64,000 nt of DNA from the NCBI RefSeq assembly GCF_019931755.1, contig NZ_CP082918.1, forward strand, positions 352,001-416,000, given 5' to 3'. The position numbers and the translations under genes are program-made. Below the pieces are notes generated by a model. The model searched no databases and was not told where the DNA came from. It saw only the letters and a list, made by a program, of their open reading frames with translations. Of this stretch, positions 1 through 64,000 are shown piece by piece. This DNA comes from Sutcliffiella horikoshii (GTDB lineage: Bacteria; Bacillota; Bacilli; Bacillales; Bacillaceae_I). The number at the start of each line of letters is the position of its first letter. The stretch's first letter is position 1.

Positions 1-207
1 TTCTCCCAACGCCCCTATAGGTACAGACATGATGGTTCCTCTTAATTGCTCGGCCTCATTTTTATAAAGAAAGTCCTTTAAGACAATATATTGAAAAAAG
101 CCGATCACCACTAAAATGAGAGAGAGGATGATGAGCATTTTAGAAAGAAGCTGATACCGAAGTGAGGAAGGGGATAGGATTTGTAGGATTTTCCGAATAG
201 GCTTCAT
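1..207 (-). CDS. Sensor histidine kinase, N-terminal part (runs off the window)
   Basis: Only the first 69 codons are present; the gene continues beyond base 1. The start ATG at 207-205 overlaps the stop of the response-regulator gene by four bases (ATGA), the usual layout of a regulator-kinase pair. The fragment has a basic N-terminus, one clear membrane helix (about residues 27-44, LLSKMLIILSLILVVIGFF region) and then the beginning of an extracytoplasmic domain. This is the expected start of a two-TM sensor kinase. No catalytic motif lies inside the window, so the kinase assignment rests on topology and on its partner gene. Confidence 0.75.
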   Translation of the reverse strand, partial: MKPIRKILQILSPSSLRYQLLSKMLIILSLILVVIGFFQYIVLKDFLYKNEAEQLRGTIMSVPIGALGE

Positions 208-887
208 GATAAATCCAACCTATATCCAGCCCCTCTGATCGTACGAATGAGTTGATGCTGTTTATCACCGAGCTTTTCCCGTAAGGAACGGATGTAGACT
301 TCTACGATGTTATCCTCTCCTTGGAAGGTATATCCCCATACCTTATCTAGTATTAACAACTTACTCATGACCATCCCGTGATTTAAGACGAGATACTTTA
401 ATAGTTCATACTCTGTCGGGGAGAGGGTCAGTCCTTTACCTTTGTACTCAATCTCTTTCCGTCTGTCATCTATTCGAAAAGGACCGTAGACGACTTCACC
501 GAATTGGTCCGGAAACTGGTTTCGGATCCGAGCTTGAATACGTGCTAATAATTCCTCAAAGCTAAAAGGCTTCACGATATAATCGTCTGCTCCAATTTTT
601 AACCCTTTTACCCGATTGTCGACCTCATCTCTTGCCGTCAGCATGATGATGGAGGTTTGGACACCGGTCTTTCTTATCATATTACAGACCTCAAATCCAT
701 CTAACCCAGGCATCATGACATCTAAAATGACGACATGCGGCTTGAAGTCTGGTAACAGGTTCATCGCAATAATCCCATCTGATGCTGTCATTACTTTATA
801 TCCTTCATTGGATAAGCCAAGCTCGAGGAATTGTAATATATTTTTTTCATCATCGACCAGCAGTATTTTAATTTCTTGGTTATTCAT
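204..887 (-). CDS. OmpR/PhoB-family response regulator
   Basis: A 227-residue two-domain regulator. The receiver domain (about 1-122) has the acidic pocket VDDE, phospho-acceptor Asp56 in VVILDVMMP, the conserved Thr of MLTARD and Lys in YIVKPF. The C-terminal winged helix (about 130-227) has the typical TPTEYELL-like start (LSPTEYELLKYL) and ends with the RTIRGAGYRL recognition wing. It is co-transcribed with the sensor kinase that starts at 207 and divergent from the ABC exporter at 1068-3219, whose promoter region carries an 11-bp-spaced TTTCAG repeat. It probably controls that exporter. The signal is unknown. Confidence 0.95.
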   Translation of the reverse strand: MNNQEIKILLVDDEKNILQFLELGLSNEGYKVMTASDGIIAMNLLPDFKPHVVILDVMMPGLDGFEVCNMIRKTGVQTSIIMLTARDEVDNRVKGLKIGADDYIVKPFSFEELLARIQARIRNQFPDQFGEVVYGPFRIDDRRKEIEYKGKGLTLSPTEYELLKYLVLNHGMVMSKLLILDKVWGYTFQGEDNIVEVYIRSLREKLGDKQHQLIRTIRGAGYRLDLS

Positions 888-970
888 GGCAACATGTACC
901 TCTCTCCGTTTACCTTCATACCGCTTATTGTAACCCCAATATGGCTGGATGATGGCCCTTTGAATAAAAT

Positions 971-987
971 TTTCAGCTAACTTTCAG
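971..987 (+). promoter_or_regulatory. Direct repeat TTTCAG-N5-TTTCAG, candidate response-regulator site
   Basis: Two exact TTTCAG hexamers start 11 bases apart, the spacing expected for OmpR-family dimers that bind one face of the helix. They lie between the divergent regulator (start 887) and ABC exporter (start 1068), about 40 bases upstream of a possible -10 (TACTAT at 1029-1034) that has no good -35. This fits activation of the exporter by the regulator. It is an inference from spacing and position. Confidence 0.5.
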
Positions 988-1067
988 TTTCTTTTAAGGA
1001 CCAAATCAGTTTGGTTTTGAATAATACCTACTATAGCTTGTTTTAAAAAAAGAGGAGGTAATAAGGA

Positions 1068-2513
1068 ATGAATTTTATCAAAAGGGCGTATTGGAGTGTA
1101 ACAGCCAGGAAAGGGAAAAGCCTGATTCTTCTTGTTGTACTTGCTGTTATATCTGTATTTGTATTGACTGGTTTAACGATCCAGACAGCTGCGGAGGAGT
1201 CTAGTAATTTAGCAAGACAGGAGCTTGGTGGAGATGTCACGTTAACGGTCGACAGGCAAAGTCTGGTGGAAAATGGTGGGGAAGAGAGAAGAAGGCAAGC
1301 CATGTTCCAACCCATTCCCATCGATATAGAAGATGCAGAATCACTCATTGGTTCTGATTATGTGGAAGGGTATAACTTCTACTCTACAACTAGTGCCATG
1401 GCAGCTGATTTCACGGCGATTGGAGGAGCAGAGGAAGAAAGTACAATAGAAGAAGATCAAGATCAAGGAAGCATGATGCCTGGTAGAATGGGTGGCGGTA
1501 TGAATGCTGATTTGGATGTCCAAGGAGTATTATATAGTGATGCGGCTACATCTTTCATGGATGGCCAATCTGAAATGGTAGAAGGAGAACATCTTACAGG
1601 GGATGATGCAGGGAAAATGGTCACGTTGGTGGAGGAAAACCTAGCCTCTGAAAATGACTGGTCAATAGGCGATGAAATCTCCATTACATCAGTGGAAACA
1701 GAAGAAACGGTAACACTTGAAATCAAAGGTATCTATTCTACTAGTGCGGAAATACCTCCACAAGCAGAAAGAATGCTATCAATGAACCCTTATAACTCTA
1801 TTTATGTACCGATAGAAGCAGCTAATCAATTGAAGGGTGAAGAAGGGATCATTAATCAGGCCATCTATTATATGAATGACCCGTTAAACATTGATGCGTT
1901 TATGGAGGAAGCAAAAAATGAGAGTACCATTGATTTTGATACGTTTATTCTAAATGCGAATGATCAGCTCTATCAACAAATGATGGGACCGATCGAGAAT
2001 GTATCATCCTTTTCTAACAAGATTGTGTTACTAGTCACGATTGCCGGATCGATTATTCTTGGCTTGATTGTCATGATGACCATTCGAGAAAGAAAGTATG
2101 AGATGGGCGTTTTATTAGCAATTGGAGAGAAACGAAAAAAATTAGTAGGTCAATTCCTTGTAGAAATATTGATGGTTGCGGTATTGGCTATGGGGCTATC
2201 CCTGGTGACAGGCAGCTATGTGGCAGAAGCAGTAGGGAACCAATTACTAGAACAAGAGCTTACCGCCTCTGAAGAAAGTAACGAACCACAATCCTTTACC
2301 AACAGGCGAGGAATGATGGGAGCAATGGGACCTGGAGGCATGATTCAAACCCAGGACGTACAAACGATAGAAGAACTAGCCATTGGCGTTACAGCCGAAA
2401 ACATTATCATGATGGTTGGAATTGGACTACTTGTCATTTTATTTTCAACACTTGTTCCTGCCTTAAGTGTTCTTCGAATGAATCCAAAAGCAATTTTGAC
2501 TAATCAAGACTAG
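1068..2513 (+). CDS. ABC transporter permease, FtsX/MacB type
   Basis: A 481-residue permease with the MacB/FtsX plan: one N-terminal membrane helix (about 17-37), a large extracytoplasmic domain (about 40-310), and three C-terminal helices (about 317-340, 360-385 and 445-470). An AGAGGAGG ribosome site precedes the ATG. The extracellular domain and the loop before the last helix hold two Met/Gly-rich stretches (about residues 134-146 and 414-427), which is unusual for the family and could be a metal-binding feature. Its stop overlaps the ribosome site of the ATPase gene. Size and gene pairing resemble B. subtilis YclI-YclH, as I remember them. Substrate unknown. Confidence 0.88.
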   Translation: MNFIKRAYWSVTARKGKSLILLVVLAVISVFVLTGLTIQTAAEESSNLARQELGGDVTLTVDRQSLVENGGEERRRQAMFQPIPIDIEDAESLIGSDYVEGYNFYSTTSAMAADFTAIGGAEEESTIEEDQDQGSMMPGRMGGGMNADLDVQGVLYSDAATSFMDGQSEMVEGEHLTGDDAGKMVTLVEENLASENDWSIGDEISITSVETEETVTLEIKGIYSTSAEIPPQAERMLSMNPYNSIYVPIEAANQLKGEEGIINQAIYYMNDPLNIDAFMEEAKNESTIDFDTFILNANDQLYQQMMGPIENVSSFSNKIVLLVTIAGSIILGLIVMMTIRERKYEMGVLLAIGEKRKKLVGQFLVEILMVAVLAMGLSLVTGSYVAEAVGNQLLEQELTASEESNEPQSFTNRRGMMGAMGPGGMIQTQDVQTIEELAIGVTAENIIMMVGIGLLVILFSTLVPALSVLRMNPKAILTNQD

Positions 2514-2520
2514 GAGGTAC

Positions 2521-3219
2521 ATGATGAGTAAACTATTATCGTTACAGCAAGTAAGTTACTGGTACAAACAAGGTTCCATGCAACAGTATATTTTAAAAGA
2601 TGTGGACATGGCATTTGAGAGAGGTACCTTTTATACCATTGTAGGACCATCAGGATCTGGGAAAACAACATTCCTCGCCTTGGTTTCTGCGCTCGATACT
2701 CCTAAAGAGGGCATGGTTCTCTATGAAGGAACCGACTTGAGCAAAATTGGTTTAACCAAGTTTCGGAATCAATATGTATCCATTGTGTTTCAGTCCTATA
2801 ATCTCCTTCCATATATGACAGCGATTCAAAACGTCTTAACGGCAATGGAAATAACGGGCGTGAAGCAGCAAAATAAAAAGCAATACGCCCTGGATTTATT
2901 GGAGAGAGTAGGCATTTCCAAAGACCAGGCGAATCAAAAAGTCTTAACGCTTAGCGGAGGGCAACAACAAAGAGTATCCATCGCACGCGCCATCTCTTCG
3001 TCTGCAGATCTGATAGTTGCGGACGAGCCTACAGGGAACTTGGATGAAGAAACAGCGAAAAGTATCATTACTTTATTACAAAAGCTTGCCCATGATGAAG
3101 GGAAATGCGTGATCGTCGTCACACATGACCAAAGTATCGCAAGTGATTCTGATGTAAAAGTTACCTTAACGAAAGGGAGAATGGTAGAGGAGAGGATGAG
3201 AGAAGCGGTAGTTAGGTAA
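2521..3219 (+). CDS. ABC transporter ATP-binding protein (LolD/MacB type)
   Basis: A 232-residue ATPase with Walker A GPSGSGKTT (about 42-50), Q-loop FQSYNLLPYM, signature LSGGQQQR, Walker [13 protein letters not shown] and H-loop VVTHD. The FxSYNLLP Q-loop and DEPTGNLD are typical of the LolD/MacB group that works with FtsX-like permeases. The gene follows the permease by seven bases. Two ATG codons lie side by side at 2521 and 2524; AGGAGG at 2512-2517 is better spaced for 2524, so the true protein may be one residue shorter. Together the two genes form a probable exporter controlled by the divergent two-component system. Confidence 0.93.
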   Translation: MMSKLLSLQQVSYWYKQGSMQQYILKDVDMAFERGTFYTIVGPSGSGKTTFLALVSALDTPKEGMVLYEGTDLSKIGLTKFRNQYVSIVFQSYNLLPYMTAIQNVLTAMEITGVKQQNKKQYALDLLERVGISKDQANQKVLTLSGGQQQRVSIARAISSSADLIVADEPTGNLDEETAKSIITLLQKLAHDEGKCVIVVTHDQSIASDSDVKVTLTKGRMVEERMREAVVR

Positions 3220-3230
3220 GATATTCGAAC

Positions 3231-3265
3231 CCGAATGATGGACACCACCGTCATTCGGTTTTTTT
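3231..3265 (+). terminator. Rho-independent terminator after the ABC exporter
   Basis: An 11-bp stem (3231-3241 with 3248-3258, one G-U pair), six-base loop and seven T residues, twelve bases after the ATPase stop. Confidence 0.9.
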
Positions 3266-3310
3266 GTTGTTTGAGAAACTATAAAATAATGGAATGCTGG
3301 ATTCTTTGGG

Positions 3311-3546
3311 ATGAAGACCTCCGTGACGAGGGAAAAGGAGGAGAGAGGTCCTCATCACTCGTATGAAGACCTCCGTGACGAGGAAAAAGGAGAAGAGAGG
3401 TCCTCATTGCCGTTATGAAGACCTCGGTGACGAGAAATCAGGAGAAGAGAGGTCCTCATCGCCGTTATGAAGACCTCGGTGACGAGGAAAAAGGAGAAGA
3501 GAGGTCCTCATCGCCAATATGAAGACCTTGATGACAAGGTCTTCAT
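3311..3546 (+). repeat. 52-bp tandem array A, four units plus a terminal hairpin
   Basis: Units start with ATGAAGACCT at 3311, 3363, 3415, 3467 and 3519, exactly 52 bases apart. Each opens with GAAGACCTC and closes with GAGGTCCTCAT, so each can fold on itself. The fifth, partial unit (3519-3546) is a near-perfect palindrome: ATGAAGACCTT and AAGGTCTTCAT around a six-base loop. The array lies just beyond the terminator of the ABC operon. Arrays B and C have the same period and the same ATGAAGAC start. Confidence 0.93.
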
Positions 3547-3628
3547 GTTGAAATAGTCGAATATGAGCGCAAATGAAAAATTCGGCCAAGGTTAACATTT
3601 CAGAGCCATATGAAAAGCAAGAAAGCGC

Positions 3629-3660
3629 CCCAAGAAATTGAGATCTTGGGCCGTGGTTTT
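3629..3660 (+). other. Weak terminator-like hairpin in a gene-free stretch
   Basis: CCCAAGA (3629-3635) pairs with TCTTGGG (3644-3650), followed by a short T run. No gene end is adjacent apart from array A. The rest of 3547-3794 holds nothing I can name except the ribosome site of the next gene. Confidence 0.35.
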
Positions 3661-3794
3661 AGGTCGCATTAGCAATTTTGGTCTAGACTCTCAAAACTAC
3701 CCAGCTTTCCACAAATTTTACAACACCTTCATACCCACTTAACATTCCATCGGTAAAATTTTAAATGTTCAAAATAGTTCGGTGGAGGTTAGTG

Positions 3795-6700
3795 ATGAGG
3801 AAAGAGAACCGTAAGTTTGGTAGGAAGCTGCTGTCGTCATTGATGATTTTTACTATTGTGGGAACGAGTTTTCAGCCGGTTGTGCCGCGAACTGTGGTGC
3901 ATGCGGAGGAAGAGGTTACAGAAACGGAAACGACTCCTGTTGAGGAAAATGAGGTAACTAATCCGGAGGAAAGTAGCGAACCGGTTGAAAGTACAGACCC
4001 ATCTGCTGAGGAACAGGTAGAACCACAGACGCCTGAAGTGGAAGCGGTGGAAGAAGAGGTAACGGAAGAACCTGCAACAGAAGAAGCCGAAGTTGAAGAG
4101 CCTGTAAAAGAAGAACCAGAAACAGAAGTTGCTCCATCTTCCAAAGAGGAAGAAGTGGGTGAATCAACGGAACAACCAGAAGAACCTACTGAAGTGCAAC
4201 AAACGGAAGAAGAAACCATCACAGAAGAGCTGGATTACAACCTGCTCCCGCATCTACTCATCACAGAAATTTCTCCAAACTCAGCTGGTACTGATCATTA
4301 TGAGTACTTTGAGCTTTACAATAATACAGACAAGGCAATATCTACAGCGAATCTAAATTTTATCTATACATACACGGATACAGGAAAGGAGATTCCTTTC
4401 ACAGTTCCTGAAACGACCATTGAATCACAGGAAACCCTAGTATTTTGGTATAACAATGGAGACCGTAGTTTAGCTGATTTAAACGAGAACTATGGGTTGG
4501 CGTTAACGGAAGAGCAGGTGGTTTCTTTCAAAGATGTCTTCCCGGGTTTTGCGAATGGTGGAAACCGCGCATTGGTGATCAAGGATAAGCAAGGGAAGGA
4601 ATTGGTTTCTGCCAGTTATCTAGGAAACGAGAATGATAACAACGGAGCGGGAATTGAGTATAAGTTTCCGGCGAGCGGGACGGTGATGGACAAGCATGCG
4701 GTTCTTGCATTGCCAACGCCTGGAACCATTGATGCTGTTCAAGTTCCTGAACAGCCGGTGACTGTGGAGGAAGAGGAAGCGCCTGTCGCAGACAAAACAC
4801 TGCCAGTGATTGAACACACCGCCGTTACAGAAGTGGAAAGGTTCACTGCCATCACTATGCAAGCGACGATAACGGATGAAGTTGGTGTAACTACAGCAAC
4901 ATTATTTTATAAAAAAGAATCAGAGGAAAGTTATACGAGTCTAAGCATGCAACAACAAGAGGCAACGTCTACCTATACTGCTGAAATTCCAGCTTCTAAG
5001 GTGAATGGGCCAATCACTTATTACATCGAAGCATCGGATGGAACCAACACAGCAGCGACGGAGACGTCCACGATTGAGGTGGAGGTACCAGCAGAAACAT
5101 ACAGTGAGCTACCATTGCTTATTACCGAGCTGTCCCCGAACTCTAAAGGGGGAGGGACGGATTACTACGAGTTTTTTGAGGTGTATAACAATACGAATCA
5201 GCCTATGAATCTAGCAAACTATTCGTTTGTTTATAAATATACGGACACGGGAAGTGAGCTGCCATTCCAGGTGCCTGCAGTGATCTTGGAGCCGCAGGAG
5301 GAAATCGTATTTTGGTATAACAACGGAAACAGGACGCTAGCTGAGTTTAACGAAAACTTTGGGCTCGCGCTCACAGAAAGTCAGGTTGTAGAGTTCAAGG
5401 ATGTCTTCCCTGGCTTCGCAAATGGCGGCAATCGTGCTCTTGTGATCAAGGATGCAGAGGGTGCGGAGGTTGTGTCTGCAAGCTATCTTGGCAGTGACAA
5501 TGATAATAATGGAGCGGGCATTGATTATCTGTTTCCATCTAGCGGGACAGAGATGCTGAAGCTAGAAGGTTTGGCTGCGCCGACACCAGGTATGGCGAAA
5601 GAAAGCCAGGTGCCGACTAACCCGGTGGAGCTAGAGGAAATACCGGAAGATACGGTAGCGCCTGTGGTAGAGCATACACCTGTCACAAATGGAACTGCGT
5701 ACTCGCCAATTCGGATTGAAGCGACGATTACTGATGACATGGCAAAGCCTTTTGCGACTTTATTTTATAAAAAGCAAGGGGAGGAGACATTTACTTCGTT
5801 GTCCATGAACCCAACGTCTGAAGGATCTTCTGTCTATACGGCAGAAATACTTGGGGCGGATGTTTCAGGGAATATCGTTTACTATGTGGAAGCTTCAGAT
5901 GGTTGGAATGTTTCCAAGACGGAAGAGTTCACGATTGAAGTAGAACAAATTGAAGTGGATTATCAATCTCTGCCGCCATTTTTGGTGACAGAAGTGGTTC
6001 CGGATTCGACGAATGTTGGGTCAGCGGATGGCTATGAGTTCATTGAAATCTATAATAATACGAATCAGGATCTTAGTTTTAAAGATTATAAGCTTTATTA
6101 TCGTTACGGAGCGGAGAGTGCGACAGATGTGGTGTGGCCTTCGATTCCAGATGATGTGGTGATTCCATCCAAGGAAACACTTGTATTCTGGATCATCAAT
6201 GCGCAAAACCGCGAGCAGACCGTGGCGGATTTCAACGCAAATTATGGTTCCAATTTGGTGGAAGATCAGAATATCGTCCGCATCTACAGCGATGGTATGG
6301 CCAATGGCGGGATGCGCGGACTTGTGGTAGCAACGAACTCTAAACAGGAGCTTGCGGTTGCCTACTACAATGATGTTCCAAATGTAAAGGACACGGCAGC
6401 CAATATGGGTGTGTTTTATCAATACCCGCTAGATGGTTCCACTCAAATGATCAAGACAAGTGCAGCGGAAAAAGCAGCAACGCCTGGTATGGTGGACGCT
6501 TCACAAGTGCCTGCGGAAACGGTTCAGATCGAAGCAGATACGATAGCGCCGACTTATGAAAATTTAACAAAGGTCACCGAGGTTGACCAGACGGAGAATA
6601 TCGAAATCGTTCTGGATGCGCAGGATGATAAGGAAGTGAAGACGGTCCGTTTATTTTACCGAACGAACGACCAGACCGACTTCAAACACGCGATCCTGAC

Positions 6701-9700
6701 GAAGGATTACAATGACCTGCTTTACCACTATACAATCTACTCGCCTGAAATTATTGCGAAAGAGTATGTGGAATATTATTTCGAGATTTCGGATGGCATG
6801 AATGAAGTGACAACAGAGACGTATAAGGTGAAGGTCGCAACGGAATTGGATTTCTCCAGTCTCCGCTTGAATGTAAAAGAAGGCGAGATTCTTGCTGGGG
6901 AGAAGATTTTGAAAGGGACTTCCAGCACGGATGCCCCGGAAGATGTGAAGCTTTTGATAGACGGTGTGGAAGTGGAAGGGGAAACATTCCAGGCTGTTGA
7001 GCATACCTCTTATTTTGCTTTTGAGGTGAGCGGCATCAATACCTTCTTCCAGAACGGAGTAACCATGGGGGATGAGGTTCTGCATATTTTTGATGACTGG
7101 ATCAATGAATGGCAGACGATCACAGTTCCGATTGATCCGGACAAACTCGAGCTTGGCGACAATACGATTACGATTCGTGCAGGTAACAAGGCGTCTCCGT
7201 TTGACTTGGAGTCCGAAGACAACCGTGACGATTATAACTTGAGAAACGTTCGCCTCGTTTTGGCAGATGGAACGATTCTGCGTGATGCGGTGAAAAATGA
7301 CCCGGCGCAAGTGTTTGACATGGGCGATGACGGAACAGACCGCATTTTTGAGGACTTCACTTTTACGGTCACAGGGGAGCAGGCGCCATCCAAATCTTAT
7401 AAGTGGGACACAGCTTCTGTCTCGGATGGGGAGCATGTGATTTCTGCTATGGATGCAGATGAGGAGATCTCAACAAAGGTGATGGTGGATAACACCGCGC
7501 CAAGCATCACGACTTCTCTAGAAGAAGGAAAAGAATACAAAGGTGCTTTTACGATTGATGTGACAGCAACCGATGCGATTGCTGGTGTAAAAGAAACGAT
7601 GGTGCTCCTTGATGACAAGGAAATTGCGGTACCTTTTGAAACGGCATCTTCTAAGCTTTCGGCTGGCGAACATACGTTGAAAATCGTGGCGATCGATGAG
7701 GTAGGGAACGAAGCTGTAAAAGTGGTGCATTTTACGGTGGTGAATGAAAATCCACTGAAGCCGGAGCTCGTTTCACCTGCAGATGATGAGGAAACACCTG
7801 TTGATGGTGACCCGACGTTGAAGGTAAAGGTGGCCGATCCGACTGATGATGATTTAGATGTTACTTTTTACGGTGGTTATAAGTACGATGTGACTCAAGG
7901 CGATCGCATGAAAGGCTTTAAAAATGCCAACGAAGTGGAACCGCCGCAAATGATGGTGCCAGAGGGCGAGGAAGCTTTTACAGAAGAGGATATTGCACTT
8001 GTATCTAACGAAGACGGGGAATATCTGATCACGGATTCCTCCACAGAATTCCCGTATCACCGCTTTGATGTGACGGTGGACGATTCGGTTCAGGAGGGGG
8101 ATACGGTCGAGCTTGTTTGGAAGGGGAACTCCCTTGAAGGCAGGAAGGTTACCATGTATGCCTGGAACCACACGTCGAACAAGTGGGAAATTGTTGATTA
8201 TAAGATTGCTGGAACGGAAGACTTTGGCCTGCAAGGAGAGGTCGCAGTCGCTGATTTTGTAAAAGAAAGCAACATCAACGTACTGGTGCAGGATGAAATT
8301 CCAGCCTCACCTGAAGAGTACGATTACACGTTTGTCTGGATGTCAGACACTCAGTATTACTCCGAAAGCTTCCCGCACATCTATGAAAGGCAGACCGAAT
8401 GGATTGCAGAAATGGAAGAGGAAATGAAAATTGAGTATGTGTTCCACACGGGAGATCTCGTGAATACGGCTGATCAGGAAGGCCAATGGAATTATGCGGA
8501 TCAGTATATGGGTGTTTTGGACGAACGTGAAATTCCTTATGGCGTGCTTGCCGGGAACCATGACGTAGATCACAAAACGAATGACTACACCGAGTATTAT
8601 AAGTACTTTGGCGCGGACCGCTTTGAGGACAAGCCTTTCTATGGCGGCACATATAAAAATAACCGCGGACATTATGACCTTATTTCCTCCAACGGAAATG
8701 ACTATATCATGGTTTACCTCGGTTGGGGTGTGGAAGACGAAGGGATTGCCTGGGTGAATGAGGTGCTTGCAGCCCATCCAGACCGCATGGCGATTTTGAG
8801 CTTCCACGAATACTTGCAGGCAACAGGCGTGCGTCATCCGCTTGGCGACAAGTTGTATGAGGAAGTCGTACTGCCAAACGAGAATGTCATTGCGGTGTTG
8901 AGCGGCCATTATCATGAGGCGCAAACACTGATTGATGAAGTGGATGATGATGGAGATGGCGTAGCAGATCGTAAAGTCTATCAAATGCTTGCCGATTATC
9001 AGGCAGGTCCAGAAGGCGGACAAGGCTTCATGCGACTATTGCATTTTGATACAGACAATAACCGGATTGTCGTGAACACGTACTCTCCGTACCTTGATCA
9101 GTACAACTATTATGATACCGAAACCTATCCAGGCAAGGATGAGTTTGTGCTGGACCTTGACCTTCAGCCAAAAGAAAAGCGCGTGGCAACTGACTACTTT
9201 GCGGTGAACGTTTATACGGAAGTGGAAATTGGCAAGCAAGAGGCTGTTTCGAGCGGAAGTGTGGCAGAGATGGTCTGGGAAGGGCTTGACGAAAACGAGC
9301 GTTATTGGTGGTATGTCGTGGTGGAGGATGAGCACACGGGTATGACTAAGTCGGATATTTGGACTTTTACTAAAGGTAAGGTGGCGGATGGGCCTGTTGA
9401 GCCGGATCCATCAGAGCCTGGAGGACCTGGGGAACCGGGCAAGCCAGGTGGTAATCCTGGAGGGCCGACTAATCCAGGTGCGCCGGGGCCAAGCAAGCCG
9501 AATCCCATGAATCCAAACCCTGGGCAACCAGGACAGCCTGGAAAACCGGCAGATCCGGTTAAGGTGAATAACCCAGCAGCGCCAGGTAGTAACGATGGGA
9601 AGAAAAACGAACAAGGAAAGAAACAGAGTGGAGAGAAGCTTCCAAACACGGCTACTAATCTATATGACTTTTATGTCATCGGGTTTTTATTGCTGGTGAT

Positions 9701-9749
9701 GGGAGTAGGATGTTTGGTGATGGTGAGGAAGAGAAGAAGGGTGTTATAG
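3795..9749 (+). CDS. Sortase-anchored surface protein: three lamin-tail domains plus a calcineurin-like metallophosphatase
   Basis: A 1984-residue wall protein. The start at 3795 is chosen for GGAGG at 3784-3788 and the signal peptide that follows (basic RKENRKFGRK, hydrophobic core, cleavage near VHA-EE). Then come an acidic Glu/Pro/Thr linker (about 40-145), three LTD-like domains each opening LLITE-x-SPNS or similar (about 151-315, 437-605, 725-905), Ig-like segments, and a metallophosphatase (about 1508-1775) with all expected motifs: SDTQ, GDLV, GNHD, SFHE and GHYH. A Gly/Pro-rich wall spacer, LPNTA at about 1949, a membrane helix and the tail RKRRR follow. LPNTA is the signal of class D sortases such as B. 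anthracis SrtC. Likely a cell-wall phosphodiesterase or nucleotidase; substrate unknown. Confidence 0.88.
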   Translation: MRKENRKFGRKLLSSLMIFTIVGTSFQPVVPRTVVHAEEEVTETETTPVEENEVTNPEESSEPVESTDPSAEEQVEPQTPEVEAVEEEVTEEPATEEAEVEEPVKEEPETEVAPSSKEEEVGESTEQPEEPTEVQQTEEETITEELDYNLLPHLLITEISPNSAGTDHYEYFELYNNTDKAISTANLNFIYTYTDTGKEIPFTVPETTIESQETLVFWYNNGDRSLADLNENYGLALTEEQVVSFKDVFPGFANGGNRALVIKDKQGKELVSASYLGNENDNNGAGIEYKFPASGTVMDKHAVLALPTPGTIDAVQVPEQPVTVEEEEAPVADKTLPVIEHTAVTEVERFTAITMQATITDEVGVTTATLFYKKESEESYTSLSMQQQEATSTYTAEIPASKVNGPITYYIEASDGTNTAATETSTIEVEVPAETYSELPLLITELSPNSKGGGTDYYEFFEVYNNTNQPMNLANYSFVYKYTDTGSELPFQVPAVILEPQEEIVFWYNNGNRTLAEFNENFGLALTESQVVEFKDVFPGFANGGNRALVIKDAEGAEVVSASYLGSDNDNNGAGIDYLFPSSGTEMLKLEGLAAPTPGMAKESQVPTNPVELEEIPEDTVAPVVEHTPVTNGTAYSPIRIEATITDDMAKPFATLFYKKQGEETFTSLSMNPTSEGSSVYTAEILGADVSGNIVYYVEASDGWNVSKTEEFTIEVEQIEVDYQSLPPFLVTEVVPDSTNVGSADGYEFIEIYNNTNQDLSFKDYKLYYRYGAESATDVVWPSIPDDVVIPSKETLVFWIINAQNREQTVADFNANYGSNLVEDQNIVRIYSDGMANGGMRGLVVATNSKQELAVAYYNDVPNVKDTAANMGVFYQYPLDGSTQMIKTSAAEKAATPGMVDASQVPAETVQIEADTIAPTYENLTKVTEVDQTENIEIVLDAQDDKEVKTVRLFYRTNDQTDFKHAILTKDYNDLLYHYTIYSPEIIAKEYVEYYFEISDGMNEVTTETYKVKVATELDFSSLRLNVKEGEILAGEKILKGTSSTDAPEDVKLLIDGVEVEGETFQAVEHTSYFAFEVSGINTFFQNGVTMGDEVLHIFDDWINEWQTITVPIDPDKLELGDNTITIRAGNKASPFDLESEDNRDDYNLRNVRLVLADGTILRDAVKNDPAQVFDMGDDGTDRIFEDFTFTVTGEQAPSKSYKWDTASVSDGEHVISAMDADEEISTKVMVDNTAPSITTSLEEGKEYKGAFTIDVTATDAIAGVKETMVLLDDKEIAVPFETASSKLSAGEHTLKIVAIDEVGNEAVKVVHFTVVNENPLKPELVSPADDEETPVDGDPTLKVKVADPTDDDLDVTFYGGYKYDVTQGDRMKGFKNANEVEPPQMMVPEGEEAFTEEDIALVSNEDGEYLITDSSTEFPYHRFDVTVDDSVQEGDTVELVWKGNSLEGRKVTMYAWNHTSNKWEIVDYKIAGTEDFGLQGEVAVADFVKESNINVLVQDEIPASPEEYDYTFVWMSDTQYYSESFPHIYERQTEWIAEMEEEMKIEYVFHTGDLVNTADQEGQWNYADQYMGVLDEREIPYGVLAGNHDVDHKTNDYTEYYKYFGADRFEDKPFYGGTYKNNRGHYDLISSNGNDYIMVYLGWGVEDEGIAWVNEVLAAHPDRMAILSFHEYLQATGVRHPLGDKLYEEVVLPNENVIAVLSGHYHEAQTLIDEVDDDGDGVADRKVYQMLADYQAGPEGGQGFMRLLHFDTDNNRIVVNTYSPYLDQYNYYDTETYPGKDEFVLDLDLQPKEKRVATDYFAVNVYTEVEIGKQEAVSSGSVAEMVWEGLDENERYWWYVVVEDEHTGMTKSDIWTFTKGKVADGPVEPDPSEPGGPGEPGKPGGNPGGPTNPGAPGPSKPNPMNPNPGQPGQPGKPADPVKVNNPAAPGSNDGKKNEQGKKQSGEKLPNTATNLYDFYVIGFLLLVMGVGCLVMVRKRRRVL

Positions 9750-9760
9750 GATGATAGGTG

Positions 9761-9800
9761 AGACGCATGGAATCTTTTGGATTTCATGTGTCTTTTTTTA
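9761..9800 (+). terminator. Terminator of the surface-protein gene
   Basis: The imperfect stem AGACGCATGGAATC / GGATTTCATGTGTCT (9761-9774 with 9779-9793) has a TTTT loop and a long T run. A degenerate relative occurs at 13081-13110. Confidence 0.85.
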
Positions 9801-9865
9801 ATAAATCAATATAAACTTAGAAGAAGAGACGTAGAACTATGATTCAGTTTGAATAGTGATTTTTA

Positions 9866-9887
9866 AACAAACGTTTGATCAAATGGA
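9866..9887 (+). promoter_or_regulatory. Palindromic operator-like site
   Basis: The core CAAACGTTTG is a perfect 10-bp palindrome inside a partly symmetric 22-bp block (TTTAAA before, GATCAAA after), about 110 bases upstream of the HD-domain gene. TetR-type repressors often bind such sequences. A one-base variant (CAAACGTTCG) lies near 12950 in the duplicated relic. No matching repressor gene is in the window. Confidence 0.4.
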
Positions 9888-9982
9888 ATTTTTTTATTGT
9901 AAGAAAGGGCTTAAAATCGGTTCGTGAAATATCGACTATTTTCGAAAGATATTTTGAAATAATAACTTAGGGGGTTTCTAAT

Positions 9983-10534
9983 ATGAATGTAGTAGAGAAA
10001 GCCATCATCTTTGCAGCTGAGGCACATAAGCACCAAACAAGAAAAGGGACCGAGATACCTTATATCACACATCCGTTTGCGGTTGGAATGATGTTGCAAG
10101 GTGCGGGTTGCTCGGAAGAAGTGGTTGCTGCGGGTATTTTGCACGACACATTGGAAGATACGGAAGCCACTTATGATAGTTTGGTGAAAGAGTTTGGTGG
10201 CGGAGTAGCAGATTTAGTTGTGGCTGCTTCTGAAAATGACAAAAGTCTTTCATGGGAAGAAAGAAAACAACACACCATTGATGGGTTGAAAGATGCTTCG
10301 ATGGAAGAGTTGCAAGTCATTGTTGCGGATAAGCTGCACAATTTACGCTCCATTCGAGCGGATCTTAAAGAACACGGGGATACGATTTGGGGGCGGTTTA
10401 ATCGAGGCAAAGAGAAGCAACGTTGGTACTATGCAAACATTGTGAAGGCATTGGCTCCTAGGAAAGATGGGTTTAAGTTGATTGGTGACTTAGAGAAGGA
10501 AGTTAGTGAAGTTTTTGGTTTTGTAGAGTTGTAG
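9983..10534 (+). CDS. HD-domain phosphohydrolase, (p)ppGpp hydrolase-like (small alarmone hydrolase)
   Basis: A 183-residue single HD domain. It shows the Rel/SpoT/MESH1 hydrolase motifs: the early His and HQ of AEAHKHQTRKG, THPFAVG, HD in ILHDTLEDT and the second metal/base motif VADKLHNLR. There is no synthetase domain, so it resembles stand-alone alarmone hydrolases that degrade (p)ppGpp to GDP/GTP plus pyrophosphate. The ribosome site is TTAGGGGG. It stands alone between the surface protein and array B. Activity on (p)ppGpp is inferred from family motifs; other nucleotide substrates are possible. Confidence 0.8.
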   Translation: MNVVEKAIIFAAEAHKHQTRKGTEIPYITHPFAVGMMLQGAGCSEEVVAAGILHDTLEDTEATYDSLVKEFGGGVADLVVAASENDKSLSWEERKQHTIDGLKDASMEELQVIVADKLHNLRSIRADLKEHGDTIWGRFNRGKEKQRWYYANIVKALAPRKDGFKLIGDLEKEVSEVFGFVEL

Positions 10535-10568
10535 AAGGAGAGGCTCGCTTGGGGGATTTTTGGGGGTG

Positions 10569-10769
10569 ATAAGGACGTCTCTGGGCTGAGAATGGAGGTA
10601 GTGAGGTCTTCATAGTGGTTATGAAGACGTCTCTGTGGTGAAAACGGAGGCGGTGAGGTCTTCATCAAGCTTATGAGGACGTCTCTACGATGAAAACGGA
10701 AGCACAAAGGTCCTCATCAAGCTTATGAAGACGTCTCTACCGCAAAAAAGTAACCAGAAAGGTCTTCAT
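10569..10769 (+). repeat. 52-bp tandem array B, four units
   Basis: Units begin at 10569 (degenerate), 10621, 10673 and 10725, exactly 52 bases apart. Each starts ATGAAGACGTCTCT or a close variant and ends AGGTCTTCAT or AGGTCCTCAT. The outer ATGAAGAC / GTCTTCAT frame matches array A, but the interior differs. It begins about 35 bases after the HD-domain stop codon. Confidence 0.92.
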
Positions 10770-10864
10770 CCGGTCCCCTGCACTTCCAATTCAAAATAGT
10801 GGAAAAAAAGTATATATCTTCACCTGATTCCCTGCTAAAATATTGAAGGAAGGAGATGGAAAAT

Positions 10865-11401
10865 ATGAAAATATTAAGTAGGTCGCTGCTGGTCGTATGT
10901 TTATTGGCTATTGGAAGTGTGTTGACCGCTTGTAGCGAAGTGGTAGATACGATAAAAGAGCAGGTAGATGCGCAGGATGAACTCATCGCCTATATTGAAG
11001 ATAGCAATCCAGTCATCGAATCTGCTGTGAATGCGGAGATTGCGGCAGATGAATTTGTGTTTATGGAAGAGGATCTCGAGAGTGCTTATACATATTTAGT
11101 CGAGACGACCATTCCTACCCTTGAAAAAGTAGTGGAAGATACAGAAGCCATTGTCATTACCATGGAGGAGTTGCAACCATCACACGATAAGTTAATTGAG
11201 GCGCATAAAAAACTGTTGGAAGCCTATTCCACTTATGCAGATGGGTATTATGACGGCGACGAAAGCTTGTTGGAAAAGGGAGACCTTCTCTACGAAGAAT
11301 ATGGTGTGATTTATGATGAACACGAAGCTTTGTTCACGGAATTGGCGGAAGAGTATAACTTAGAGGTGGAAATAGAGGAAGTAGAATTGGAAAACAATTA
11401 G
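10865..11401 (+). CDS. Lipoprotein of unknown function
   Basis: A 178-residue secreted lipoprotein. The signal peptide (MKILSRSLLVVCLLAIGSV) ends in lipobox LTAC, with lipidated Cys at about residue 23. The rest is acidic, mostly helical and probably coiled (YIEDSNPVIESAV, LEKVVEDTEAIVIT, KLLEAYSTYADGYY). The start at 10865 is preferred over the in-frame ATG at 10856 because the AAGGAG site at about 10850 is too close to the latter. It resembles the small YkyA/DUF-type lipoproteins of Bacillus only in general build; I do not recognise the family. Confidence 0.8.
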   Translation: MKILSRSLLVVCLLAIGSVLTACSEVVDTIKEQVDAQDELIAYIEDSNPVIESAVNAEIAADEFVFMEEDLESAYTYLVETTIPTLEKVVEDTEAIVITMEELQPSHDKLIEAHKKLLEAYSTYADGYYDGDESLLEKGDLLYEEYGVIYDEHEALFTELAEEYNLEVEIEEVELENN

Positions 11402-11414
11402 AGAAATATACAAG

Positions 11415-11446
11415 CAAGGCACATGGAATTTTCCCTGTGTCTTTTT
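11415..11446 (+). terminator. Terminator of the lipoprotein gene
   Basis: GGCACATGG pairs imperfectly with CCCTGTGTC, followed by CTTTTTA, 14 bases after the stop. Confidence 0.7.
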
Positions 11447-11486
11447 ATAATGGATGTTTTATTGACTATTATTTGAAAAACATAAA

Positions 11487-11516
11487 AAAACAGGCCCTAT
11501 AGTAAGAGCCTGTTTT
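11487..11516 (-). terminator. Terminator of cspC
   Basis: AAAACAGGC (11487-11495) pairs with GCCTGTTTT (11508-11516). Read on the minus strand it ends in a run of T residues, 18 bases beyond the cspC stop. Confidence 0.85.
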
Positions 11517-11533
11517 GTATAAACGATTTAAGA

Positions 11534-11737
11534 TTAAGAAGCTTTTTGAACGTTAGAAGCTTGAGCTCCACGAGCACCTTGCTCAACGTCAAACGTTACT
11601 TTTTGACCTTCGTCTAAAGATTTGAAGCCATCACTTTGGATTGCGGAGAAGTGAACGAATACATCGTCTCCATTTTCGCGTTCGATAAATCCAAAACCTT
11701 TTTCTGCATTAAACCATTTAACTGTACCTTGTTCCAT
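11534..11737 (-). CDS. cspC: Cold-shock protein, CspC-like
   Basis: A 67-residue single cold-shock domain that binds single-stranded RNA/DNA and acts as an RNA chaperone. RNP1 is KGFGFI and RNP2 is VFVHF, both intact. The sequence, beginning [15 protein letters not shown], is almost identical to what I remember of B. subtilis CspC, hence the symbol. The ribosome site AGGAGG is strong. A promoter at 11856-11884 gives a leader of roughly 110 bases; long leaders are typical for cold-shock genes and usually act as thermosensitive RNA. Confidence 0.93.
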
Positions 11738-11855
11738 TTTTGTTGCCTCCTAGTGCGTTCCCACACATTGTATTACTATTCTTGGCCAAAGCACATTCAA
11801 GATGAAAAATTGTTATTCATACTATCCTTTACACCGAACAAAAATAATTAACTCA

Positions 11856-11884
11856 ATGATATCAGAAAACAAAAGAACTTGCAA
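11856..11884 (-). promoter_or_regulatory. Sigma-A promoter of cspC
   Basis: On the minus strand TTGCAA (11884-11879), a 17-base spacer and TATCAT (11861-11856). Transcription would start near 11849, leaving a leader of about 110 bases. Confidence 0.65.
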
Positions 11885-11983
11885 ATAAATGGTATTTGAC
11901 GGTAGAAATTGCAGGTGTTATTTCACTTTTATTGGGAATAAAACTTAATTCCTACTATTTTCTTGTTTTTTTAAGTGAATTGG

Positions 11984-12013
11984 TTGACGATGAAAATAAA
12001 ATTATGATATTAT
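11984..12013 (+). promoter_or_regulatory. Sigma-A promoter of the CarD-family gene
   Basis: TTGACG (11984-11989), an 18-base spacer and TATTAT (12008-12013), about 70 bases before the TTG start at 12083. Confidence 0.6.
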
Positions 12014-12082
12014 AAAATATTTTGTTAAAAAATTTCATATGTGTTAAGGTTAAGAGGGTTACCAAATATGGAGGTGGATTTT

Positions 12083-12544
12083 TTGTTTAAAATTGGCGAT
12101 AACATTGTTTATCCAATGCACGGAGTAGGTATAATTAAAGATATAGAAGAAAAGGAAATCTTAGGAAAAAAACAACAGTATTTTGTCATAAGAATGTTAA
12201 TCAGTAATATGCAAGTCATGATCCCTACGGGTAAAATATTGAGTTCAAGTATACGCCCAGTTACTGACATCATTGCATTGAAACACATCATGCACATTTT
12301 TCAGCATGGAGAATCAGATAGATTAATGCCGTGGAAACAAAGATTTAAATTGAACACGGAAAAAATCAAAACAGGTAAAATACAAGAAGGTGCCGAAGTT
12401 GTGCGTGATCTAATGCGTATGAAGAAAGAGAAAGCACTTAATTCAAGCGAAAAAAGAATGCTGAATAACGCAAATGAATTTTTGATTAGTGAACTGAGAT
12501 TAATTAAAGGAATCACTGAAAAGCAAATAAAAAGCTTTTGTTAA
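12083..12544 (+). CDS. CarD/CdnL-family transcription regulator
   Basis: A 153-residue CarD-like protein. The RNA-polymerase-interacting (Tudor-like) domain opens FKIGDNIVYPMHGVGII, followed by a helical C-terminal DNA-binding domain (about 60-153). Family members bind the RNAP beta subunit and stabilise open complexes. The start is TTG at 12083: GGAGGTGG at 12070-12077 is ideally placed and the protein then begins MFKIGD like its relatives, with the length I recall for B. subtilis YdeB. An upstream in-frame ATG at 12068 overlaps that ribosome site and is less likely. It is monocistronic with its own promoter. Confidence 0.88.
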   Translation: MFKIGDNIVYPMHGVGIIKDIEEKEILGKKQQYFVIRMLISNMQVMIPTGKILSSSIRPVTDIIALKHIMHIFQHGESDRLMPWKQRFKLNTEKIKTGKIQEGAEVVRDLMRMKKEKALNSSEKRMLNNANEFLISELRLIKGITEKQIKSFC

Positions 12545-12743
12545 GGTTAACTATAAGATAATGTATTACATCCCCGAAAATATCCTGAGTCTTTTTGGAA
12601 TTATTTAAAGCAAAATACAAAGGCATTCTACTTCTTTAACTCACTTTTGGAGCATTAACCTCTTTTGATATTTCTACAATTTAATTGATTTTTATTATTA
12701 CGTAAAAGAGATAAACCGATAGTAACACCATATGGTCAACAAC

Positions 12744-12780
12744 AAAAATGGTTTCCAGACTAGGAAACCATTTTTATTTA
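12744..12780 (+). terminator. Strong rho-independent terminator
   Basis: The 13-bp stem AAAAATGGTTTCC / GGAAACCATTTTT (12744-12756 with 12763-12775) has a six-base loop and flanking T residues. It lies 200 bases after the CarD-family gene, probably ending its transcript. The stretch 12545-12743 is A+T-rich with no gene that I can see. Confidence 0.85.
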
Positions 12781-12784
12781 CCAC

Positions 12785-13110
12785 ATTAATTAAAGCCGGA
12801 GCTCGTTTCTCCTGCAGATGATGCGGAAATCTATGAATCAGTTTAGACTTAGGGGAAGAGCTATAAGGAAGGCATCCGAGTTGGAAGAACCCAAAGCTTA
12901 CAAACTTCCGTTAATCTTTTATCTGGAATAGTAATTTTTAAACAAACGTTCGATTAAGCTGATTTTTTTTGTTGTGATGGCGGCATTGAAATTGCATCGA
13001 GTAATATCGACTATTTTTGCATAGTATAGTAGAAAAATGTTTGAAGGGACGGATAGCTCTTGCTCGTGGGGAGGTAGGGGGACACGTGAAATCTCATATG
13101 TGTCTTTTTC
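12785..13110 (+). pseudogene. Decayed duplicate of surface-protein gene and downstream DNA
   Basis: At 12792-12830 the sequence AAGCCGGAGCTCGTTTC and the CCTGCAGATGATG that follows match the surface-protein gene near 7757-7795 almost base for base. Farther on, segments resemble the intergenic DNA after that gene: ATCAGTTT, the TTTTTAAACAAACGTT palindrome near 12945, AATATCGACTATTTT near 13005, and a terminator-like CATGTGTCTTTTT relative at 13081-13105. No open frame survives. The simplest reading is a second copy reduced to islands by deletion. Confidence 0.6.
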
Positions 13111-13137
13111 TATTTAAAGCTTGTTTTAAAGCGGTTT

Positions 13138-13166
13138 TTGACGCGAGGGAAGAGATAAAATATGAT
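13138..13166 (+). promoter_or_regulatory. Sigma-A promoter of the second two-component system
   Basis: TTGACG (13138-13143), a 17-base spacer and TATGAT (13161-13166), 34 bases before the regulator start. Confidence 0.75.
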
Positions 13167-13199
13167 AGAGGAAAATGATTAGGGTAAGGGTGTTGGTGA

Positions 13200-13886
13200 A
13201 TGAGAGTGTTGATGGTGGAGGACGACAGGACGATCGCTGCGGGTTTGGAGTATTCGCTTCGGCAGGAAGGATATGAGACCATTCTTTGTCATGATATCAA
13301 ATCGGCAGAGTCGGAGATCGCTAGTAGACTTGAAGAGATAGATTTATGCTTATTTGATTTGTCCTTGCCTGATGGGAGCGGCTATGACCTTTGCGAACAG
13401 GTGAAAAAGAGAGAGGACAAACCGGTGATTTTTCTTACGGCCTTTGATGATGAGGTGAATGTGGTGATGGGTCTTGATATGGGGGCGGACGATTATATTA
13501 CAAAGCCATTCCGGGTCCGTGAGTTGCTTTCCCGCATTAAGTCGGTCTTACGACGTTATCATAAGCAGCCTGAGCAGGCCAAAAGCTACATAGATATCGA
13601 GAATGTCCGCATTAATACGTTGGAAGGTAAAGTATTCAAAAACGGGGAAGAGGTCCTGCTGACTGCATTGGAATACCGGTTGTTGATGATTTTTGCCAAC
13701 CATATCGGGCAGGTCCTGACGAGAGCCCAGCTGCTTGACCGGATTTGGGATGTGGCAGGTGACTTTGTCAATGACAACACACTGACGGTTTACATCAAGC
13801 GTTTGCGGGAGAAGTTGGAGGACAACCCTCAAAACCCTCTGATCATCCGAACCGTGCGCGGCATGGGCTATAAGGCAGGTCAATAA
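13200..13886 (+). CDS. OmpR-family response regulator of an ABC-exporter operon
   Basis: A 228-residue receiver plus winged helix. The acidic pocket is VEDD, the phospho-acceptor Asp53 lies in CLFDLSLPDG, and the switch residues are in FLTAFDD and YITKPF. The effector domain has LTALEYRLL and ends IRTVRGMGYKA. It is translationally next to its kinase (one base between stop and ATG) and 1.1 kb upstream of an ABC exporter. The upstream region of that exporter has phased GTCAC-like repeats that may be its binding site. The arrangement resembles peptide-antibiotic sensing modules. Confidence 0.95.
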   Translation: MRVLMVEDDRTIAAGLEYSLRQEGYETILCHDIKSAESEIASRLEEIDLCLFDLSLPDGSGYDLCEQVKKREDKPVIFLTAFDDEVNVVMGLDMGADDYITKPFRVRELLSRIKSVLRRYHKQPEQAKSYIDIENVRINTLEGKVFKNGEEVLLTALEYRLLMIFANHIGQVLTRAQLLDRIWDVAGDFVNDNTLTVYIKRLREKLEDNPQNPLIIRTVRGMGYKAGQ

Positions 13887-13887
13887 G

Positions 13888-14895
13888 ATGTGGCGAAACA
13901 GAGAAGTTCAACTATACCTGATCACCATGATCTTGATTGGCGCTGTAGCAAGCGTTGCAGCAGCCCTCTTTTTTACCATATCCACAACAATACTTGTTCT
14001 CGCAACCACCATGTTGCTCATCGCTTCCAGTGTGGTTTTCACCAGATGGAGATACAAGGAAATCGAAAAACTCTCAGGATATTTACGCCAGATAAGCAAT
14101 GGCAATTATGAAATGGATGTAAGGGACAATCATGAGGGAGAACTGAGTATTTTAAAAAGCGATATTTATAAGGTCACCCTGATGCTTTCAGAACAGCGTT
14201 CCTATTTGGAACAAGATAAAATCAAATTAACAAATGCGATATCAGATATCTCTCATCAATTGAAAACTCCGCTTACCTCCATGATGGTCATGGCTGATTT
14301 GCTCAGCGATAAAAAGCTCGATGAATCAAAGCGTGCTGAATTCACCCAGAATATCCGTGTGCAATTGGAAAGAATCGAATGGCTTGTGTCTTCCCTTTTA
14401 AAACTATCCAAAATTGATGCAGGGACTGTCAGTTTTAAAAAAGACAACGTTTCAGTCCAGGGCCTTATTGAAAGGGCTGTGCAGCCGGTATTGATTCCAA
14501 TGGATATTAGAGAGCAGACTTTAGTGGTGGAAGGGGATGAGTCTGTCACTTTTACAGGAGATAATCACTGGACGGCAGAGGCATTGATCAATATTTTAAA
14601 AAACTGTGTGGAACATACTCCAGTCGGCGGCAACATATTCATTTCGTTTTCAGAAAATCCCCTCTTTACAGAAATTAGAGTCAAGGATAATGGACATGGA
14701 ATTCCCAAGGAAGATCTCCCTTATATCTTCAGGCGTTTTTATAAAGGTAAAAATGCAGGAGAAGATAGCGTAGGAATCGGGCTTGCCATGGCATACAGCA
14801 TCATCACAAGTCAGCAGGGGGATATCGAAGTCAGAAGCGAACAAGGCAAGGGGACCGAGTTTCATATCAAGTTTTATAACAAGGCTCGCACCTGA
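13888..14895 (+). CDS. Sensor histidine kinase, intramembrane-sensing type
   Basis: A 335-residue kinase. Two membrane helices near the N-terminus (about 9-29 and 33-52) are joined by a very short loop, so there is almost no extracytoplasmic sensor. A linker follows, then the dimerisation/phosphorylation helix with His123 in SDISHQLKTPLTSM, and the ATPase domain with the N box (ILKNCVEHT), DNGHGI, FRRFY and GIGLAMAY. Such kinases commonly sense through their partner ABC transporter, as BceS does through BceAB. The exporter at 15030-18292 is the obvious partner. Confidence 0.93.
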   Translation: MWRNREVQLYLITMILIGAVASVAAALFFTISTTILVLATTMLLIASSVVFTRWRYKEIEKLSGYLRQISNGNYEMDVRDNHEGELSILKSDIYKVTLMLSEQRSYLEQDKIKLTNAISDISHQLKTPLTSMMVMADLLSDKKLDESKRAEFTQNIRVQLERIEWLVSSLLKLSKIDAGTVSFKKDNVSVQGLIERAVQPVLIPMDIREQTLVVEGDESVTFTGDNHWTAEALINILKNCVEHTPVGGNIFISFSENPLFTEIRVKDNGHGIPKEDLPYIFRRFYKGKNAGEDSVGIGLAMAYSIITSQQGDIEVRSEQGKGTEFHIKFYNKART

Positions 14896-14898
14896 CAT

Positions 14899-14940
14899 AA
14901 GGGGATAGGTTCATCCTGTGGGACATGAATCTATCCCCTT
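14899..14940 (+). terminator. 16-bp hairpin after the kinase gene
   Basis: AAGGGGATAGGTTCAT (14899-14914) pairs with ATGAATCTATCCCCTT (14925-14940), one G-U pair, ten-base loop. It starts four bases after the kinase stop. There is no T run behind it, so it may be a terminator with poor release or an RNA-stability element that separates the regulator genes from the exporter genes. Confidence 0.6.
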
Positions 14941-14942
14941 AA

Positions 14943-14997
14943 GTGACTAAATTGTCACGATAGAAGTCACTTTATAGTCATCTTAGGCAGATATACT
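14943..14997 (+). promoter_or_regulatory. Phased GTCAC repeats and -10 region of the ABC exporter operon
   Basis: GTGAC at 14943, then GTCAC at 14954 and 14966 and GTCAT at 14977, spaced 11-12 bases apart. They end just upstream of a good -10 (TATACT, 14992-14997) that lacks a recognisable -35. This is the layout of an OmpR-family activator site. The regulator at 13200 is the likely ligand. Confidence 0.6.
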
Positions 14998-15029
14998 AAG
15001 GGTACATTTGAAAACATGGAGGGAATGCA

Positions 15030-15713
15030 ATGAGCATTTTACAAATAGAAAATCTGTCTAAGGTTTATGGTAAGGGAGATACAGCGGTAAAGGCATTGGA
15101 TGATGTATCATTTTCGGTGGAAAAGGGAGAATTCGTCGCGATCATCGGTCCATCCGGATCTGGTAAGTCAACGCTTCTTCATTTACTCGGTGGGGTGGAC
15201 AGACCGTCAAGTGGGAAGGTGCTTGTTGATAATACGGATATCTACCAATTGAATGAAACCCAGCTGGCGATATTCAGACGCAGGCAGATCGGATTGATCT
15301 ATCAGTTTTATAATCTCATTCCGATTTTGACAGTAGAGGAGAACATGACATTGCCATTACTGTTGGATGAACACAAAGTGGACCAGAAACAATTCAGTGA
15401 TATTGCATCCATCCTTGGATTGGACCATCGTCTGAATCACTTGCCCAATCAACTTTCTGGCGGACAGCAACAGCGTGTATCCATCGGAAGGGCTCTCATC
15501 AGCAATCCGGCGATCATTCTGGCGGATGAGCCGACGGGTAATTTAGACAGCAAGAACAGCGGCGAGATCATGGAGCTTTTGAAAATGTTCAATAAAACTT
15601 TCAATCAGACGCTTATCGTTATTACCCATGATGAAAGGATTGCCCTGCAGGCTGACCGTGTCATTGAAATCAATGATGGAAAAGTTGCCAAGGACGAGGT
15701 GATCCGTCCATGA
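15030..15713 (+). CDS. ABC transporter ATP-binding protein (MacB/LolD type)
   Basis: A 227-residue ATPase with Walker [11 protein letters not shown]-loop [10 protein letters not shown], signature LSGGQQQR, Walker [13 protein letters not shown] and H-loop VITHD. A GGAGGG ribosome site precedes the ATG. Its stop overlaps the permease start (ATGA at 15710-15713), so the two are translationally coupled. It powers the large FtsX-type permease next door, probably for peptide-antibiotic resistance or sensing together with the upstream two-component system. Confidence 0.95.
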
Positions 15714-18292
15714 ACATTATTAACAAGCTGACCATACGGCATCTGAAGAAAAATAAGAGAAGGACGATGGTGACCATCATTGGAGTCATCATCTCGGTTT
15801 CGATGGTAATGGCTGTCGCGACGCTTGGAGTTTCCTTTCTAGATCTTTTGAAAAGGCAAACCATTGCAGACAACGGAGAATGGCATGTTCAATATAAAAA
15901 TGTCACTAGCGATCAAATAAAAGCAATCGAAAAAGATGGGAATACGAAAGATCTTATTCTTTCCAGCGATATGGGTTATGCCATGTTGGAAGGAGACGAG
16001 ATGACAGATAAGCCCTATCTCTTTTTTAAAGGATACAATGAAGAAGGTTTGGAACAATTTCCTATAAAGTTAAGCAGTGGACGCCTACCTAAAGCGGCAA
16101 ATGAAGTAGTCGTGTCTGATCATCTTGCGAAAGACATAGGGATTAATTATGAAATCGGCGCAGAAATGACCGTTGAAATTGGAAATCGTATGATGGAAGG
16201 TGAACCGGCCCCTTTGCTGCAGAACTATTCTGTTCAAAGAGGGGAAGAGGGATATCTTGAAAACTTGGAAATCCACACAACAGAAACTTTCACTGTTGTA
16301 GGAACGATTGAAAGGCCTTCTTGGGAGGAGCCGTGGGCACCAGGATACACGGTGATTAACTATATCGATCAGGAAAATCTGAATCAAGCGGTGAACGTTG
16401 ACGCCGTTGTGGTGGTTAAGGATTTAAGCCGTTCCATTTTCAAACAAGCGGAACAACTTGCACAACAAAACGATATAGTTGGGGTAGGTTTCAATGATGA
16501 ACTGCTCCGATATTATGGTATCACTGATAACGATAATCTCCATACGACCATGTATTCTTTGGCAGGAATCATCATTGCTGTCATCGTGATTGGTTCGGTA
16601 TCTCTGATATATAATGCCTTTGCAATCAGCGTTTCCGAACGGGCAAGGCATTTGGGTATGCTTTCAAGTGTTGGGGCAACCAAGAAACAAAAGCGTAATT
16701 CGGTCTTCTTTGAAGGGGTCGTCATAGGGTTGATCAGTATTCCAATCGGTGTCTTAGCAGGGCTTGGTGGGATAGCAATTACCTTTATGTTCATCAACAC
16801 CTATATAGCGGATGCATTAGGAACAAGTGTAAAGCTTGAAGTAGTTGTCACGCCAGCTTCTGTTCTGGTTGCTTGCTTCATTTCAAGTGCCACTATTTTT
16901 GTTTCCACCTACATGCCAGCCCGTAAAGCATCCAAAGTCTCAGCCATCGATGCAATCCGCCAGACACAGGATATAAAGCTAACAGGCAAAGCGGTCAAGA
17001 CATCCAAGCTTGTCAGAAAAATATTCGGCTTGGAAGCGGAAATCGGACTGAAAAATGTAAAAAGGAATAAGAAAAGGTATTATGCCACATTGTTTTCACT
17101 CGTCATCAGCATCATCCTTTTCTTATCTGTATCATACTTCACAAATAATTTGAGCAGGTCTGTGGAAATGTCACAGGCTGGAACCGATTTTGATATTTTA
17201 GTTTCAGGAAGCAGCGGAGATATTTCCGACCTTGAATCCTTGGTTCATACAGAAGGTGTAACGGGTTATAGTCTCCAAAAGACGGTTCAGTTAACGTCAC
17301 TAATAGAGGAAGATAAATTTACTGAAGAGTTGATCGCTGTTATCGAAAAAGAAAATATCGAACTTCAAGATGGTAGATATCCATATTACGTGAATGTATA
17401 TGGGTTGAGTGAAAGTAGTTTTCAGGAGTATGCCGATAAAGCCGGAACGGACGCGGTAACCTACCGAGATTTAGAAGACCCGAAGGCGATCATTATTGAA
17501 AAAATATCTTACCAGGATTACGAAGCATCCAAGTTTGTGGAAACAAAATCGATCAACACCAAACCCGGTGAGAGAATCGAGCTGCAATTTACCGATTATG
17601 AAACAAACGAGAGAACCATGCTTGCGGGACTTGAAGTCGGTGCACTGACAGATGAGGTCCCCATGGGAACCAACACAGCAAGGGTTGGCGGGTTGGATAT
17701 AGTCGTGCCGATCGAAACCTTGGATGCCATCCTCAATGAGAAGGCACTTAATGAGGTGCAATCATACCTTTACCTGAATAGCAGTGATCCCATGAAGACG
17801 CAAGAAGCACTCGAAGAAGTCGTTCCCTCTTCCATGTATATATATAACGTCTTTCAAAACAGAGAGCGTGAACAACAAATGATCATGTTCTTATCGGTAT
17901 TCACCTATGGTTTCATTGCATTGATTTCTTTGATTTCCATTGCCAATATCTTTAATACCATTTCTACCAGCATTTCCTTACGAAAGAGAGAATTTGCGAT
18001 GCTGAAGTCTGTCGGAATGACCCCGAAAGGCTTTAACAAAATGATCAATTACGAAAGCATCTTCTACGGAGTGAATGCCCTGTTATTTGGCTTGCCGATC
18101 AGCTTCGTTGTCATGTATCTGATACATCGTTCTGTAAACGAAACATTCCAATACGGGTTTACCCTGCCGTGGCTAGATATCGTGTTTGTGATAGCAGCCA
18201 TTTTCGTTATCGTCAGCTCAGCCATGCTATATTCCATCTCCAAAATAAAAAAAGAAAACATCATTGATGGGTTGAAGCAAGAGAATATATAA
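15710..18292 (+). CDS. Large ABC transporter permease with two FtsX modules
   Basis: An 860-residue protein. Each half has one helix, a large extracytoplasmic domain and a three-helix FtsX block: first half about 20-40 and 285-400, second half about 470-490 and 740-850. The two FtsX blocks share the ERARHLGMLSSVGA / KREFAMLKSVGMT pattern after the first helix of the block. Such duplicated permeases work with one LolD-type ATPase and often belong to regulator-kinase-transporter sets that sense or expel cell-wall-active peptides. The specific substrate cannot be read from sequence. Confidence 0.9.
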   Translation: MNIINKLTIRHLKKNKRRTMVTIIGVIISVSMVMAVATLGVSFLDLLKRQTIADNGEWHVQYKNVTSDQIKAIEKDGNTKDLILSSDMGYAMLEGDEMTDKPYLFFKGYNEEGLEQFPIKLSSGRLPKAANEVVVSDHLAKDIGINYEIGAEMTVEIGNRMMEGEPAPLLQNYSVQRGEEGYLENLEIHTTETFTVVGTIERPSWEEPWAPGYTVINYIDQENLNQAVNVDAVVVVKDLSRSIFKQAEQLAQQNDIVGVGFNDELLRYYGITDNDNLHTTMYSLAGIIIAVIVIGSVSLIYNAFAISVSERARHLGMLSSVGATKKQKRNSVFFEGVVIGLISIPIGVLAGLGGIAITFMFINTYIADALGTSVKLEVVVTPASVLVACFISSATIFVSTYMPARKASKVSAIDAIRQTQDIKLTGKAVKTSKLVRKIFGLEAEIGLKNVKRNKKRYYATLFSLVISIILFLSVSYFTNNLSRSVEMSQAGTDFDILVSGSSGDISDLESLVHTEGVTGYSLQKTVQLTSLIEEDKFTEELIAVIEKENIELQDGRYPYYVNVYGLSESSFQEYADKAGTDAVTYRDLEDPKAIIIEKISYQDYEASKFVETKSINTKPGERIELQFTDYETNERTMLAGLEVGALTDEVPMGTNTARVGGLDIVVPIETLDAILNEKALNEVQSYLYLNSSDPMKTQEALEEVVPSSMYIYNVFQNREREQQMIMFLSVFTYGFIALISLISIANIFNTISTSISLRKREFAMLKSVGMTPKGFNKMINYESIFYGVNALLFGLPISFVVMYLIHRSVNETFQYGFTLPWLDIVFVIAAIFVIVSSAMLYSISKIKKENIIDGLKQENI

Positions 18293-18364
18293 GCATTAGA
18301 TAAAATAAGAAAATCTTATATCTATTCATAAAATAACAGTCATTTCTATTATCACCCTCTTTGA

Positions 18365-18394
18365 GTAAGATGAAAGTAGAATCTAACATCTTAC
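18365..18394 (+). other. Hairpin just before a ribosome site
   Basis: GTAAGATG (18365-18372) and CATCTTAC (18387-18394) are perfect inverted arms three bases upstream of the AAGGAGG of the VOC gene. It could influence translation or be an operator. Function is unknown. Confidence 0.35.
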
Positions 18395-18410
18395 AAAAGG
18401 AGGGTTTTTC

Positions 18411-18779
18411 ATGTCATTTGCAATCAACAAAATCGATCATGTCCAGCTTGCCATGCCAAAGGGGCTGGAGGATGACGCGCGCAAATTTTATGGTGAGATT
18501 TTAGGCTTAGAAGAAGTGGAAAAGCCGGAGTCGCTTAGAAAAAGAGGCGGGGTGTGGTTTAGTAAAGGTGCTGTTCATCTTCATTTAGGGGTGGAGGAGC
18601 CTTTTATTCCTGCAAAAAAAGCACATCCGGCATTTGAGGTTCATCAAATAGAAGAGTTTAAACATTATCTGAGCTCACAGGCGGTGGAGTACACGGTGGA
18701 CGAGAATCTTCCTGGAGCAAATAGGATTTATGTAAGTGATCCTTTTGGAAACAGGCTGGAGTTTTTGGAATGGGTTTGA
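18411..18779 (+). CDS. VOC/glyoxalase-fold protein
   Basis: A 122-residue vicinal-oxygen-chelate domain: paired beta-alpha-beta-beta-beta modules beginning KIDHVQLAMPKG and containing FYGEILGLEE, VHLHLGVE and the closing DPFGNRLEFLEW. His11 of DHVQL, His in VHLHL and Glu near the C-terminus are candidate metal ligands. The family spans glyoxalases, dioxygenases and fosfomycin or bleomycin resistance proteins. A strong AAGGAGG ribosome site is present, and no operon partner. Confidence 0.9.
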   Translation: MSFAINKIDHVQLAMPKGLEDDARKFYGEILGLEEVEKPESLRKRGGVWFSKGAVHLHLGVEEPFIPAKKAHPAFEVHQIEEFKHYLSSQAVEYTVDENLPGANRIYVSDPFGNRLEFLEWV

Positions 18780-18810
18780 GTTCTTAAGAAAGACAGGTGC
18801 CCTTGAATTA

Positions 18811-18892
18811 TGCAATAAATAAGAGGATTTATACAATAAACCACCGAAATTATTCAATAAACGCTGTGATTTATTCAATAAATCCTGTTAAA
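18811..18892 (+). repeat. 21-bp tandem array F, four units
   Basis: CAATAAA recurs at 18813, 18834, 18855 and 18876, exactly 21 bases apart, with the wider pattern TATTCAATAAA followed by variable bases and GATT. It starts about 30 bases after the VOC stop. Because 21 is a multiple of three, one forward frame reads a seven-residue periodic peptide (Y-x-I-N pattern). I see no ribosome site that would make this a gene. Confidence 0.88.
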
Positions 18893-18950
18893 TTCACCAC
18901 AATCCATTTATTCCCACACTATCTAATGAAAGTTGTGTGTTCGGAGAAGG

Positions 18951-18975
18951 TGGTGGGTCGAGGAACCTGTCCCCA
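18951..18975 (+). repeat. REP-like palindromic fragment
   Basis: GTGGG and CCCAC flank GAGGAACCTGTC. Similar GGAACCTGTCCC sequences recur in Bacillaceae genomes as far as I remember, often in palindromic form. This is a single copy in the window. Confidence 0.35.
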
Positions 18976-18982
18976 CAGCCCT

Positions 18983-19384
18983 CTACCCCCGCAACCATTT
19001 CACCACTTCGATCCTGGTTCCTTGTTCCATGACGGAATCTATCATGAACTCATCCATCATTCTTTTTACTCCGGGGAGGCCTGCGCCGAGGCTGTCGGAG
19101 GTGGAGTAGCCGTCTTCCATGGCTTTGCCGATACTGGTGATTCCGGGTCCGTTGTCGACTACAATCACACTTAATCCTGGTGCGTATTTATGTATCACCT
19201 CTATAGAAACAGTGCCCGATCCGGCATATTTTATCACGTTTCGTGCGAGTTCTGAGATGGCGGTCGTGATGCGGACTTGATCAATATAGTTGAAACCCAT
19301 ACTGATGGCTATTTCTCTTCCAAGTCTTCTGGCCATGATGATATCTTTGTCGTCTTTGATGGTGAGTTGGTGTTTAATATCCAT
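18983..19384 (-). CDS. Orphan RsbT-like serine/threonine kinase (anti-sigma-factor fold)
   Basis: A 133-residue GHKL-fold protein with the N box ISELARNVIKYAG, DNGPGI and the nucleotide-lid motif GLGAGLPGVKRMMDEF. Length and sequence follow B. subtilis RsbT, the switch kinase of the sigma-B stressosome, more closely than RsbW or SpoIIAB. No rsbR, rsbS, rsbU or sigB gene is adjacent, so it is an orphan paralogue. Its neighbour on the same strand is a YbcI-like protein. The ribosome site is AGGAGGG. Partner proteins are unknown. Confidence 0.85.
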   Translation of the reverse strand: MDIKHQLTIKDDKDIIMARRLGREIAISMGFNYIDQVRITTAISELARNVIKYAGSGTVSIEVIHKYAPGLSVIVVDNGPGITSIGKAMEDGYSTSDSLGAGLPGVKRMMDEFMIDSVMEQGTRIEVVKWLRG

Positions 19385-19443
19385 TCAATCATCCCTCCTA
19401 GGGTAAAGCTGTTTGCCATAAGCGGAGAGGTAAGCTACAAAAT

Positions 19444-19490
19444 AAAAAGCCAAAGAGAGGGTGGGGTAGGTACCGCCTTCTCTTTGGCTT
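19444..19490 (-). terminator. Terminator between the YbcI-like gene and the RsbT-like gene
   Basis: AAGCCAAAGAGA and TCTCTTTGGCTT form a 12-bp stem around an 18-20 base loop. On the minus strand it is followed by TTTTTATTTTG. It ends the transcript of 19515-20216. Confidence 0.85.
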
Positions 19491-19514
19491 ATGTCTAGTT
19501 CCATGCCTAGATCA

Positions 19515-20216
19515 TTACTGCCGGTTATTTATTTGAGGTGCAAGTATAAACACGATAACGCTCTTATCCAAGGTAAAGTCCCAGTTGACAAATATATCTT
19601 GGATATCCTTTTGCAATAGTCGTTGGAAGGATGGTTTTGCTTGGAAGAGGAGTTTTTTCTCCAGCTTCCTTTTTGCGAGTGTCAATGCTTCTTCAAATCC
19701 CAGTTCAATGAGTTGTTCCTCTATTCGAACGAGGATGCCTTCTCTAATAATTATCAACGTGCGTTCATTCAACATATGGGAGTATGTAACATCCGGATGT
19801 TTCTCTGCTTCGGCGCTGATTTTGGTAATAATGGTTTCGATTTCTCTTCGATTGAGATAGTTGTATTCAAAGAATCTCTCTATTTTCTCCTCGACTCCGA
19901 CCAAGAGGCCAGATCCGTTCTGGAAAGTCCAGTCATAGTAAAACTCTTTTATCGGTAATCCTGTGACGGAATGGATCATTTCTTTAATTGTGTCGTTCAA
20001 TTTACGCATCATTTTATCCCGTATCTCTTCGACCGTCATCGTATGATTGTCTTCGAGCAACATATTCTCGATGGGAGATAAAAAATGGCGTAAGTAGATG
20101 ATAACATATGGTGATGCGATTGTTACAAAGACAGCCTCGGGTCCTTTACCGAAGTGCTTTCTCAGTAATCTTCCAATTTCGCTCGATAATTCGGACTGCT
20201 GCAGTTTTACTTCCAT
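19515..20216 (-). CDS. YbcI-like protein with two DUF2294 repeats
   Basis: A 233-residue protein made of two similar halves of about 115 residues. Both contain a GRLLRKHFGKGPE / RRLLQKDI-like start and the pattern RTLIIIREGILVRIEEQL or VTIASPYVIIYLRHFLSPIE. This is the DUF2294/YbcI architecture, whose biochemical role is not established to my knowledge. No membrane segment or signal peptide is present. It sits upstream of the RsbT-like gene on the same strand but is separated from it by a terminator. Confidence 0.7.
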   Translation of the reverse strand: MEVKLQQSELSSEIGRLLRKHFGKGPEAVFVTIASPYVIIYLRHFLSPIENMLLEDNHTMTVEEIRDKMMRKLNDTIKEMIHSVTGLPIKEFYYDWTFQNGSGLLVGVEEKIERFFEYNYLNRREIETIITKISAEAEKHPDVTYSHMLNERTLIIIREGILVRIEEQLIELGFEEALTLAKRKLEKKLLFQAKPSFQRLLQKDIQDIFVNWDFTLDKSVIVFILAPQINNRQ

Positions 20217-20343
20217 TGTCTCATCCCTTTAAGAACAAGAGGTTTGCCCTATGTTCTGTGAAGATTTTAAGGGATGTAGTGTTAAAAAAGTTTAACCCTT
20301 TTGATATAGGGGTAAATGTTTAAGTTGGTCACACCCTCTTATA

Positions 20344-20359
20344 TGTAGAAAATTCTACA
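20344..20359 (+). promoter_or_regulatory. Inverted repeat TGTAGAA-AA-TTCTACA
   Basis: A perfect 7-2-7 palindrome in the 370-base divergent region between the YbcI-like gene and yeaC. It is probably a repressor or activator site. The rest of 20217-20587 shows no gene; a possible promoter (TTGCTG 20542, TATAGA 20564) precedes yeaC. Confidence 0.4.
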
Positions 20360-20587
20360 CGAAAACCGAAATTCCTTCTTTATTATTAGATATTGTTTGC
20401 TATTTTTTCCCTGAGAGCGATTAGTACCATTCGTTCTCCTTTTTTTGTTATTCTATATATAGGGAAAATTGAAACTATTTGCATGGGTTTTAAAGGGTTT
20501 TTCTGCCAGAAAAGCGAATATAGTGTAGGTTAGGTATCATTTTGCTGTCGATTTATAGATAAATATAGATTATAGGGGGTACGGATT

Positions 20588-21541
20588 TTGGAAACATCAC
20601 CATTACAAGTAAAACGAATATTGGACAATATTGGCAATGTTATGATTGGCAAAGAACATGTGGCGGAATTGAGTATTGTTGCCTTGCTTGCAGGGGGGCA
20701 TGTGTTGCTTGAGGATGTACCGGGAGTTGGGAAGACATTGATGGTTCGTTCCCTTGCCAAGTCTGTCGGGGCAAATTTTAAACGCATTCAGTTTACGCCC
20801 GACCTTTTGCCTTCAGATGTAACAGGAAGCTCCATTTACAACCCGAAAGAATTAAAGTTTGAGTTTAGGCCTGGCCCGATTATGGGGAACATCGTCCTTG
20901 CTGATGAAATTAACCGTACATCACCGAAAACACAGGCCGCTTTATTAGAGGGGATGGAAGAGGGAAGTGTAACAGTGGATGGAAATACCCTTTCACTTGG
21001 CAGTCCGTTCTTTGTTATGGCCACGCAAAACCCGATTGAATATGAGGGGACATACCCATTGCCAGAGGCGCAGCTTGACCGCTTTTTATTCAAGATGAAC
21101 ATGGGTTACCCAACACCACAAGAAGAAGTGAATATTTTACATACGACTGAAAAGAAACAGCCGATCAATGAGTTGCAATCGGTTATTACATTGGAAGAAC
21201 TTCAGGAAATGCAGAAACAGGTAAAAGAAGTGCATGTGGATGTGACGGTAAAAGAGTACATCGTTGACTTGGTTAATCGTACGCGTACACATCAATCCGT
21301 TTACTTGGGAGCGAGTCCGCGTGGGTCGGTGGCCTTGATGAAAGCGTCCCAAGCATATGCCTTTATTCATGGCAGAGATTATGTGGTGCCGGATGATATA
21401 CAATATTTGGCTCCTTACGTGTTGCCGCATCGGATTATTTTGAAATCAGAGGCAAAGTTTGAGGGGATGACAGCGGAGCAAGTGGTGAAAAAGGTTATTG
21501 ATCGTACACCGATTCCGGTTCAAAGGTCGATGACAAGATAA
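20588..21541 (+). CDS. yeaC: MoxR-family AAA+ ATPase
   Basis: A 317-residue AAA+ ATPase of the MoxR group. Walker A is GVGKT in EDVPGVGKTLMVR, Walker B is IVLADEINRTSP, sensor 1 is ATQNPIEYEGTYPLPEAQLDRF, and the arginine finger and sensor 2 regions follow. The start is TTG at 20588, set by GGGGG at about 20574-20579. MoxR ATPases act as chaperones for metal or cofactor insertion with DUF58/vWA partners, and the DUF58 gene follows with a one-base overlap. The order MoxR-DUF58-transglutaminase upstream of guaA is that of B. subtilis yeaC-yeaD-yebA. Confidence 0.93.
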   Translation: METSPLQVKRILDNIGNVMIGKEHVAELSIVALLAGGHVLLEDVPGVGKTLMVRSLAKSVGANFKRIQFTPDLLPSDVTGSSIYNPKELKFEFRPGPIMGNIVLADEINRTSPKTQAALLEGMEEGSVTVDGNTLSLGSPFFVMATQNPIEYEGTYPLPEAQLDRFLFKMNMGYPTPQEEVNILHTTEKKQPINELQSVITLEELQEMQKQVKEVHVDVTVKEYIVDLVNRTRTHQSVYLGASPRGSVALMKASQAYAFIHGRDYVVPDDIQYLAPYVLPHRIILKSEAKFEGMTAEQVVKKVIDRTPIPVQRSMTR

Positions 21542-22755
21542 TGAAGGCATTTTTTCAGAAAGTTAAAAAAGTCTGGAAACTGGTTTCTTTTCTGCTATTG
21601 GTAGTCACCACATTTGTTTATGCCATGTTCCAAGGCGGATTTGTCAGCTGGTTCTTGTTTATCAGCTTCCTGCCTTTTGCCTTGTATGCTTTTTTAATAT
21701 TGGTTTATCCGCTCAAGGATTTTGAAGTCTCAAGAGCGATCAATCAGGAAAAATATCGTGCGGGGGATAGATTGATAGGGACCATTACTTTAAGAAGAAC
21801 GGTTCCGGTCCCGCTTGCCTTTCTTTTAGTAGAAGAAGTACTTCCAAATGATCTGTTATTTTGCCAGCAAACAAAACAAGCAAAACGAATCCTTTTTCCA
21901 TGGTTTAAAAGCACGATTACCATTCAATATGCTCTAGACCGTGTTCCGCGCGGGGAACATACATTGACAGGAGTCCGTTTGGTGACAGGTGATTTCCTCG
22001 GCTTGATTGAAAAAGAGAGAGTCATAGAATTAGATCAACACTTTTTGGTGTATCCAAGTTTTACAGAAATGACGTATAGGCAACACGAAAATAAATTTGA
22101 TCAAGGGTCCACTTCCTCCAAAATGAAGATGGTACGTGATACGTCCATGACCGTTGGGGTCAGGGAATATCAACCAGGGGACAGGTTCTCCTGGATTGAT
22201 TGGAAGGCGACGGCGCGTCGAAATGACATCATGACCAAGGAATTTGAACAGCAGCAATCACATGACGTTATGCTGTTCATCGATCGTTCCCAACCCGCCT
22301 CATTTGAAAGTGCGGTAAGTTACAGCGCGGCAATGACCAAAGCCATCCTTAAGTATGGATCGCAGGTTGGCCTTGTGTCCCTTGGGGAAGATCGATCTGT
22401 GTACTCGTTGCGAAGCGGGGAAGAGCAGTTTGCGGGGATCTATTATCATCTTGCAAAAATACAACCGAACAGTAAAAGGGACTTTTCCAAAGTGATTGAA
22501 ATGGAAATCGGCAAATTTCAGCCAACTGTTACGTTTCTTTTTATTACAGGTAAGCTTGAGAGAGGCATGGTGGAAAGCCTCGAGAAACTCTCCACTAGGC
22601 ACCTGCATCTGGAAGTGCATCTGACAAAGGATGACGGAGTTCGTTTAACGAAAGAAGAACTCGCATATATGGATCTATTAAAACGGAGAAACATTTTAAT
22701 TAAGACCGTTTATCCCAATCGAACGAAAAGCACCATCAGAAGTGAGGTGAGTTAG
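21541..22755 (+). CDS. yeaD: DUF58 membrane protein (vWA-like), MoxR partner
   Basis: A 404-residue protein. Two N-terminal membrane helices (about 15-33 and 37-56) precede a beta-rich region and the DUF58 signature VREYQPGDRFSWIDWKATAR (about 205-224). The following segment FEQQQSHDVMLFIDRS is vWA-like with a degenerate metal site. The gene overlaps the MoxR stop by one base and precedes the transglutaminase by two bases, so all three are one operon. Function is not established beyond association with MoxR ATPases. Confidence 0.9.
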   Translation: MKAFFQKVKKVWKLVSFLLLVVTTFVYAMFQGGFVSWFLFISFLPFALYAFLILVYPLKDFEVSRAINQEKYRAGDRLIGTITLRRTVPVPLAFLLVEEVLPNDLLFCQQTKQAKRILFPWFKSTITIQYALDRVPRGEHTLTGVRLVTGDFLGLIEKERVIELDQHFLVYPSFTEMTYRQHENKFDQGSTSSKMKMVRDTSMTVGVREYQPGDRFSWIDWKATARRNDIMTKEFEQQQSHDVMLFIDRSQPASFESAVSYSAAMTKAILKYGSQVGLVSLGEDRSVYSLRSGEEQFAGIYYHLAKIQPNSKRDFSKVIEMEIGKFQPTVTFLFITGKLERGMVESLEKLSTRHLHLEVHLTKDDGVRLTKEELAYMDLLKRRNILIKTVYPNRTKSTIRSEVS

Positions 22756-22757
22756 CG

Positions 22758-24980
22758 ATGGCGAAATCTAACCCATATCAACGGAACATTTATGCCTTAC
22801 TCATGCATGTGTTCGGATTTATTCTGCTTTTAGAATGGATTCTGCCATTGAGGGATGTGACAGATACTGCGAATTTGTATGTGTTTGTGGTGTTCCTTCT
22901 TATATCTTTTTCGCTGTCATTTTTGCAAATACTCCCTTTGCTCAGCTTTTTCGTTCATTTTGGGTTTATGTTTTATTTTATCCATATCCTCTATATGGAT
23001 GGCAGGTTTCTGAGTAGAGACTGGTTCTCTTACCTTTGGAATGACTTGAAATATAATGTGAATGTTATCTGGGCGCAAGATTGGGTTGCTATGACAGGGA
23101 TGTTCAGGAGTATTTTGCTGTTTATTCTTTTATGGCTTGTTAGTTATCTTGTCATCTACTGGATTTTGTACCGAAAACAAATGCTTTTATTTGTTATTTT
23201 TACGATCACCTACGTTGCCATTCTTGATACATTTACTCCGTATCAAGGAAATGAAGCGATTATGCGGTTGATTGTGGTTGGACTTTCCATTGTTGGATTT
23301 GTCCATCTTGAAAGATTGAAAGAACGGGAAGGTGTATATAGAAGTGGTAAACTCCTGATAGGATGGGGAGTTCCGCTGATTATCTTCATTCTTCTTTCCG
23401 CTACAGCAGGCTACTTTTCGCCTAAAGCTGCCCCTGTTTGGCCGGATCCTGTGCCTTTTTTGAAGGCTATTGGTAATGGAGATGGTCCGGGAACCGGTGG
23501 CGGTGTGCGTAAAATAGGATATGGCGAAAACGACTCGCGCCTTGGTGGACCGTTTGTACCTGATGATAGCGTTGTTTTCCAGGCGGAACTGACGCGCACC
23601 CATTATTGGCGTGTGGAAACGAAGGATGTTTATACTGGAAAAGGTTGGGATTCCACAGAAGGAGAACGGGCGGAGCTTAACGGAGGGCAGAATGATCAGG
23701 TCTCTTGGATGAGTGATGAGGTACCAACAGATGCCTACTCTGCAACTTTGACGATGGAGAAAACCTATCCTCATATCAATTATCCGCTGGGACTAAACGA
23801 AATCCAAGTGGAAGAAGAGGGTATCAATTTTAGCCTGAACGACAGTACGGAAAAAATTCGTACGTTGGATGAAAGTGGAGATCCAGTTGAATTAGAAGAA
23901 TACCGTGTGAACTATGATTTTCCGAGGTATTATATAGAAGCATTAAAAGGAGCGCAGCCTGGAACGGGTGAGGAAACCAACGAAGAATTTGTGGAACGTT
24001 ACACCCAGTTGCCGGACTCTTTGCCAGACAGGGTGGTCGGCCTTGCGGAAGAAATAACCGGGTCGTTCACGTCGCGCTTTGACAAGGTTAATGCAGTGGA
24101 GAGATATTTCCGAAACAACGACTTTGTCTATGAAACAACAGATGTTGCCGTTCCTACAGGGGATGAAGACTATGTGGATCAATTCCTATTTGAAACGATG
24201 CAGGGATATTGCGATAATTTCTCGACTTCGATGGTGGCCCTTTTGCGTGCTGTCGACATACCGGCAAGATGGGTAAAGGGATACACGCAAGGTGAGTTTG
24301 TCGATGTGACGGAAAATAATACCCGGCTTTTTGAAGTGACAAACAATAACGCCCACTCTTGGGTGGAAGTATACTATCCGGAAGTCGGCTGGGTAACGTA
24401 CGAACCAACCAGCGGATTTTCTAACCCTTATAGCTTTGTGTATCAGTCTGTAGAAGAAAATACAGGGGAAACAACAGAGGAAGACGATACCATCGAACAA
24501 CCGGAACAGCCGGAAACAGATGAAAGTAATATTCCTGAGCTGGATCCAGGTGAAGATGAAGAGGCTGCTGGAGGATCGGGTTCTAATAATGGAACATGGA
24601 ATTTTGCAGATATCTCTTGGAAGCCAGTAACACTTTTCCTGTCGTCGCTGGTTGCTGCAGGTGCCTTGTTATTTTTCGGCCGCAATAAATGGATACCGTA
24701 TTTCTATATCCTGCGCTATAAAGGGAAAAAGGATGAAGGTACGTTTAACAAAGCGTATCCTGCACTGTTGAGGCAGTTGCATGCTGTCGGTCTCACCCGT
24801 AAAGATGGTCAGACACTTCGCGAATATGCCAAGTATATAGACGACTATTACAGTACAGGTGATATGCAGTCACTCACTGCTCGTTACGAACGTGTACTTT
24901 ACCGTGGCGATTCGTCTGAGCAGGAATGGGAGAAATCGGTGGAATTATGGGAAAATTTAATTAAAAAGACATCATCTTGA
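22758..24980 (+). CDS. yebA: Membrane-bound transglutaminase-like protein
   Basis: A 740-residue protein. Five to six membrane helices fill about 1-220. An extracytoplasmic transglutaminase core follows with a complete Cys-His-Asp triad region: Cys in MQGYCDNFSTSMVALLR, His in NNAHSWVEVYYP and Asp/Glu shortly after. Then come an acidic Glu/Pro linker, a further helix (about 620-640) and a cytoplasmic DUF4129-like tail. Such proteins, paired with MoxR and DUF58 genes, are thought to act on envelope peptides or proteins. The guaA promoter overlaps its last codons. Confidence 0.9.
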   Translation: MAKSNPYQRNIYALLMHVFGFILLLEWILPLRDVTDTANLYVFVVFLLISFSLSFLQILPLLSFFVHFGFMFYFIHILYMDGRFLSRDWFSYLWNDLKYNVNVIWAQDWVAMTGMFRSILLFILLWLVSYLVIYWILYRKQMLLFVIFTITYVAILDTFTPYQGNEAIMRLIVVGLSIVGFVHLERLKEREGVYRSGKLLIGWGVPLIIFILLSATAGYFSPKAAPVWPDPVPFLKAIGNGDGPGTGGGVRKIGYGENDSRLGGPFVPDDSVVFQAELTRTHYWRVETKDVYTGKGWDSTEGERAELNGGQNDQVSWMSDEVPTDAYSATLTMEKTYPHINYPLGLNEIQVEEEGINFSLNDSTEKIRTLDESGDPVELEEYRVNYDFPRYYIEALKGAQPGTGEETNEEFVERYTQLPDSLPDRVVGLAEEITGSFTSRFDKVNAVERYFRNNDFVYETTDVAVPTGDEDYVDQFLFETMQGYCDNFSTSMVALLRAVDIPARWVKGYTQGEFVDVTENNTRLFEVTNNNAHSWVEVYYPEVGWVTYEPTSGFSNPYSFVYQSVEENTGETTEEDDTIEQPEQPETDESNIPELDPGEDEEAAGGSGSNNGTWNFADISWKPVTLFLSSLVAAGALLFFGRNKWIPYFYILRYKGKKDEGTFNKAYPALLRQLHAVGLTRKDGQTLREYAKYIDDYYSTGDMQSLTARYERVLYRGDSSEQEWEKSVELWENLIKKTSS

Positions 24981-25005
24981 CCTAGTAGAAACACACTGAT
25001 AGAAT
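24977..25005 (+). promoter_or_regulatory. Sigma-A promoter of guaA
   Basis: TTGACC (24977-24982), a 17-base spacer and TAGAAT (25000-25005). The -35 overlaps the stop codon of yebA. Transcription would begin near 25012, shortly before the riboswitch. Confidence 0.75.
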
Positions 25006-25037
25006 AAGGTCAAATTAATACAACTATAATTTATTGG

Positions 25038-25106
25038 CTTCATATATCCTCGATAATATGGTTCGAGAGTCTCTACCGGGTTGCCGTCAACTACCCGACT
25101 ATGAAG
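25038..25106 (+). promoter_or_regulatory. Guanine riboswitch of guaA (aptamer)
   Basis: P1 is CTTCATA (25038-25044) with TATGAAG (25100-25106). The loop and junction motifs of purine aptamers are present: ATATGGTTCGAGAGTCTCTACCGGG without gaps, then CCGTCAA and CCCGACTATG. The discriminating base in GACTATG is C, as in guanine/hypoxanthine aptamers; adenine aptamers have T there. High guanine should stabilise P1 and release the terminator at 25161-25207. Confidence 0.95.
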
Positions 25107-25160
25107 GCAGTTCTAATACTAGTAGGGAGCATTATATCCATATAAGTCCCCATTAGCAAA

Positions 25161-25207
25161 CTAGAATTCTGCCTTCTTATGTATATATGAGGGGAAGATT
25201 CTAGTTT
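25161..25207 (+). terminator. Riboswitch terminator of guaA
   Basis: CTAGAAT...CTGCCTTC pairs with GGGAAG...ATTCTAG, followed by TTTTTTTGTG. The competing antiterminator is GAAGGCAG plus TTCTA at 25103-25115, complementary to the 5' arm; it uses the 3' side of P1, as expected for an OFF switch. Confidence 0.85.
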
Positions 25208-25256
25208 TTTTGTGTTTTAAAGGGTATTTTCAACTTTAAATGTGATAGTTTATCCA

Positions 25257-25445
25257 CCTGTAGATTGGAGTGCAAGGTGTGAGACTCCTCGAAAATGCTA
25301 GCGCATTTTCTTCGTGCGATGAATCGCTGTCGAAGCTTTCCTTGTCCTGAGGGAGATAGCGGTAGGTTGAGACCCTGCAGGCGAAGCCGAGGAGGCTCAA
25401 GCACCGCCCCTAGGAAAGCGAACACCTGGAACGGAAATCTACAGG
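25257..25445 (+). repeat. Palindromic leader element, copy 1 (long form), before guaA
   Basis: A 189-bp element bounded by perfect 10-bp inverted arms CCTGTAGATT / AATCTACAGG. Inside are GGAGT / ACTCC, GGTGT / ACACC, and GCGGT-N3-TTGAG / CTCAA-N2-ACCGC. An extra 59 bases (25290-25348) relative to the short form fold into two hairpins. It lies between the riboswitch terminator and the guaA ribosome site, so it is part of the mRNA leader. Confidence 0.93.
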
Positions 25446-25559
25446 AGTTAAAGAGATTAACCTTTTTAAAACAAAACAAAGGCATATCTTTCCTTTTGTA
25501 GGTCAAAATAAACGAAAAGATATGCTCCGAAAAATAATAAACTTATGAGGTGAATTCGG

Positions 25560-27098
25560 GTGGAAGGTATCCAAGAAATGGTCGTCGTCCTTGACTTCGG
25601 CAGTCAATATAACCAATTAATTACACGTCGTATCCGTGAGTTCGGTGTCTACAGCGAGCTACACCCACATACGATTACAGCAGAAGAAATCAAAAAAATG
25701 AACCCAAAAGGAATCATCCTTTCTGGCGGACCTAACAGCGTATACGGAGAAAACTCTTTCCGTTGTGACGAAGAAATCTTCGAACTTGGCATCCCTGTTC
25801 TAGGAATTTGCTACGGCATGCAGCTGATGACGATGCACTTCGGCGGCGTAGTGGAAAAAGCAAGTCACCGTGAATACGGAAAAGCACTTGCGACCGTATC
25901 TAACCAATCTACTGTGTATCAAGATATCCCAGAACAACAAGTTGTATGGATGAGCCACGGCGATTTAGTTGTTAAAGAGCCGGAAGATTTCGTAGTTGAT
26001 TTGACAAGCCCAGCATGTCCAATTGCCGGAATCAGTAATGAAGACAAGAAAATGTACGGTGTTCAATTCCACCCAGAGGTACGTCACTCTGTATATGGTA
26101 ACGACCTTTTAAGAAACTTTGTTTATAACGTTTGTGGCTGCACAGACAGCTGGACAATCGAGAACTTCCTTGAAATCGAAATGCAGAAGATCCGTGACGT
26201 TGTCGGCGATAAAAAAGTACTTTGCGCACTAAGTGGCGGAGTAGACTCTTCTGTTGTTGCCGTTTTGATCCACAAAGCGATCGGTGACCAGTTGACTTGT
26301 ATTTTCGTAGACCACGGTCTATTACGTAAAGACGAAGCGGACGCTGTAATGAAGACATTTAGCGAAGGCTTCAACATGAATGTAATCAAAGTAGATGCAA
26401 AAGACCGTTTCCTTAACAAGCTAAAAGGAGTTTCTGATCCTGAGCAAAAACGTAAAATCATCGGTAACGAGTTCATCTATGTATTTGATGATGAAGCTTC
26501 TAAATTAGAAGGCATCGACTATCTTGCACAAGGTACTCTTTATACAGATATCATCGAGAGCGGTACGGCAACAGCACAAACGATCAAATCTCACCACAAT
26601 GTGGGCGGACTTCCAGAGGACATGCAGTTCCAATTGATTGAGCCGTTGAACACATTGTTTAAGGATGAAGTTCGTGCATTAGGTTCAGAACTAGGTATTC
26701 CGGACGAAATCGTTTGGCGCCAGCCGTTCCCAGGACCAGGTCTTGGTATCCGTGTTCTTGGTGAAATCTCTGATGAAAAACTAGAGATTGTTCGCGAATC
26801 CGATCATATCCTTCGTGAAGAAATCAAAAAAGCGGGTCTTGACCGTGACATCTGGCAATACTTCACGGTACTTCCTGACATCCGCAGTGTAGGGGTAATG
26901 GGCGACCAACGTACGTACGATTACACAATCGGTATCCGTGCCGTGACATCCATTGATGGAATGACGTCCGATTGGGCGCGTATTCCTTGGGACGTGCTAG
27001 AAGTAATCTCTACACGTATCGTAAACGAAGTGGATCACATCAACCGCGTCGTGTATGACATTACAAGTAAGCCACCTGCAACGATTGAGTGGGAATAA
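25560..27098 (+). CDS. guaA: GMP synthase (glutamine-hydrolysing)
   Basis: A 512-residue two-domain enzyme converting XMP, ATP and glutamine to GMP, the last step of guanine nucleotide synthesis. The class I glutamine amidotransferase domain (about 8-195) has nucleophile Cys in GICYGMQ and the His-Glu pair in FHPEV. The ATP-pyrophosphatase domain has the PP-loop LSGGVDSSV (about 225-233), and the C-terminal dimerisation domain ends PPATIEWE. The start is GTG at 25560 after GAGGTGAA, giving the length of B. subtilis GuaA. The guanine riboswitch in its leader makes it feedback-controlled. Confidence 0.97.
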
Positions 27099-27105
27099 TA
27101 AATAA

Positions 27106-27140
27106 AAAAGCCGACCGGGATTGCCTGGTCGGCTTTTGCT
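27106..27140 (+). terminator. Terminator of guaA
   Basis: AAAAGCCGACC (27106-27116) pairs with GGTCGGCTTTT (27127-27137), eight bases after the stop. Confidence 0.93.
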
Positions 27141-27153
27141 TTGGGTGTAAAAA

Positions 27154-27187
27154 CGAACATTGGTAAAAAATATTTGTCGAATGTTCG
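27154..27187 (+). promoter_or_regulatory. Paired PurR boxes upstream of pbuG
   Basis: CGAACATT (27154-27161) and its inverse AATGTTCG (27180-27187) are 18 bases apart. This matches the two inverted PurBoxes that PurR of Bacillus binds, with PRPP as the inducer. They end ten bases upstream of the pbuG -35. Confidence 0.85.
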
Positions 27188-27196
27188 CTTTTTGTG

Positions 27197-27225
27197 TTGA
27201 CGAATCTTTGTGAGCTTGGTAATAT
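27197..27225 (+). promoter_or_regulatory. Sigma-A promoter of pbuG
   Basis: TTGACG (27197-27202), a 17-base spacer and TAATAT (27220-27225), between the PurR boxes and the riboswitch. Confidence 0.85.
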
Positions 27226-27260
27226 GAAAACAGAAATTATCATACATTTATAGTTCAAAT

Positions 27261-27327
27261 CTCGTATAAATTTGGGAATATGGCCCAAAAGTTTCTACCA
27301 GGCTACCGTAAACAGCTTGACTACGAG
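27261..27327 (+). promoter_or_regulatory. Guanine riboswitch of pbuG (aptamer)
   Basis: P1 is CTCGTA (27261-27266) with TACGAG (27322-27327). GGGAATATGGCCC and GTTTCTACC are the P2/L2 and junction signatures, and the discriminating base in TTGACTAC is C (guanine class). It is followed by a terminator. Confidence 0.95.
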
Positions 27328-27409
27328 GTATTAGGATTTTGTGCAGGACATCTATCTTTTTTCAGGTGGATGAGCTCTCTTTTTCCTATCCTCGTCAGTT
27401 AAATGTTAG

Positions 27410-27440
27410 CGCCCCTGGTTTATGCCAGGGGCGTTTTCTT
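27410..27440 (+). terminator. Riboswitch terminator of pbuG
   Basis: CGCCCCTGG (27410-27418) pairs with CCAGGGGCG (27425-27433), followed by TTTTC. The sequence ACGAGGTATTAGG after P1 is complementary to CCTATCCTCGT at about 27385, a likely alternative pairing. Confidence 0.9.
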
Positions 27441-27473
27441 GTTTGTACGAATTATCTTGAGGAGGATTTTGGC

Positions 27474-28799
27474 ATGAAGAATTACTTTGAGTTTCAGAAA
27501 CACGGTACAAGCTACAAAACAGAATCCATTGCGGGACTAACGACATTCCTGGCAATGGCCTATATATTGGTGGTAAATCCACTTATGCTTTCTTTGGCAA
27601 GTGTAGGCGATTATCCAGATGCGCTTCGCATGGACCAAGGTGCGATCTTTACAGCAACAGCCCTATCCGCAGCAATTGGTTGCTTGATCATGGGCCTCTA
27701 TGCAAAATACCCAATCGCACTTGCACCGGGAATGGGTCTTAACGCATTCTTCGCATACTCTGTAGTACTTGGCATGGGCATCCCGTGGCAAACTGCGCTA
27801 GCAGGGGTATTGGTTTCTGGTGTTATCTTTATCTTTTTAACACTATTTGGTATTCGTGAAAAAATCATCAACGCTATTCCGGCAGAATTGAAATATGCAG
27901 TAGGAGCAGGTATCGGTCTTTTCATCACTTTCATCGGTTTCCAAAATGCCGGTGTCATCGTTGGGGACGAAGTAGTACTTGTGGCACTAGGAGATTTAAC
28001 AAACGGCAATACATTACTAGCAATCTTCGGTCTAGTAATCACCGTTATTCTTATGGTTAGAGGCATTAAAGGCGGTATCTTCTTCGGGATTGTCATTACA
28101 GCGGTTGTTGGTATGCTGTTTGGTCTTATTGATCGCCCTACAGCGGTGGTTGGCGCGGTGCCAAGCATCGATTCCACATTCGGTGCGGCATTCGCTAGTT
28201 TAGGAGATATCTTCACCATTCAAATGCTCGTTGTTATCCTTACATTCTTATTCGTAGATTTCTTTGACACAGCGGGTACACTCGTTGCTGTGGCAAACCA
28301 AGCAGGATTCATGAAAGACAACAAGCTTCCACGAGCAGGAAAAGCACTTTTCGCTGACTCTGCAGCAACAGTAGCCGGAGCGGTACTTGGAACTTCCACT
28401 ACCACTTCCTACATTGAATCATCTTCTGGTGTAGCAGCTGGAGGCAGAACAGGATTCGCATCTGTCGTAACAGCAGGATTGTTCTTATTATCACTAGTAT
28501 TCTTCCCATTGTTGTCTGTCATCACAGAACCGGTAACAGCACCAGCGCTAATCATCGTCGGTGTATTGATGGTATCGGCATTAGGAAAAATTGATTGGAA
28601 CAAATTTGAGATTGCAGTACCTGCATTCTTAACAGTCATTGCAATGCCGTTAACATACAGCATCGCAACGGGTATTGCGGTAGGATTCATCTTCTACCCG
28701 ATCACAATGATCATGAAAGGCAGAGCAAAAGAGATTCACCCAATCATGTATGCTTTGTTTGTTATCTTCATCCTGTACTTTGTTTTCTTGATTGAATAG
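27474..28799 (+). CDS. pbuG: Hypoxanthine/guanine permease (NCS2, AzgA-like)
   Basis: A 441-residue purine:cation symporter with about 12-14 membrane helices, starting MKNYFEFQKHGTSYKTE and containing the AzgA-group motifs TTFLAMAYILVVNP, GLNAFFAYS and FVDFFDTAGTL. The start ATG at 27474 follows GAGGAGG; a longer open frame upstream runs through the riboswitch terminator and is not real. It imports hypoxanthine and guanine for salvage. PurR boxes and a guanine riboswitch in its leader give double repression when purines are plentiful. Confidence 0.96.
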   Translation: MKNYFEFQKHGTSYKTESIAGLTTFLAMAYILVVNPLMLSLASVGDYPDALRMDQGAIFTATALSAAIGCLIMGLYAKYPIALAPGMGLNAFFAYSVVLGMGIPWQTALAGVLVSGVIFIFLTLFGIREKIINAIPAELKYAVGAGIGLFITFIGFQNAGVIVGDEVVLVALGDLTNGNTLLAIFGLVITVILMVRGIKGGIFFGIVITAVVGMLFGLIDRPTAVVGAVPSIDSTFGAAFASLGDIFTIQMLVVILTFLFVDFFDTAGTLVAVANQAGFMKDNKLPRAGKALFADSAATVAGAVLGTSTTTSYIESSSGVAAGGRTGFASVVTAGLFLLSLVFFPLLSVITEPVTAPALIIVGVLMVSALGKIDWNKFEIAVPAFLTVIAMPLTYSIATGIAVGFIFYPITMIMKGRAKEIHPIMYALFVIFILYFVFLIE

Positions 28800-28815
28800 A
28801 TTAATAGAAGGTTTT

Positions 28816-28849
28816 AAAATCCCTGCTATAATATGGCAGGGATTTTTTC
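28816..28849 (+). terminator. Terminator of pbuG
   Basis: AAATCCCTGC pairs with GCAGGGATTT, eight-to-nine-base loop and T run, 17 bases after the stop. Confidence 0.92.
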
Positions 28850-28972
28850 TGTTAAGAATGTTTGAGGAAATGTAGAGGTGGTACGGTACTTATAAGAGGT
28901 TGCATTAATATCTTCTCTATATAGAAGAAAGTCCTCTTAAAATAGGAATTTAAAATTATATTAAAAAAGTAG

Positions 28973-29002
28973 TTGACCGTGTTTATGTTAACATGGTATA
29001 TT
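28973..29002 (+). promoter_or_regulatory. rrn promoter P1
   Basis: TTGACC (28973-28978), an 18-base spacer and TATATT (28997-29002). The preceding A+T-rich stretch could be an UP element. The remainder of 28850-29242 has no gene. Confidence 0.75.
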
Positions 29003-29073
29003 ATTATTCGTTGCTGCAAAACACGATTTGTTAACTCGCTGTAATGCTCGCAACAAAAACTTAAAAAAACATG

Positions 29074-29102
29074 TTGACGCGAAACGCACAGCATGGTATA
29101 GT
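29074..29102 (+). promoter_or_regulatory. rrn promoter P2
   Basis: TTGACG (29074-29079), a 17-base spacer and TATAGT (29097-29102). Its -10 is exactly 100 bases downstream of that of P1; tandem promoters are usual for Bacillus rrn operons. Confidence 0.85.
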
Positions 29103-29242
29103 AATTAAGTCGCCACGGAGCGACGGAAAATGATCTTTGAAAACTAAACAAAACAACAGCGTCATAACGTCGGTTCTTTGGAACACGACAAAATGATTTT
29201 AAGTAAGACAAGCTAGCAAATTTTGAGCAAAAGCTCAGACTC

Positions 29243-30801
<1,559 letters not shown>

Positions 30802-31020
30802 AATGTACGCTTGTTGTTTTGTTTAGTTTTGAGAGAGCATTCTCTCATTTTAGATAAATCTTCGGATTTATCCTTAGACAATTCTTACGAATTGTCATAG
30901 TTGTTCCTTGAAAACTAGATAATGTAACTAATATCAAGATATTCACAAAATATCGTTCATCTTAGTAATTTTCTTTATAGATATCATCGCTGATATCGAC
31001 ACATGACCATATTGGTCAAC

Positions 31021-33952
<2,932 letters not shown>

Positions 33953-34076
33953 AATAAGTATCGAAATAAGTGAACGATATGAATTCTTGATAGGAACACA
34001 TTATCTAGTTTTGAAGGAATAAAAAAAGATGAAAAAACATCTTGATTTTCTTCAAAGATATATTATAATAATATTT

Positions 34077-34193
34077 GTCTGGTAATGATGGCGAAGAGGC
34101 CACACCCGTTCCCATACCGAACACGGAAGTTAAGCTCTTCAGCGCCGATGGTAGTTGGGGGATCTCCCCCTGTGAGAGTAGGACGTTGCCAGG
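34077..34193 (+). rRNA. rrf: 5S ribosomal RNA
   Basis: About 117 nt, with helix I TCTGGTAAT / GTTGCCAGG, the CACACCCGTTCCCATACCG loop and CGAACACGGAAGTTAAGC. It follows the 23S by about 120 bases with no tRNA between. Confidence 0.96.
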
Positions 34194-34208
34194 CAAATTT
34201 ATGGAAGA

Positions 34209-34243
34209 CCAGTGCTTATTAGTTTAGGCGCTGGTTTTTTTTG
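34209..34243 (+). terminator. Terminator of the rrn operon
   Basis: CCAGTGC (34209-34215) pairs with GCGCTGG (34228-34234, one G-U pair), followed by eight T residues. No tRNA genes follow the 5S. Confidence 0.88.
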
Positions 34244-34302
34244 TGTTGTTTTGGTGAGTGGGGGCGGCACAATGACTGAATTCTTGGGAAAGGGGAGGCT
34301 TT

Positions 34303-34514
34303 GTCATTGTAGGGCGAGATTGGTGCCAAAAATCTTTAGGAAGAGGTAGTTTTGTCATCGTAGGGCGAGAACGATGACAAAAGCGAGGAAGAAGAAGGTG
34401 TTCTGTCATCGTAGGGCGAGTACGGCGCCAAAAGAGAGGAAGAAGAGGGTCTTCTGTCATCGTAGAGCGAGAACGGTGACAAAATAATGAGGAAGAAGGA
34501 AGTTTTGTCATCGT
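34303..34514 (+). repeat. 51-bp tandem array D
   Basis: TGTCATCGTAGGGCGAG or close variants recur with the G at 34303, 34354, 34405, 34456 and 34507, exactly 51 bases apart; a degenerate half unit precedes. Each unit contains TTTTGTCATCGT and ACGATGACAAAA facing each other across about nine bases, so each forms a hairpin. The array begins 60 bases after the rrn terminator. Confidence 0.92.
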
Positions 34515-34534
34515 TCATCACCAATATATGTAAG

Positions 34535-34683
34535 ATGAAGACAGTTTCCTGCGGATTTGTTAGTTGAAACTGTCTTCATCATGGTTATGAAGACAGTTTG
34601 AGGACGAAAATTTCACTGAAAGTGTCTTCATTAAGGTCATGAAGACACTTTGGCAGGAGAAATTTCAATGGAAAGGTCTTGAT
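34535..34683 (+). repeat. 52-bp tandem array C, three units
   Basis: ATGAAGACA begins units at 34535, 34587 and 34639, exactly 52 bases apart. Arms GAAGACAGTTTC and GAAACTGTCTTC close the first unit; later units keep shorter matching arms. It directly follows array D, so two families with different interiors sit side by side. Confidence 0.92.
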
Positions 34684-34773
34684 AACCTCACTCCCCCTAG
34701 ATTTTCCAATAAAACTCCTCTATACTAAATATCCTAAACATAGAACGCACCTAAAAGGGGAGGGAATTCAAAC

Positions 34774-35310
34774 ATGCAGCGTATTATGGTCATTGGGGTA
34801 TCGGCAGGAGCAGGGAAATCCACGTTCGCCGCAAGGCTTGGGAAAGCATTAGACATTGATGTGTTTCACTTGGATGCTTTCTTTTGGAAACCGGGCTGGG
34901 TGGAGGCGAGCATGGAGGAGTTTACACAATCGCAACAGGAAATGATAAAAAATCACAGCTCTTGGATCGTGGAAGGGAACTATACGGCTACTTTTGATAT
35001 AAGAGCTGAAAAGGCGGATACCATCATCTATTTGGAGCTTCCGTTACGGGTTTGTTTGTATCGTGTGATAAAGAGGTGGCTGACTAACCTTGGGAATAGG
35101 CGCCCTGATCTTGGCGGGGAGTGTACGGAGAGGATGGAGTGGGCTTTCCTGAAGTTTATTATCACCACTTACCGAGCAAGGAAGAAAGCGATGAAGAATA
35201 GGCTTGATTTTTACCAGGAGGACAAGTTGGTAGTGAGGTTGAAGGGGAAAAGAGCAATTGAATATTTTATACAAGAGATAGAAAGAGCAAAGAGTAGCTC
35301 GGCTTCCTAA
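34774..35310 (+). CDS. P-loop kinase-like protein (FlaR / topology-modulation family)
   Basis: A 178-residue small NTPase of the adenylate-kinase-like fold, family usually named DNA topology modulation protein FlaR. The P-loop is VSAGAGKST near the N-terminus. Next come DVFHLDAFFWKPGWVE, typical of the family, WIVEGNYTATFDIR and the lid arginines in RVIKRWL. The glycine that opens a canonical Walker A is displaced by one residue here. Substrate is unknown; the family name comes from an old phenotype and not from biochemistry. A terminator overlaps its last codons. Confidence 0.85.
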   Translation: MQRIMVIGVSAGAGKSTFAARLGKALDIDVFHLDAFFWKPGWVEASMEEFTQSQQEMIKNHSSWIVEGNYTATFDIRAEKADTIIYLELPLRVCLYRVIKRWLTNLGNRRPDLGGECTERMEWAFLKFIITTYRARKKAMKNRLDFYQEDKLVVRLKGKRAIEYFIQEIERAKSSSAS

Positions 35311-35337
35311 AATAAGGACCGGTAGCTACTCTTTTTT
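35289..35337. terminator. Bidirectional terminator between convergent genes
   Basis: AAAGAGTAGCT (35289-35299, inside the kinase-like coding end) pairs with AGCTACTCTTT (35324-35334). T runs on both strands suit both the plus-strand gene and the minus-strand yxlG. Confidence 0.75.
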
Positions 35338-35347
35338 AAATGGAAGC

Positions 35348-36124
35348 TTAAAACTGTTCAAATCTTTTAAAGTTAAAGGTTGCCAACAGTACAAGCAGGA
35401 GAGATAGACAAAGTGTGGCTGAAATGACGAGCAGGCCGTTTTCTAGAAGCTCTCCTTGCATGAGGATGGCAGTTGCGTGTTCTCTTAGCTTTGCTGGGCT
35501 CCATTCCATGAATTTTGTGAAGAGTCCGCTGGATACAGTCAAGAGTGCGAGGAACGATACACTGACTCCGGCGATTCCTCCTGAGGTGCGGATTAAAGTT
35601 CCTGCAAAGATCGTAACGGAGATAATCAACACGATCCATAAGCTGTAGACGCCAAAGCTTGCCAGCATGATGTGCCAATCTACTTTGTTGAATAGTAGAT
35701 TGGTATAGTACCAGGTCAGCACATAGCTTAGTAGCAGGGATGTTAGAGCGATGACGAGTTGTGCTGTCCATTTGCTTAGGATGTACTGAAATGGCTGGAC
35801 AGGACGGGCCATGACGAGTGTAAGTGTGCCGTTCTGGCGTTCGATGGAAATGGCACTCATGGAAGCTAGCACAAATAGTAGCGTGGCAAGTGTGCCGTAT
35901 TGGCCTAGAGTGCCGGCAAGTACTTCTTCTCCGGAGGGAGTCGGGATTTCGATGACGGCTCCTTCTGGCAGGTTACCGGCGGACTCGATGATTTGTGGCA
36001 TATAGTAACTCGTTAATGGTTGGGATATGCCGATGATCATGATGACGATAGGTAACCAAATCCATTTTCCGTTGCGCATGCTCTCTTGCATTTCTTTTAT
36101 AAAAAGGGTTATAAAGTTTTTCAT
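35348..36124 (-). CDS. yxlG: ABC transporter permease of the sigma-Y operon
   Basis: A 258-residue ABC-2 type permease with six predicted membrane helices (first about 22-42, last about 232-252) and the short motif ERQNGTLTLVMARPV typical of the NatB/YxlG group. It is the last gene of the sigY operon; its start overlaps the ATPase stop by four bases. With YxlF it forms an exporter of unknown substrate; in B. subtilis this pair is linked to sigma-Y-associated functions and has no agreed substrate. Confidence 0.85.
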   Translation of the reverse strand: MKNFITLFIKEMQESMRNGKWIWLPIVIMIIGISQPLTSYYMPQIIESAGNLPEGAVIEIPTPSGEEVLAGTLGQYGTLATLLFVLASMSAISIERQNGTLTLVMARPVQPFQYILSKWTAQLVIALTSLLLSYVLTWYYTNLLFNKVDWHIMLASFGVYSLWIVLIISVTIFAGTLIRTSGGIAGVSVSFLALLTVSSGLFTKFMEWSPAKLREHATAILMQGELLENGLLVISATLCLSLLLVLLATFNFKRFEQF

Positions 36125-37017
36125 CGGTTCATCACCTTCATATATGCGTCTTCCAGGGAATCTTGCACCTTTTCATAGTGTGACAGGGTGAGCTCTTTAT
36201 CTAGTAATTTTGTCAAAACAGCTTTGCTGTGGAAGGTTGCTTCGTTTACATAGATGGTGGCAGTGTGAGTGTCGTGATAGTCGATGGACTCTATGCTTGG
36301 AATGCCGTCTAATTGGCCGGTGAGAGATTCTTCTGTCTTTACTTTTACAGCAGAGGTTGTATGCTCGGATCTTAATGATTCCAGGCTGCCGTCCCATTTG
36401 ATTTGGCCGTCTTTTAGCATGATGACGGTATCGCAAACCTGTTCTGCATCATGTAGGACATGGGTGGAAAACAGGATGGTCATGTGGCTTTTTAATTCAG
36501 TGAGAATTTTTAAGACATCGCGTCTGCCATCCGGGTCAAGTGCGGAGACGGGTTCGTCGAGAATCAAGAGCTCCGGGTCGTGCAATAAGGCTTGCGCAAG
36601 TCCCAGTCGTTGTTTCATTCCACCCGAGAAGCCGCCTATGCGTTTGTTTTTGACGTCTGTTAAGCTGACAAACTCCAGTGTCTCTTCGATTTTTGTCTTA
36701 ATCTGAGCCTTTGGAAGGTGGGAGAGTTTGCCTGCGAATTGTAGATATTCTTTTGGTGTCATCCAGGAAAAAAAGGAAGGATGCTGTGGCAGAAAGCCGA
36801 TTTGGTGTCGATAGTCCTTCCCGTTGTTTTCTGAAAAGCTTATGGATCCGGAAGTTGGTGTCAGAAGTCCCGCAAGCATCTGCAGGGTCGTCGTTTTCCC
36901 GGCGCCGTTTGGACCGAGAAGGGCGACACAACTTCCTTTTTCTATTTGAAAAGAAATGCCTTTGACGGCTTGGTGCTGCTTAAATGTTTTGGTTAAGTTA
37001 TTGATTTCAAGTAACAT
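36121..37017 (-). CDS. yxlF: ABC transporter ATP-binding protein of the sigma-Y operon
   Basis: A 298-residue ATPase with Walker A GPNGAGKTTTLQML, Q-loop PQHPSFFSWMTPKEYL, signature GGFSGGMKQRLGLAQAL, Walker B LLILDEPVSALDPDGR and H-loop FSTHVL. A C-terminal extension of about 80 residues is usual in the DrrA/NatA-type group. It pairs with the YxlG permease by a four-base overlap. Confidence 0.92.
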   Translation of the reverse strand: MLLEINNLTKTFKQHQAVKGISFQIEKGSCVALLGPNGAGKTTTLQMLAGLLTPTSGSISFSENNGKDYRHQIGFLPQHPSFFSWMTPKEYLQFAGKLSHLPKAQIKTKIEETLEFVSLTDVKNKRIGGFSGGMKQRLGLAQALLHDPELLILDEPVSALDPDGRRDVLKILTELKSHMTILFSTHVLHDAEQVCDTVIMLKDGQIKWDGSLESLRSEHTTSAVKVKTEESLTGQLDGIPSIESIDYHDTHTATIYVNEATFHSKAVLTKLLDKELTLSHYEKVQDSLEDAYMKVMNR

Positions 37018-37029
37018 GCCGGTCGCTCC

Positions 37030-37221
37030 CTAGTCATTTTTTCGGCCGATCACGAAGTACAGAATCGGGCCGATGGTGGTGATGAATAGAATGATGAGGG
37101 CCCAAGCCCATTTTGGTCCGTTCGTTTGTTCTTGACGGCTAAGGCTGATGAGGGCCGTGATGATTAAAATAAGTTGTAAAACGATTAGTGGTGCCGCAAG
37201 TGACCAGTTGATGTTTTCCAT
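37030..37221 (-). CDS. yxlE: Small membrane protein YxlE (PLDc_N family)
   Basis: A 63-residue protein with two membrane helices (about 8-27 and 38-58) and the PLD-nuclease N-terminal signature WALIILFITTIGPILYFVIGR. The length agrees with B. subtilis YxlE as I recall it. It overlaps the yxlD stop by one base. Confidence 0.85.
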   Translation of the reverse strand: MENINWSLAAPLIVLQLILIITALISLSRQEQTNGPKWAWALIILFITTIGPILYFVIGRKND

Positions 37222-37442
37222 TACAAACCTCTCCTTTTTTGTCTCTTATGATGTGGGTAAAACACGAATATCAGGTAGAACAGGGTAGGCAGTGGGAATT
37301 GAATTAACCCCCAGATTCCCCAGAACCATGCGTAACTGCCTTTTTTCTTAGCGTCAATGAACAGGATGATACTTTGGGTCAACAGAACAGGAATGAGCCA
37401 TGGCAGAATGGTGTACAGTTGATCCATTTTTTCCGGCGTCAT
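37221..37442 (-). CDS. yxlD: Small membrane protein YxlD, sigma-Y regulator
   Basis: A 73-residue protein with two membrane helices (about 9-29 and 38-62) and a basic tail HHKRQKRRGL. It occupies the yxlD position between yxlC and yxlE with four-base and one-base overlaps. In B. subtilis YxlC and YxlD together restrain sigma-Y, so it is probably part of the anti-sigma complex. Assignment relies on position and size more than on a distinctive motif. Confidence 0.75.
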   Translation of the reverse strand: MTPEKMDQLYTILPWLIPVLLTQSIILFIDAKKKGSYAWFWGIWGLIQFPLPTLFYLIFVFYPHHKRQKRRGL

Positions 37443-37780
37443 GACAGGATGCTTCCTTCCTGTTTAGCTTTGTTTTTTTGCAAGATGTAAAAAATGATTG
37501 GTGCTATGACGAATGCGGACACTTGAATGACGATAAACAGCATAGGTGCTTGGAACATAGCTGTTGTAAAGGCGGTTAAAAGGACGAGCGCCGTGATGAC
37601 GAAAATACTGAGTTCCTTTTGGAATGCTTTACGTTTTGCCGATTTTGCCAATTGAAGCTGTTCCTGCATTTGTTGAGCGGTAGGGATAGGAGGTGACCCT
37701 AATTCGTCTAGTTGCTGCCAGTCTTTGTGAAGTTTTGTTAGAAGTTCCTGTTCTTTTTTATCCTGTTTATTCCTCGTCAT
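37439..37780 (-). CDS. yxlC: Anti-sigma-Y factor YxlC
   Basis: A 113-residue protein. The hydrophilic N-terminus (EQELLTKLHKDWQQLDEL) is followed by two membrane helices (about 57-77 and 80-100), as in DUF5345/YxlC anti-sigma proteins. The cytoplasmic N-terminus would hold sigma-Y at the membrane. It overlaps the sigY end by 14 bases. Confidence 0.8.
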   Translation of the reverse strand: MTRNKQDKKEQELLTKLHKDWQQLDELGSPPIPTAQQMQEQLQLAKSAKRKAFQKELSIFVITALVLLTAFTTAMFQAPMLFIVIQVSAFVIAPIIFYILQKNKAKQEGSILS

Positions 37781-38309
37781 GGTCCCACTCCTTTCTTAGC
37801 GTTTTAATACCGTTGTGCACTCTTGATTTGACAGTTCCTGTTCTGATGCCGAGCATGGTGCCGATTTCCTCATAGGTGTAACCGTAATAATGCCTCAGTA
37901 AAATAGGTGTTCTCGTGTCTGGTGGCAGCTGGTTGAAGTCTGAGAAGGTGTCGCTCCACTCCATGCCGTTTGATTTTGAGCGGAAGGTGAGCTGTCTCGA
38001 CAAAACATGAAATAGCTTGTTGGCTTTTTTCTTCTCACGCTCTTTTTTTCGGATGGTATCGATGTAGAGTCTAGAGGCAATCGAGATCATCCAGGTGGAG
38101 AATTTTCCTTCTCCTTTGAACGAGGCGAGGTTGGTGTAGCACTTCATCATCGTTTCCTGTGCGAGGTCGCTGCTCGTTTCTTCGTTTAATGTAAGTTTGA
38201 GTAAGTATTTATAAAGAAAAGTATAGTGCTTCTGAAATAGCTGCGTGAAGGCATCGTCGTCGCCTGTAATTGCCTCTTGTATAAGATAAATGTCTTCTTC
38301 CTGCTCCAA
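37767..38309 (-). CDS. sigY: ECF RNA polymerase sigma factor, sigma-Y
   Basis: A 180-residue ECF sigma factor with region 2 (FTQLFQKHYTFLYKYLLKL, DLAQETMMKCYTNL) and region 4 (TPILLRHYYGYTYEEIGTMLGIRTGTVKSRVHNGIKTLR). The start is TTG at 38309 after AAGGAGG. The complete set sigY-yxlC-D-E-F-G follows, the order of the B. subtilis operon, which makes the symbol safe. A promoter matching the sigma-Y consensus precedes it, so the operon is probably autoregulated. Confidence 0.92.
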   Translation of the reverse strand: MEQEEDIYLIQEAITGDDDAFTQLFQKHYTFLYKYLLKLTLNEETSSDLAQETMMKCYTNLASFKGEGKFSTWMISIASRLYIDTIRKKEREKKKANKLFHVLSRQLTFRSKSNGMEWSDTFSDFNQLPPDTRTPILLRHYYGYTYEEIGTMLGIRTGTVKSRVHNGIKTLRKEWDHDEE

Positions 38310-38352
38310 ATCGATGCCTCCTTTCTTAGCGTTTTCGTTCGTTCAACCATAA

Positions 38353-38378
38353 GACGCTGTGAGTTTACAAACCGTTCA
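38353..38378 (-). promoter_or_regulatory. Sigma-Y type promoter of the sigY operon
   Basis: On the minus strand TGAACG (38378-38373), a 16-base spacer and CGTC (38356-38353). These are the -35 and -10 elements reported for the autoregulated sigY promoter of B. subtilis. They lie about 45 bases upstream of the TTG start. Confidence 0.8.
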
Positions 38379-38454
38379 TTTTATTTTTAAATTTTTTGGA
38401 GGGGTATTCTGAGGGATCCCCAATTCACTTACTAAACTATCCTAAAAACCATAT

Positions 38455-38481
38455 AAAAAACCCCTTCGTTAATGAAGGGGG
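38455..38481 (-). terminator. Terminator-like hairpin downstream of the Hsp20 gene
   Basis: CCCCTTC / GAAGGGG with a six-base loop. On the minus strand it is followed by TTTTTTATATGG, fitting the end of the Hsp20 transcript. Confidence 0.75.
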
Positions 38482-38536
38482 AAGATTGAAAGTGTTTAAC
38501 TTATATAGTATTCGACGTCGAAGTGGAAATTCCTAG

Positions 38537-38551
38537 AGGGGTCTGACCCCT
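38537..38551 (+). repeat. Palindrome AGGGGTCTGACCCCT
   Basis: A near-perfect palindrome. The same core GGGTCTGACCC occurs at 40564 and 57210. Here and at 57206 a TTCGACGT lies about 25-30 bases upstream, which suggests remnants of one short repeated element. Confidence 0.6.
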
Positions 38552-38563
38552 TATCGTTTTTTT

Positions 38564-39013
38564 TTACCCATTCTCCTTATTCCCGCCGCCCCTGACGTAG
38601 ATTTGGCGTTTGGTGTCGCTTATGATGTGGCGGTGGAGTTGGATGAGGAGGAGGCCGTTTTCGTAGGTGGCGTCTACTTTGTCGTCGCGGACTGGGAATG
38701 GGAGTTCGAAGGTGCGTTGGAATTCGCCTTGCGCGATTCCTTCTTCGAGGAGTTCGTAGCCTTGGATGTTGAGATTGATTTGGCCTTTCACTTCAAGCTG
38801 TTGCGGGCGGACAAACAGTTGTACTTGTTCTGGATTCACAAGGCCTGGCAGGCACATAACACAGAGCAGTTCGTTCTCTTTTTTATAGAGATTGGTCTGG
38901 GTCTGCATGTTTTCAAAGTATGGCTCAAATCCGTTCCAAAACTCATCTCCGAAGAACTGATCCCACTGTTTGCGCCAATCTCCCATGTTTCTGAATTGAT
39001 TGAAGGGCATCAT
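38564..39013 (-). CDS. Hsp20/alpha-crystallin family small heat-shock protein
   Basis: A 149-residue protein. The N-terminal arm is aromatic-rich (WRKQWDQFFGDEFWNGFEPYF), and the alpha-crystallin domain runs from about 45 to 140 with ENGLLLIQLHR as the conserved beta-9 strand (usual A-x-x-x-n-GvL motif). It is related in size to CotP-like spore coat Hsp20 proteins of Bacillus, but I cannot tell a coat protein from a cytosolic chaperone. It stands alone; the ribosome site is AGGAAAGGAAG. Confidence 0.85.
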   Translation of the reverse strand: MMPFNQFRNMGDWRKQWDQFFGDEFWNGFEPYFENMQTQTNLYKKENELLCVMCLPGLVNPEQVQLFVRPQQLEVKGQINLNIQGYELLEEGIAQGEFQRTFELPFPVRDDKVDATYENGLLLIQLHRHIISDTKRQIYVRGGGNKENG

Positions 39014-39199
39014 CGGCCATCACGCTTCCTTTCCTGTTTGCATTCTCTTTGCCATTAGATTATGCAGAGATGGGCGGGTAAGTGCCTATGAAAGTACTTA
39101 TAAGTCACCTGTTCCTAAGCTAAAATATTCTTTTGTCGATTTTCTCTTAGACACATTTAAGGAAAATCATGGTATATTTTAAAATGGAGGTGTTTGAAC

Positions 39200-39262
39200 A
39201 TGTCAAAAAACTATACATGGGCTTTAAACAAAACACAGAGGGAACAACGAATTAGCAAGTAA
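39200..39262 (+). CDS. Possible 20-residue leader peptide before the MFS gene
   Basis: ATG at 39200 follows GGAGGTG with good spacing. The frame reads MSKNYTWALNKTQREQRISK and stops at 39262, 49 bases before the MFS start. The stop region is inside a 13-bp hairpin (39255-39267 with 39283-39295). A well-initiated short frame with a hairpin over its end is the layout of translation-dependent attenuators of antibiotic-export genes. It could also be an ordinary small protein. Confidence 0.5.
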   Translation: MSKNYTWALNKTQREQRISK

Positions 39263-39295
39263 CGACAGGCGTAAATAAACCGTGTTGTTGCTTGC
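39255..39295 (+). promoter_or_regulatory. Hairpin between leader peptide and MFS gene
   Basis: GCAAGTAACGACA (39255-39267) pairs with TGTTGTTGCTTGC (39283-39295) with two G-U pairs. It covers the last codons and stop of the short leader frame. The MFS ribosome site lies just beyond it. There is no T run, so translational rather than transcriptional control would be expected. Confidence 0.5.
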
Positions 39296-39311
39296 TGGAA
39301 AGTAGGTAACA

Positions 39312-40559
39312 ATGGATAAACTGGAAACAAAGCATGTGTATTACACAATGCATATTATTATTTCGCTTGCGAGCTCTATCATGTTTACGCCGTATGCGAT
39401 CTATTATATTGAAGAATTAGGATTGAATCCTTTACAGCTAATCTTGATTGGAACAGCCATTGAATTGACTGTTATTGTTTTTGAAAGTATCACGGGGGTT
39501 GTTGCGGATACGTATAGCAGGAGGCTGTCTATTATCATTGCAACATTCATTTTAGGTGCTGCCTTTATTTTTGAAGGAAGTATCCCTTATCTCAGCCATA
39601 GTACATTGGCAGTCGGAGTCCTGTCCGCTTTCGTCTTATTGCTATTTGCAGAGTTTATACGGGGAATCGGTGAAACATTTTTGAGTGGTGCAGATCAGGC
39701 CTGGCTCACTGACGAAGTGGGGGAAGAGGCGGTTGCGAAAATATTTGTCCGCACGAACCAGCTCCGGTTAATTGCGAGCCTTGTTGGAATCATCATCAGT
39801 GTGGCACTTGCAAGCCTTGCACTGAATCTTCCTTATCTGGTAGGAGGGGTGCTTTACATTTTGCTTGGAATTTTCTTATGTCTTTATATGAAGGAAAAGA
39901 ATTTCGAGAGAGTGGAAGCTGCAAATGAAAAGCCATGGAAGGCGATGTCATCGACTTTTCTTTCAGGAGTTACCTTTATTAAAAACAAGCCGGTACTTGT
40001 CATGCTGTTAGTGGTGACGGTATTTATCGGTGCAACTTCGGAGGGCTTTGACAGGCTTTGGGAAGCGCATTTGTTGGAGGCATTCACATTTCCAAGCATT
40101 GGGTCGCTTGATGCAGTTGTTTGGTTTGGTGTGATTCAGTTTGTAGGGACATTGATCAGCATCGGCGCGATGGAATGGTACCAACGAAAATTTGATGTGA
40201 ATCAGCCAAAGGTGATTAGATACAGCTTGTTTTATTTTACGATGGGGCAGGTTATCTTCCTGGTTCTTTTCGCGGTAACACCATCCTTCTACTTGGCCAT
40301 TGGCTGCTTCTGGGTGCTAGGCATTATCGGCTCTATCACCGCGCCAATGTATCAAGCATGGCTGAATCAGCAGCTAGAAAGTAAATCCCGTGCCACGGTC
40401 CTCTCCATCATGGGCCAGGGAAACGCAGTCGGCCAAGGACTGGGAGGACCGTTTGTAGGCATCATCGCCACCAGATACTACATTCGCACCGCGCTAGTCC
40501 TGGGTGCCATGCTACTGCTGCCGGCAGTTGTTTTATATGGTAAAGTGATGAAGAGATAA
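39312..40559 (+). CDS. MFS transporter, probable drug exporter
   Basis: A 415-residue major-facilitator protein with 12 predicted helices. The loop 2-3 motif is ITGVVADTYSRR (variant of GxLaDrxgrk). RGIGETFLSGADQAWLTDEV follows helix 4, a feature seen in a group of MFS proteins that includes tetracycline and macrolide exporters of Gram-positives. It is monocistronic, possibly controlled by the short leader frame at 39200. Substrate is not readable from sequence. Confidence 0.88.
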   Translation: MDKLETKHVYYTMHIIISLASSIMFTPYAIYYIEELGLNPLQLILIGTAIELTVIVFESITGVVADTYSRRLSIIIATFILGAAFIFEGSIPYLSHSTLAVGVLSAFVLLLFAEFIRGIGETFLSGADQAWLTDEVGEEAVAKIFVRTNQLRLIASLVGIIISVALASLALNLPYLVGGVLYILLGIFLCLYMKEKNFERVEAANEKPWKAMSSTFLSGVTFIKNKPVLVMLLVVTVFIGATSEGFDRLWEAHLLEAFTFPSIGSLDAVVWFGVIQFVGTLISIGAMEWYQRKFDVNQPKVIRYSLFYFTMGQVIFLVLFAVTPSFYLAIGCFWVLGIIGSITAPMYQAWLNQQLESKSRATVLSIMGQGNAVGQGLGGPFVGIIATRYYIRTALVLGAMLLLPAVVLYGKVMKR

Positions 40560-40593
40560 AGAAGGGTCTGACCCTCACTCCGTTAAAGCACTA

Positions 40594-40625
40594 AAAACCC
40601 CGCCTCAAAAAGGCGGGGTTTTTGC
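40594..40625. terminator. Bidirectional terminator between MFS and BCCT genes
   Basis: The 12-bp stem AAAACCCCGCCT / AGGCGGGGTTTT (40594-40605 with 40611-40622) has a five-base loop and serves both convergent genes. A GGGTCTGACCC palindrome (40563-40575) lies between it and the MFS stop. Confidence 0.92.
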
Positions 40626-40643
40626 TTTTGCTTATTTTGTTGC

Positions 40644-42182
40644 TTAGTCTTTTTTCTCCACATTCACCGGTTTGGTTACATTGGTGAATTTTTCGCTTTT
40701 GAATGATTTCATGAGCGAGAAGACCATGAGAATCATGATGATGGCGAATGGGAAGGCGGCGATGATGGAAGCAGTTTGAAGTGCTTCAAGTCCGCCTGTC
40801 CAAAGCAGGATCGCTGCTGCCGCCGATTGGATAAGCCCCCATACAAATTTGATGGAGTTTGGCGGGTGTAAGCTGCCGTTGGTTGTTTGCATGCCAAGTA
40901 CAAAGGTTGCTGAATCTGCTGAAGTGATGAAGAAGGTGCAAATCAGGAAAATGGCAAGCCCTGACATTATCATGCCAAGCGGGTAGTTTTGTAAGACTGA
41001 AAACAGTGCTACTTCCATGCCAGACTCGTTAATAACACTATATACCGGAACTCCTTCAAAATACTCGAGGAATATCGCAGATCCGCCGAATACAGAGAAC
41101 CATAAACCTCCGAAAATTGTTGGAACCAATAATACTCCAAGCAAGAATTCGCGGATTGTCCGACCCTTAGAAATGCGGGCAATGAAAGTACCTACAAATG
41201 GTGCCCAGGCAATCCACCAAGCCCAGTAGAAAATCGTCCAATCTTGAACCCAAGAATTATCCGCATCAAACGGGAACAGACGGAAACTCATGGATGGAAG
41301 GTTTTGAACATAGCTACCAATCGTTGTGGTAAACAGATCCATTATGAAATTGGTTGGTCCTGCAAACAGCAAGAACACCATTAAAGAGATCGCGAGCACG
41401 ACATTCAGGTTGCTCAAATATTTAATCCCTTTATTCAACCCAGTCTGTGCAGAAAGCATAAACAACACCGTCACAACCAAGATAACTAATAATTGAGTGG
41501 TAATGTTGTTTGTAATAGCCGGTGTAACGCTCGAAAGTCCACCGCTGATTTGGATTGCCCCTAACCCAAGGGAAGTGGCAACTCCAAAAATTGTCGCGAA
41601 AACCGCGATAAAGTTGATGAAAGTCCCTAGATGTCCATCAACTCGGTCTCCTAAAATTGGTCGTAAGATGGAGCTGATGACCCCTGGTGAACCTTTTCTA
41701 AACTGGAAATACGCTAATGCAAGCGCGATGACAGAATAGATGGCCCAAGGGTGCAGTCCCCAATGGAAAAATGAATAGCGCATTGCTACCCTGGCCGCTT
41801 CAGCCGTTTCCCCTTCTCCGGTAGGCGGGGCGAAAAAATGATACATCGGCTCTGAAGCACCCCAAAATACTAATCCGATACCCATCCCGGCACTAAATAA
41901 CATCGCAAACCAGGTGATGTAATTGTATTCCGGTTCGTCCGTGTCTTTTCCAAGTTTGATACGGCCGAATTTAGTGAATATAAGAATAATGCTAAATAAC
42001 AAAAATCCTGTTGCAGTTAAAAGGTAAAACCAGCCGAACTTATCAACAATAAAGCCTTGAACTGCTTCTGTTACAGGCTTTAGAGCGGCGTCTCCCAACA
42101 TGCTAGCAGGAATCACGCCCCAGACGATGAATAAGACAGCAACTATAATAGAAACAATAAATACAGGGGTTGTTTTTTTCAT
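40644..42182 (-). CDS. BCCT-family glycine betaine/choline transporter (OpuD-like)
   Basis: A 512-residue transporter with 12 membrane helices. BCCT signatures are present: WFAMLFSAGMGIGLVFWGASEP (written here only to show the MGIGLVFWG glycine stretch) and the Trp-rich helix DWTIFYWAWWIAWAPFVGTF, which forms the betaine cage. Length and sequence are closest to B. subtilis OpuD, the sodium-coupled betaine importer for osmoprotection. It is monocistronic. Whether it prefers betaine, choline or ectoine cannot be told from sequence. Confidence 0.9.
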   Translation of the reverse strand: MKKTTPVFIVSIIVAVLFIVWGVIPASMLGDAALKPVTEAVQGFIVDKFGWFYLLTATGFLLFSIILIFTKFGRIKLGKDTDEPEYNYITWFAMLFSAGMGIGLVFWGASEPMYHFFAPPTGEGETAEAARVAMRYSFFHWGLHPWAIYSVIALALAYFQFRKGSPGVISSILRPILGDRVDGHLGTFINFIAVFATIFGVATSLGLGAIQISGGLSSVTPAITNNITTQLLVILVVTVLFMLSAQTGLNKGIKYLSNLNVVLAISLMVFLLFAGPTNFIMDLFTTTIGSYVQNLPSMSFRLFPFDADNSWVQDWTIFYWAWWIAWAPFVGTFIARISKGRTIREFLLGVLLVPTIFGGLWFSVFGGSAIFLEYFEGVPVYSVINESGMEVALFSVLQNYPLGMIMSGLAIFLICTFFITSADSATFVLGMQTTNGSLHPPNSIKFVWGLIQSAAAAILLWTGGLEALQTASIIAAFPFAIIMILMVFSLMKSFKSEKFTNVTKPVNVEKKD

Positions 42183-42371
42183 GATTTTTTCACTCCTTTA
42201 ATGATTTCCCATCACTTCTTTCATAGGTTAAGTATTTGTTACAAAAACGGCAGCTATACTATCCTAACACTTCTGGGACTTTAGTCCAATTAATTTACTT
42301 TAAGTGTTTACAGGTTATAGCAGGTTCCATTAGAATTAGTTACTAGATTTGTCATCTAGGAGGCAGGTATC

Positions 42372-42947
42372 TTGCTTGAAAATAGTTTTGTTATGGTAGC
42401 AATCATCATCATTATCAATATTGTTTACGTATCATTTTTTACAATAAGAATGATTTTGACCTTAAAGGGTCAGCGTTATTTGGCTGCGGGGATCAGTATG
42501 GTCGAAGTTGTCATCTATGTGGTTGGTCTTGGCCTTGTGTTAGACAACCTCAATGAAATCCAAAACTTAGCTGCTTATGCGCTGGGTTATGGTATTGGCG
42601 TCATCGTCGGAATGAAAATAGAAGAAAAGCTGGCACTAGGTTACACCACGGTAAATGTCATCACAAAGGAATATGATAAGGATTTGCCGAAACTTTTGCG
42701 TGAAAAAGGATACGGTGTGACCAACTGGCAGGCGAACGGCTTAGAAGGCGACCGAATGGCCATGCAAATTTTAACGCCTAGAAAATATGAAGTTAGCTTG
42801 TATCATGCCATTAAAGAGCATGACCCCAAGGCGTTCATCATCGCTTACGAACCAAAAACCATCCATGGCGGGTTCTGGGTCAAAGCTGTAAAGGAAAGGA
42901 AAATTAAAGAATGGGTAAGACGCCGCGAAAACGAAAATTCGAAGTAA
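42372..42947 (+). CDS. yebE: UPF0316/DUF2179 membrane protein
   Basis: A 191-residue protein. Three membrane helices (about 6-26, 38-58 and 62-82) are followed by a cytoplasmic DUF2179 domain (about 90-191, [24 protein letters not shown]). The start is TTG at 42372 after AGGAGG. In B. subtilis yebE lies between pbuG and purE, as here. DUF2179 domains bind nucleotides in some structures, but this protein's role is not established. Confidence 0.88.
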
Positions 42948-43117
42948 TGGAAAACGAGACAATCAGTGATTGCCTTGACCGAATGGCAAAGGAAGGCTAC
43001 ATGCCCTCGCGCCGGATGGAAGAGCCGATTTTTCAGGAGACAGTAAAAAATGGACATAAAGAAGTACATCCAATTGGCAGAAAAATAGTATTTGAAGGCA
43101 AATTAATCGAAAAATAA
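42911..43117 (+). CDS. yebG: NETI-motif protein
   Basis: A 68-residue basic protein containing [21 protein letters not shown], the NETI motif that names the family. Its start is inside the yebE coding end (37-base overlap, another frame), so the two are translationally coupled. It corresponds to B. subtilis yebG, immediately upstream of the pur operon. Function is unknown. Confidence 0.88.
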
Positions 43118-43127
43118 CACTAAAATA

Positions 43128-43161
43128 CGAACATTAATCGACAAAATAACTACATTGTTCA
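43128..43161 (+). promoter_or_regulatory. Paired PurR boxes of the pur operon
   Basis: CGAACATTA (43128-43136) and the inverse ATTGTTCA (43154-43161) are 17 bases apart, the arrangement of Bacillus PurBoxes. The second box deviates by one base from CGAACAAT-type sequences. They end ten bases before the -35. Confidence 0.8.
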
Positions 43162-43170
43162 TGATTTTCG

Positions 43171-43199
43171 TTGACATCGACGGAGATTGACGGTAAGAT
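43171..43199 (+). promoter_or_regulatory. Sigma-A promoter of the pur operon
   Basis: TTGACA (43171-43176), a 17-base spacer and TAAGAT (43194-43199). Confidence 0.88.
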
Positions 43200-43238
43200 A
43201 AACGTAGATGAAAACGAATTAAAAAACAAATAATGAAA

Positions 43239-43308
43239 CCTCATATAATTTTGGGAATATGGCCCATAAGTCTCTACCTGACCGCCGTAAATTGGTCGGA
43301 CTATGAGG
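43239..43308 (+). promoter_or_regulatory. Guanine riboswitch of the pur operon (aptamer)
   Basis: P1 is CCTCATA (43239-43245) with TATGAGG (43302-43308). GGGAATATGGCCC, GTCTCTACC and GGTCGGACTATG match the purine aptamer, and the discriminating base is C (guanine class). Confidence 0.95.
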
Positions 43309-43367
43309 GGAAGTTAACACTATCTATGTTTTTCATGGCGACTAAGTTTGTTTACCTATGCTAATGA

Positions 43368-43430
43368 AAGCCCAGATGGACCGCTTTCCCTCTAAACCAG
43401 GGACCAGTCCATACTGGGCTTTTCTGTTTT
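43368..43430 (+). terminator. Riboswitch terminator of the pur operon
   Basis: AAGCCCAG (43368-43375) with CTGGGCTT (43414-43421) and, inside, GGAC with GTCC, followed by TTTTCTGTTTT. It forms when guanine stabilises the aptamer. Confidence 0.9.
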
Positions 43431-43439
43431 AAAAATATA

Positions 43440-43572
43440 CCCTGTTGACTGGAGTGCAAGGTGTGAGACTCCTGAGGGAGATAGCGGTAGGTTGAGACCC
43501 CGCAGGCGAAAGCCCAGGAGGCTCAAGCACCGCCCCTAGGAAAGCGAATACCTGGAACGGAAGGAAACAGGG
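43440..43572 (+). repeat. Palindromic leader element, copy 2, before purE
   Basis: A 133-bp short-form copy with outer arms CCCTGTT / AACAGGG, inner pairs GGAGT / ACTCC, GGTGT / ATACC (G-U) and GCGGT-N3-TTGAG / CTCAA-N2-ACCGC. It ends 43 bases before the purE ATG and is transcribed as part of the leader after the terminator. Confidence 0.93.
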
Positions 43573-43615
43573 AGTTAACCAAATAACCTACCATTACAAA
43601 AAGGGAGGCAACAAA

Positions 43616-44104
43616 ATGAACGCTTTAGTTGGAGTGATCATGGGAAGTACTTCCGATTGGGAAACAATGAAACACGCATGTGACATGCTTGACGAACTAC
43701 ATATACCATACGAAAAGAAGGTCGTATCCGCACACCGCACACCAGACCTCATGTTCACCTACGCAGAACAAGCAAGAGAACGAGGCCTAAAAGTCATCAT
43801 CGCCGGAGCAGGAGGAGCAGCCCACCTGCCTGGAATGGTAGCAGCCAAAACCACGCTTCCAGTAATCGGCGTACCGGTTCAATCTAAAGCGCTGAACGGA
43901 CTTGACTCACTGCTATCCATCGTCCAAATGCCAGGCGGAGTACCAGTCGCAACGGTCGCCATCGGAAAAGCGGGAGCGACAAACGCAGGACTCCTTGCAG
44001 CGCAAATGATTGGCGCTTATGACAGCAACACAGCAGAACGCCTGCAAGCACGACGAGAAAAGACAGAACAACAAGTGATAGAAAGTAGTGATCAGCTTGT
44101 TTAA
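43616..44104 (+). CDS. purE: N5-carboxyaminoimidazole ribonucleotide mutase
   Basis: A 162-residue class I PurE. It starts [14 protein letters not shown] and has the active-site segment SAHRTPD and the GGAAHLPGM loop. It converts N5-CAIR made by PurK into CAIR. First gene of a complete pur operon; the ribosome site is AGGGAGG. purK starts inside its end (17-base overlap), so the pair is coupled. Confidence 0.97.
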
Positions 44105-45242
44105 ACATATCGTACCACCAGCAACCATCGGGATCATTGGCGGCGGACAACTAGGTCGGATGATGGCCCTATCAGCAAAGGCAATGGGATTTAAAATCGC
44201 TGTGCTTGACCCAACACCGGATTCACCATGCGGACAGGTCGCAGACATCGAAATTACCGCGGCATTTAACGACATGGAAGCCATCAAAAAGCTTGCTTCA
44301 TTATCAGATGTCGTCACCTATGAATTTGAAAACATCGATTACGAAGCACTGACTTGGCTGGAAGAGAACGCCTACTTGCCACAGGGTAGTGAAGTGTTAA
44401 AAGTAACCCAGCATCGCGCTACCGAAAAAATGGCGATTGAAGCTGCAGGTCTTCAGGTTGCACCTTTTATGGAGGTAACGACGCAGGAAGAGCTTAACGA
44501 AGCCATTCAGAAAATCGGCTATCCAAGTGTCCTGAAAACAAGCCGCTTCGGCTATGACGGCAAAGGCCAGGTAGTTTTAAAACACGACACTGCACTTGAA
44601 CAGGCTGTAAAACTTCTGCAACACGGCGAGTGCGTCCTTGAAAAATGGATACCTTTCGTAAAAGAAATATCCGTTGTGGTCGCACGAAGCACAAATGGTG
44701 AAATCAAGGCATTCCCAGTCGGAGAAAACGAACATCGGGAAAATATTTTATATAAAACAATCGCACCGGCAAGGGTCGATCAGATCCTAGAGATGAACGC
44801 GATTCAAAGTGCGATGACGTTGGCAAGGCACTTTAACCTTATCGGGACACTTGCAGTTGAAATGTTCGTCTTAGAAGACGGGACCTTCTATATAAATGAA
44901 TTGGCGCCAAGGCCGCACAATTCCGGACACTATACGATGGATGCATGTGAGACATCACAGTTTGAGCAGCACATCAGAGCGGTGACAGGGATGCCCCTTG
45001 GAAAAACAACCTTATGGAAGCCTGCGGTAATGGTTAATCTATTAGGGGAGCATGTGGATGCGGCGATTGAGCACATTCCTCATTATGAAAATGCAAAGCT
45101 TCATTTATACGGCAAGGCTGAGAAAAAAGAGAAACGAAAAATGGGACATATCAACATTTTAGCTGATACAATAGAACAGGCTTTGGAGCAAGAGGCTTCC
45201 TGGCAGATATGGAACACAGTTGAACGGAGGATTTTAACATGA
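44088..45242 (+). CDS. purK: N5-carboxyaminoimidazole ribonucleotide synthase
   Basis: A 384-residue ATP-grasp enzyme that carboxylates AIR with bicarbonate and ATP. The N-terminus [20 protein letters not shown] is the nucleotide-binding start; the ATP-grasp core has [14 protein letters not shown] and [14 protein letters not shown]. The start is GTG at 44088, inside purE. Its stop overlaps the purB start (ATGA). Confidence 0.96.
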
Positions 45243-46531
45243 TTGAACGTTATACAAGACCCGAGATGGGCGCAATTTGGACAGAAGAGAACCGTTTTCA
45301 GGCTTGGCTTGAAGTGGAAATCTTAGCATGTGAAGCATGGGCAGAGCTTGGGGATATCCCGAAAGAAGACGTAAAGGTGCTTCGTGAAAAAGCATCATTC
45401 GATATCGAGCGCATCAAAGAAATCGAAGCGGAAACCCGTCATGACGTGGTTGCTTTTACAAGAGCAGTATCTGAAACATTGGGCGATGAGAAAAAGTGGG
45501 TGCATTACGGATTAACTTCCACAGATGTAGTCGACACGGCGTTATCTTACCAGCTGAAGCAGGCTAACGAGATCTTACTTGCTGACATCGAACGCTTCGT
45601 CACTATTTTAAAAGAAAAAGCGCAAGACCATAAATACACGGTAATGATGGGACGTACGCACGGAGTACATGCGGAGCCGACAACATTCGGTTTAAAGCTT
45701 GCTCTATGGTACGAAGAAATGAAGCGCAACCTGGAGCGTTTCAAACAAGCGGCAGAAGGCATCGAGTTCGGAAAAATTTCCGGTGCGGTTGGTACATATG
45801 CCAACATCAACCCGTTTGTTGAAGAGTATGTGTGTGAAAAGCTTGGCCTACAGCGTGCGCCAATCTCTACACAAACTTTACAGCGTGACCGTCATGCTCA
45901 CTACTTAAGCACACTGGCGTTGATCGCAACTTCTATCGAAAAATTCGCAGTGGAAGTACGCGGACTGCAAAAGAGTGAAACACGCGAAGTAGAAGAGTTC
46001 TTTGCAAAAGGCCAAAAAGGATCTTCTGCAATGCCGCATAAACGTAACCCGATCGGTTCGGAGAATATGACAGGCCTTGCGCGTGTAATTCGCGGGTACA
46101 TGATGACAGCTTACGAAAATGTGCCACTATGGCATGAGCGCGATATCTCGCATTCTTCTGCTGAGCGCATCATTTTACCGGACAGCACGATTGCATTGAA
46201 CTACATGTTGAATCGTTTTGGCAATATCATCAAAAACTTGACGGTGTTCCCGGAAAACATGAAGCGCAACATGGACCGCACATTGGGTCTTATCTACTCC
46301 CAACGCGTGTTGCTTGCGTTGATTGACACTGGCATGTCCCGTGAGGAAGCATATGATACGGTTCAGCCAAAAGCGATGGAAGCTTGGGAGAAGCAAGTAC
46401 ATTTCCGTGAGCTAGTGGAGGGCGAAGAGAAAATTACTTCCCGCCTAACTCCGGCACAAATTGAGGACTGCTTCGACTACAACTATCACCTGCAGCATGT
46501 TGATACGATTTTTGACCGACTAGGGCTTTAA
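45239..46531 (+). CDS. purB: Adenylosuccinate lyase
   Basis: A 430-residue fumarase/aspartase-superfamily enzyme that cleaves SAICAR and adenylosuccinate, so it serves both IMP and AMP synthesis. The signature loop is [15 protein letters not shown] with the catalytic Ser, and [14 protein letters not shown] holds the catalytic His. It overlaps purK by four bases. A 361-base gap with two palindromic leader elements follows before purC. Confidence 0.97.
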
Positions 46532-46546
46532 AATTGGTGGAGCACC

Positions 46547-46672
46547 GCTGTTGCTTTCCGCACTGGGCTTCGCTTTCCTAGGGACGGTGCTTGAGCCTCC
46601 TCACTTCGTTGCGGGGTCTCAAGCTACCGTTATCCCCCTCAGGAGTCTTCGCCCTGTGCTCCAAGCAACAGC
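46547..46672 (-). repeat. Palindromic leader element, copy 3 (inverted), between purB and purC
   Basis: A 126-bp short-form copy in the opposite orientation to the others. Outer arms are GCTGTTGCTT / AAGCAACAGC, a perfect 10-bp pair. Read on the minus strand it has GGAGC near the arm, GGGC / GCCC as the second helix and TTGAG / CTCAA as the third. Confidence 0.93.
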
Positions 46673-46719
46673 TAGGTTGTTTCGTCATAACAGCAGTCTA
46701 ATTGCATAAGATGTTTTGC

Positions 46720-46848
46720 CCTGTTCATTGGAGTGGAAGGCACGAGACTCCTGCGGGAGGAAGGGACAGGGGAGACCCCACAGGCGAAGCCGAGGAGGCT
46801 CCCGGACCGCCCGCGGAAAGCGAGTGCCTGCAACGGAAATGAACAGGG
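46720..46848 (+). repeat. Palindromic leader element, copy 4, before purC
   Basis: A 129-bp copy with perfect 11-bp outer arms CCCTGTTCATT / AATGAACAGGG. The second helix is GGCAC / GTGCC and the third GGGAG / CTCCC, so its arms differ from the other copies yet still pair. It ends 44 bases before the purC ATG. Confidence 0.94.
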
Positions 46849-46892
46849 AGTTTAACAGAAACACAATTCTCTTCTCTTTAGGAGGCAAACCC

Positions 46893-47618
46893 ATGACTTT
46901 GCAAAAGCAGGAACTATTATACGAAGGCAAAGCAAAATTGGTCTACTCAACAACCGACGAAAACATCGTCTGGATTCAATATAAAAACTCCGCCACCGCC
47001 TTCAACGGCGAAAAAAAAGCCGACATCACAGGCAAAGGCCGATTGAATAACGAGATTACGAGCTTACTATTTTCCATGCTCACTGAAGCTGGCATCGAAA
47101 ACCACTTCATCGAGCGCAAGTCTGAAACAGAACAGCTTGTGAAAAAAGTCAGCATCATTCCACTGGAAGTCGTGGTCCGCAACATCACCGCTGGCAGCAT
47201 GGCAAAACGCCTTGGAATCGAAGAAGGCATCACGCTCGAGCAACCGATCGTCGAGTTCTACTATAAAGATGACTCACTGGGTGATCCGCTCATTACAGAA
47301 GATCATGTTCAACTTTTGAAGCTTGCAACACCTGCAGAAGTGGACATACTGAAGCATGTAGCGCGCAAAGTCAACGCTGTATTATCGGAATTTTTCGGAA
47401 ATAAGAATTTGAGATTAGTAGATTTCAAGCTTGAATTTGGCAAAACAGAGGATGGCAGAATTATTTTAGCTGATGAGGTATCACCGGACACTTGCCGCTT
47501 TTGGGATAAGGATACAAATGAAAAGTTAGATAAAGATGTCTTCCGCAGAAACCTGGGAAGCCTGACAGATGCATATGAAAAAATACTGGCACGTATTGGA
47601 GGAGAGCAGCATGTATAA
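46893..47618 (+). CDS. purC: Phosphoribosylaminoimidazole-succinocarboxamide synthase (SAICAR synthetase)
   Basis: A 241-residue enzyme joining aspartate to CAIR. It begins QELLYEGKAKLVY and has EVVVRNITAGS, LADEVSPDTCRFWD and the KRLG motif. The start at 46893 follows AGGAGG; an upstream extension of the frame reads through the palindromic element and is not real. Its end overlaps purS by eight bases. Confidence 0.97.
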   Translation: MTLQKQELLYEGKAKLVYSTTDENIVWIQYKNSATAFNGEKKADITGKGRLNNEITSLLFSMLTEAGIENHFIERKSETEQLVKKVSIIPLEVVVRNITAGSMAKRLGIEEGITLEQPIVEFYYKDDSLGDPLITEDHVQLLKLATPAEVDILKHVARKVNAVLSEFFGNKNLRLVDFKLEFGKTEDGRIILADEVSPDTCRFWDKDTNEKLDKDVFRRNLGSLTDAYEKILARIGGEQHV

Positions 47619-47865
47619 AGTGAAGGTATTCGTAACGTTAAGAGAGAGCGTATTAGATCCACAAGGAACAGCAGTGAAAAATTCGCTTCATAGTCTTTCT
47701 TACAAAGAGGTCGAGGAAGTTCGTATCGGAAAATTTTTAGAATTGACGATTGCTAAATCTGACCGTGACCTAGACGTGCTTGTAAAGGAAATGTGTGAAA
47801 GATTGCTTGCAAATACAGTGATTGAAGACTTCCGTTATGAGGTGGAGGAGGTTGTTGGATCGTGA
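47611..47865 (+). CDS. purS: FGAM synthase subunit PurS
   Basis: An 84-residue subunit that bridges PurQ and PurL in formylglycinamidine ribonucleotide synthase. It starts [18 protein letters not shown], the family signature. The start at 47611 follows GGAGGAGAG. It overlaps purC by eight bases and purQ by four bases. Confidence 0.96.
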
Positions 47866-48548
47866 AATTTGCAGTCATCGTGTTTCCGGGCTCCAACTGT
47901 GATGTAGACATGTACCACGCGATCAAAGACGAACTTGGGGAAGAAGTCGAGTATGTGTGGCATGATGCAACAAACTTAGATGAGTATGACGGGATTTTAC
48001 TACCAGGTGGATTTTCTTATGGGGATTACCTAAGATCTGGTGCGATTGCACGTTTTTCAAATGTCATGCTTGAGGTGCAAAAGGCAGCTGAAGCGGGTAA
48101 GCCGATATTAGGCGTATGCAACGGTTTTCAAATTTTACTGGAGTCAGGTCTTCTTCCAGGGGCAATGAGAAGAAACAAGAACTTAAAGTTCATGTGCCGT
48201 CCGGTGGAGTTAAAAGTGGTGAACAATGAGACGATGTTCACATCGGGGTATAAAAAAGATGAGATCATCACCATCCCCATTGCACATGGGGAAGGAAATT
48301 ACTATTGTGATGAGAAAACCTTAGGGGAATTAGTAAGCAATGGGCAAATTGCTTTTTCCTATAATGGTGACAATCCAAATGGTAGTCTACATGATATTGC
48401 CGGGATTGTAAATGAAAAAGGAAATGTACTAGGTATGATGCCACACCCGGAAAGAGCGGTTTCTGAGCTGTTGGGCAGTGCAGATGGCCTTAAACTCTTT
48501 CAATCTATCGTTCGTAATTGGAGGGAATCACATGTCGTTACTTCTTGA
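47862..48548 (+). CDS. purQ: FGAM synthase glutaminase subunit PurQ
   Basis: A 228-residue class I glutamine amidotransferase that supplies ammonia to PurL. The nucleophile Cys is in [11 protein letters not shown]; His and Glu of the triad are in MMPHPERAV. It starts with GTG inside the purS end (GTGA). purL starts 17 bases before its stop. Confidence 0.97.
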
Positions 48549-50754
48549 GCCAAATCCAGAGATGATCAAAGCGGAAGGCATTTACCGTGAAATGGGACTG
48601 AACGATGAAGAGTTCCTAATGGTAGAAAAAATTCTTAGGCGTTTGCCGAACTACACGGAAACCGGATTATTTTCGGTGATGTGGTCCGAGCATTGCAGCT
48701 ACAAGAATTCCAAGCCGGTATTGCGTAAGTTCCCGATTGATGGACCAAAAGTATTGCAAGGTCCTGGGGAAGGTGCGGGAATTGTGGACATCGGCGACAA
48801 TCAGGCAGTCGTGTTCAAAATCGAAAGTCATAATCACCCGTCTGCGATCGAGCCTTACCAAGGCGCAGCAACAGGTGTCGGTGGGATCATCCGAGATGTC
48901 TTTTCGATGGGCGCACGCCCGATTGCACTATTGAATTCTCTGCGCTTTGGAGAACTGACAACTCCGCGCGTGAAATATTTGTTTGAAGAAGTGGTGGCAG
49001 GAATCGCAGGCTACGGAAACTGTGTGGGCATCCCGACAGTTGGCGGCGAGATCCAGTTCGACCCGGCCTATGATGGCAACCCGCTCGTGAACGCGATGTG
49101 TGTGGGTCTGATCAATCATGAAGATATCAAAAAAGGGCAGGCAAAAGGTGTCGGCAATACCGTCATGTACGTTGGGGCAAAAACGGGACGCGATGGGATT
49201 CACGGGGCAACTTTTGCATCAGAAGAATTGTCGGAAGCGTCCGAAGAGAAACGTCCGGCGGTTCAAGTCGGCGATCCTTTTATGGAAAAATTGCTGCTTG
49301 AAGCTTGCTTGGAAATCGTGAAATGGGATGGCCTTGTTGGAATCCAGGACATGGGAGCGGCTGGTTTGACTAGTTCCTCTGCAGAAATGGCATCCAAGGC
49401 AGGTTCCGGGATTGAGATGAATCTGGATCTTGTGCCACAGCGTGAAACAGGCATGACTGGTTATGAAATGATGCTTTCGGAATCCCAAGAGCGCATGCTG
49501 ATCGTCGTGGAAGCGGGCCGTGAGCATGAAGCGCATGAGATTGTTTCGAAATATGGCTTAGAAGCTGTTTCGATTGGAAAAGTAACGGATGATAAGAAAT
49601 TGCGCCTTGTTCACAAAGGTGAAGTAATTGCAGATGTACCGGTCGATGCGTTGGCAGAGGAAGCGCCTGTTTACCACAAGCCTTCTACTGAGCCTGCTTA
49701 TTATCGTGAGTTCCAGGAGATGGAAGTAGCGGTGCCTGAAGTTGCGAACTATGAAGAGACGTTAGTGGCTCTGTTGAAACAGCCGACAATTGCGAGCAAA
49801 GAGTGGGTTTATGACCAATATGACTATCAGGTACGTACGAATACGGTAGTGGTTCCTGGTTCCGATGCGGCGGTGGTCCGTATCCGCGGGACAGAAAAGG
49901 CGTTGGCTATGACAACCGATTGTAACTCCCGTTATCTATATTTGGATCCGGAAGTCGGTGGCATGATTGCAGTGGCAGAAGCGGCACGTAATATCGTGTG
50001 TTCCGGTGCGAAGCCATTGGCTATCACAGACTGCTTAAATTTTGGTAATCCTGAAAAGCCGGAAATCTTCTGGCAGATTGAAAAAGCGACAGACGGCATG
50101 AGTGCAGCTTGCCGCAAGTTAGAATCCCCGGTTATCGGCGGAAATGTATCTTTATATAACGAAACAAACGGCGTGGCAGTTTACCCAACACCTGTAGTCG
50201 GCATGGTCGGGTTGATTGACGACTTGAAGCATGTGACAACTCAAGAGTTTAAGAACGAGGCCGACCTAATTTATGTGATCGGGGAGACGGCTTCCGAGTT
50301 TGGTGGAAGTGAGCTGCAAAAGCTTACGTACGGCAAGATTTTCGGTAAGGCACCTGCAATTGATTTAGATGTGGAAGCTAGACGTCAAGATGAGCTGTTG
50401 TCGGCAATCCGCGCTGGACTAGTTGCGTCTGCTCATGATGTATCTGAAGGTGGAGTAGGTGTGGCTTTGGCGGAGAGTGCGATGGGTGCCCGCGGTTTGG
50501 GAGCGGCAGTGACGCTAACGGGCGACATGACGTCTTCACTGTTCAGTGAAACACAATCTCGTTTTGTTGTCTCTGTTCGTCCTGAAAATCAAGAGGCATT
50601 TGAGGCAGCAGTTGCGGATGCTAGTTTAGTAGGAACGGTGACGGCAACAGGAAATCTTCATATTGAATCGGCATCTCGTGAAGTCGCAGTCCATATGTCT
50701 GTGGACGACCTTCGCGATGCTTGGAAAGGAGCTATTCCATGCTTGCTGAACTAA
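48532..50754 (+). CDS. purL: FGAM synthase large subunit PurL
   Basis: A 740-residue small-type PurL that converts FGAR to FGAM using ATP and the ammonia from PurQ. Landmarks are [23 protein letters not shown] and [19 protein letters not shown]. The start at 48532 is set by GGAGGG before the ATG; an upstream 18-residue extension is unlikely. It overlaps purF by 16 bases. Confidence 0.97.
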
Positions 50755-52154
50755 AAGGCTTGAATGAGGAATGTGGGGTGTTCGGGATCTGGGGACATCC
50801 CGAAGCTTCCCAGATTACCTATTACGGGTTGCACAGCCTGCAACACCGTGGCCAGGAAGGCGCAGGGATTGTTTCAACAGATGGGGAAAAGCTTGTCGCG
50901 GTAAAAGGGGAAGGCCTTGTGAACGAAGTGTTCGGTAATGGTAGATTGCAAGATCTTGGCGCTGGAAAAGCAGCGATTGGCCATGTTCGCTATGCAACGG
51001 CAGGGGGAGGCGGCTATGAGAATGTGCAGCCTTTACTTTTCCACTCTCAATCTGGCAGTCTTGCACTTGCCCATAATGGAAATCTCGTAAATGCCAACGC
51101 GTTGAAGCACCAGTTGGAAACGATGGGGAGTATTTTACAGACGACCTCTGACACAGAGGTGTTGGCTCATCTGATAAAAAGAAGCGGCTACACTCTTTTG
51201 AAGGATCGTGTAAAAAATGCGTTGTCGATGTTAAAAGGTGCGTATGCCTTTTTAATCATGACAGAGACAGAAATGATGGTCGCGCTTGATCCGAACGGCT
51301 TGCGTCCGCTTTCGTTGGGTAAGTTGAATGATGCTTATGTGGTCGCGTCGGAAACCTGTGCGTTTGATGTGGTTGGAGCGGAATTTATCCGTGACATTGA
51401 GCCTGGGGAGCTGTTGATCATCGATAATGGTGGCTTGCATTCTGAGCGGTTCACCTTGCATACCCAGCGTGCGATGTGCAGCATGGAGTACATTTATTTT
51501 TCCAGACCTGACAGCAATATTGACGGCATCAATGTGCATACAGCTAGAAAAAGCTTAGGCAAGCAGTTGGCAATGGAGTCAGCTGTGGAAGCGGATGTTG
51601 TAACTGGGGTACCGGATTCCAGTATTTCAGCGGCGATCGGCTATGCGGAGCTTTCTGGCATTCCTTATGAGCTTGGACTAATCAAAAATAGATATGTAGG
51701 CCGAACGTTCATTCAGCCTTCCCAAGCATTGCGTGAGCAGGGTGTGAAGATGAAGCTTTCTCCTGTCCGCGGTGTTGTGGAAGGCAAGCGCGTGGTGATG
51801 GTCGATGATTCGATCGTACGCGGGACGACAAGCAGAAGAATTGTGAAGATGCTTCGCGATGCAGGGGCAACAGAGGTGCATGTACGTATCAGTTCGCCAC
51901 CGATTAAGAATCCTTGTTTTTACGGAATCGACACGTCGACGCATGAAGAGTTGATTGCTTCTTCCCATTCTGTGGAGGAAATGCGTGAGATTATCGGTGC
52001 GGATTCGTTGGCGTTCTTGAGTCCTGGTGGCATGGTCGAGGCGATTGATCGCCCGTTTGAAGGGGAAACGCGCGGCCAGTGCATGGCGTGCTTTACCGGC
52101 AAGTATCCGACGGAGATTTTCCCGGACACCGTGCTGCCGCATGAGAAGTGCTAG
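50739..52154 (+). CDS. purF: Amidophosphoribosyltransferase
   Basis: A 471-residue enzyme for the first committed step: PRPP plus glutamine to phosphoribosylamine. The protein starts [12 protein letters not shown]; Cys12 is the N-terminal nucleophile, exposed after removal of an 11-residue propeptide as in B. subtilis PurF. The PRPP motif is [15 protein letters not shown]. The C-terminal part has conserved Cys residues ([20 protein letters not shown]) suited to the 4Fe-4S cluster of the Bacillus enzyme. The start at 50739 follows AAAGGAG. A 277-base gap with array G follows. Confidence 0.97.
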
Positions 52155-52183
52155 GTTGCAAGGCTTGGTGGGGCGCTGATTTT

Positions 52184-52284
52184 TGGAAAAGTTACAATAA
52201 CGGTTGGAAAAGTCACAATCAGCATGGAAAAAGTCACAATCAAAGTTAAAAAAGTTACAATAACACCAAAAATAGTTACAATCC
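52184..52284 (+). repeat. 21-bp tandem array G, five units
   Basis: GTTACAAT or GTCACAAT recurs at 52191, 52212, 52233, 52254 and 52275, exactly 21 bases apart, each preceded by an A-rich run. It starts 30 bases after the purF stop. The frame of purF stays open beyond its TAG for 58 codons through the array and reads a seven-residue KVTI-type repeat. Confidence 0.93.
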
Positions 52285-52372
52285 ACCGTGATACCCGTGT
52301 GACCCAGGGTAAAGTCATCCAAATACATTGAAAAACCAAACATAAATTACCTTTTTTCAAAAAAGCTTACAA

Positions 52373-52408
52373 AAAAGCGGCGGGATTCTTAAGATTCGTC
52401 GCTTTTCC
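52373..52408 (+). terminator. Intra-operon hairpin before purM
   Basis: AAAAGCGGCG pairs with CGTCGCTTTT (ten pairs, one G-U) around a 14-base loop containing TCTTAAGA. It ends 25 bases before the purM start with only four T residues. It may be a partial terminator or an mRNA-processing site that lowers or protects distal expression. Confidence 0.55.
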
Positions 52409-52431
52409 ATTGGAAGGGAGATACAACACAT

Positions 52432-53472
52432 ATGGCAAATGCATACAAGCAAGCGGGTGTAGATATAGAAGCGGGCTATGAAGCGGTGACGCGTATGAAA
52501 AAGCATGTGGCTAGAACGATGAGGCCAGAAGTGATGGGGGGGCTCGGCGGTTTTGGCGGCCTGTTTGACCTATCGGCGGTAAATGTGAAAAATCCGGTGC
52601 TCGTTTCCGGAACAGATGGAGTCGGCACAAAGCTGATGCTTGCTTTCCAGCTCGACAAACATGACACCATTGGGGTGGATGCAGTTGCGATGTGTGTGAA
52701 CGATGTCGTCGTGCAAGGCGCAGAGCCGCTTTATTTTCTGGACTATATTGCATGCGGAAAAGCGGTGCCGGAGCGCATTGAGAGCATCGTGAAAGGAATC
52801 GCGGACGGTTGTGAGCAAGCGGGATGCGCACTGGTTGGCGGCGAAACGGCAGAAATGCCTGGTATGTATGACGACACGGAGTATGATTTGGCAGGATTTA
52901 CGGTTGGCGTGGTAGACAAGGAGCGCTTGATTAATGGCTCCAAAATAGAGCCTGGAAACGTGTTGATTGGTCTAAGTTCAAGCGGAATTCATAGCAATGG
53001 GTACTCGTTGGTACGTAAAATTGTTTTTGAAAAAGGACAACTAGACCTCCATAAAAAGTACGATGGCTTTGACGGGACGCTTGGCGAAGAGCTACTGACT
53101 CCTACGAAAATTTATGTGAAACCAATCCTTGAAGTTCTGAAAAAATACGACATCAACGGAATGGCTCATATTACGGGCGGCGGATTTATCGAAAATATCC
53201 CACGCATGCTTCCAGAAGGATTGCAAGCTGAAGTGGATTATGGAACTTGGCCGATCCCGCCGATTTTCGATCTTTTACAAGAGGTTGGCGAGCTGGATCG
53301 CAAGGAAATGTTTAATATTTTCAACATGGGAATTGGCATGGTGCTTGCGATCAATGAAGAAATTTTACCGGAAGTGGTTCGTATCCTTGAAGGAAGCGGA
53401 GAGAAGGCGTACTTGATTGGCCGTGTAAAAGAAGGCGAGGGCATCACGTTTGGCGGAGGAGAAATCCGATGA
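52432..53472 (+). CDS. purM: Phosphoribosylformylglycinamidine cyclo-ligase (AIR synthetase)
   Basis: A 346-residue enzyme closing the imidazole ring of AIR with ATP. It starts [15 protein letters not shown], and has [32 protein letters not shown] and [11 protein letters not shown]. The start follows GGAAGGGAG. Its stop overlaps purN by four bases. Confidence 0.97.
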
Positions 53473-54059
53473 CAACGAGAATCGCCATTTTCGCTTCCGG
53501 AAGCGGCTCCAATTTTCAAGCGATCACGGACGCGTGCCGGAAAGGCTTGCTTGATGCCACACCGGCATTGCTTGTGTGTGACAGACCTGGCGCCTTTGTG
53601 GTGGAACGTGCGACGGCTGCAGACATTCCTTATTTTGCATTTGCACCGAAAAGCTATCAAAATAAAGAAGAATTTGAAGGTCATATTCTCCAAGAATTGG
53701 CGCGGTATAAAGTGGACTTTATCGTCCTGGCAGGGTATATGCGTCTGATCGGACCGACGCTGCTCAACGCTTATAAGGGGAGAATCGTCAATATCCACCC
53801 TTCACTCCTCCCGGCATTTCCAGGCCTTGATGCGGTTGGTCAAGCGCTCGATTATGGTGTGAAACTAACAGGAGTGACCATTCATTTTGTTGATGAAGGC
53901 ATGGACACCGGTCCAATCATCGCTCAACAGGCAATTGAAATTGGACCTGACGATACACGTGAAAGCTTAGAAACGAAAATACATGAGGTAGAACATTCAT
54001 TTTACCCAAAAACCTTACAACAACTTTTTTCAGTCAAAGGAGAGGCAGCGATACGATGA
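53469..54059 (+). CDS. purN: Phosphoribosylglycinamide formyltransferase
   Basis: A 196-residue folate-dependent GAR transformylase. It starts [16 protein letters not shown] and has the active-site segment [14 protein letters not shown] and [17 protein letters not shown] with catalytic Asp. It overlaps purM and purH by four bases on each side. Confidence 0.97.
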
Positions 54060-55585
54060 GAGCATTAGTGAGTGTTTCCAATAAAGAGGGCATCGTCCCA
54101 TTTGTACAACAATTAGTGGACCTGGGTGTGGAGGTTATCTCTACTGGAGGGACAAAAAAAGTTTTGCAGGATAATGGTGTGAAGGTAATCGGAATTTCCG
54201 AAGTGACAGGTTTCCCTGAAATCCTTGATGGCCGTGTGAAAACCTTGCACCCGATGATTCATGGTGGATTATTGGCAATGCGTGACAACGAAAGTCACCA
54301 AGCGCAGCTTGAGGAGCACGGAATTACTCCAATCGACTTGGTTGTGGTGAACCTTTATCCATTTAAAGAGACGATTTCTAAAACGGATTCCACGTTTGAA
54401 GATGCGATTGAAAACATCGATATCGGCGGACCGACCATGCTTCGTGCAGCAGCAAAAAATCATAAGGACGTTGCTGTTTTAGTAGATCCGGTTGACTACG
54501 ATGGCGTTATAGCTGAGCTAAAAGAAAGCGGAAAAGTCGAGGTGGCAACACGCCGTCGCCTTGCAGCAAAAGTATTCCGCCATACGGCAGCATATGACGC
54601 AATGATCTCCAACTACTTAACAGAAGCAGTGGAAGAAAAGCATCCTGAGTCATTGACTGTGACATTTGAGAAGAAACAAGACTTGCGCTACGGGGAGAAC
54701 CCGCACCAAAAGGCAGCTTTCTACCAAGCGCCACTTGCGTCTGAATTCTCTATTGCATCAGCCGAGCAGCTTCATGGAAAAGAATTATCCTACAACAATA
54801 TTAATGACGCAGATGCGGCATTGCAGATTGTAAAAGAATTCAAAGATCCTGCAGTAGTTGCAGTCAAACATATGAACCCTTGCGGCGTGGGAACTGGTGC
54901 AACAACGGTGGAAGCATACCGTCGTGCATATGAAGCAGATCCGGTATCCATTTTCGGCGGCATCATCGCTTTCAACACCGAAGTCGATAAGGAAACGGCA
55001 GAACTTTTACATGAATTGTTTTTGGAGATTGTTATTGCACCTTCCTTTAGTGAGGATGCGTTGGCTGTCTTGAAGCAGAAAAAGAATATCAGACTGTTAT
55101 TGGTAGATATGAACGGGGCAGGCGTGATGCAATCACGCATGGTATCCGTTCGCGGTGGTCTGTTGATGCAAGACGAGGATCAGTTTGGCCTGGAAGACGC
55201 GACGGTTACTATTCCAACAAAGCGCGAGCCTACCGAGCAAGAGTGGGCAGACTTGAAACTTGCATGGAAAGTCGTGAAGCATGTGAAATCCAACGCCATT
55301 GTTCTTGCAAAAGAAGGGCAGACTGTCGGCGTTGGTGCAGGACAGATGAACCGTGTTGGCGCAGCGAAAATCGCCATCGAGCAGGCTGGCGAAAAAGCAG
55401 CCGGTTCCGCACTGGGATCTGACGCCTTCTTCCCAATGAACGACACAGTCGAAGCAGCCGCAAAAGCCGGCGTAACCGCCATCATCCAACCAGGGGGCTC
55501 CATCAAAGACGAAGACTCCATCAAAAAAGCCGACGAACACGGCATCACCATGGTCTTTACCGGGATGAGACATTTTAAGCATTAA
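54056..55585 (+). CDS. purH: AICAR transformylase/IMP cyclohydrolase
   Basis: A 509-residue bifunctional enzyme for the last two steps to IMP. The N-terminal cyclohydrolase (about 1-190) begins [15 protein letters not shown] with STGGTKK. The transformylase domain has [23 protein letters not shown] with the catalytic Lys-His pair, and [17 protein letters not shown]. It overlaps purN by four bases; a 227-base gap follows. Confidence 0.97.
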
Positions 55586-55638
55586 TAGAAGGTTGTTCAT
55601 TAAATGAAAATAAGATTAGCAAATGATTGATCAGTTTC

Positions 55639-57163
<1,525 letters not shown>

Positions 57164-57205
57164 TTTTCATACCTCCTTATATTGTTCGACGTGAGTGACG
57201 AAAAC

Positions 57206-57241
57206 CCTTTGGGGGTCTGACCCCCAAAGGTGTTTTTTTTT
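57206..57241 (+). terminator. Terminator after the pur operon (GGGTCTGACCC palindrome)
   Basis: The 12-bp perfect arms CCTTTGGGGGTC / GACCCCCAAAGG around one base (57206-57230) are followed by TG and nine T residues. The core is the third copy of the GGGTCTGACCC palindrome of this window. Confidence 0.8.
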
Positions 57242-57263
57242 CATTTTTAAACTCATCTTCCCC

Positions 57264-57578
57264 TCAAGAAGGGTTGTAAGAGTCGGCTCCGTTGTCGCCG
57301 TTTGCTTTGGCTTCGAAGTCGTCGAAGTCGAAGTTGTAGTGGTTGTTTTCGCTGTTGTGGTCGTTGCGGTATTCTTGGAAGCGTTCGAAGCCTGCGGTCA
57401 TCGGGCAGTAGCGCAGGATACCTTCAGCGATTTTCATTCCGGCAAGCAGGGCAACAAGCTTGTAGGAGTCGCGGTGTGGACGGCGAACCATTTTGCTTGT
57501 AATCCAGGCTAATGTAGCAAATCCTGCTGTGATGCGAATCATCGCGTTGATGATGCTGATATTTGGTCTTACTTTCAT
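57264..57578 (-). CDS. DUF2892 (YgaP-like) membrane protein
   Basis: A 104-residue protein. NISIINAMIRITAGFATLAWI is the DUF2892 transmembrane signature (first helix about 8-27), with a second hydrophobic segment about 40-58 and an acidic Asn/Asp-rich C-terminal tail. The family is found alone or fused to rhodanese domains. The ribosome site is GGAGGG. It is divergent from yerA. Role is unknown. Confidence 0.8.
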   Translation of the reverse strand: MKVRPNISIINAMIRITAGFATLAWITSKMVRRPHRDSYKLVALLAGMKIAEGILRYCPMTAGFERFQEYRNDHNSENNHYNFDFDDFEAKANGDNGADSYNPS

Positions 57579-57794
57579 CAGAATCCCTCCAAAGTTTTTT
57601 AGGAACGATATGGTCGCCCCAATGATTTTCTTAAGTTAAACCATTAAATTGCATAAATTTTCACATAATTATCAATAACGATAATGCAAGCAAGACTCTG
57701 TTGTGGTACCATGGTAAAAAGAGGTTATATCAAAATAATATTTACCGAATAAATAAGATAAAGATACAATCTCACAAAGAGTGGGTGATAAATC

Positions 57795-59540
57795 ATGCAT
57801 GAACAAGCATATAGATGGAAAAACAAAAAAATTCGAGAACAGGTTGCCGTGATTGATGGGAAACAAGCACCAACCTTAGTCTTTACCAATGCAACATACT
57901 TAAATGTGCAATTAAAAACATGGATGACGGCAAACATCTGGATCCATGAAGATCGAATTGTCTATGTAGGGGACCAGCTGCCGGGAAACACAGTGAACAC
58001 AGAAATGGTCGATTGTACCTCGCAATTCCTTGTACCGGGATATATCGAGCCGCATGTGCATCCGTTTCAACTTTATAATCCCCTGTCCTTTGCGCAATAT
58101 GCATCTAAATTAGGAACAACCACCTTCGTCAATGACAACTTGATGCTTACTTTGCAGATGACAAAAAAGAAAGCGTTTTCTTTTATAGAGGAGATGAACA
58201 AGTCTGCTGCGACGATGTACTGGTGGTGCCGATTTGATGCGCAGACGGAGATCAAAAATGAGGATGATATTTTCTCAACCCCAAATATGAAAAGTTGGCT
58301 GAATCATCCTCTTGTAATGCAAGGCGGAGAATTGACATGCTGGCCGAAGTTAATGGCAGGCGACGACTTGATTCTGCATTGGGTACAAGAAGCGAATGCG
58401 CGCAAAAAGCCGGTGGAGGGTCATTTTCCTGGTGCTTCTGAAAAGACGCTGACCAAAATGCAGCTGCTTGGCATTCATAGCGACCATGAGGCGATGAACG
58501 GGGCGGATGTCATCAAACGCATCTCTCAAGGCTATCACGCTTCCTTGCGCTATTCGTCCATCAGGCCGGATCTTCCGTTAATTTTAGAAGAGCTTGAAGC
58601 GTCAGGCGTTCATTATTATGACCAGACTTTTTTCAACACAGACGGCTCTACACCGAGCTTTTATGAAAGCGGTGTCATTGACCGGACCATCGCCATTGCT
58701 TTAGACAAAGGAGTGCCGGCAATTGAGGCGTACAGAATGGCCTCTTATAATGCGGCAAGACATTTTTCTATTGATAAGTTGCATGGAAGCATTGCTCCTG
58801 GTCGGATCGCAAACATCAACTTCCTGAAGGCAAAAGAAGAGCCGACTCCAGTGTTCGTTCTTTCAAAAGGTATGTGGGTGACAAGGGACAACGAGCCGGT
58901 AAAGGAAGCTTTTCCTGCCCAGAATTGGCCTTCACTCGGCTTAGAGCCAATGAAACTTAATTGGGATTTAAGCATGGATGATTTACAATTTTCGATGGCA
59001 CTTGGGATGGAAATGGTTAACGAAGTGATTATCAAGCCATATACTATCTCAGTGGATGTTTCAGGTGACAGTCTGTCCACATCCCATGATCAGTCGTATC
59101 TCATGTTGATTGACCGGAAAGGGAAATGGCGTGTGAACACGATTCTTAAAGGGTTTGGCACGCATGTCCAAGGGTTTGCGAGCTCCTATTCCAATACAGG
59201 GGATATCGTGCTGATCGGCAAAGACAAGAGCGCTATGATGAAGGCGTTCCAACATATGAAAGACTTAGGCGGAGGAATGGTGCTGGTGGAAGATGGAGAA
59301 GTCATTTGTGACATCCCATTACCGCTTGCAGGTGGATTGTCGGATTGTAGCATGGAAGAGTTGATGAAGCAGGAAACAGAACTGCGAAATCAACTTTTTG
59401 AAAGAGGCTATAGCTTTAATGATCCGATCTATACGTTGTTATTTTTATCATCTACACATCTTCCTTATATTAGAATAACACCTAGAGGAATATACGATGT
59501 GATGAATAAAACGGTACTCTTTCCGTCAATAATGCGTTAA
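57795..59540 (+). CDS. yerA: Adenine deaminase-like amidohydrolase
   Basis: A 581-residue amidohydrolase-superfamily enzyme related to adenine deaminase AdeC. The metal motif PHVHPFQLYNP sits where AdeC has GHVHIES; LGTTTFVNDNLM, HFPGASEKTL and GIHSDHEAM follow. Length and context (next to yerB and yerC, after the pur operon) match B. subtilis YerA, which is annotated as a putative adenine deaminase. If active it would feed adenine into hypoxanthine salvage. The changed residues around the metal site leave the substrate open. The 216 bases before it hold only its ribosome site and A+T-rich DNA. Confidence 0.88.
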   Translation: MHEQAYRWKNKKIREQVAVIDGKQAPTLVFTNATYLNVQLKTWMTANIWIHEDRIVYVGDQLPGNTVNTEMVDCTSQFLVPGYIEPHVHPFQLYNPLSFAQYASKLGTTTFVNDNLMLTLQMTKKKAFSFIEEMNKSAATMYWWCRFDAQTEIKNEDDIFSTPNMKSWLNHPLVMQGGELTCWPKLMAGDDLILHWVQEANARKKPVEGHFPGASEKTLTKMQLLGIHSDHEAMNGADVIKRISQGYHASLRYSSIRPDLPLILEELEASGVHYYDQTFFNTDGSTPSFYESGVIDRTIAIALDKGVPAIEAYRMASYNAARHFSIDKLHGSIAPGRIANINFLKAKEEPTPVFVLSKGMWVTRDNEPVKEAFPAQNWPSLGLEPMKLNWDLSMDDLQFSMALGMEMVNEVIIKPYTISVDVSGDSLSTSHDQSYLMLIDRKGKWRVNTILKGFGTHVQGFASSYSNTGDIVLIGKDKSAMMKAFQHMKDLGGGMVLVEDGEVICDIPLPLAGGLSDCSMEELMKQETELRNQLFERGYSFNDPIYTLLFLSSTHLPYIRITPRGIYDVMNKTVLFPSIMR

Positions 59541-59585
59541 AATATAAAAGTATGAAAAAATACTAAAGGTTGTGTTTGTGTTAGG

Positions 59586-60641
59586 ATGAGTAGGAATAAG
59601 ATGTTGTTATTGTTGGCAAGCCTCATGCTTATGTTGGCGGGCTGTCAATCCAATAATGAAAAAAATGTTGATTCTAGTCAAGAGCAAAGTGAAGAGACCA
59701 CGGAAGTAGCGATAGAAGAGGAAGAGCAAGTGGCAACAGAGGTTTCCGAACCGATGGAGCAAGCACCGTTAACTGGAGAAATGGTTGAGGAAAAGGTAGA
59801 TGCCCGACCTGTTGCAGTGATGGTGAATAATGATATAAAAGCAAGGCCACAGTCTGGATTGCATAAGGCCGATATTGTATATGAAGTGCTGGCAGAAGGC
59901 GATATTACAAGACTCCTTGCGATTTTTCACAGTGAAATGCCGGAAACTGTCGGCCCTGTCAGGAGCTCAAGAGCATATTTTGTAGATTTGGCAAAAGGCT
60001 ATGACCCATTATATGTTTTTCATGGTTGGAGTCCTGGTGCCAAAGAGAAGATACAAGCAGGAGAAGTGGATGGAATTAACGGCCTGACCTATGACGGAAC
60101 GCTTTTCAAACGGGCAAGTTTCCGAAAGGCGCCGCATAATTCCTATATCAGCTCTGAAAATATCCAAAAAGGCGCAGAGCTACAAAATTATGAGACACAA
60201 GCGGAGGTCAAACCTTTCACCTTTTTTAAAAAAGGACAGATCAATCCATATGAAGGTACCGCTTTAGAACAAGTGAAAATTGAATACTCATCCAGACAGG
60301 CAACACATGTTGAATATAGATACGATCCTGAGAAAAAAGGATATGTCCGCTATAGTGGCGGCGTGAAGCACACAGACCTTGAAACGAAGGAAGAGATTGT
60401 GGCACATAATGTTTTCTTAGTAGAAACGTCTCATCTTGTGGTAGATAAACAAGGTAGAAGGGACATCGATATTACTTCCGGCGGCAACGGTGTGCTCATC
60501 CAAAATGGAGAGCGTTTCGATGTGGAATGGAAATCGGTGGACGGCAAGATCCTTCCCTACAAAAATGGCGAACAGGTCCCACTTGCCCCAGGCAAAACGT
60601 GGATTCAAATTATTCCCGATTTTGAAAAAGTCATATACTAG
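59586..60641 (+). CDS. yerB: DUF3048 lipoprotein
   Basis: A 351-residue lipoprotein. The signal peptide ends in lipobox LAGC (Cys about residue 20), then an acidic linker (about 22-70) and the two DUF3048 lobes: RPVAVMVNNDIKARPQSGL, DIVYEVLAEGDITRLLAIF, VGPVRSSRAYFVDLA, and the C-terminal GKTWIQIIPDF. It follows yerA by 45 bases and precedes yerC by 27, as in B. subtilis. Function is unknown. Confidence 0.9.
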   Translation: MSRNKMLLLLASLMLMLAGCQSNNEKNVDSSQEQSEETTEVAIEEEEQVATEVSEPMEQAPLTGEMVEEKVDARPVAVMVNNDIKARPQSGLHKADIVYEVLAEGDITRLLAIFHSEMPETVGPVRSSRAYFVDLAKGYDPLYVFHGWSPGAKEKIQAGEVDGINGLTYDGTLFKRASFRKAPHNSYISSENIQKGAELQNYETQAEVKPFTFFKKGQINPYEGTALEQVKIEYSSRQATHVEYRYDPEKKGYVRYSGGVKHTDLETKEEIVAHNVFLVETSHLVVDKQGRRDIDITSGGNGVLIQNGERFDVEWKSVDGKILPYKNGEQVPLAPGKTWIQIIPDFEKVIY

Positions 60642-60668
60642 TCTTAATTAGCAAAGGAGAAATCAATC

Positions 60669-60980
60669 ATGCAAATCAATAAACTACGTGGAAAAGAACT
60701 GGATCAACTTTTTGAATCTATTCTTTCTTTAAAAGATATGGAAGAGTGCTATCGATTTTTCGATGACCTCTGTACCATCAATGAAATCCAATCTTTGGCA
60801 CAGCGCCTAGAGGTGGCAAGAATGCTGAGAGAAGGTTTCACGTATCATAAAATCGAGACAGAAACCGGTGCAAGCACTGCGACAATCTCTCGTGTGAAAC
60901 GTTGCCTGAACTATGGTAACGATGCTTACGAGATGGCGCTTGAGCGTATTGCAGAAGAGAAAAAAACTGAAGAAGTGTAA
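60669..60980 (+). CDS. yerC: TrpR-like DNA-binding protein YerC
   Basis: A 103-residue YerC/YecD-family protein with a TrpR-type helix-turn-helix: TINEIQSLAQRLEVARMLREG then TYHKIETETGASTATISRVKRCLNYG. The regulon is not known. The ribosome site is AAAGGAG. It is the third gene of the yerA-B-C cluster. Confidence 0.93.
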   Translation: MQINKLRGKELDQLFESILSLKDMEECYRFFDDLCTINEIQSLAQRLEVARMLREGFTYHKIETETGASTATISRVKRCLNYGNDAYEMALERIAEEKKTEEV

Positions 60981-60992
60981 ATGAGTTAAGGT

Positions 60993-61032
60993 GGCCCGCT
61001 GTGATGGAAATGCAGCGGGCCATCTTTTTTTC
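60993..61032 (+). terminator. Terminator of yerC
   Basis: GGCCCGCTG (60993-61001) pairs with CAGCGGGCC (61013-61021), followed by ATCTTTTTTTT. Confidence 0.93.
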
Positions 61033-61056
61033 CATGGATGGAGCTCCGTTCTATCT

Positions 61057-61312
61057 GCCCGAACAGTGGGAGGAACCCCATGAAAAGTCTAATAGAAGGG
61101 CTCTATAAGCCCGAACGGTGGGGAAAACCCCGTGAAAAGTCTAATAGAACGCTTCTATACGCCCGAACGGTGGGGGAAACCCTATGAAAAGTCTAATAGA
61201 AGGGCTCTATACGCCCGAACCACGTGAAATTCTTCATAAAAAGTCTAATAGAAGGGTTCTATATGCCCGAACTGCGTGAAATCCCCCATGAAAAGTCTAA
61301 TAGAACGGTTCC
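61057..61312 (+). repeat. 52-bp tandem array E, five units
   Basis: GCCCGAAC starts units at 61057, 61109, 61161, 61213 and 61265, exactly 52 bases apart. The interior AAAAGTCTAATAGAA is constant, and most units contain ATAGAA-N3-TTCTAT, a hairpin with a three-base loop. The sequence is unlike arrays A-D although the period is the same. It follows the yerC terminator directly. Confidence 0.93.
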
Positions 61313-61340
61313 TCTTAACTTCTCTCAACCAAACAAACTA

Positions 61341-61371
61341 AAAAACCGCCTCTTATTAAGAAGCGGTTTTT
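61341..61371 (-). terminator. Terminator of the small minus-strand gene
   Basis: AAAAACCGC (61341-61349) pairs with GCGGTTTTT (61363-61371); the minus strand continues with T residues. It lies 31 bases beyond the stop at 61402. Confidence 0.85.
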
Positions 61372-61401
61372 CAAAAGTAAAAACTCTAAAGAAACCATGC
61401 A

Positions 61402-61563
61402 TCATCGATAAAACGTCTCTTGATTTGATTTTACTTGGTCGACTGTTTTAGTGGATGCCGAGGGGTCTGCCGTACTCCTTCTTCTTTTCCCAAAATAGTC
61501 TACGAGCGCACCGAAGGCCAAAAGAATTGCAAATCCGATAACAAACCATAGCCACATAGGCAT
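61402..61563 (-). CDS. Small membrane protein, 53 residues
   Basis: Start ATG (61563-61561) follows AAGGAGGTG. The product begins MPMWLWFVIGFAILLAFGAL, one helix (about 4-22), then VDYFGKRRRS and a hydrophilic tail. It has its own terminator. It is divergent from pcrB. I do not recognise the family; expression signals and topology make it a likely real gene. Confidence 0.7.
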   Translation of the reverse strand: MPMWLWFVIGFAILLAFGALVDYFGKRRRSTADPSASTKTVDQVKSNQETFYR

Positions 61564-61789
61564 GTTGGACACCTCCTTATCACATCATATTTTGGACCGG
61601 GGGCGATATGCATTCATTTATCAAAAGGCAACTATTTTCCTAAGTATTCTTAATGGTGTTATTTTCTACTTACCCGCTATCTAGAAGGAATAACAGACCA
61701 CAGAAAAAATAAATCTTTTGGTCTACTGTAAAAGGTCGTAACTTCCAGTAAACAATCTCTGTTTCTCTTTTTCGTATTAGCTGGGATTT

Positions 61790-61798
61790 TGCTATAAT
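61790..61798 (+). promoter_or_regulatory. Extended -10 promoter of pcrB
   Basis: TGCTATAAT, a consensus -10 (61793-61798) with TGn extension. No good -35 is visible. It lies 35 bases before the GTG start. Confidence 0.65.
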
Positions 61799-61833
61799 AG
61801 GGGAATGGAAAATTAGAATGGGGGACGTTTGCA

Positions 61834-62523
61834 GTGTTAATGGAAATACGTGAGTGGAAGCACGTTTTTAAATTGGATCCTAATAAAGAGATATCGGACG
61901 AAGATTTAGAGCTTGTGTGCGAATCTGGCACAGATGCTATTCTAGTCGGAGGTACGGACGGGGTCACATTGGACAATGTGCTGAGCCTGATGAGCAGGGT
62001 GCGCAGATATTCCTTGCCGTGTGCATTGGAGGTTTCCACCATTGAATCGGTCACGCCGGGATTTGATTTTTATTTTATCCCAAGTGTGTTGAACAGCAGA
62101 AAGACAGAATGGGTCACAGACCTTCATATAGAAGCGCTAAAAGAGTACGGCGATATCATGAACTGGGAGGAAATCGTGGCTGAAGGATACTGCATCCTTA
62201 ATGCCGACTGCAAAGCTGCCAAGCTGACAGATGCAAAAACGGACCTCGACAAAGAAGATGTGATCGCTTATGCAAGATTGGCGGAGAAAATGTTTAATCT
62301 GCCTATCTTTTACTTAGAATATAGTGGTACGTACGGGGACGTGGAAATGGTCCAGGCGGCAAAACAAACACTAGAAAAGACGCAACTGTTCTACGGAGGC
62401 GGCATCTCCACGGCAGAGCGCGCCAAAGAAATGGTAGCCCACGCTGATACCGTAGTAGTAGGAAATGCCGTATACGATAACTTAAAAGAAGCCCTAAAAA
62501 CAGTAGACGCTGTGAAAAATTAG
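61834..62523 (+). CDS. pcrB: Heptaprenylglyceryl phosphate synthase
   Basis: A 229-residue TIM-barrel enzyme that in Bacillus joins glycerol-1-phosphate to heptaprenyl diphosphate, giving an archaeal-type ether lipid. It contains [53 protein letters not shown] and FYGGGI. The start is GTG at 61834 (GGGGGA eight bases before), ahead of an in-frame ATG at 61840. It precedes pcrA as in B. subtilis, with a palindromic element between. Confidence 0.94.
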
Positions 62524-62541
62524 TAGTAGCCAGATATTCTA

Positions 62542-62725
62542 GCTGTTGATTGGAGCACAGGGCGAAGACTCCTCGAAAATGCTACGCATTTTCTTCGTGC
62601 GATGTATCGCTGTCGAAGCCTTCCTTGTCCTGAGGGAGATAGCGGTAGGTTGAGACCCCGCAACGAAGTGAGGAGGCTCAAGCACCGCCCCTAGGAAAGC
62701 GAAGCCCAGTGCGGAAATCAACAGC
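62542..62725 (+). repeat. Palindromic leader element, copy 6 (long form), before pcrA
   Basis: A 184-bp copy with perfect outer arms GCTGTTGATT / AATCAACAGC, second helix GGGC / GCCC and third TTGAG / CTCAA. It carries the same two-hairpin insertion (62574-62631) as copy 1. It ends 96 bases before the pcrA ATG. Confidence 0.93.
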
Positions 62726-62821
62726 GGTTGTTCACAAAGATTCTAAAATTAATAGTAATTAACGAGCCAATTTAGTATGATAGAAAATAAGAACATATGT
62801 TTGTTGGGACGGTGAAAAAAT

Positions 62822-64000
62822 ATGCAATATTTAAGTCAAAGGCTTCTTGAGGGACTGAACCCCATGCAAAAAGAAGCAGTGAAAAAAACGGACGGACCCT
62901 TACTCATCATGGCCGGAGCGGGAAGTGGGAAAACCAAGGTGCTGACGCATCGAATCGCCTACCTGATGGCCGAAAAACAGGTGGCGCCTTGGAATATCCT
63001 TGCGATCACCTTTACAAATAAAGCGGCACGTGAAATGAAAGAGCGTGTGGAAAAGCTACTCGGACCTGCTGCAGAAGACATCTGGATCTCCACATTTCAC
63101 TCCATGTGTGTGCGAATCCTGCGCCGTGACATTGACCGCATCGGAATGAACCGCAATTTTACCATTCTTGATACGACCGACCAGCTGTCTGTCATCAAGA
63201 ATATTTTAAAAGACCGCAATATTGATCCAAAAAAGTTTGAACCAAGAACAATCCTAGGTACCATCAGCTCTGCAAAAAATGAACTGATGACCCCGGAACA
63301 ATATGCAAAACAGCCACTTGGGCCATACGAGCAACAAGTAGCGGAGATCTATACCGACTACCAAAAGAGGTTGAAAAAGAACCAGGCGCTTGATTTTGAC
63401 GATCTAATCATGACGACCATTCACCTCTTTAAACGTGTACCGGAAGTGCTGGAGTACTATCAACGCAAGTTTCAGTACATTCACGTGGACGAGTATCAGG
63501 ATACGAACAGAGCGCAATATACGTTAGTTAACCTGTTAGCGGACCGCCTGAAAAACCTTTGTGTGGTAGGGGATTCTGATCAGTCCATCTATCGCTGGCG
63601 AGGAGCGGATATAGCCAATATCCTTTCTTTTGAAAAAGACTATCCAAACGCGGAAGTCGTGCTGCTTGAGCAAAATTATCGTTCGACAAAACGTATTCTA
63701 GAAGCGGCTAACCGAGTGATAGATAACAATATCGGCCGTAAAAAGAAGAACCTTTGGACAGAAAACGACGAAGGGCAAAAAATCATCCATTATCAAGCTG
63801 ATTCTGAAAAATCGGAAGCGCAGTTTGTGGTCGGGAAAATGCGTGAACTCATGCAAAAAGACCCAACACGCACGCTTGGTGACTTTGCAATCCTTTACCG
63901 CACAAACGCCCAGTCCCGTGTGATGGAGGAAATGCTCCTCATGTCCAACATCAACTACACGATCGTCGGCGGAACCAAGTTCTACGACAGAAAAGAAATC
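62822..64000 (+). CDS. pcrA: ATP-dependent DNA helicase PcrA, N-terminal part (runs off the window)
   Basis: The first 393 codons, open to the end of the window. UvrD/PcrA helicase motifs appear in order: Q motif [10 protein letters not shown], Walker A AGAGSGKT, motif Ia [25 protein letters not shown], motif [10 protein letters not shown], motif [17 protein letters not shown] and motif [10 protein letters not shown]. It is an essential SF1A 3'-5' helicase for repair and rolling-circle replication. ATG at 62822 follows GGACGGTG. ligA would be expected next in Bacillus. Confidence 0.97.

Follow-up and report, generated by a model that had tools for sequence, protein, structure and literature searches.

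Six palindromic copies around the purine genes

The window (the whole 64,000-nucleotide stretch of DNA analyzed) carries six copies of a palindromic sequence. The first, a solo copy of A type and long variant (25254..25446, plus strand), has a purine riboswitch (25020-25121) on one side and the guaA ORF (25560-27098) on the other, and includes a hairpin-like internal insert of 59 bp with TCC at both ends (25289..25347, plus strand, limits by eye). Another solo A-type copy (43438..43572, plus strand) is located 43 bp before purE (43616) and shortly downstream of a terminator-like hairpin and T-run (by eye) that trail a second purine riboswitch (43221-43323). A divergent doublet occupies the purB-purC gap and is comprised of an inverted B-type copy as its first half (46546..46675, minus strand) and an A-type copy as its second half (46717..46848, plus strand), the latter 44 bp before purC (46893). 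The remaining two are a solo A-type copy in the purH-purD gap (55637..55769, plus strand), 43 bp before purD (55813), and a solo B-type copy of the long variant (62539..62726, plus strand), which lies 15 bp past the heptaprenylglyceryl phosphate synthase ORF (61834-62523) and has a 58-bp insert (62573..62630, plus strand, limits by eye) of the same kind as the first copy.

An earlier note on this DNA had placed six palindromic copies here, and both reading and alignment of the copies to each other bore out every position and strand. It had also suggested a covariance model; the one built (R1, from 60 sequences including four of the six window copies) gave six matches over the whole window at E <=0.1, which are these six copies, with 119.7-142 bits. 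The outer arms quoted in the note are present and complementary. Its account needs correction in detail: the second helix of the copy at 43440 is GGTGT/ATACC rather than GGTGT/ACACC, one pair being G-T, and two of the six copies (25257 and 62542) are lengthened by an internal insert of 58-59 bp. In genome G013, a copy at the same site lacks the 59-bp insert of the 25257 copy, a comparison that concerns this insert only. RNA folding of four of the six copies yielded z values from -4.94 to -7.55, except that 43440-43572 gave -3.75 when its reverse strand was folded.

Four of the copies belong to the pur operon, leader included, one is upstream of guaA, and two follow purine riboswitches, which would suit a role confined to pur genes, as a leader or regulator that responds to purines; the note had likewise singled out leaders of purE, purC, and purD. 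This reading is hardly credible given that copies occur by the hundreds across the genome, that the purB-purC gap holds copies in 12 of 21 species and none in the other nine, and that the riboswitches near two copies are separate, full-length matches.

Abundance, spread, and relatives of the repeat

The repeat unit is an imperfect palindrome of 125-135 bp with nested helices, mostly intergenic, which occurs solo or as a divergent doublet. A total of 126 matches was found in 1.644 Mb sampled from this genome (80 stretches minus L038, which falls within the window), and extrapolation gives approximately 340 per genome; the six window copies are a minor fraction of several hundred. Nineteen units overlap a called ORF, and these ORFs were taken mostly for spurious. 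Matches were detected in 233 of 299 genomes at the order level and in 56 of 250 at the class level, in agreement with the statement in the earlier note that similar palindromes are common in Bacillaceae. With regard to other replicons, 15 of 72,556 plasmid records contain matches, eight of which cover at least 80% of the query, and all of these hosts are Bacilli as judged by genus name; there was no match in 50,697 phage records.

A comparison with Rfam had also been proposed in the note. In the covariance-model search, the six copies had no match at gathering score, and the region 43400-62800, containing five of them, had none up to E 1. The comparison did provide a distant candidate relative, tsr24 (RF02577), a small RNA of Staphylococcus aureus. 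The core of both of its arms aligns to copy L064 with 29.5 bits, the E value being 1e-4 in a search of 601 bases and 0.012 in one of 69,400 bases, and all 16 scored candidates in one genome of the class match it, whereas the best of the matches listed for this genome reaches 28.6 bits, below the gathering cut-off of 50. The apical part is different, and Rfam files tsr24 as an sRNA rather than a repeat. It looks like a distant relative, and the repeat may connect this staphylococcal 'sRNA' with a repeat family.

No paper recognizable as describing the repeat was found in the open-access literature library. Bcr1, Bant-1, Bhal-1, and Bhal-2 are tabulated as stem-loop repeats of Bacillus species (PMC2267715, in excerpt), and the present repeat may be identical to Bhal-1 or Bhal-2. 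The family is very large, with short units dispersed in intergenic positions in many Bacillus relatives, and is apparently still without a name. By these counts, it is very widely spread in Bacilli, yet has no matching Rfam family of its own.

Covariation, wobble pairs, and loops

The alignment left out 11 of the 126 matches (score <60 or length >140); the other 115 copies were reduced to 63, and three long-insert copies were then excluded from alignment A2, in which L107 and L052, both with a long insert, were kept. Among 60 copies of this genome, standard pairs make up 94.5% of the pair cells, and both sides have changed in 206 cells as against 70.6 in shuffles. Covariation scores 0.345, compared with 0.145 for shuffled alignments and at most 0.072 for slid ones. 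Covariation beyond shuffles is the pattern sought in tests for structured RNA. With one copy per genome (n=20, the 12 copies with listed placement representing 12 genera), 20 of the 40 predicted pairs have changed on both sides. The co-variation of the arms reported in the note is thus upheld.

The note had further taken the matched changes as a sign that structure is under selection. That covariation by itself shows this for RNA is not supported by the main wobble counts. At the pairs of the element, 75 G-T oppositions were counted vs. 100 A-C, whereas 30 purine riboswitches used as a control gave 22 vs. 4 under the same rule and 35 vs. 4 without it. The 29 core pairs gave 26 vs. 46. Single pairs dominate these totals (39 of the 100 A-C come from one pair and 24 of the 75 G-T from another), and removal of both leaves 47 G-T vs. 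59 A-C. One-sided changes between nearest neighbors lean in the opposite direction (G-T 54, A-C 33). Across genomes, the count is 28 G-T vs. 7 A-C if a constant T-G opposition (18 of 20) is included and 10 vs. 7 if it is not (9 to 6 in another count); in alignment A2, 27 of 60 copies have U-G at one of the RNAalifold pairs. Wobble pairs are few and their counts mixed overall; the main counts show G-T no commoner than A-C at pairs; covariation alone is therefore no proof of RNA selection. Double Watson-Crick changes separate nearest neighbors in 85 cases, and 40 of these are of kinds unlinked by any single wobble step.

Template switching has been described as giving rise to compensatory changes of several bases at once (PMC8794818, in excerpt). 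Inverted loops, one footprint of a template switch, were not seen (0 loop pairs); their absence and the mixed wobble counts are observations that sit uneasily with a mobile-DNA origin. Some pairing differences can be followed between genomes. At one site compared between G000 and G013, a helix differs on both sides and the outer arms and flanks agree; similarly, in the purB-purC gap, the B copies of this genome and of L142 have a second helix with differences in both of its strands, and L147 and L149 are chimeric copies with a broken second helix. Hairpin parts have been exchanged at a fixed site, with flanks and outer arms unchanged.

The unpaired bases of the plus strand are 42% A and 34% G. 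The apical loop is C(GNA)G in 75 of the 112 copies read and in 0 of 295 terminator-like hairpins, although 46 of the latter have three-base loops. GNA loops occur in RNA too. The stable DNA heptamer has two G-C pairs, and only 41 of the 112 loops have both; extraordinary stability is described for DNA mini-hairpins that combine a GNA loop with two or more G-C pairs (PMC4686876, in excerpt).

Orientation, placement, and possible mode of spread

Solo copies between co-directional genes are oriented sense in 42 cases and antisense in 11, and in gaps with <=150 bp besides the copy, the counts are 20 and 1. The sense bias implies that transcription or transcripts matter. Convergent and divergent sites show no bias (9 vs. 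8), and an orientation linked to replication is hence unsupported; genes on the lagging strand gave 3 vs. 2, five copies in all. The sense bias is weaker in the named genomes, of which 117 stretches were used (39 vs. 20; tight gaps 3 vs. 2).

These data bear on whether the copies act as structured RNA, i.e., as hairpins in leaders or between cistrons that govern the processing, stability, or translation of the mRNA, with arms kept paired by RNA selection in the manner of ERIC, whose orientation is crucial for its effect on mRNA stability (PMC2229807, in excerpt). The sense bias and its absence at convergent and divergent sites, the A- and G-rich unpaired bases, the low folding z values, the lean of one-sided changes towards G-T, and the small-RNA entry in Rfam for tsr24, a likely relative, would all fit. 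Set against them are the main wobble counts, which differ from the riboswitch control, the lack of any Rfam match up to E 1 in 43400-62800, the weaker bias in the named genomes, and the chimeras with a broken second helix, and such a function appears possible but rather doubtful. The fit of sense bias and A-rich loops to a functional RNA also counts against the mobile-DNA reading favored below.

Close pairs have a fixed arrangement: all 21 in this genome and all eight in the 117 stretches of named genomes are minus/plus, i.e., divergent, with 5′ ends facing each other, and among the matches listed, 20 of the 21 doublets have one half of the B class (end classes). Neighbors 200-5000 bp apart have no preferred order (11, 10, 9, 9). 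Exceptions occur in two other genomes, at L154 (minus-minus-plus-plus) and L185 (three same-strand copies in a row), and such close same-strand copies are unexpected for mobile DNA.

Both ERIC and REPINs resemble the repeat in part. ERIC is a palindromic, intergenic element of 127 bp that is co-transcribed with its neighbors (PMC2229807, in excerpt); the likeness in size (about 127 bp), palindrome, interspersed intergenic place, and orientation bias is all that was seen here, whereas the present repeat occurs in Bacilli, forms divergent doublets, and has arms that co-vary between copies. REPINs are inverted doublets of REP sequences in which compensatory changes are described as common (PMC3116915, in excerpt), and inverted doublets with a spacer as well as compensatory changes are found here. 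However, each half is a 125-135 bp palindrome rather than a 20-40 bp unit with a GTAG or CGTC tag (GTAG directly precedes the unit in one of 45 B-type copies among the matches listed), and no RAYT gene lies nearby.

Mobilization of a REP/REPIN-type system by a resident REP-associated tyrosine transposase was considered in view of the REPIN-like doublets. Within the genus, each of the 16 genomes searched has a Y1 transposase match (one weak, with a stop); the gene found here reaches 77.5 bits against NCBIfam REP_Tyr_transpos (cut-off 80). In the set of 299 genomes, genes and copies occur together more often than expected by chance (odds ratio 2.65, p 0.0007), an association that is itself at odds with the mobile-DNA reading favored below. 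Nevertheless, no credible copy lies within 1.5 kb of 30 such genes (one match at E 0.84), so none of these loci is flanked by cognate copies; 89 of the 233 copy-bearing genomes lack the gene at E 1e-15, 25 genomes have the gene without copies, and the units are too long. Co-occurrence is loose but significant; this mobilizer is disfavored and seems improbable. An autonomous element between distant minus/plus copies was also sought: among the nine such neighbors listed, the one looked into (L034) has ORFs that are not transposase-like and that resemble an arginase, a sigma factor, and an anti-sigma partner. Thus, neither an autonomous partner nor a mobilizing transposase was found at the 30 REP-type loci or in L034.

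Close species differ in the presence of copies: two such differences, read for a target-site duplication, were found between G000 and G013, neither of them clean at the base; two further stretches of this genome had no additional empty sites.

On balance, we lean towards a non-autonomous, REPIN/ERIC-like interspersed mobile repeat of Bacilli, and the non-autonomous element offered in the earlier note is the best fit. Such an element would spread and be copied as DNA, its plus strand folding when single-stranded or extruding. Pairing may be kept by template switching, a mismatch in one arm being copied away from the other, or else by spread being limited to well-folded copies. Insertions would survive best just past terminators or stop codons; within operons, the antisense orientation may be weeded out, its pyrimidine-rich transcript perhaps upsetting transcription, and the sense hairpin may be tolerated or mildly useful as intercistronic mRNA structure. 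It is a more speculative and somewhat unlikely proposal that these are class-wide mobile elements that propagate via one folded, GNA-capped DNA strand and whose covariation was written by DNA copying between the arms. If true, it would be a natural case of covariation tests wrongly reporting a 'conserved RNA structure'. The repeat is a test case for separating RNA selection from palindrome copying at the DNA level, and its copies supply natural insertions near genes by the hundreds, biased in orientation.

Copies are also frequent near terminators: 23 of 74 solo copies and 15 of 21 doublets, compared with 92 of 822 random gap points. The corresponding counts are 14/53, 8/12, and 69/587 in tandem gaps and 5/13, 6/7, and 19/85 in convergent gaps. 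This proximity suits targeting and survival alike.

Copies, abundance and spread of the repeat

All six copies of a palindromic element proposed in an earlier note were found, by sequence reading and alignment, at the places described. They lie upstream of guaA (25254-25446, plus), in the purE leader 3′ of the riboswitch (43438-43572, plus), as a divergent pair in the purB-purC gap (46546-46675, minus; 46717-46848, plus), in the purH-purD gap (55637-55769, plus), and 3′ of the heptaprenylglyceryl phosphate synthase gene (62539-62726, plus). A covariance model of the element, built from 60 copies in the S. horikoshii genome (four of the six window copies among them), picked out exactly these six when the window was searched to E 0.1, scoring them at 119.7-142 bits. 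No Rfam family matched the six copies at the gathering score, and none matched window positions 43400-62800, which cover five of the six, up to E 1. Purine riboswitches occur three times in the 64-kb window (25020-25121, 27242-27343 and 43221-43323), with seven matches genome-wide.

The unit is an extended hairpin, imperfectly paired and built of nested helices; in its unpaired plus-strand columns, A accounts for 42%, G for 34%, and C and T for 12% each. Two end types are present in the window, A (CCCTGTT...AACAGGG) and B (GCTGTT...AACAGC), and sorting of the copies by end type gave 8 A, 45 B, 30 C and 32 unsorted. A hairpin-like insert of 58-59 bp recurs at one internal position, at 25289-25347 and 62573-62630 in the window, where each of its ends carries TCC, and in the sampled loci L012, L051, L052, L083 and L107; the copy of a close species (genome G013) at the site of 25289-25347 is devoid of it.

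The genome was sampled over 1.644 Mb, comprising the window and 79 stretches of 20 kb at even spacing (80 were drawn, and the one lying inside the window was omitted). An HMM search of this sample yielded 126 matches, partial ones counted, with at least one in 48 of the 79 stretches, and extrapolation gives approximately 340 copies per genome. Among 299 genomes of the order, 233 had matches at E 1e-5, representing 93 of 116 genera, and many of them had at least 11; the class gave 56 of 250 genomes, from 25 of 106 genera. When named genomes were scanned with a pattern, at least 117 stretches with the element were returned, those listed including Peribacillus, Priestia, Rossellomorea, Neobacillus, Cytobacillus, Halobacillus, Oceanobacillus and Sporosarcina. 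It was also found in 15 of 72,556 plasmid records (at least 80% of the query covered in 8) and in none of 50,697 phage records. One pattern match, in a record titled Arthrobacter beigongshangensis (L353), an actinobacterium label, likely reflects contamination or mislabelling. The family described here is real and large, and apparently unnamed.

Covariation of the arms and the level of pairing

The co-varying arms, taken in the earlier note as a mark of selection for structure, proved real and more extensive than described. Among the 60 copies, standard pairs fill 94.5% of pair cells, cells changed on both sides number 206 against 70.6 after shuffling, and the covariation score is 0.345 against 0.145 shuffled, falling to 0.072 or less when the partner is slid. 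A cross-genome set took one copy from each of 20 genomes (L191-L210, of which the first belongs to this genus; those with a listed place, 12 in number, represent 12 genera), and in it both sides have changed at 20 of 40 predicted pairs. The 5′ outer arms occur in 50 distinct versions among 115 copies; in the 36 copies whose arm is unique, the inner seven pairs are perfect in 17 and carry one mismatch in 10.

If an RNA fold were upheld, G-U would be expected to be tolerated and A-C would not. Under a 60% rule, 39 pairs in 115 copies gave 3871 Watson-Crick, 75 G-T, 100 A-C and 357 other combinations, versus 490, 22, 4 and 19, respectively, in 30 control purine riboswitches; without this rule, the counts were 4060, 96, 140 and 534 for the elements and 507, 35, 4 and 19 for the riboswitches. 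The 100 A-C include 39 from a single pair, and the 75 G-T include 24 from another; with both pairs removed, 47 G-T stand against 59 A-C, and the 29 core pairs have 26 against 46. The opposite trend is seen in one-sided changes between nearest neighbours (54 G-T, 33 A-C). In the cross-genome set, G-T versus A-C is by our own sums 28 versus 7 with a constant T-G opposition (18 of 20) included, and 10 versus 7 (9 versus 6 in another count) with it excluded; this region would be fully Watson-Crick if the T were bulged. For the 60-copy alignment, one pair of the RNAalifold structure is U-G in 27 copies, within a local hairpin that we think is wrong. The test is therefore mixed, and on balance the elements are unlike the riboswitch. 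Since neutral decay after insertion also equalizes G-T and A-C, the counts speak only against an RNA fold being maintained in standing copies, and not against an RNA constraint on a source element.

Nearest neighbours differ by 85 double Watson-Crick changes, where about one would be expected from the single-change rate by our own estimate; 40 of these are impossible via one wobble step and 45 are of possible kinds. For rRNA, 61.0% of instantaneous compensatory changes are given as of kinds reachable via one wobble step (PMC8794818), and the same source describes template switching as able to produce multibase compensatory changes in one event. Loop inversion, the other footprint of template switching, was not seen among the element loops.

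Of 112 copies, 75 have the apical loop C(GNA)G, N being any of the four bases, and 9 have C(GNRA)G; the heptamer GCGNAGC was counted by us in 41 loops. C(GNA)G did not occur in any of 295 terminator-like hairpins from this sample, of which 46 have a three-base loop. DNA mini-hairpins with GNA or GNNA loops and at least two G-C pairs are described as extraordinarily stable (PMC4686876). Two copies contain an IS3-family element inside the apical loop, in opposite orientations (L083 6046-7498 and L084 13230-14683), and this insertion is apparently specific for the hairpin tip. A third copy (minus, beside the match in L010) shows one end of this IS3-family insertion sequence.

Doublets, exchange and orientation

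All 21 close pairs in the S. horikoshii sample are ordered minus-then-plus, with 5′ ends face to face and a spacer of 49 or 81-90 bp, as are 8 of 8 close pairs in the named-genome stretches; no order preference was found among neighbours at 200-5000 bp. Two arrangements depart from this rule, a minus-minus-plus-plus set of four in the purB-purC gap of L154 and three plus copies in direct tandem, spaced by about 163 bp, at L185 1338-1794. At the purE site, a doublet is present in 5 of 10 close relatives, L148 has a vestige of the minus half beside its plus half, L142 has a short derivative whose own arms match each other, and S. horikoshii has the plus half alone; at least the solo purE copy may therefore be what is left of a doublet. 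At L086 13480-13920, a B-type copy sits within another, with about 45-50 bp of additional flank per side.

Individual helices also differ between otherwise matching copies. At L033 8664 versus L241 9084 (G000 versus G013, two close species), one helix differs on both sides with matching flanks and outer arms, and G013 has imperfect pairing in the next helix inward. The second helix of the purB-purC B copy likewise differs on both sides between S. horikoshii and L142, the outer arms being the same, and in L147 and L149 the A copy of this gap is a one-sided chimera whose second helix is broken. Copies occupy the purB-purC gap in 12 of 21 species and are absent in 9. G000 and G013 differ by presence or absence at two sites, where no clean target duplication was readable; at both, the extra DNA reaches about 30-45 bp past the palindrome per side. 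The purH-purD gaps devoid of the element (L146, L149 and L152) carry other short repeats, GAAGGGATT-like and GTCCGAA-like.

With genes taken from our own ORF calls, solo copies between co-directional genes are sense in 42 cases and antisense in 11 (41 and 11 with a laxer gene list); the ratio is 20 to 1 where no more than 150 bp of gap remains, and 22 to 10 otherwise. Measured against replication, copies at convergent and divergent sites are split 9 to 8 in orientation, so the sense bias follows transcription. A weaker bias was found in named genomes (39 sense versus 20, p 0.018; 3 versus 2 in tight gaps, among at least 117 stretches). Only 4 of 70 placed solo copies lie in divergent gaps, although such gaps account for 52 of the 276 kb between genes. 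Terminator-like hairpins lie close to copies more often than to random gap points.

Relation to known repeats and candidate mobilisers

The closest systems in manner of working are ERIC or REPIN. Between the leader RNA and the non-autonomous element suggested earlier, we lean slightly towards an ERIC/REPIN-like mobile repeat, with pairing probably kept at the DNA level and an additional orientation effect at the mRNA level. A Y1/REP-type transposase match is present in 16 of 16 genomes of the genus, at one or two per genome, and no copies were found flanking those transposase genes that were looked at. Among 299 genomes, 144 have both repeat and transposase gene, 89 the repeat only, 25 the gene only and 41 neither; this co-occurrence is loose though significant (odds ratio 2.65, p 0.0007, uncorrected for kinship). 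A REP-associated-type tyrosine transposase gene lies at L168 1267-1863 (minus strand).

The Rfam model tsr24 matches a copy in L064, with which it shares the core of both arms, at 29.5 bits against a cut-off of 50 (E 0.012, or 1e-4 in 601 bases). In the class, tsr24 matches 11 of 121 genomes and reaches the cut-off in 4, in one of which 16 of 16 scored candidates match it; the four matches in the S. horikoshii genome are all sub-threshold. On these sub-threshold scores, tsr24 is taken as a putative distant member of the repeat family, in which case the filed sRNA would be a repeat sequence.
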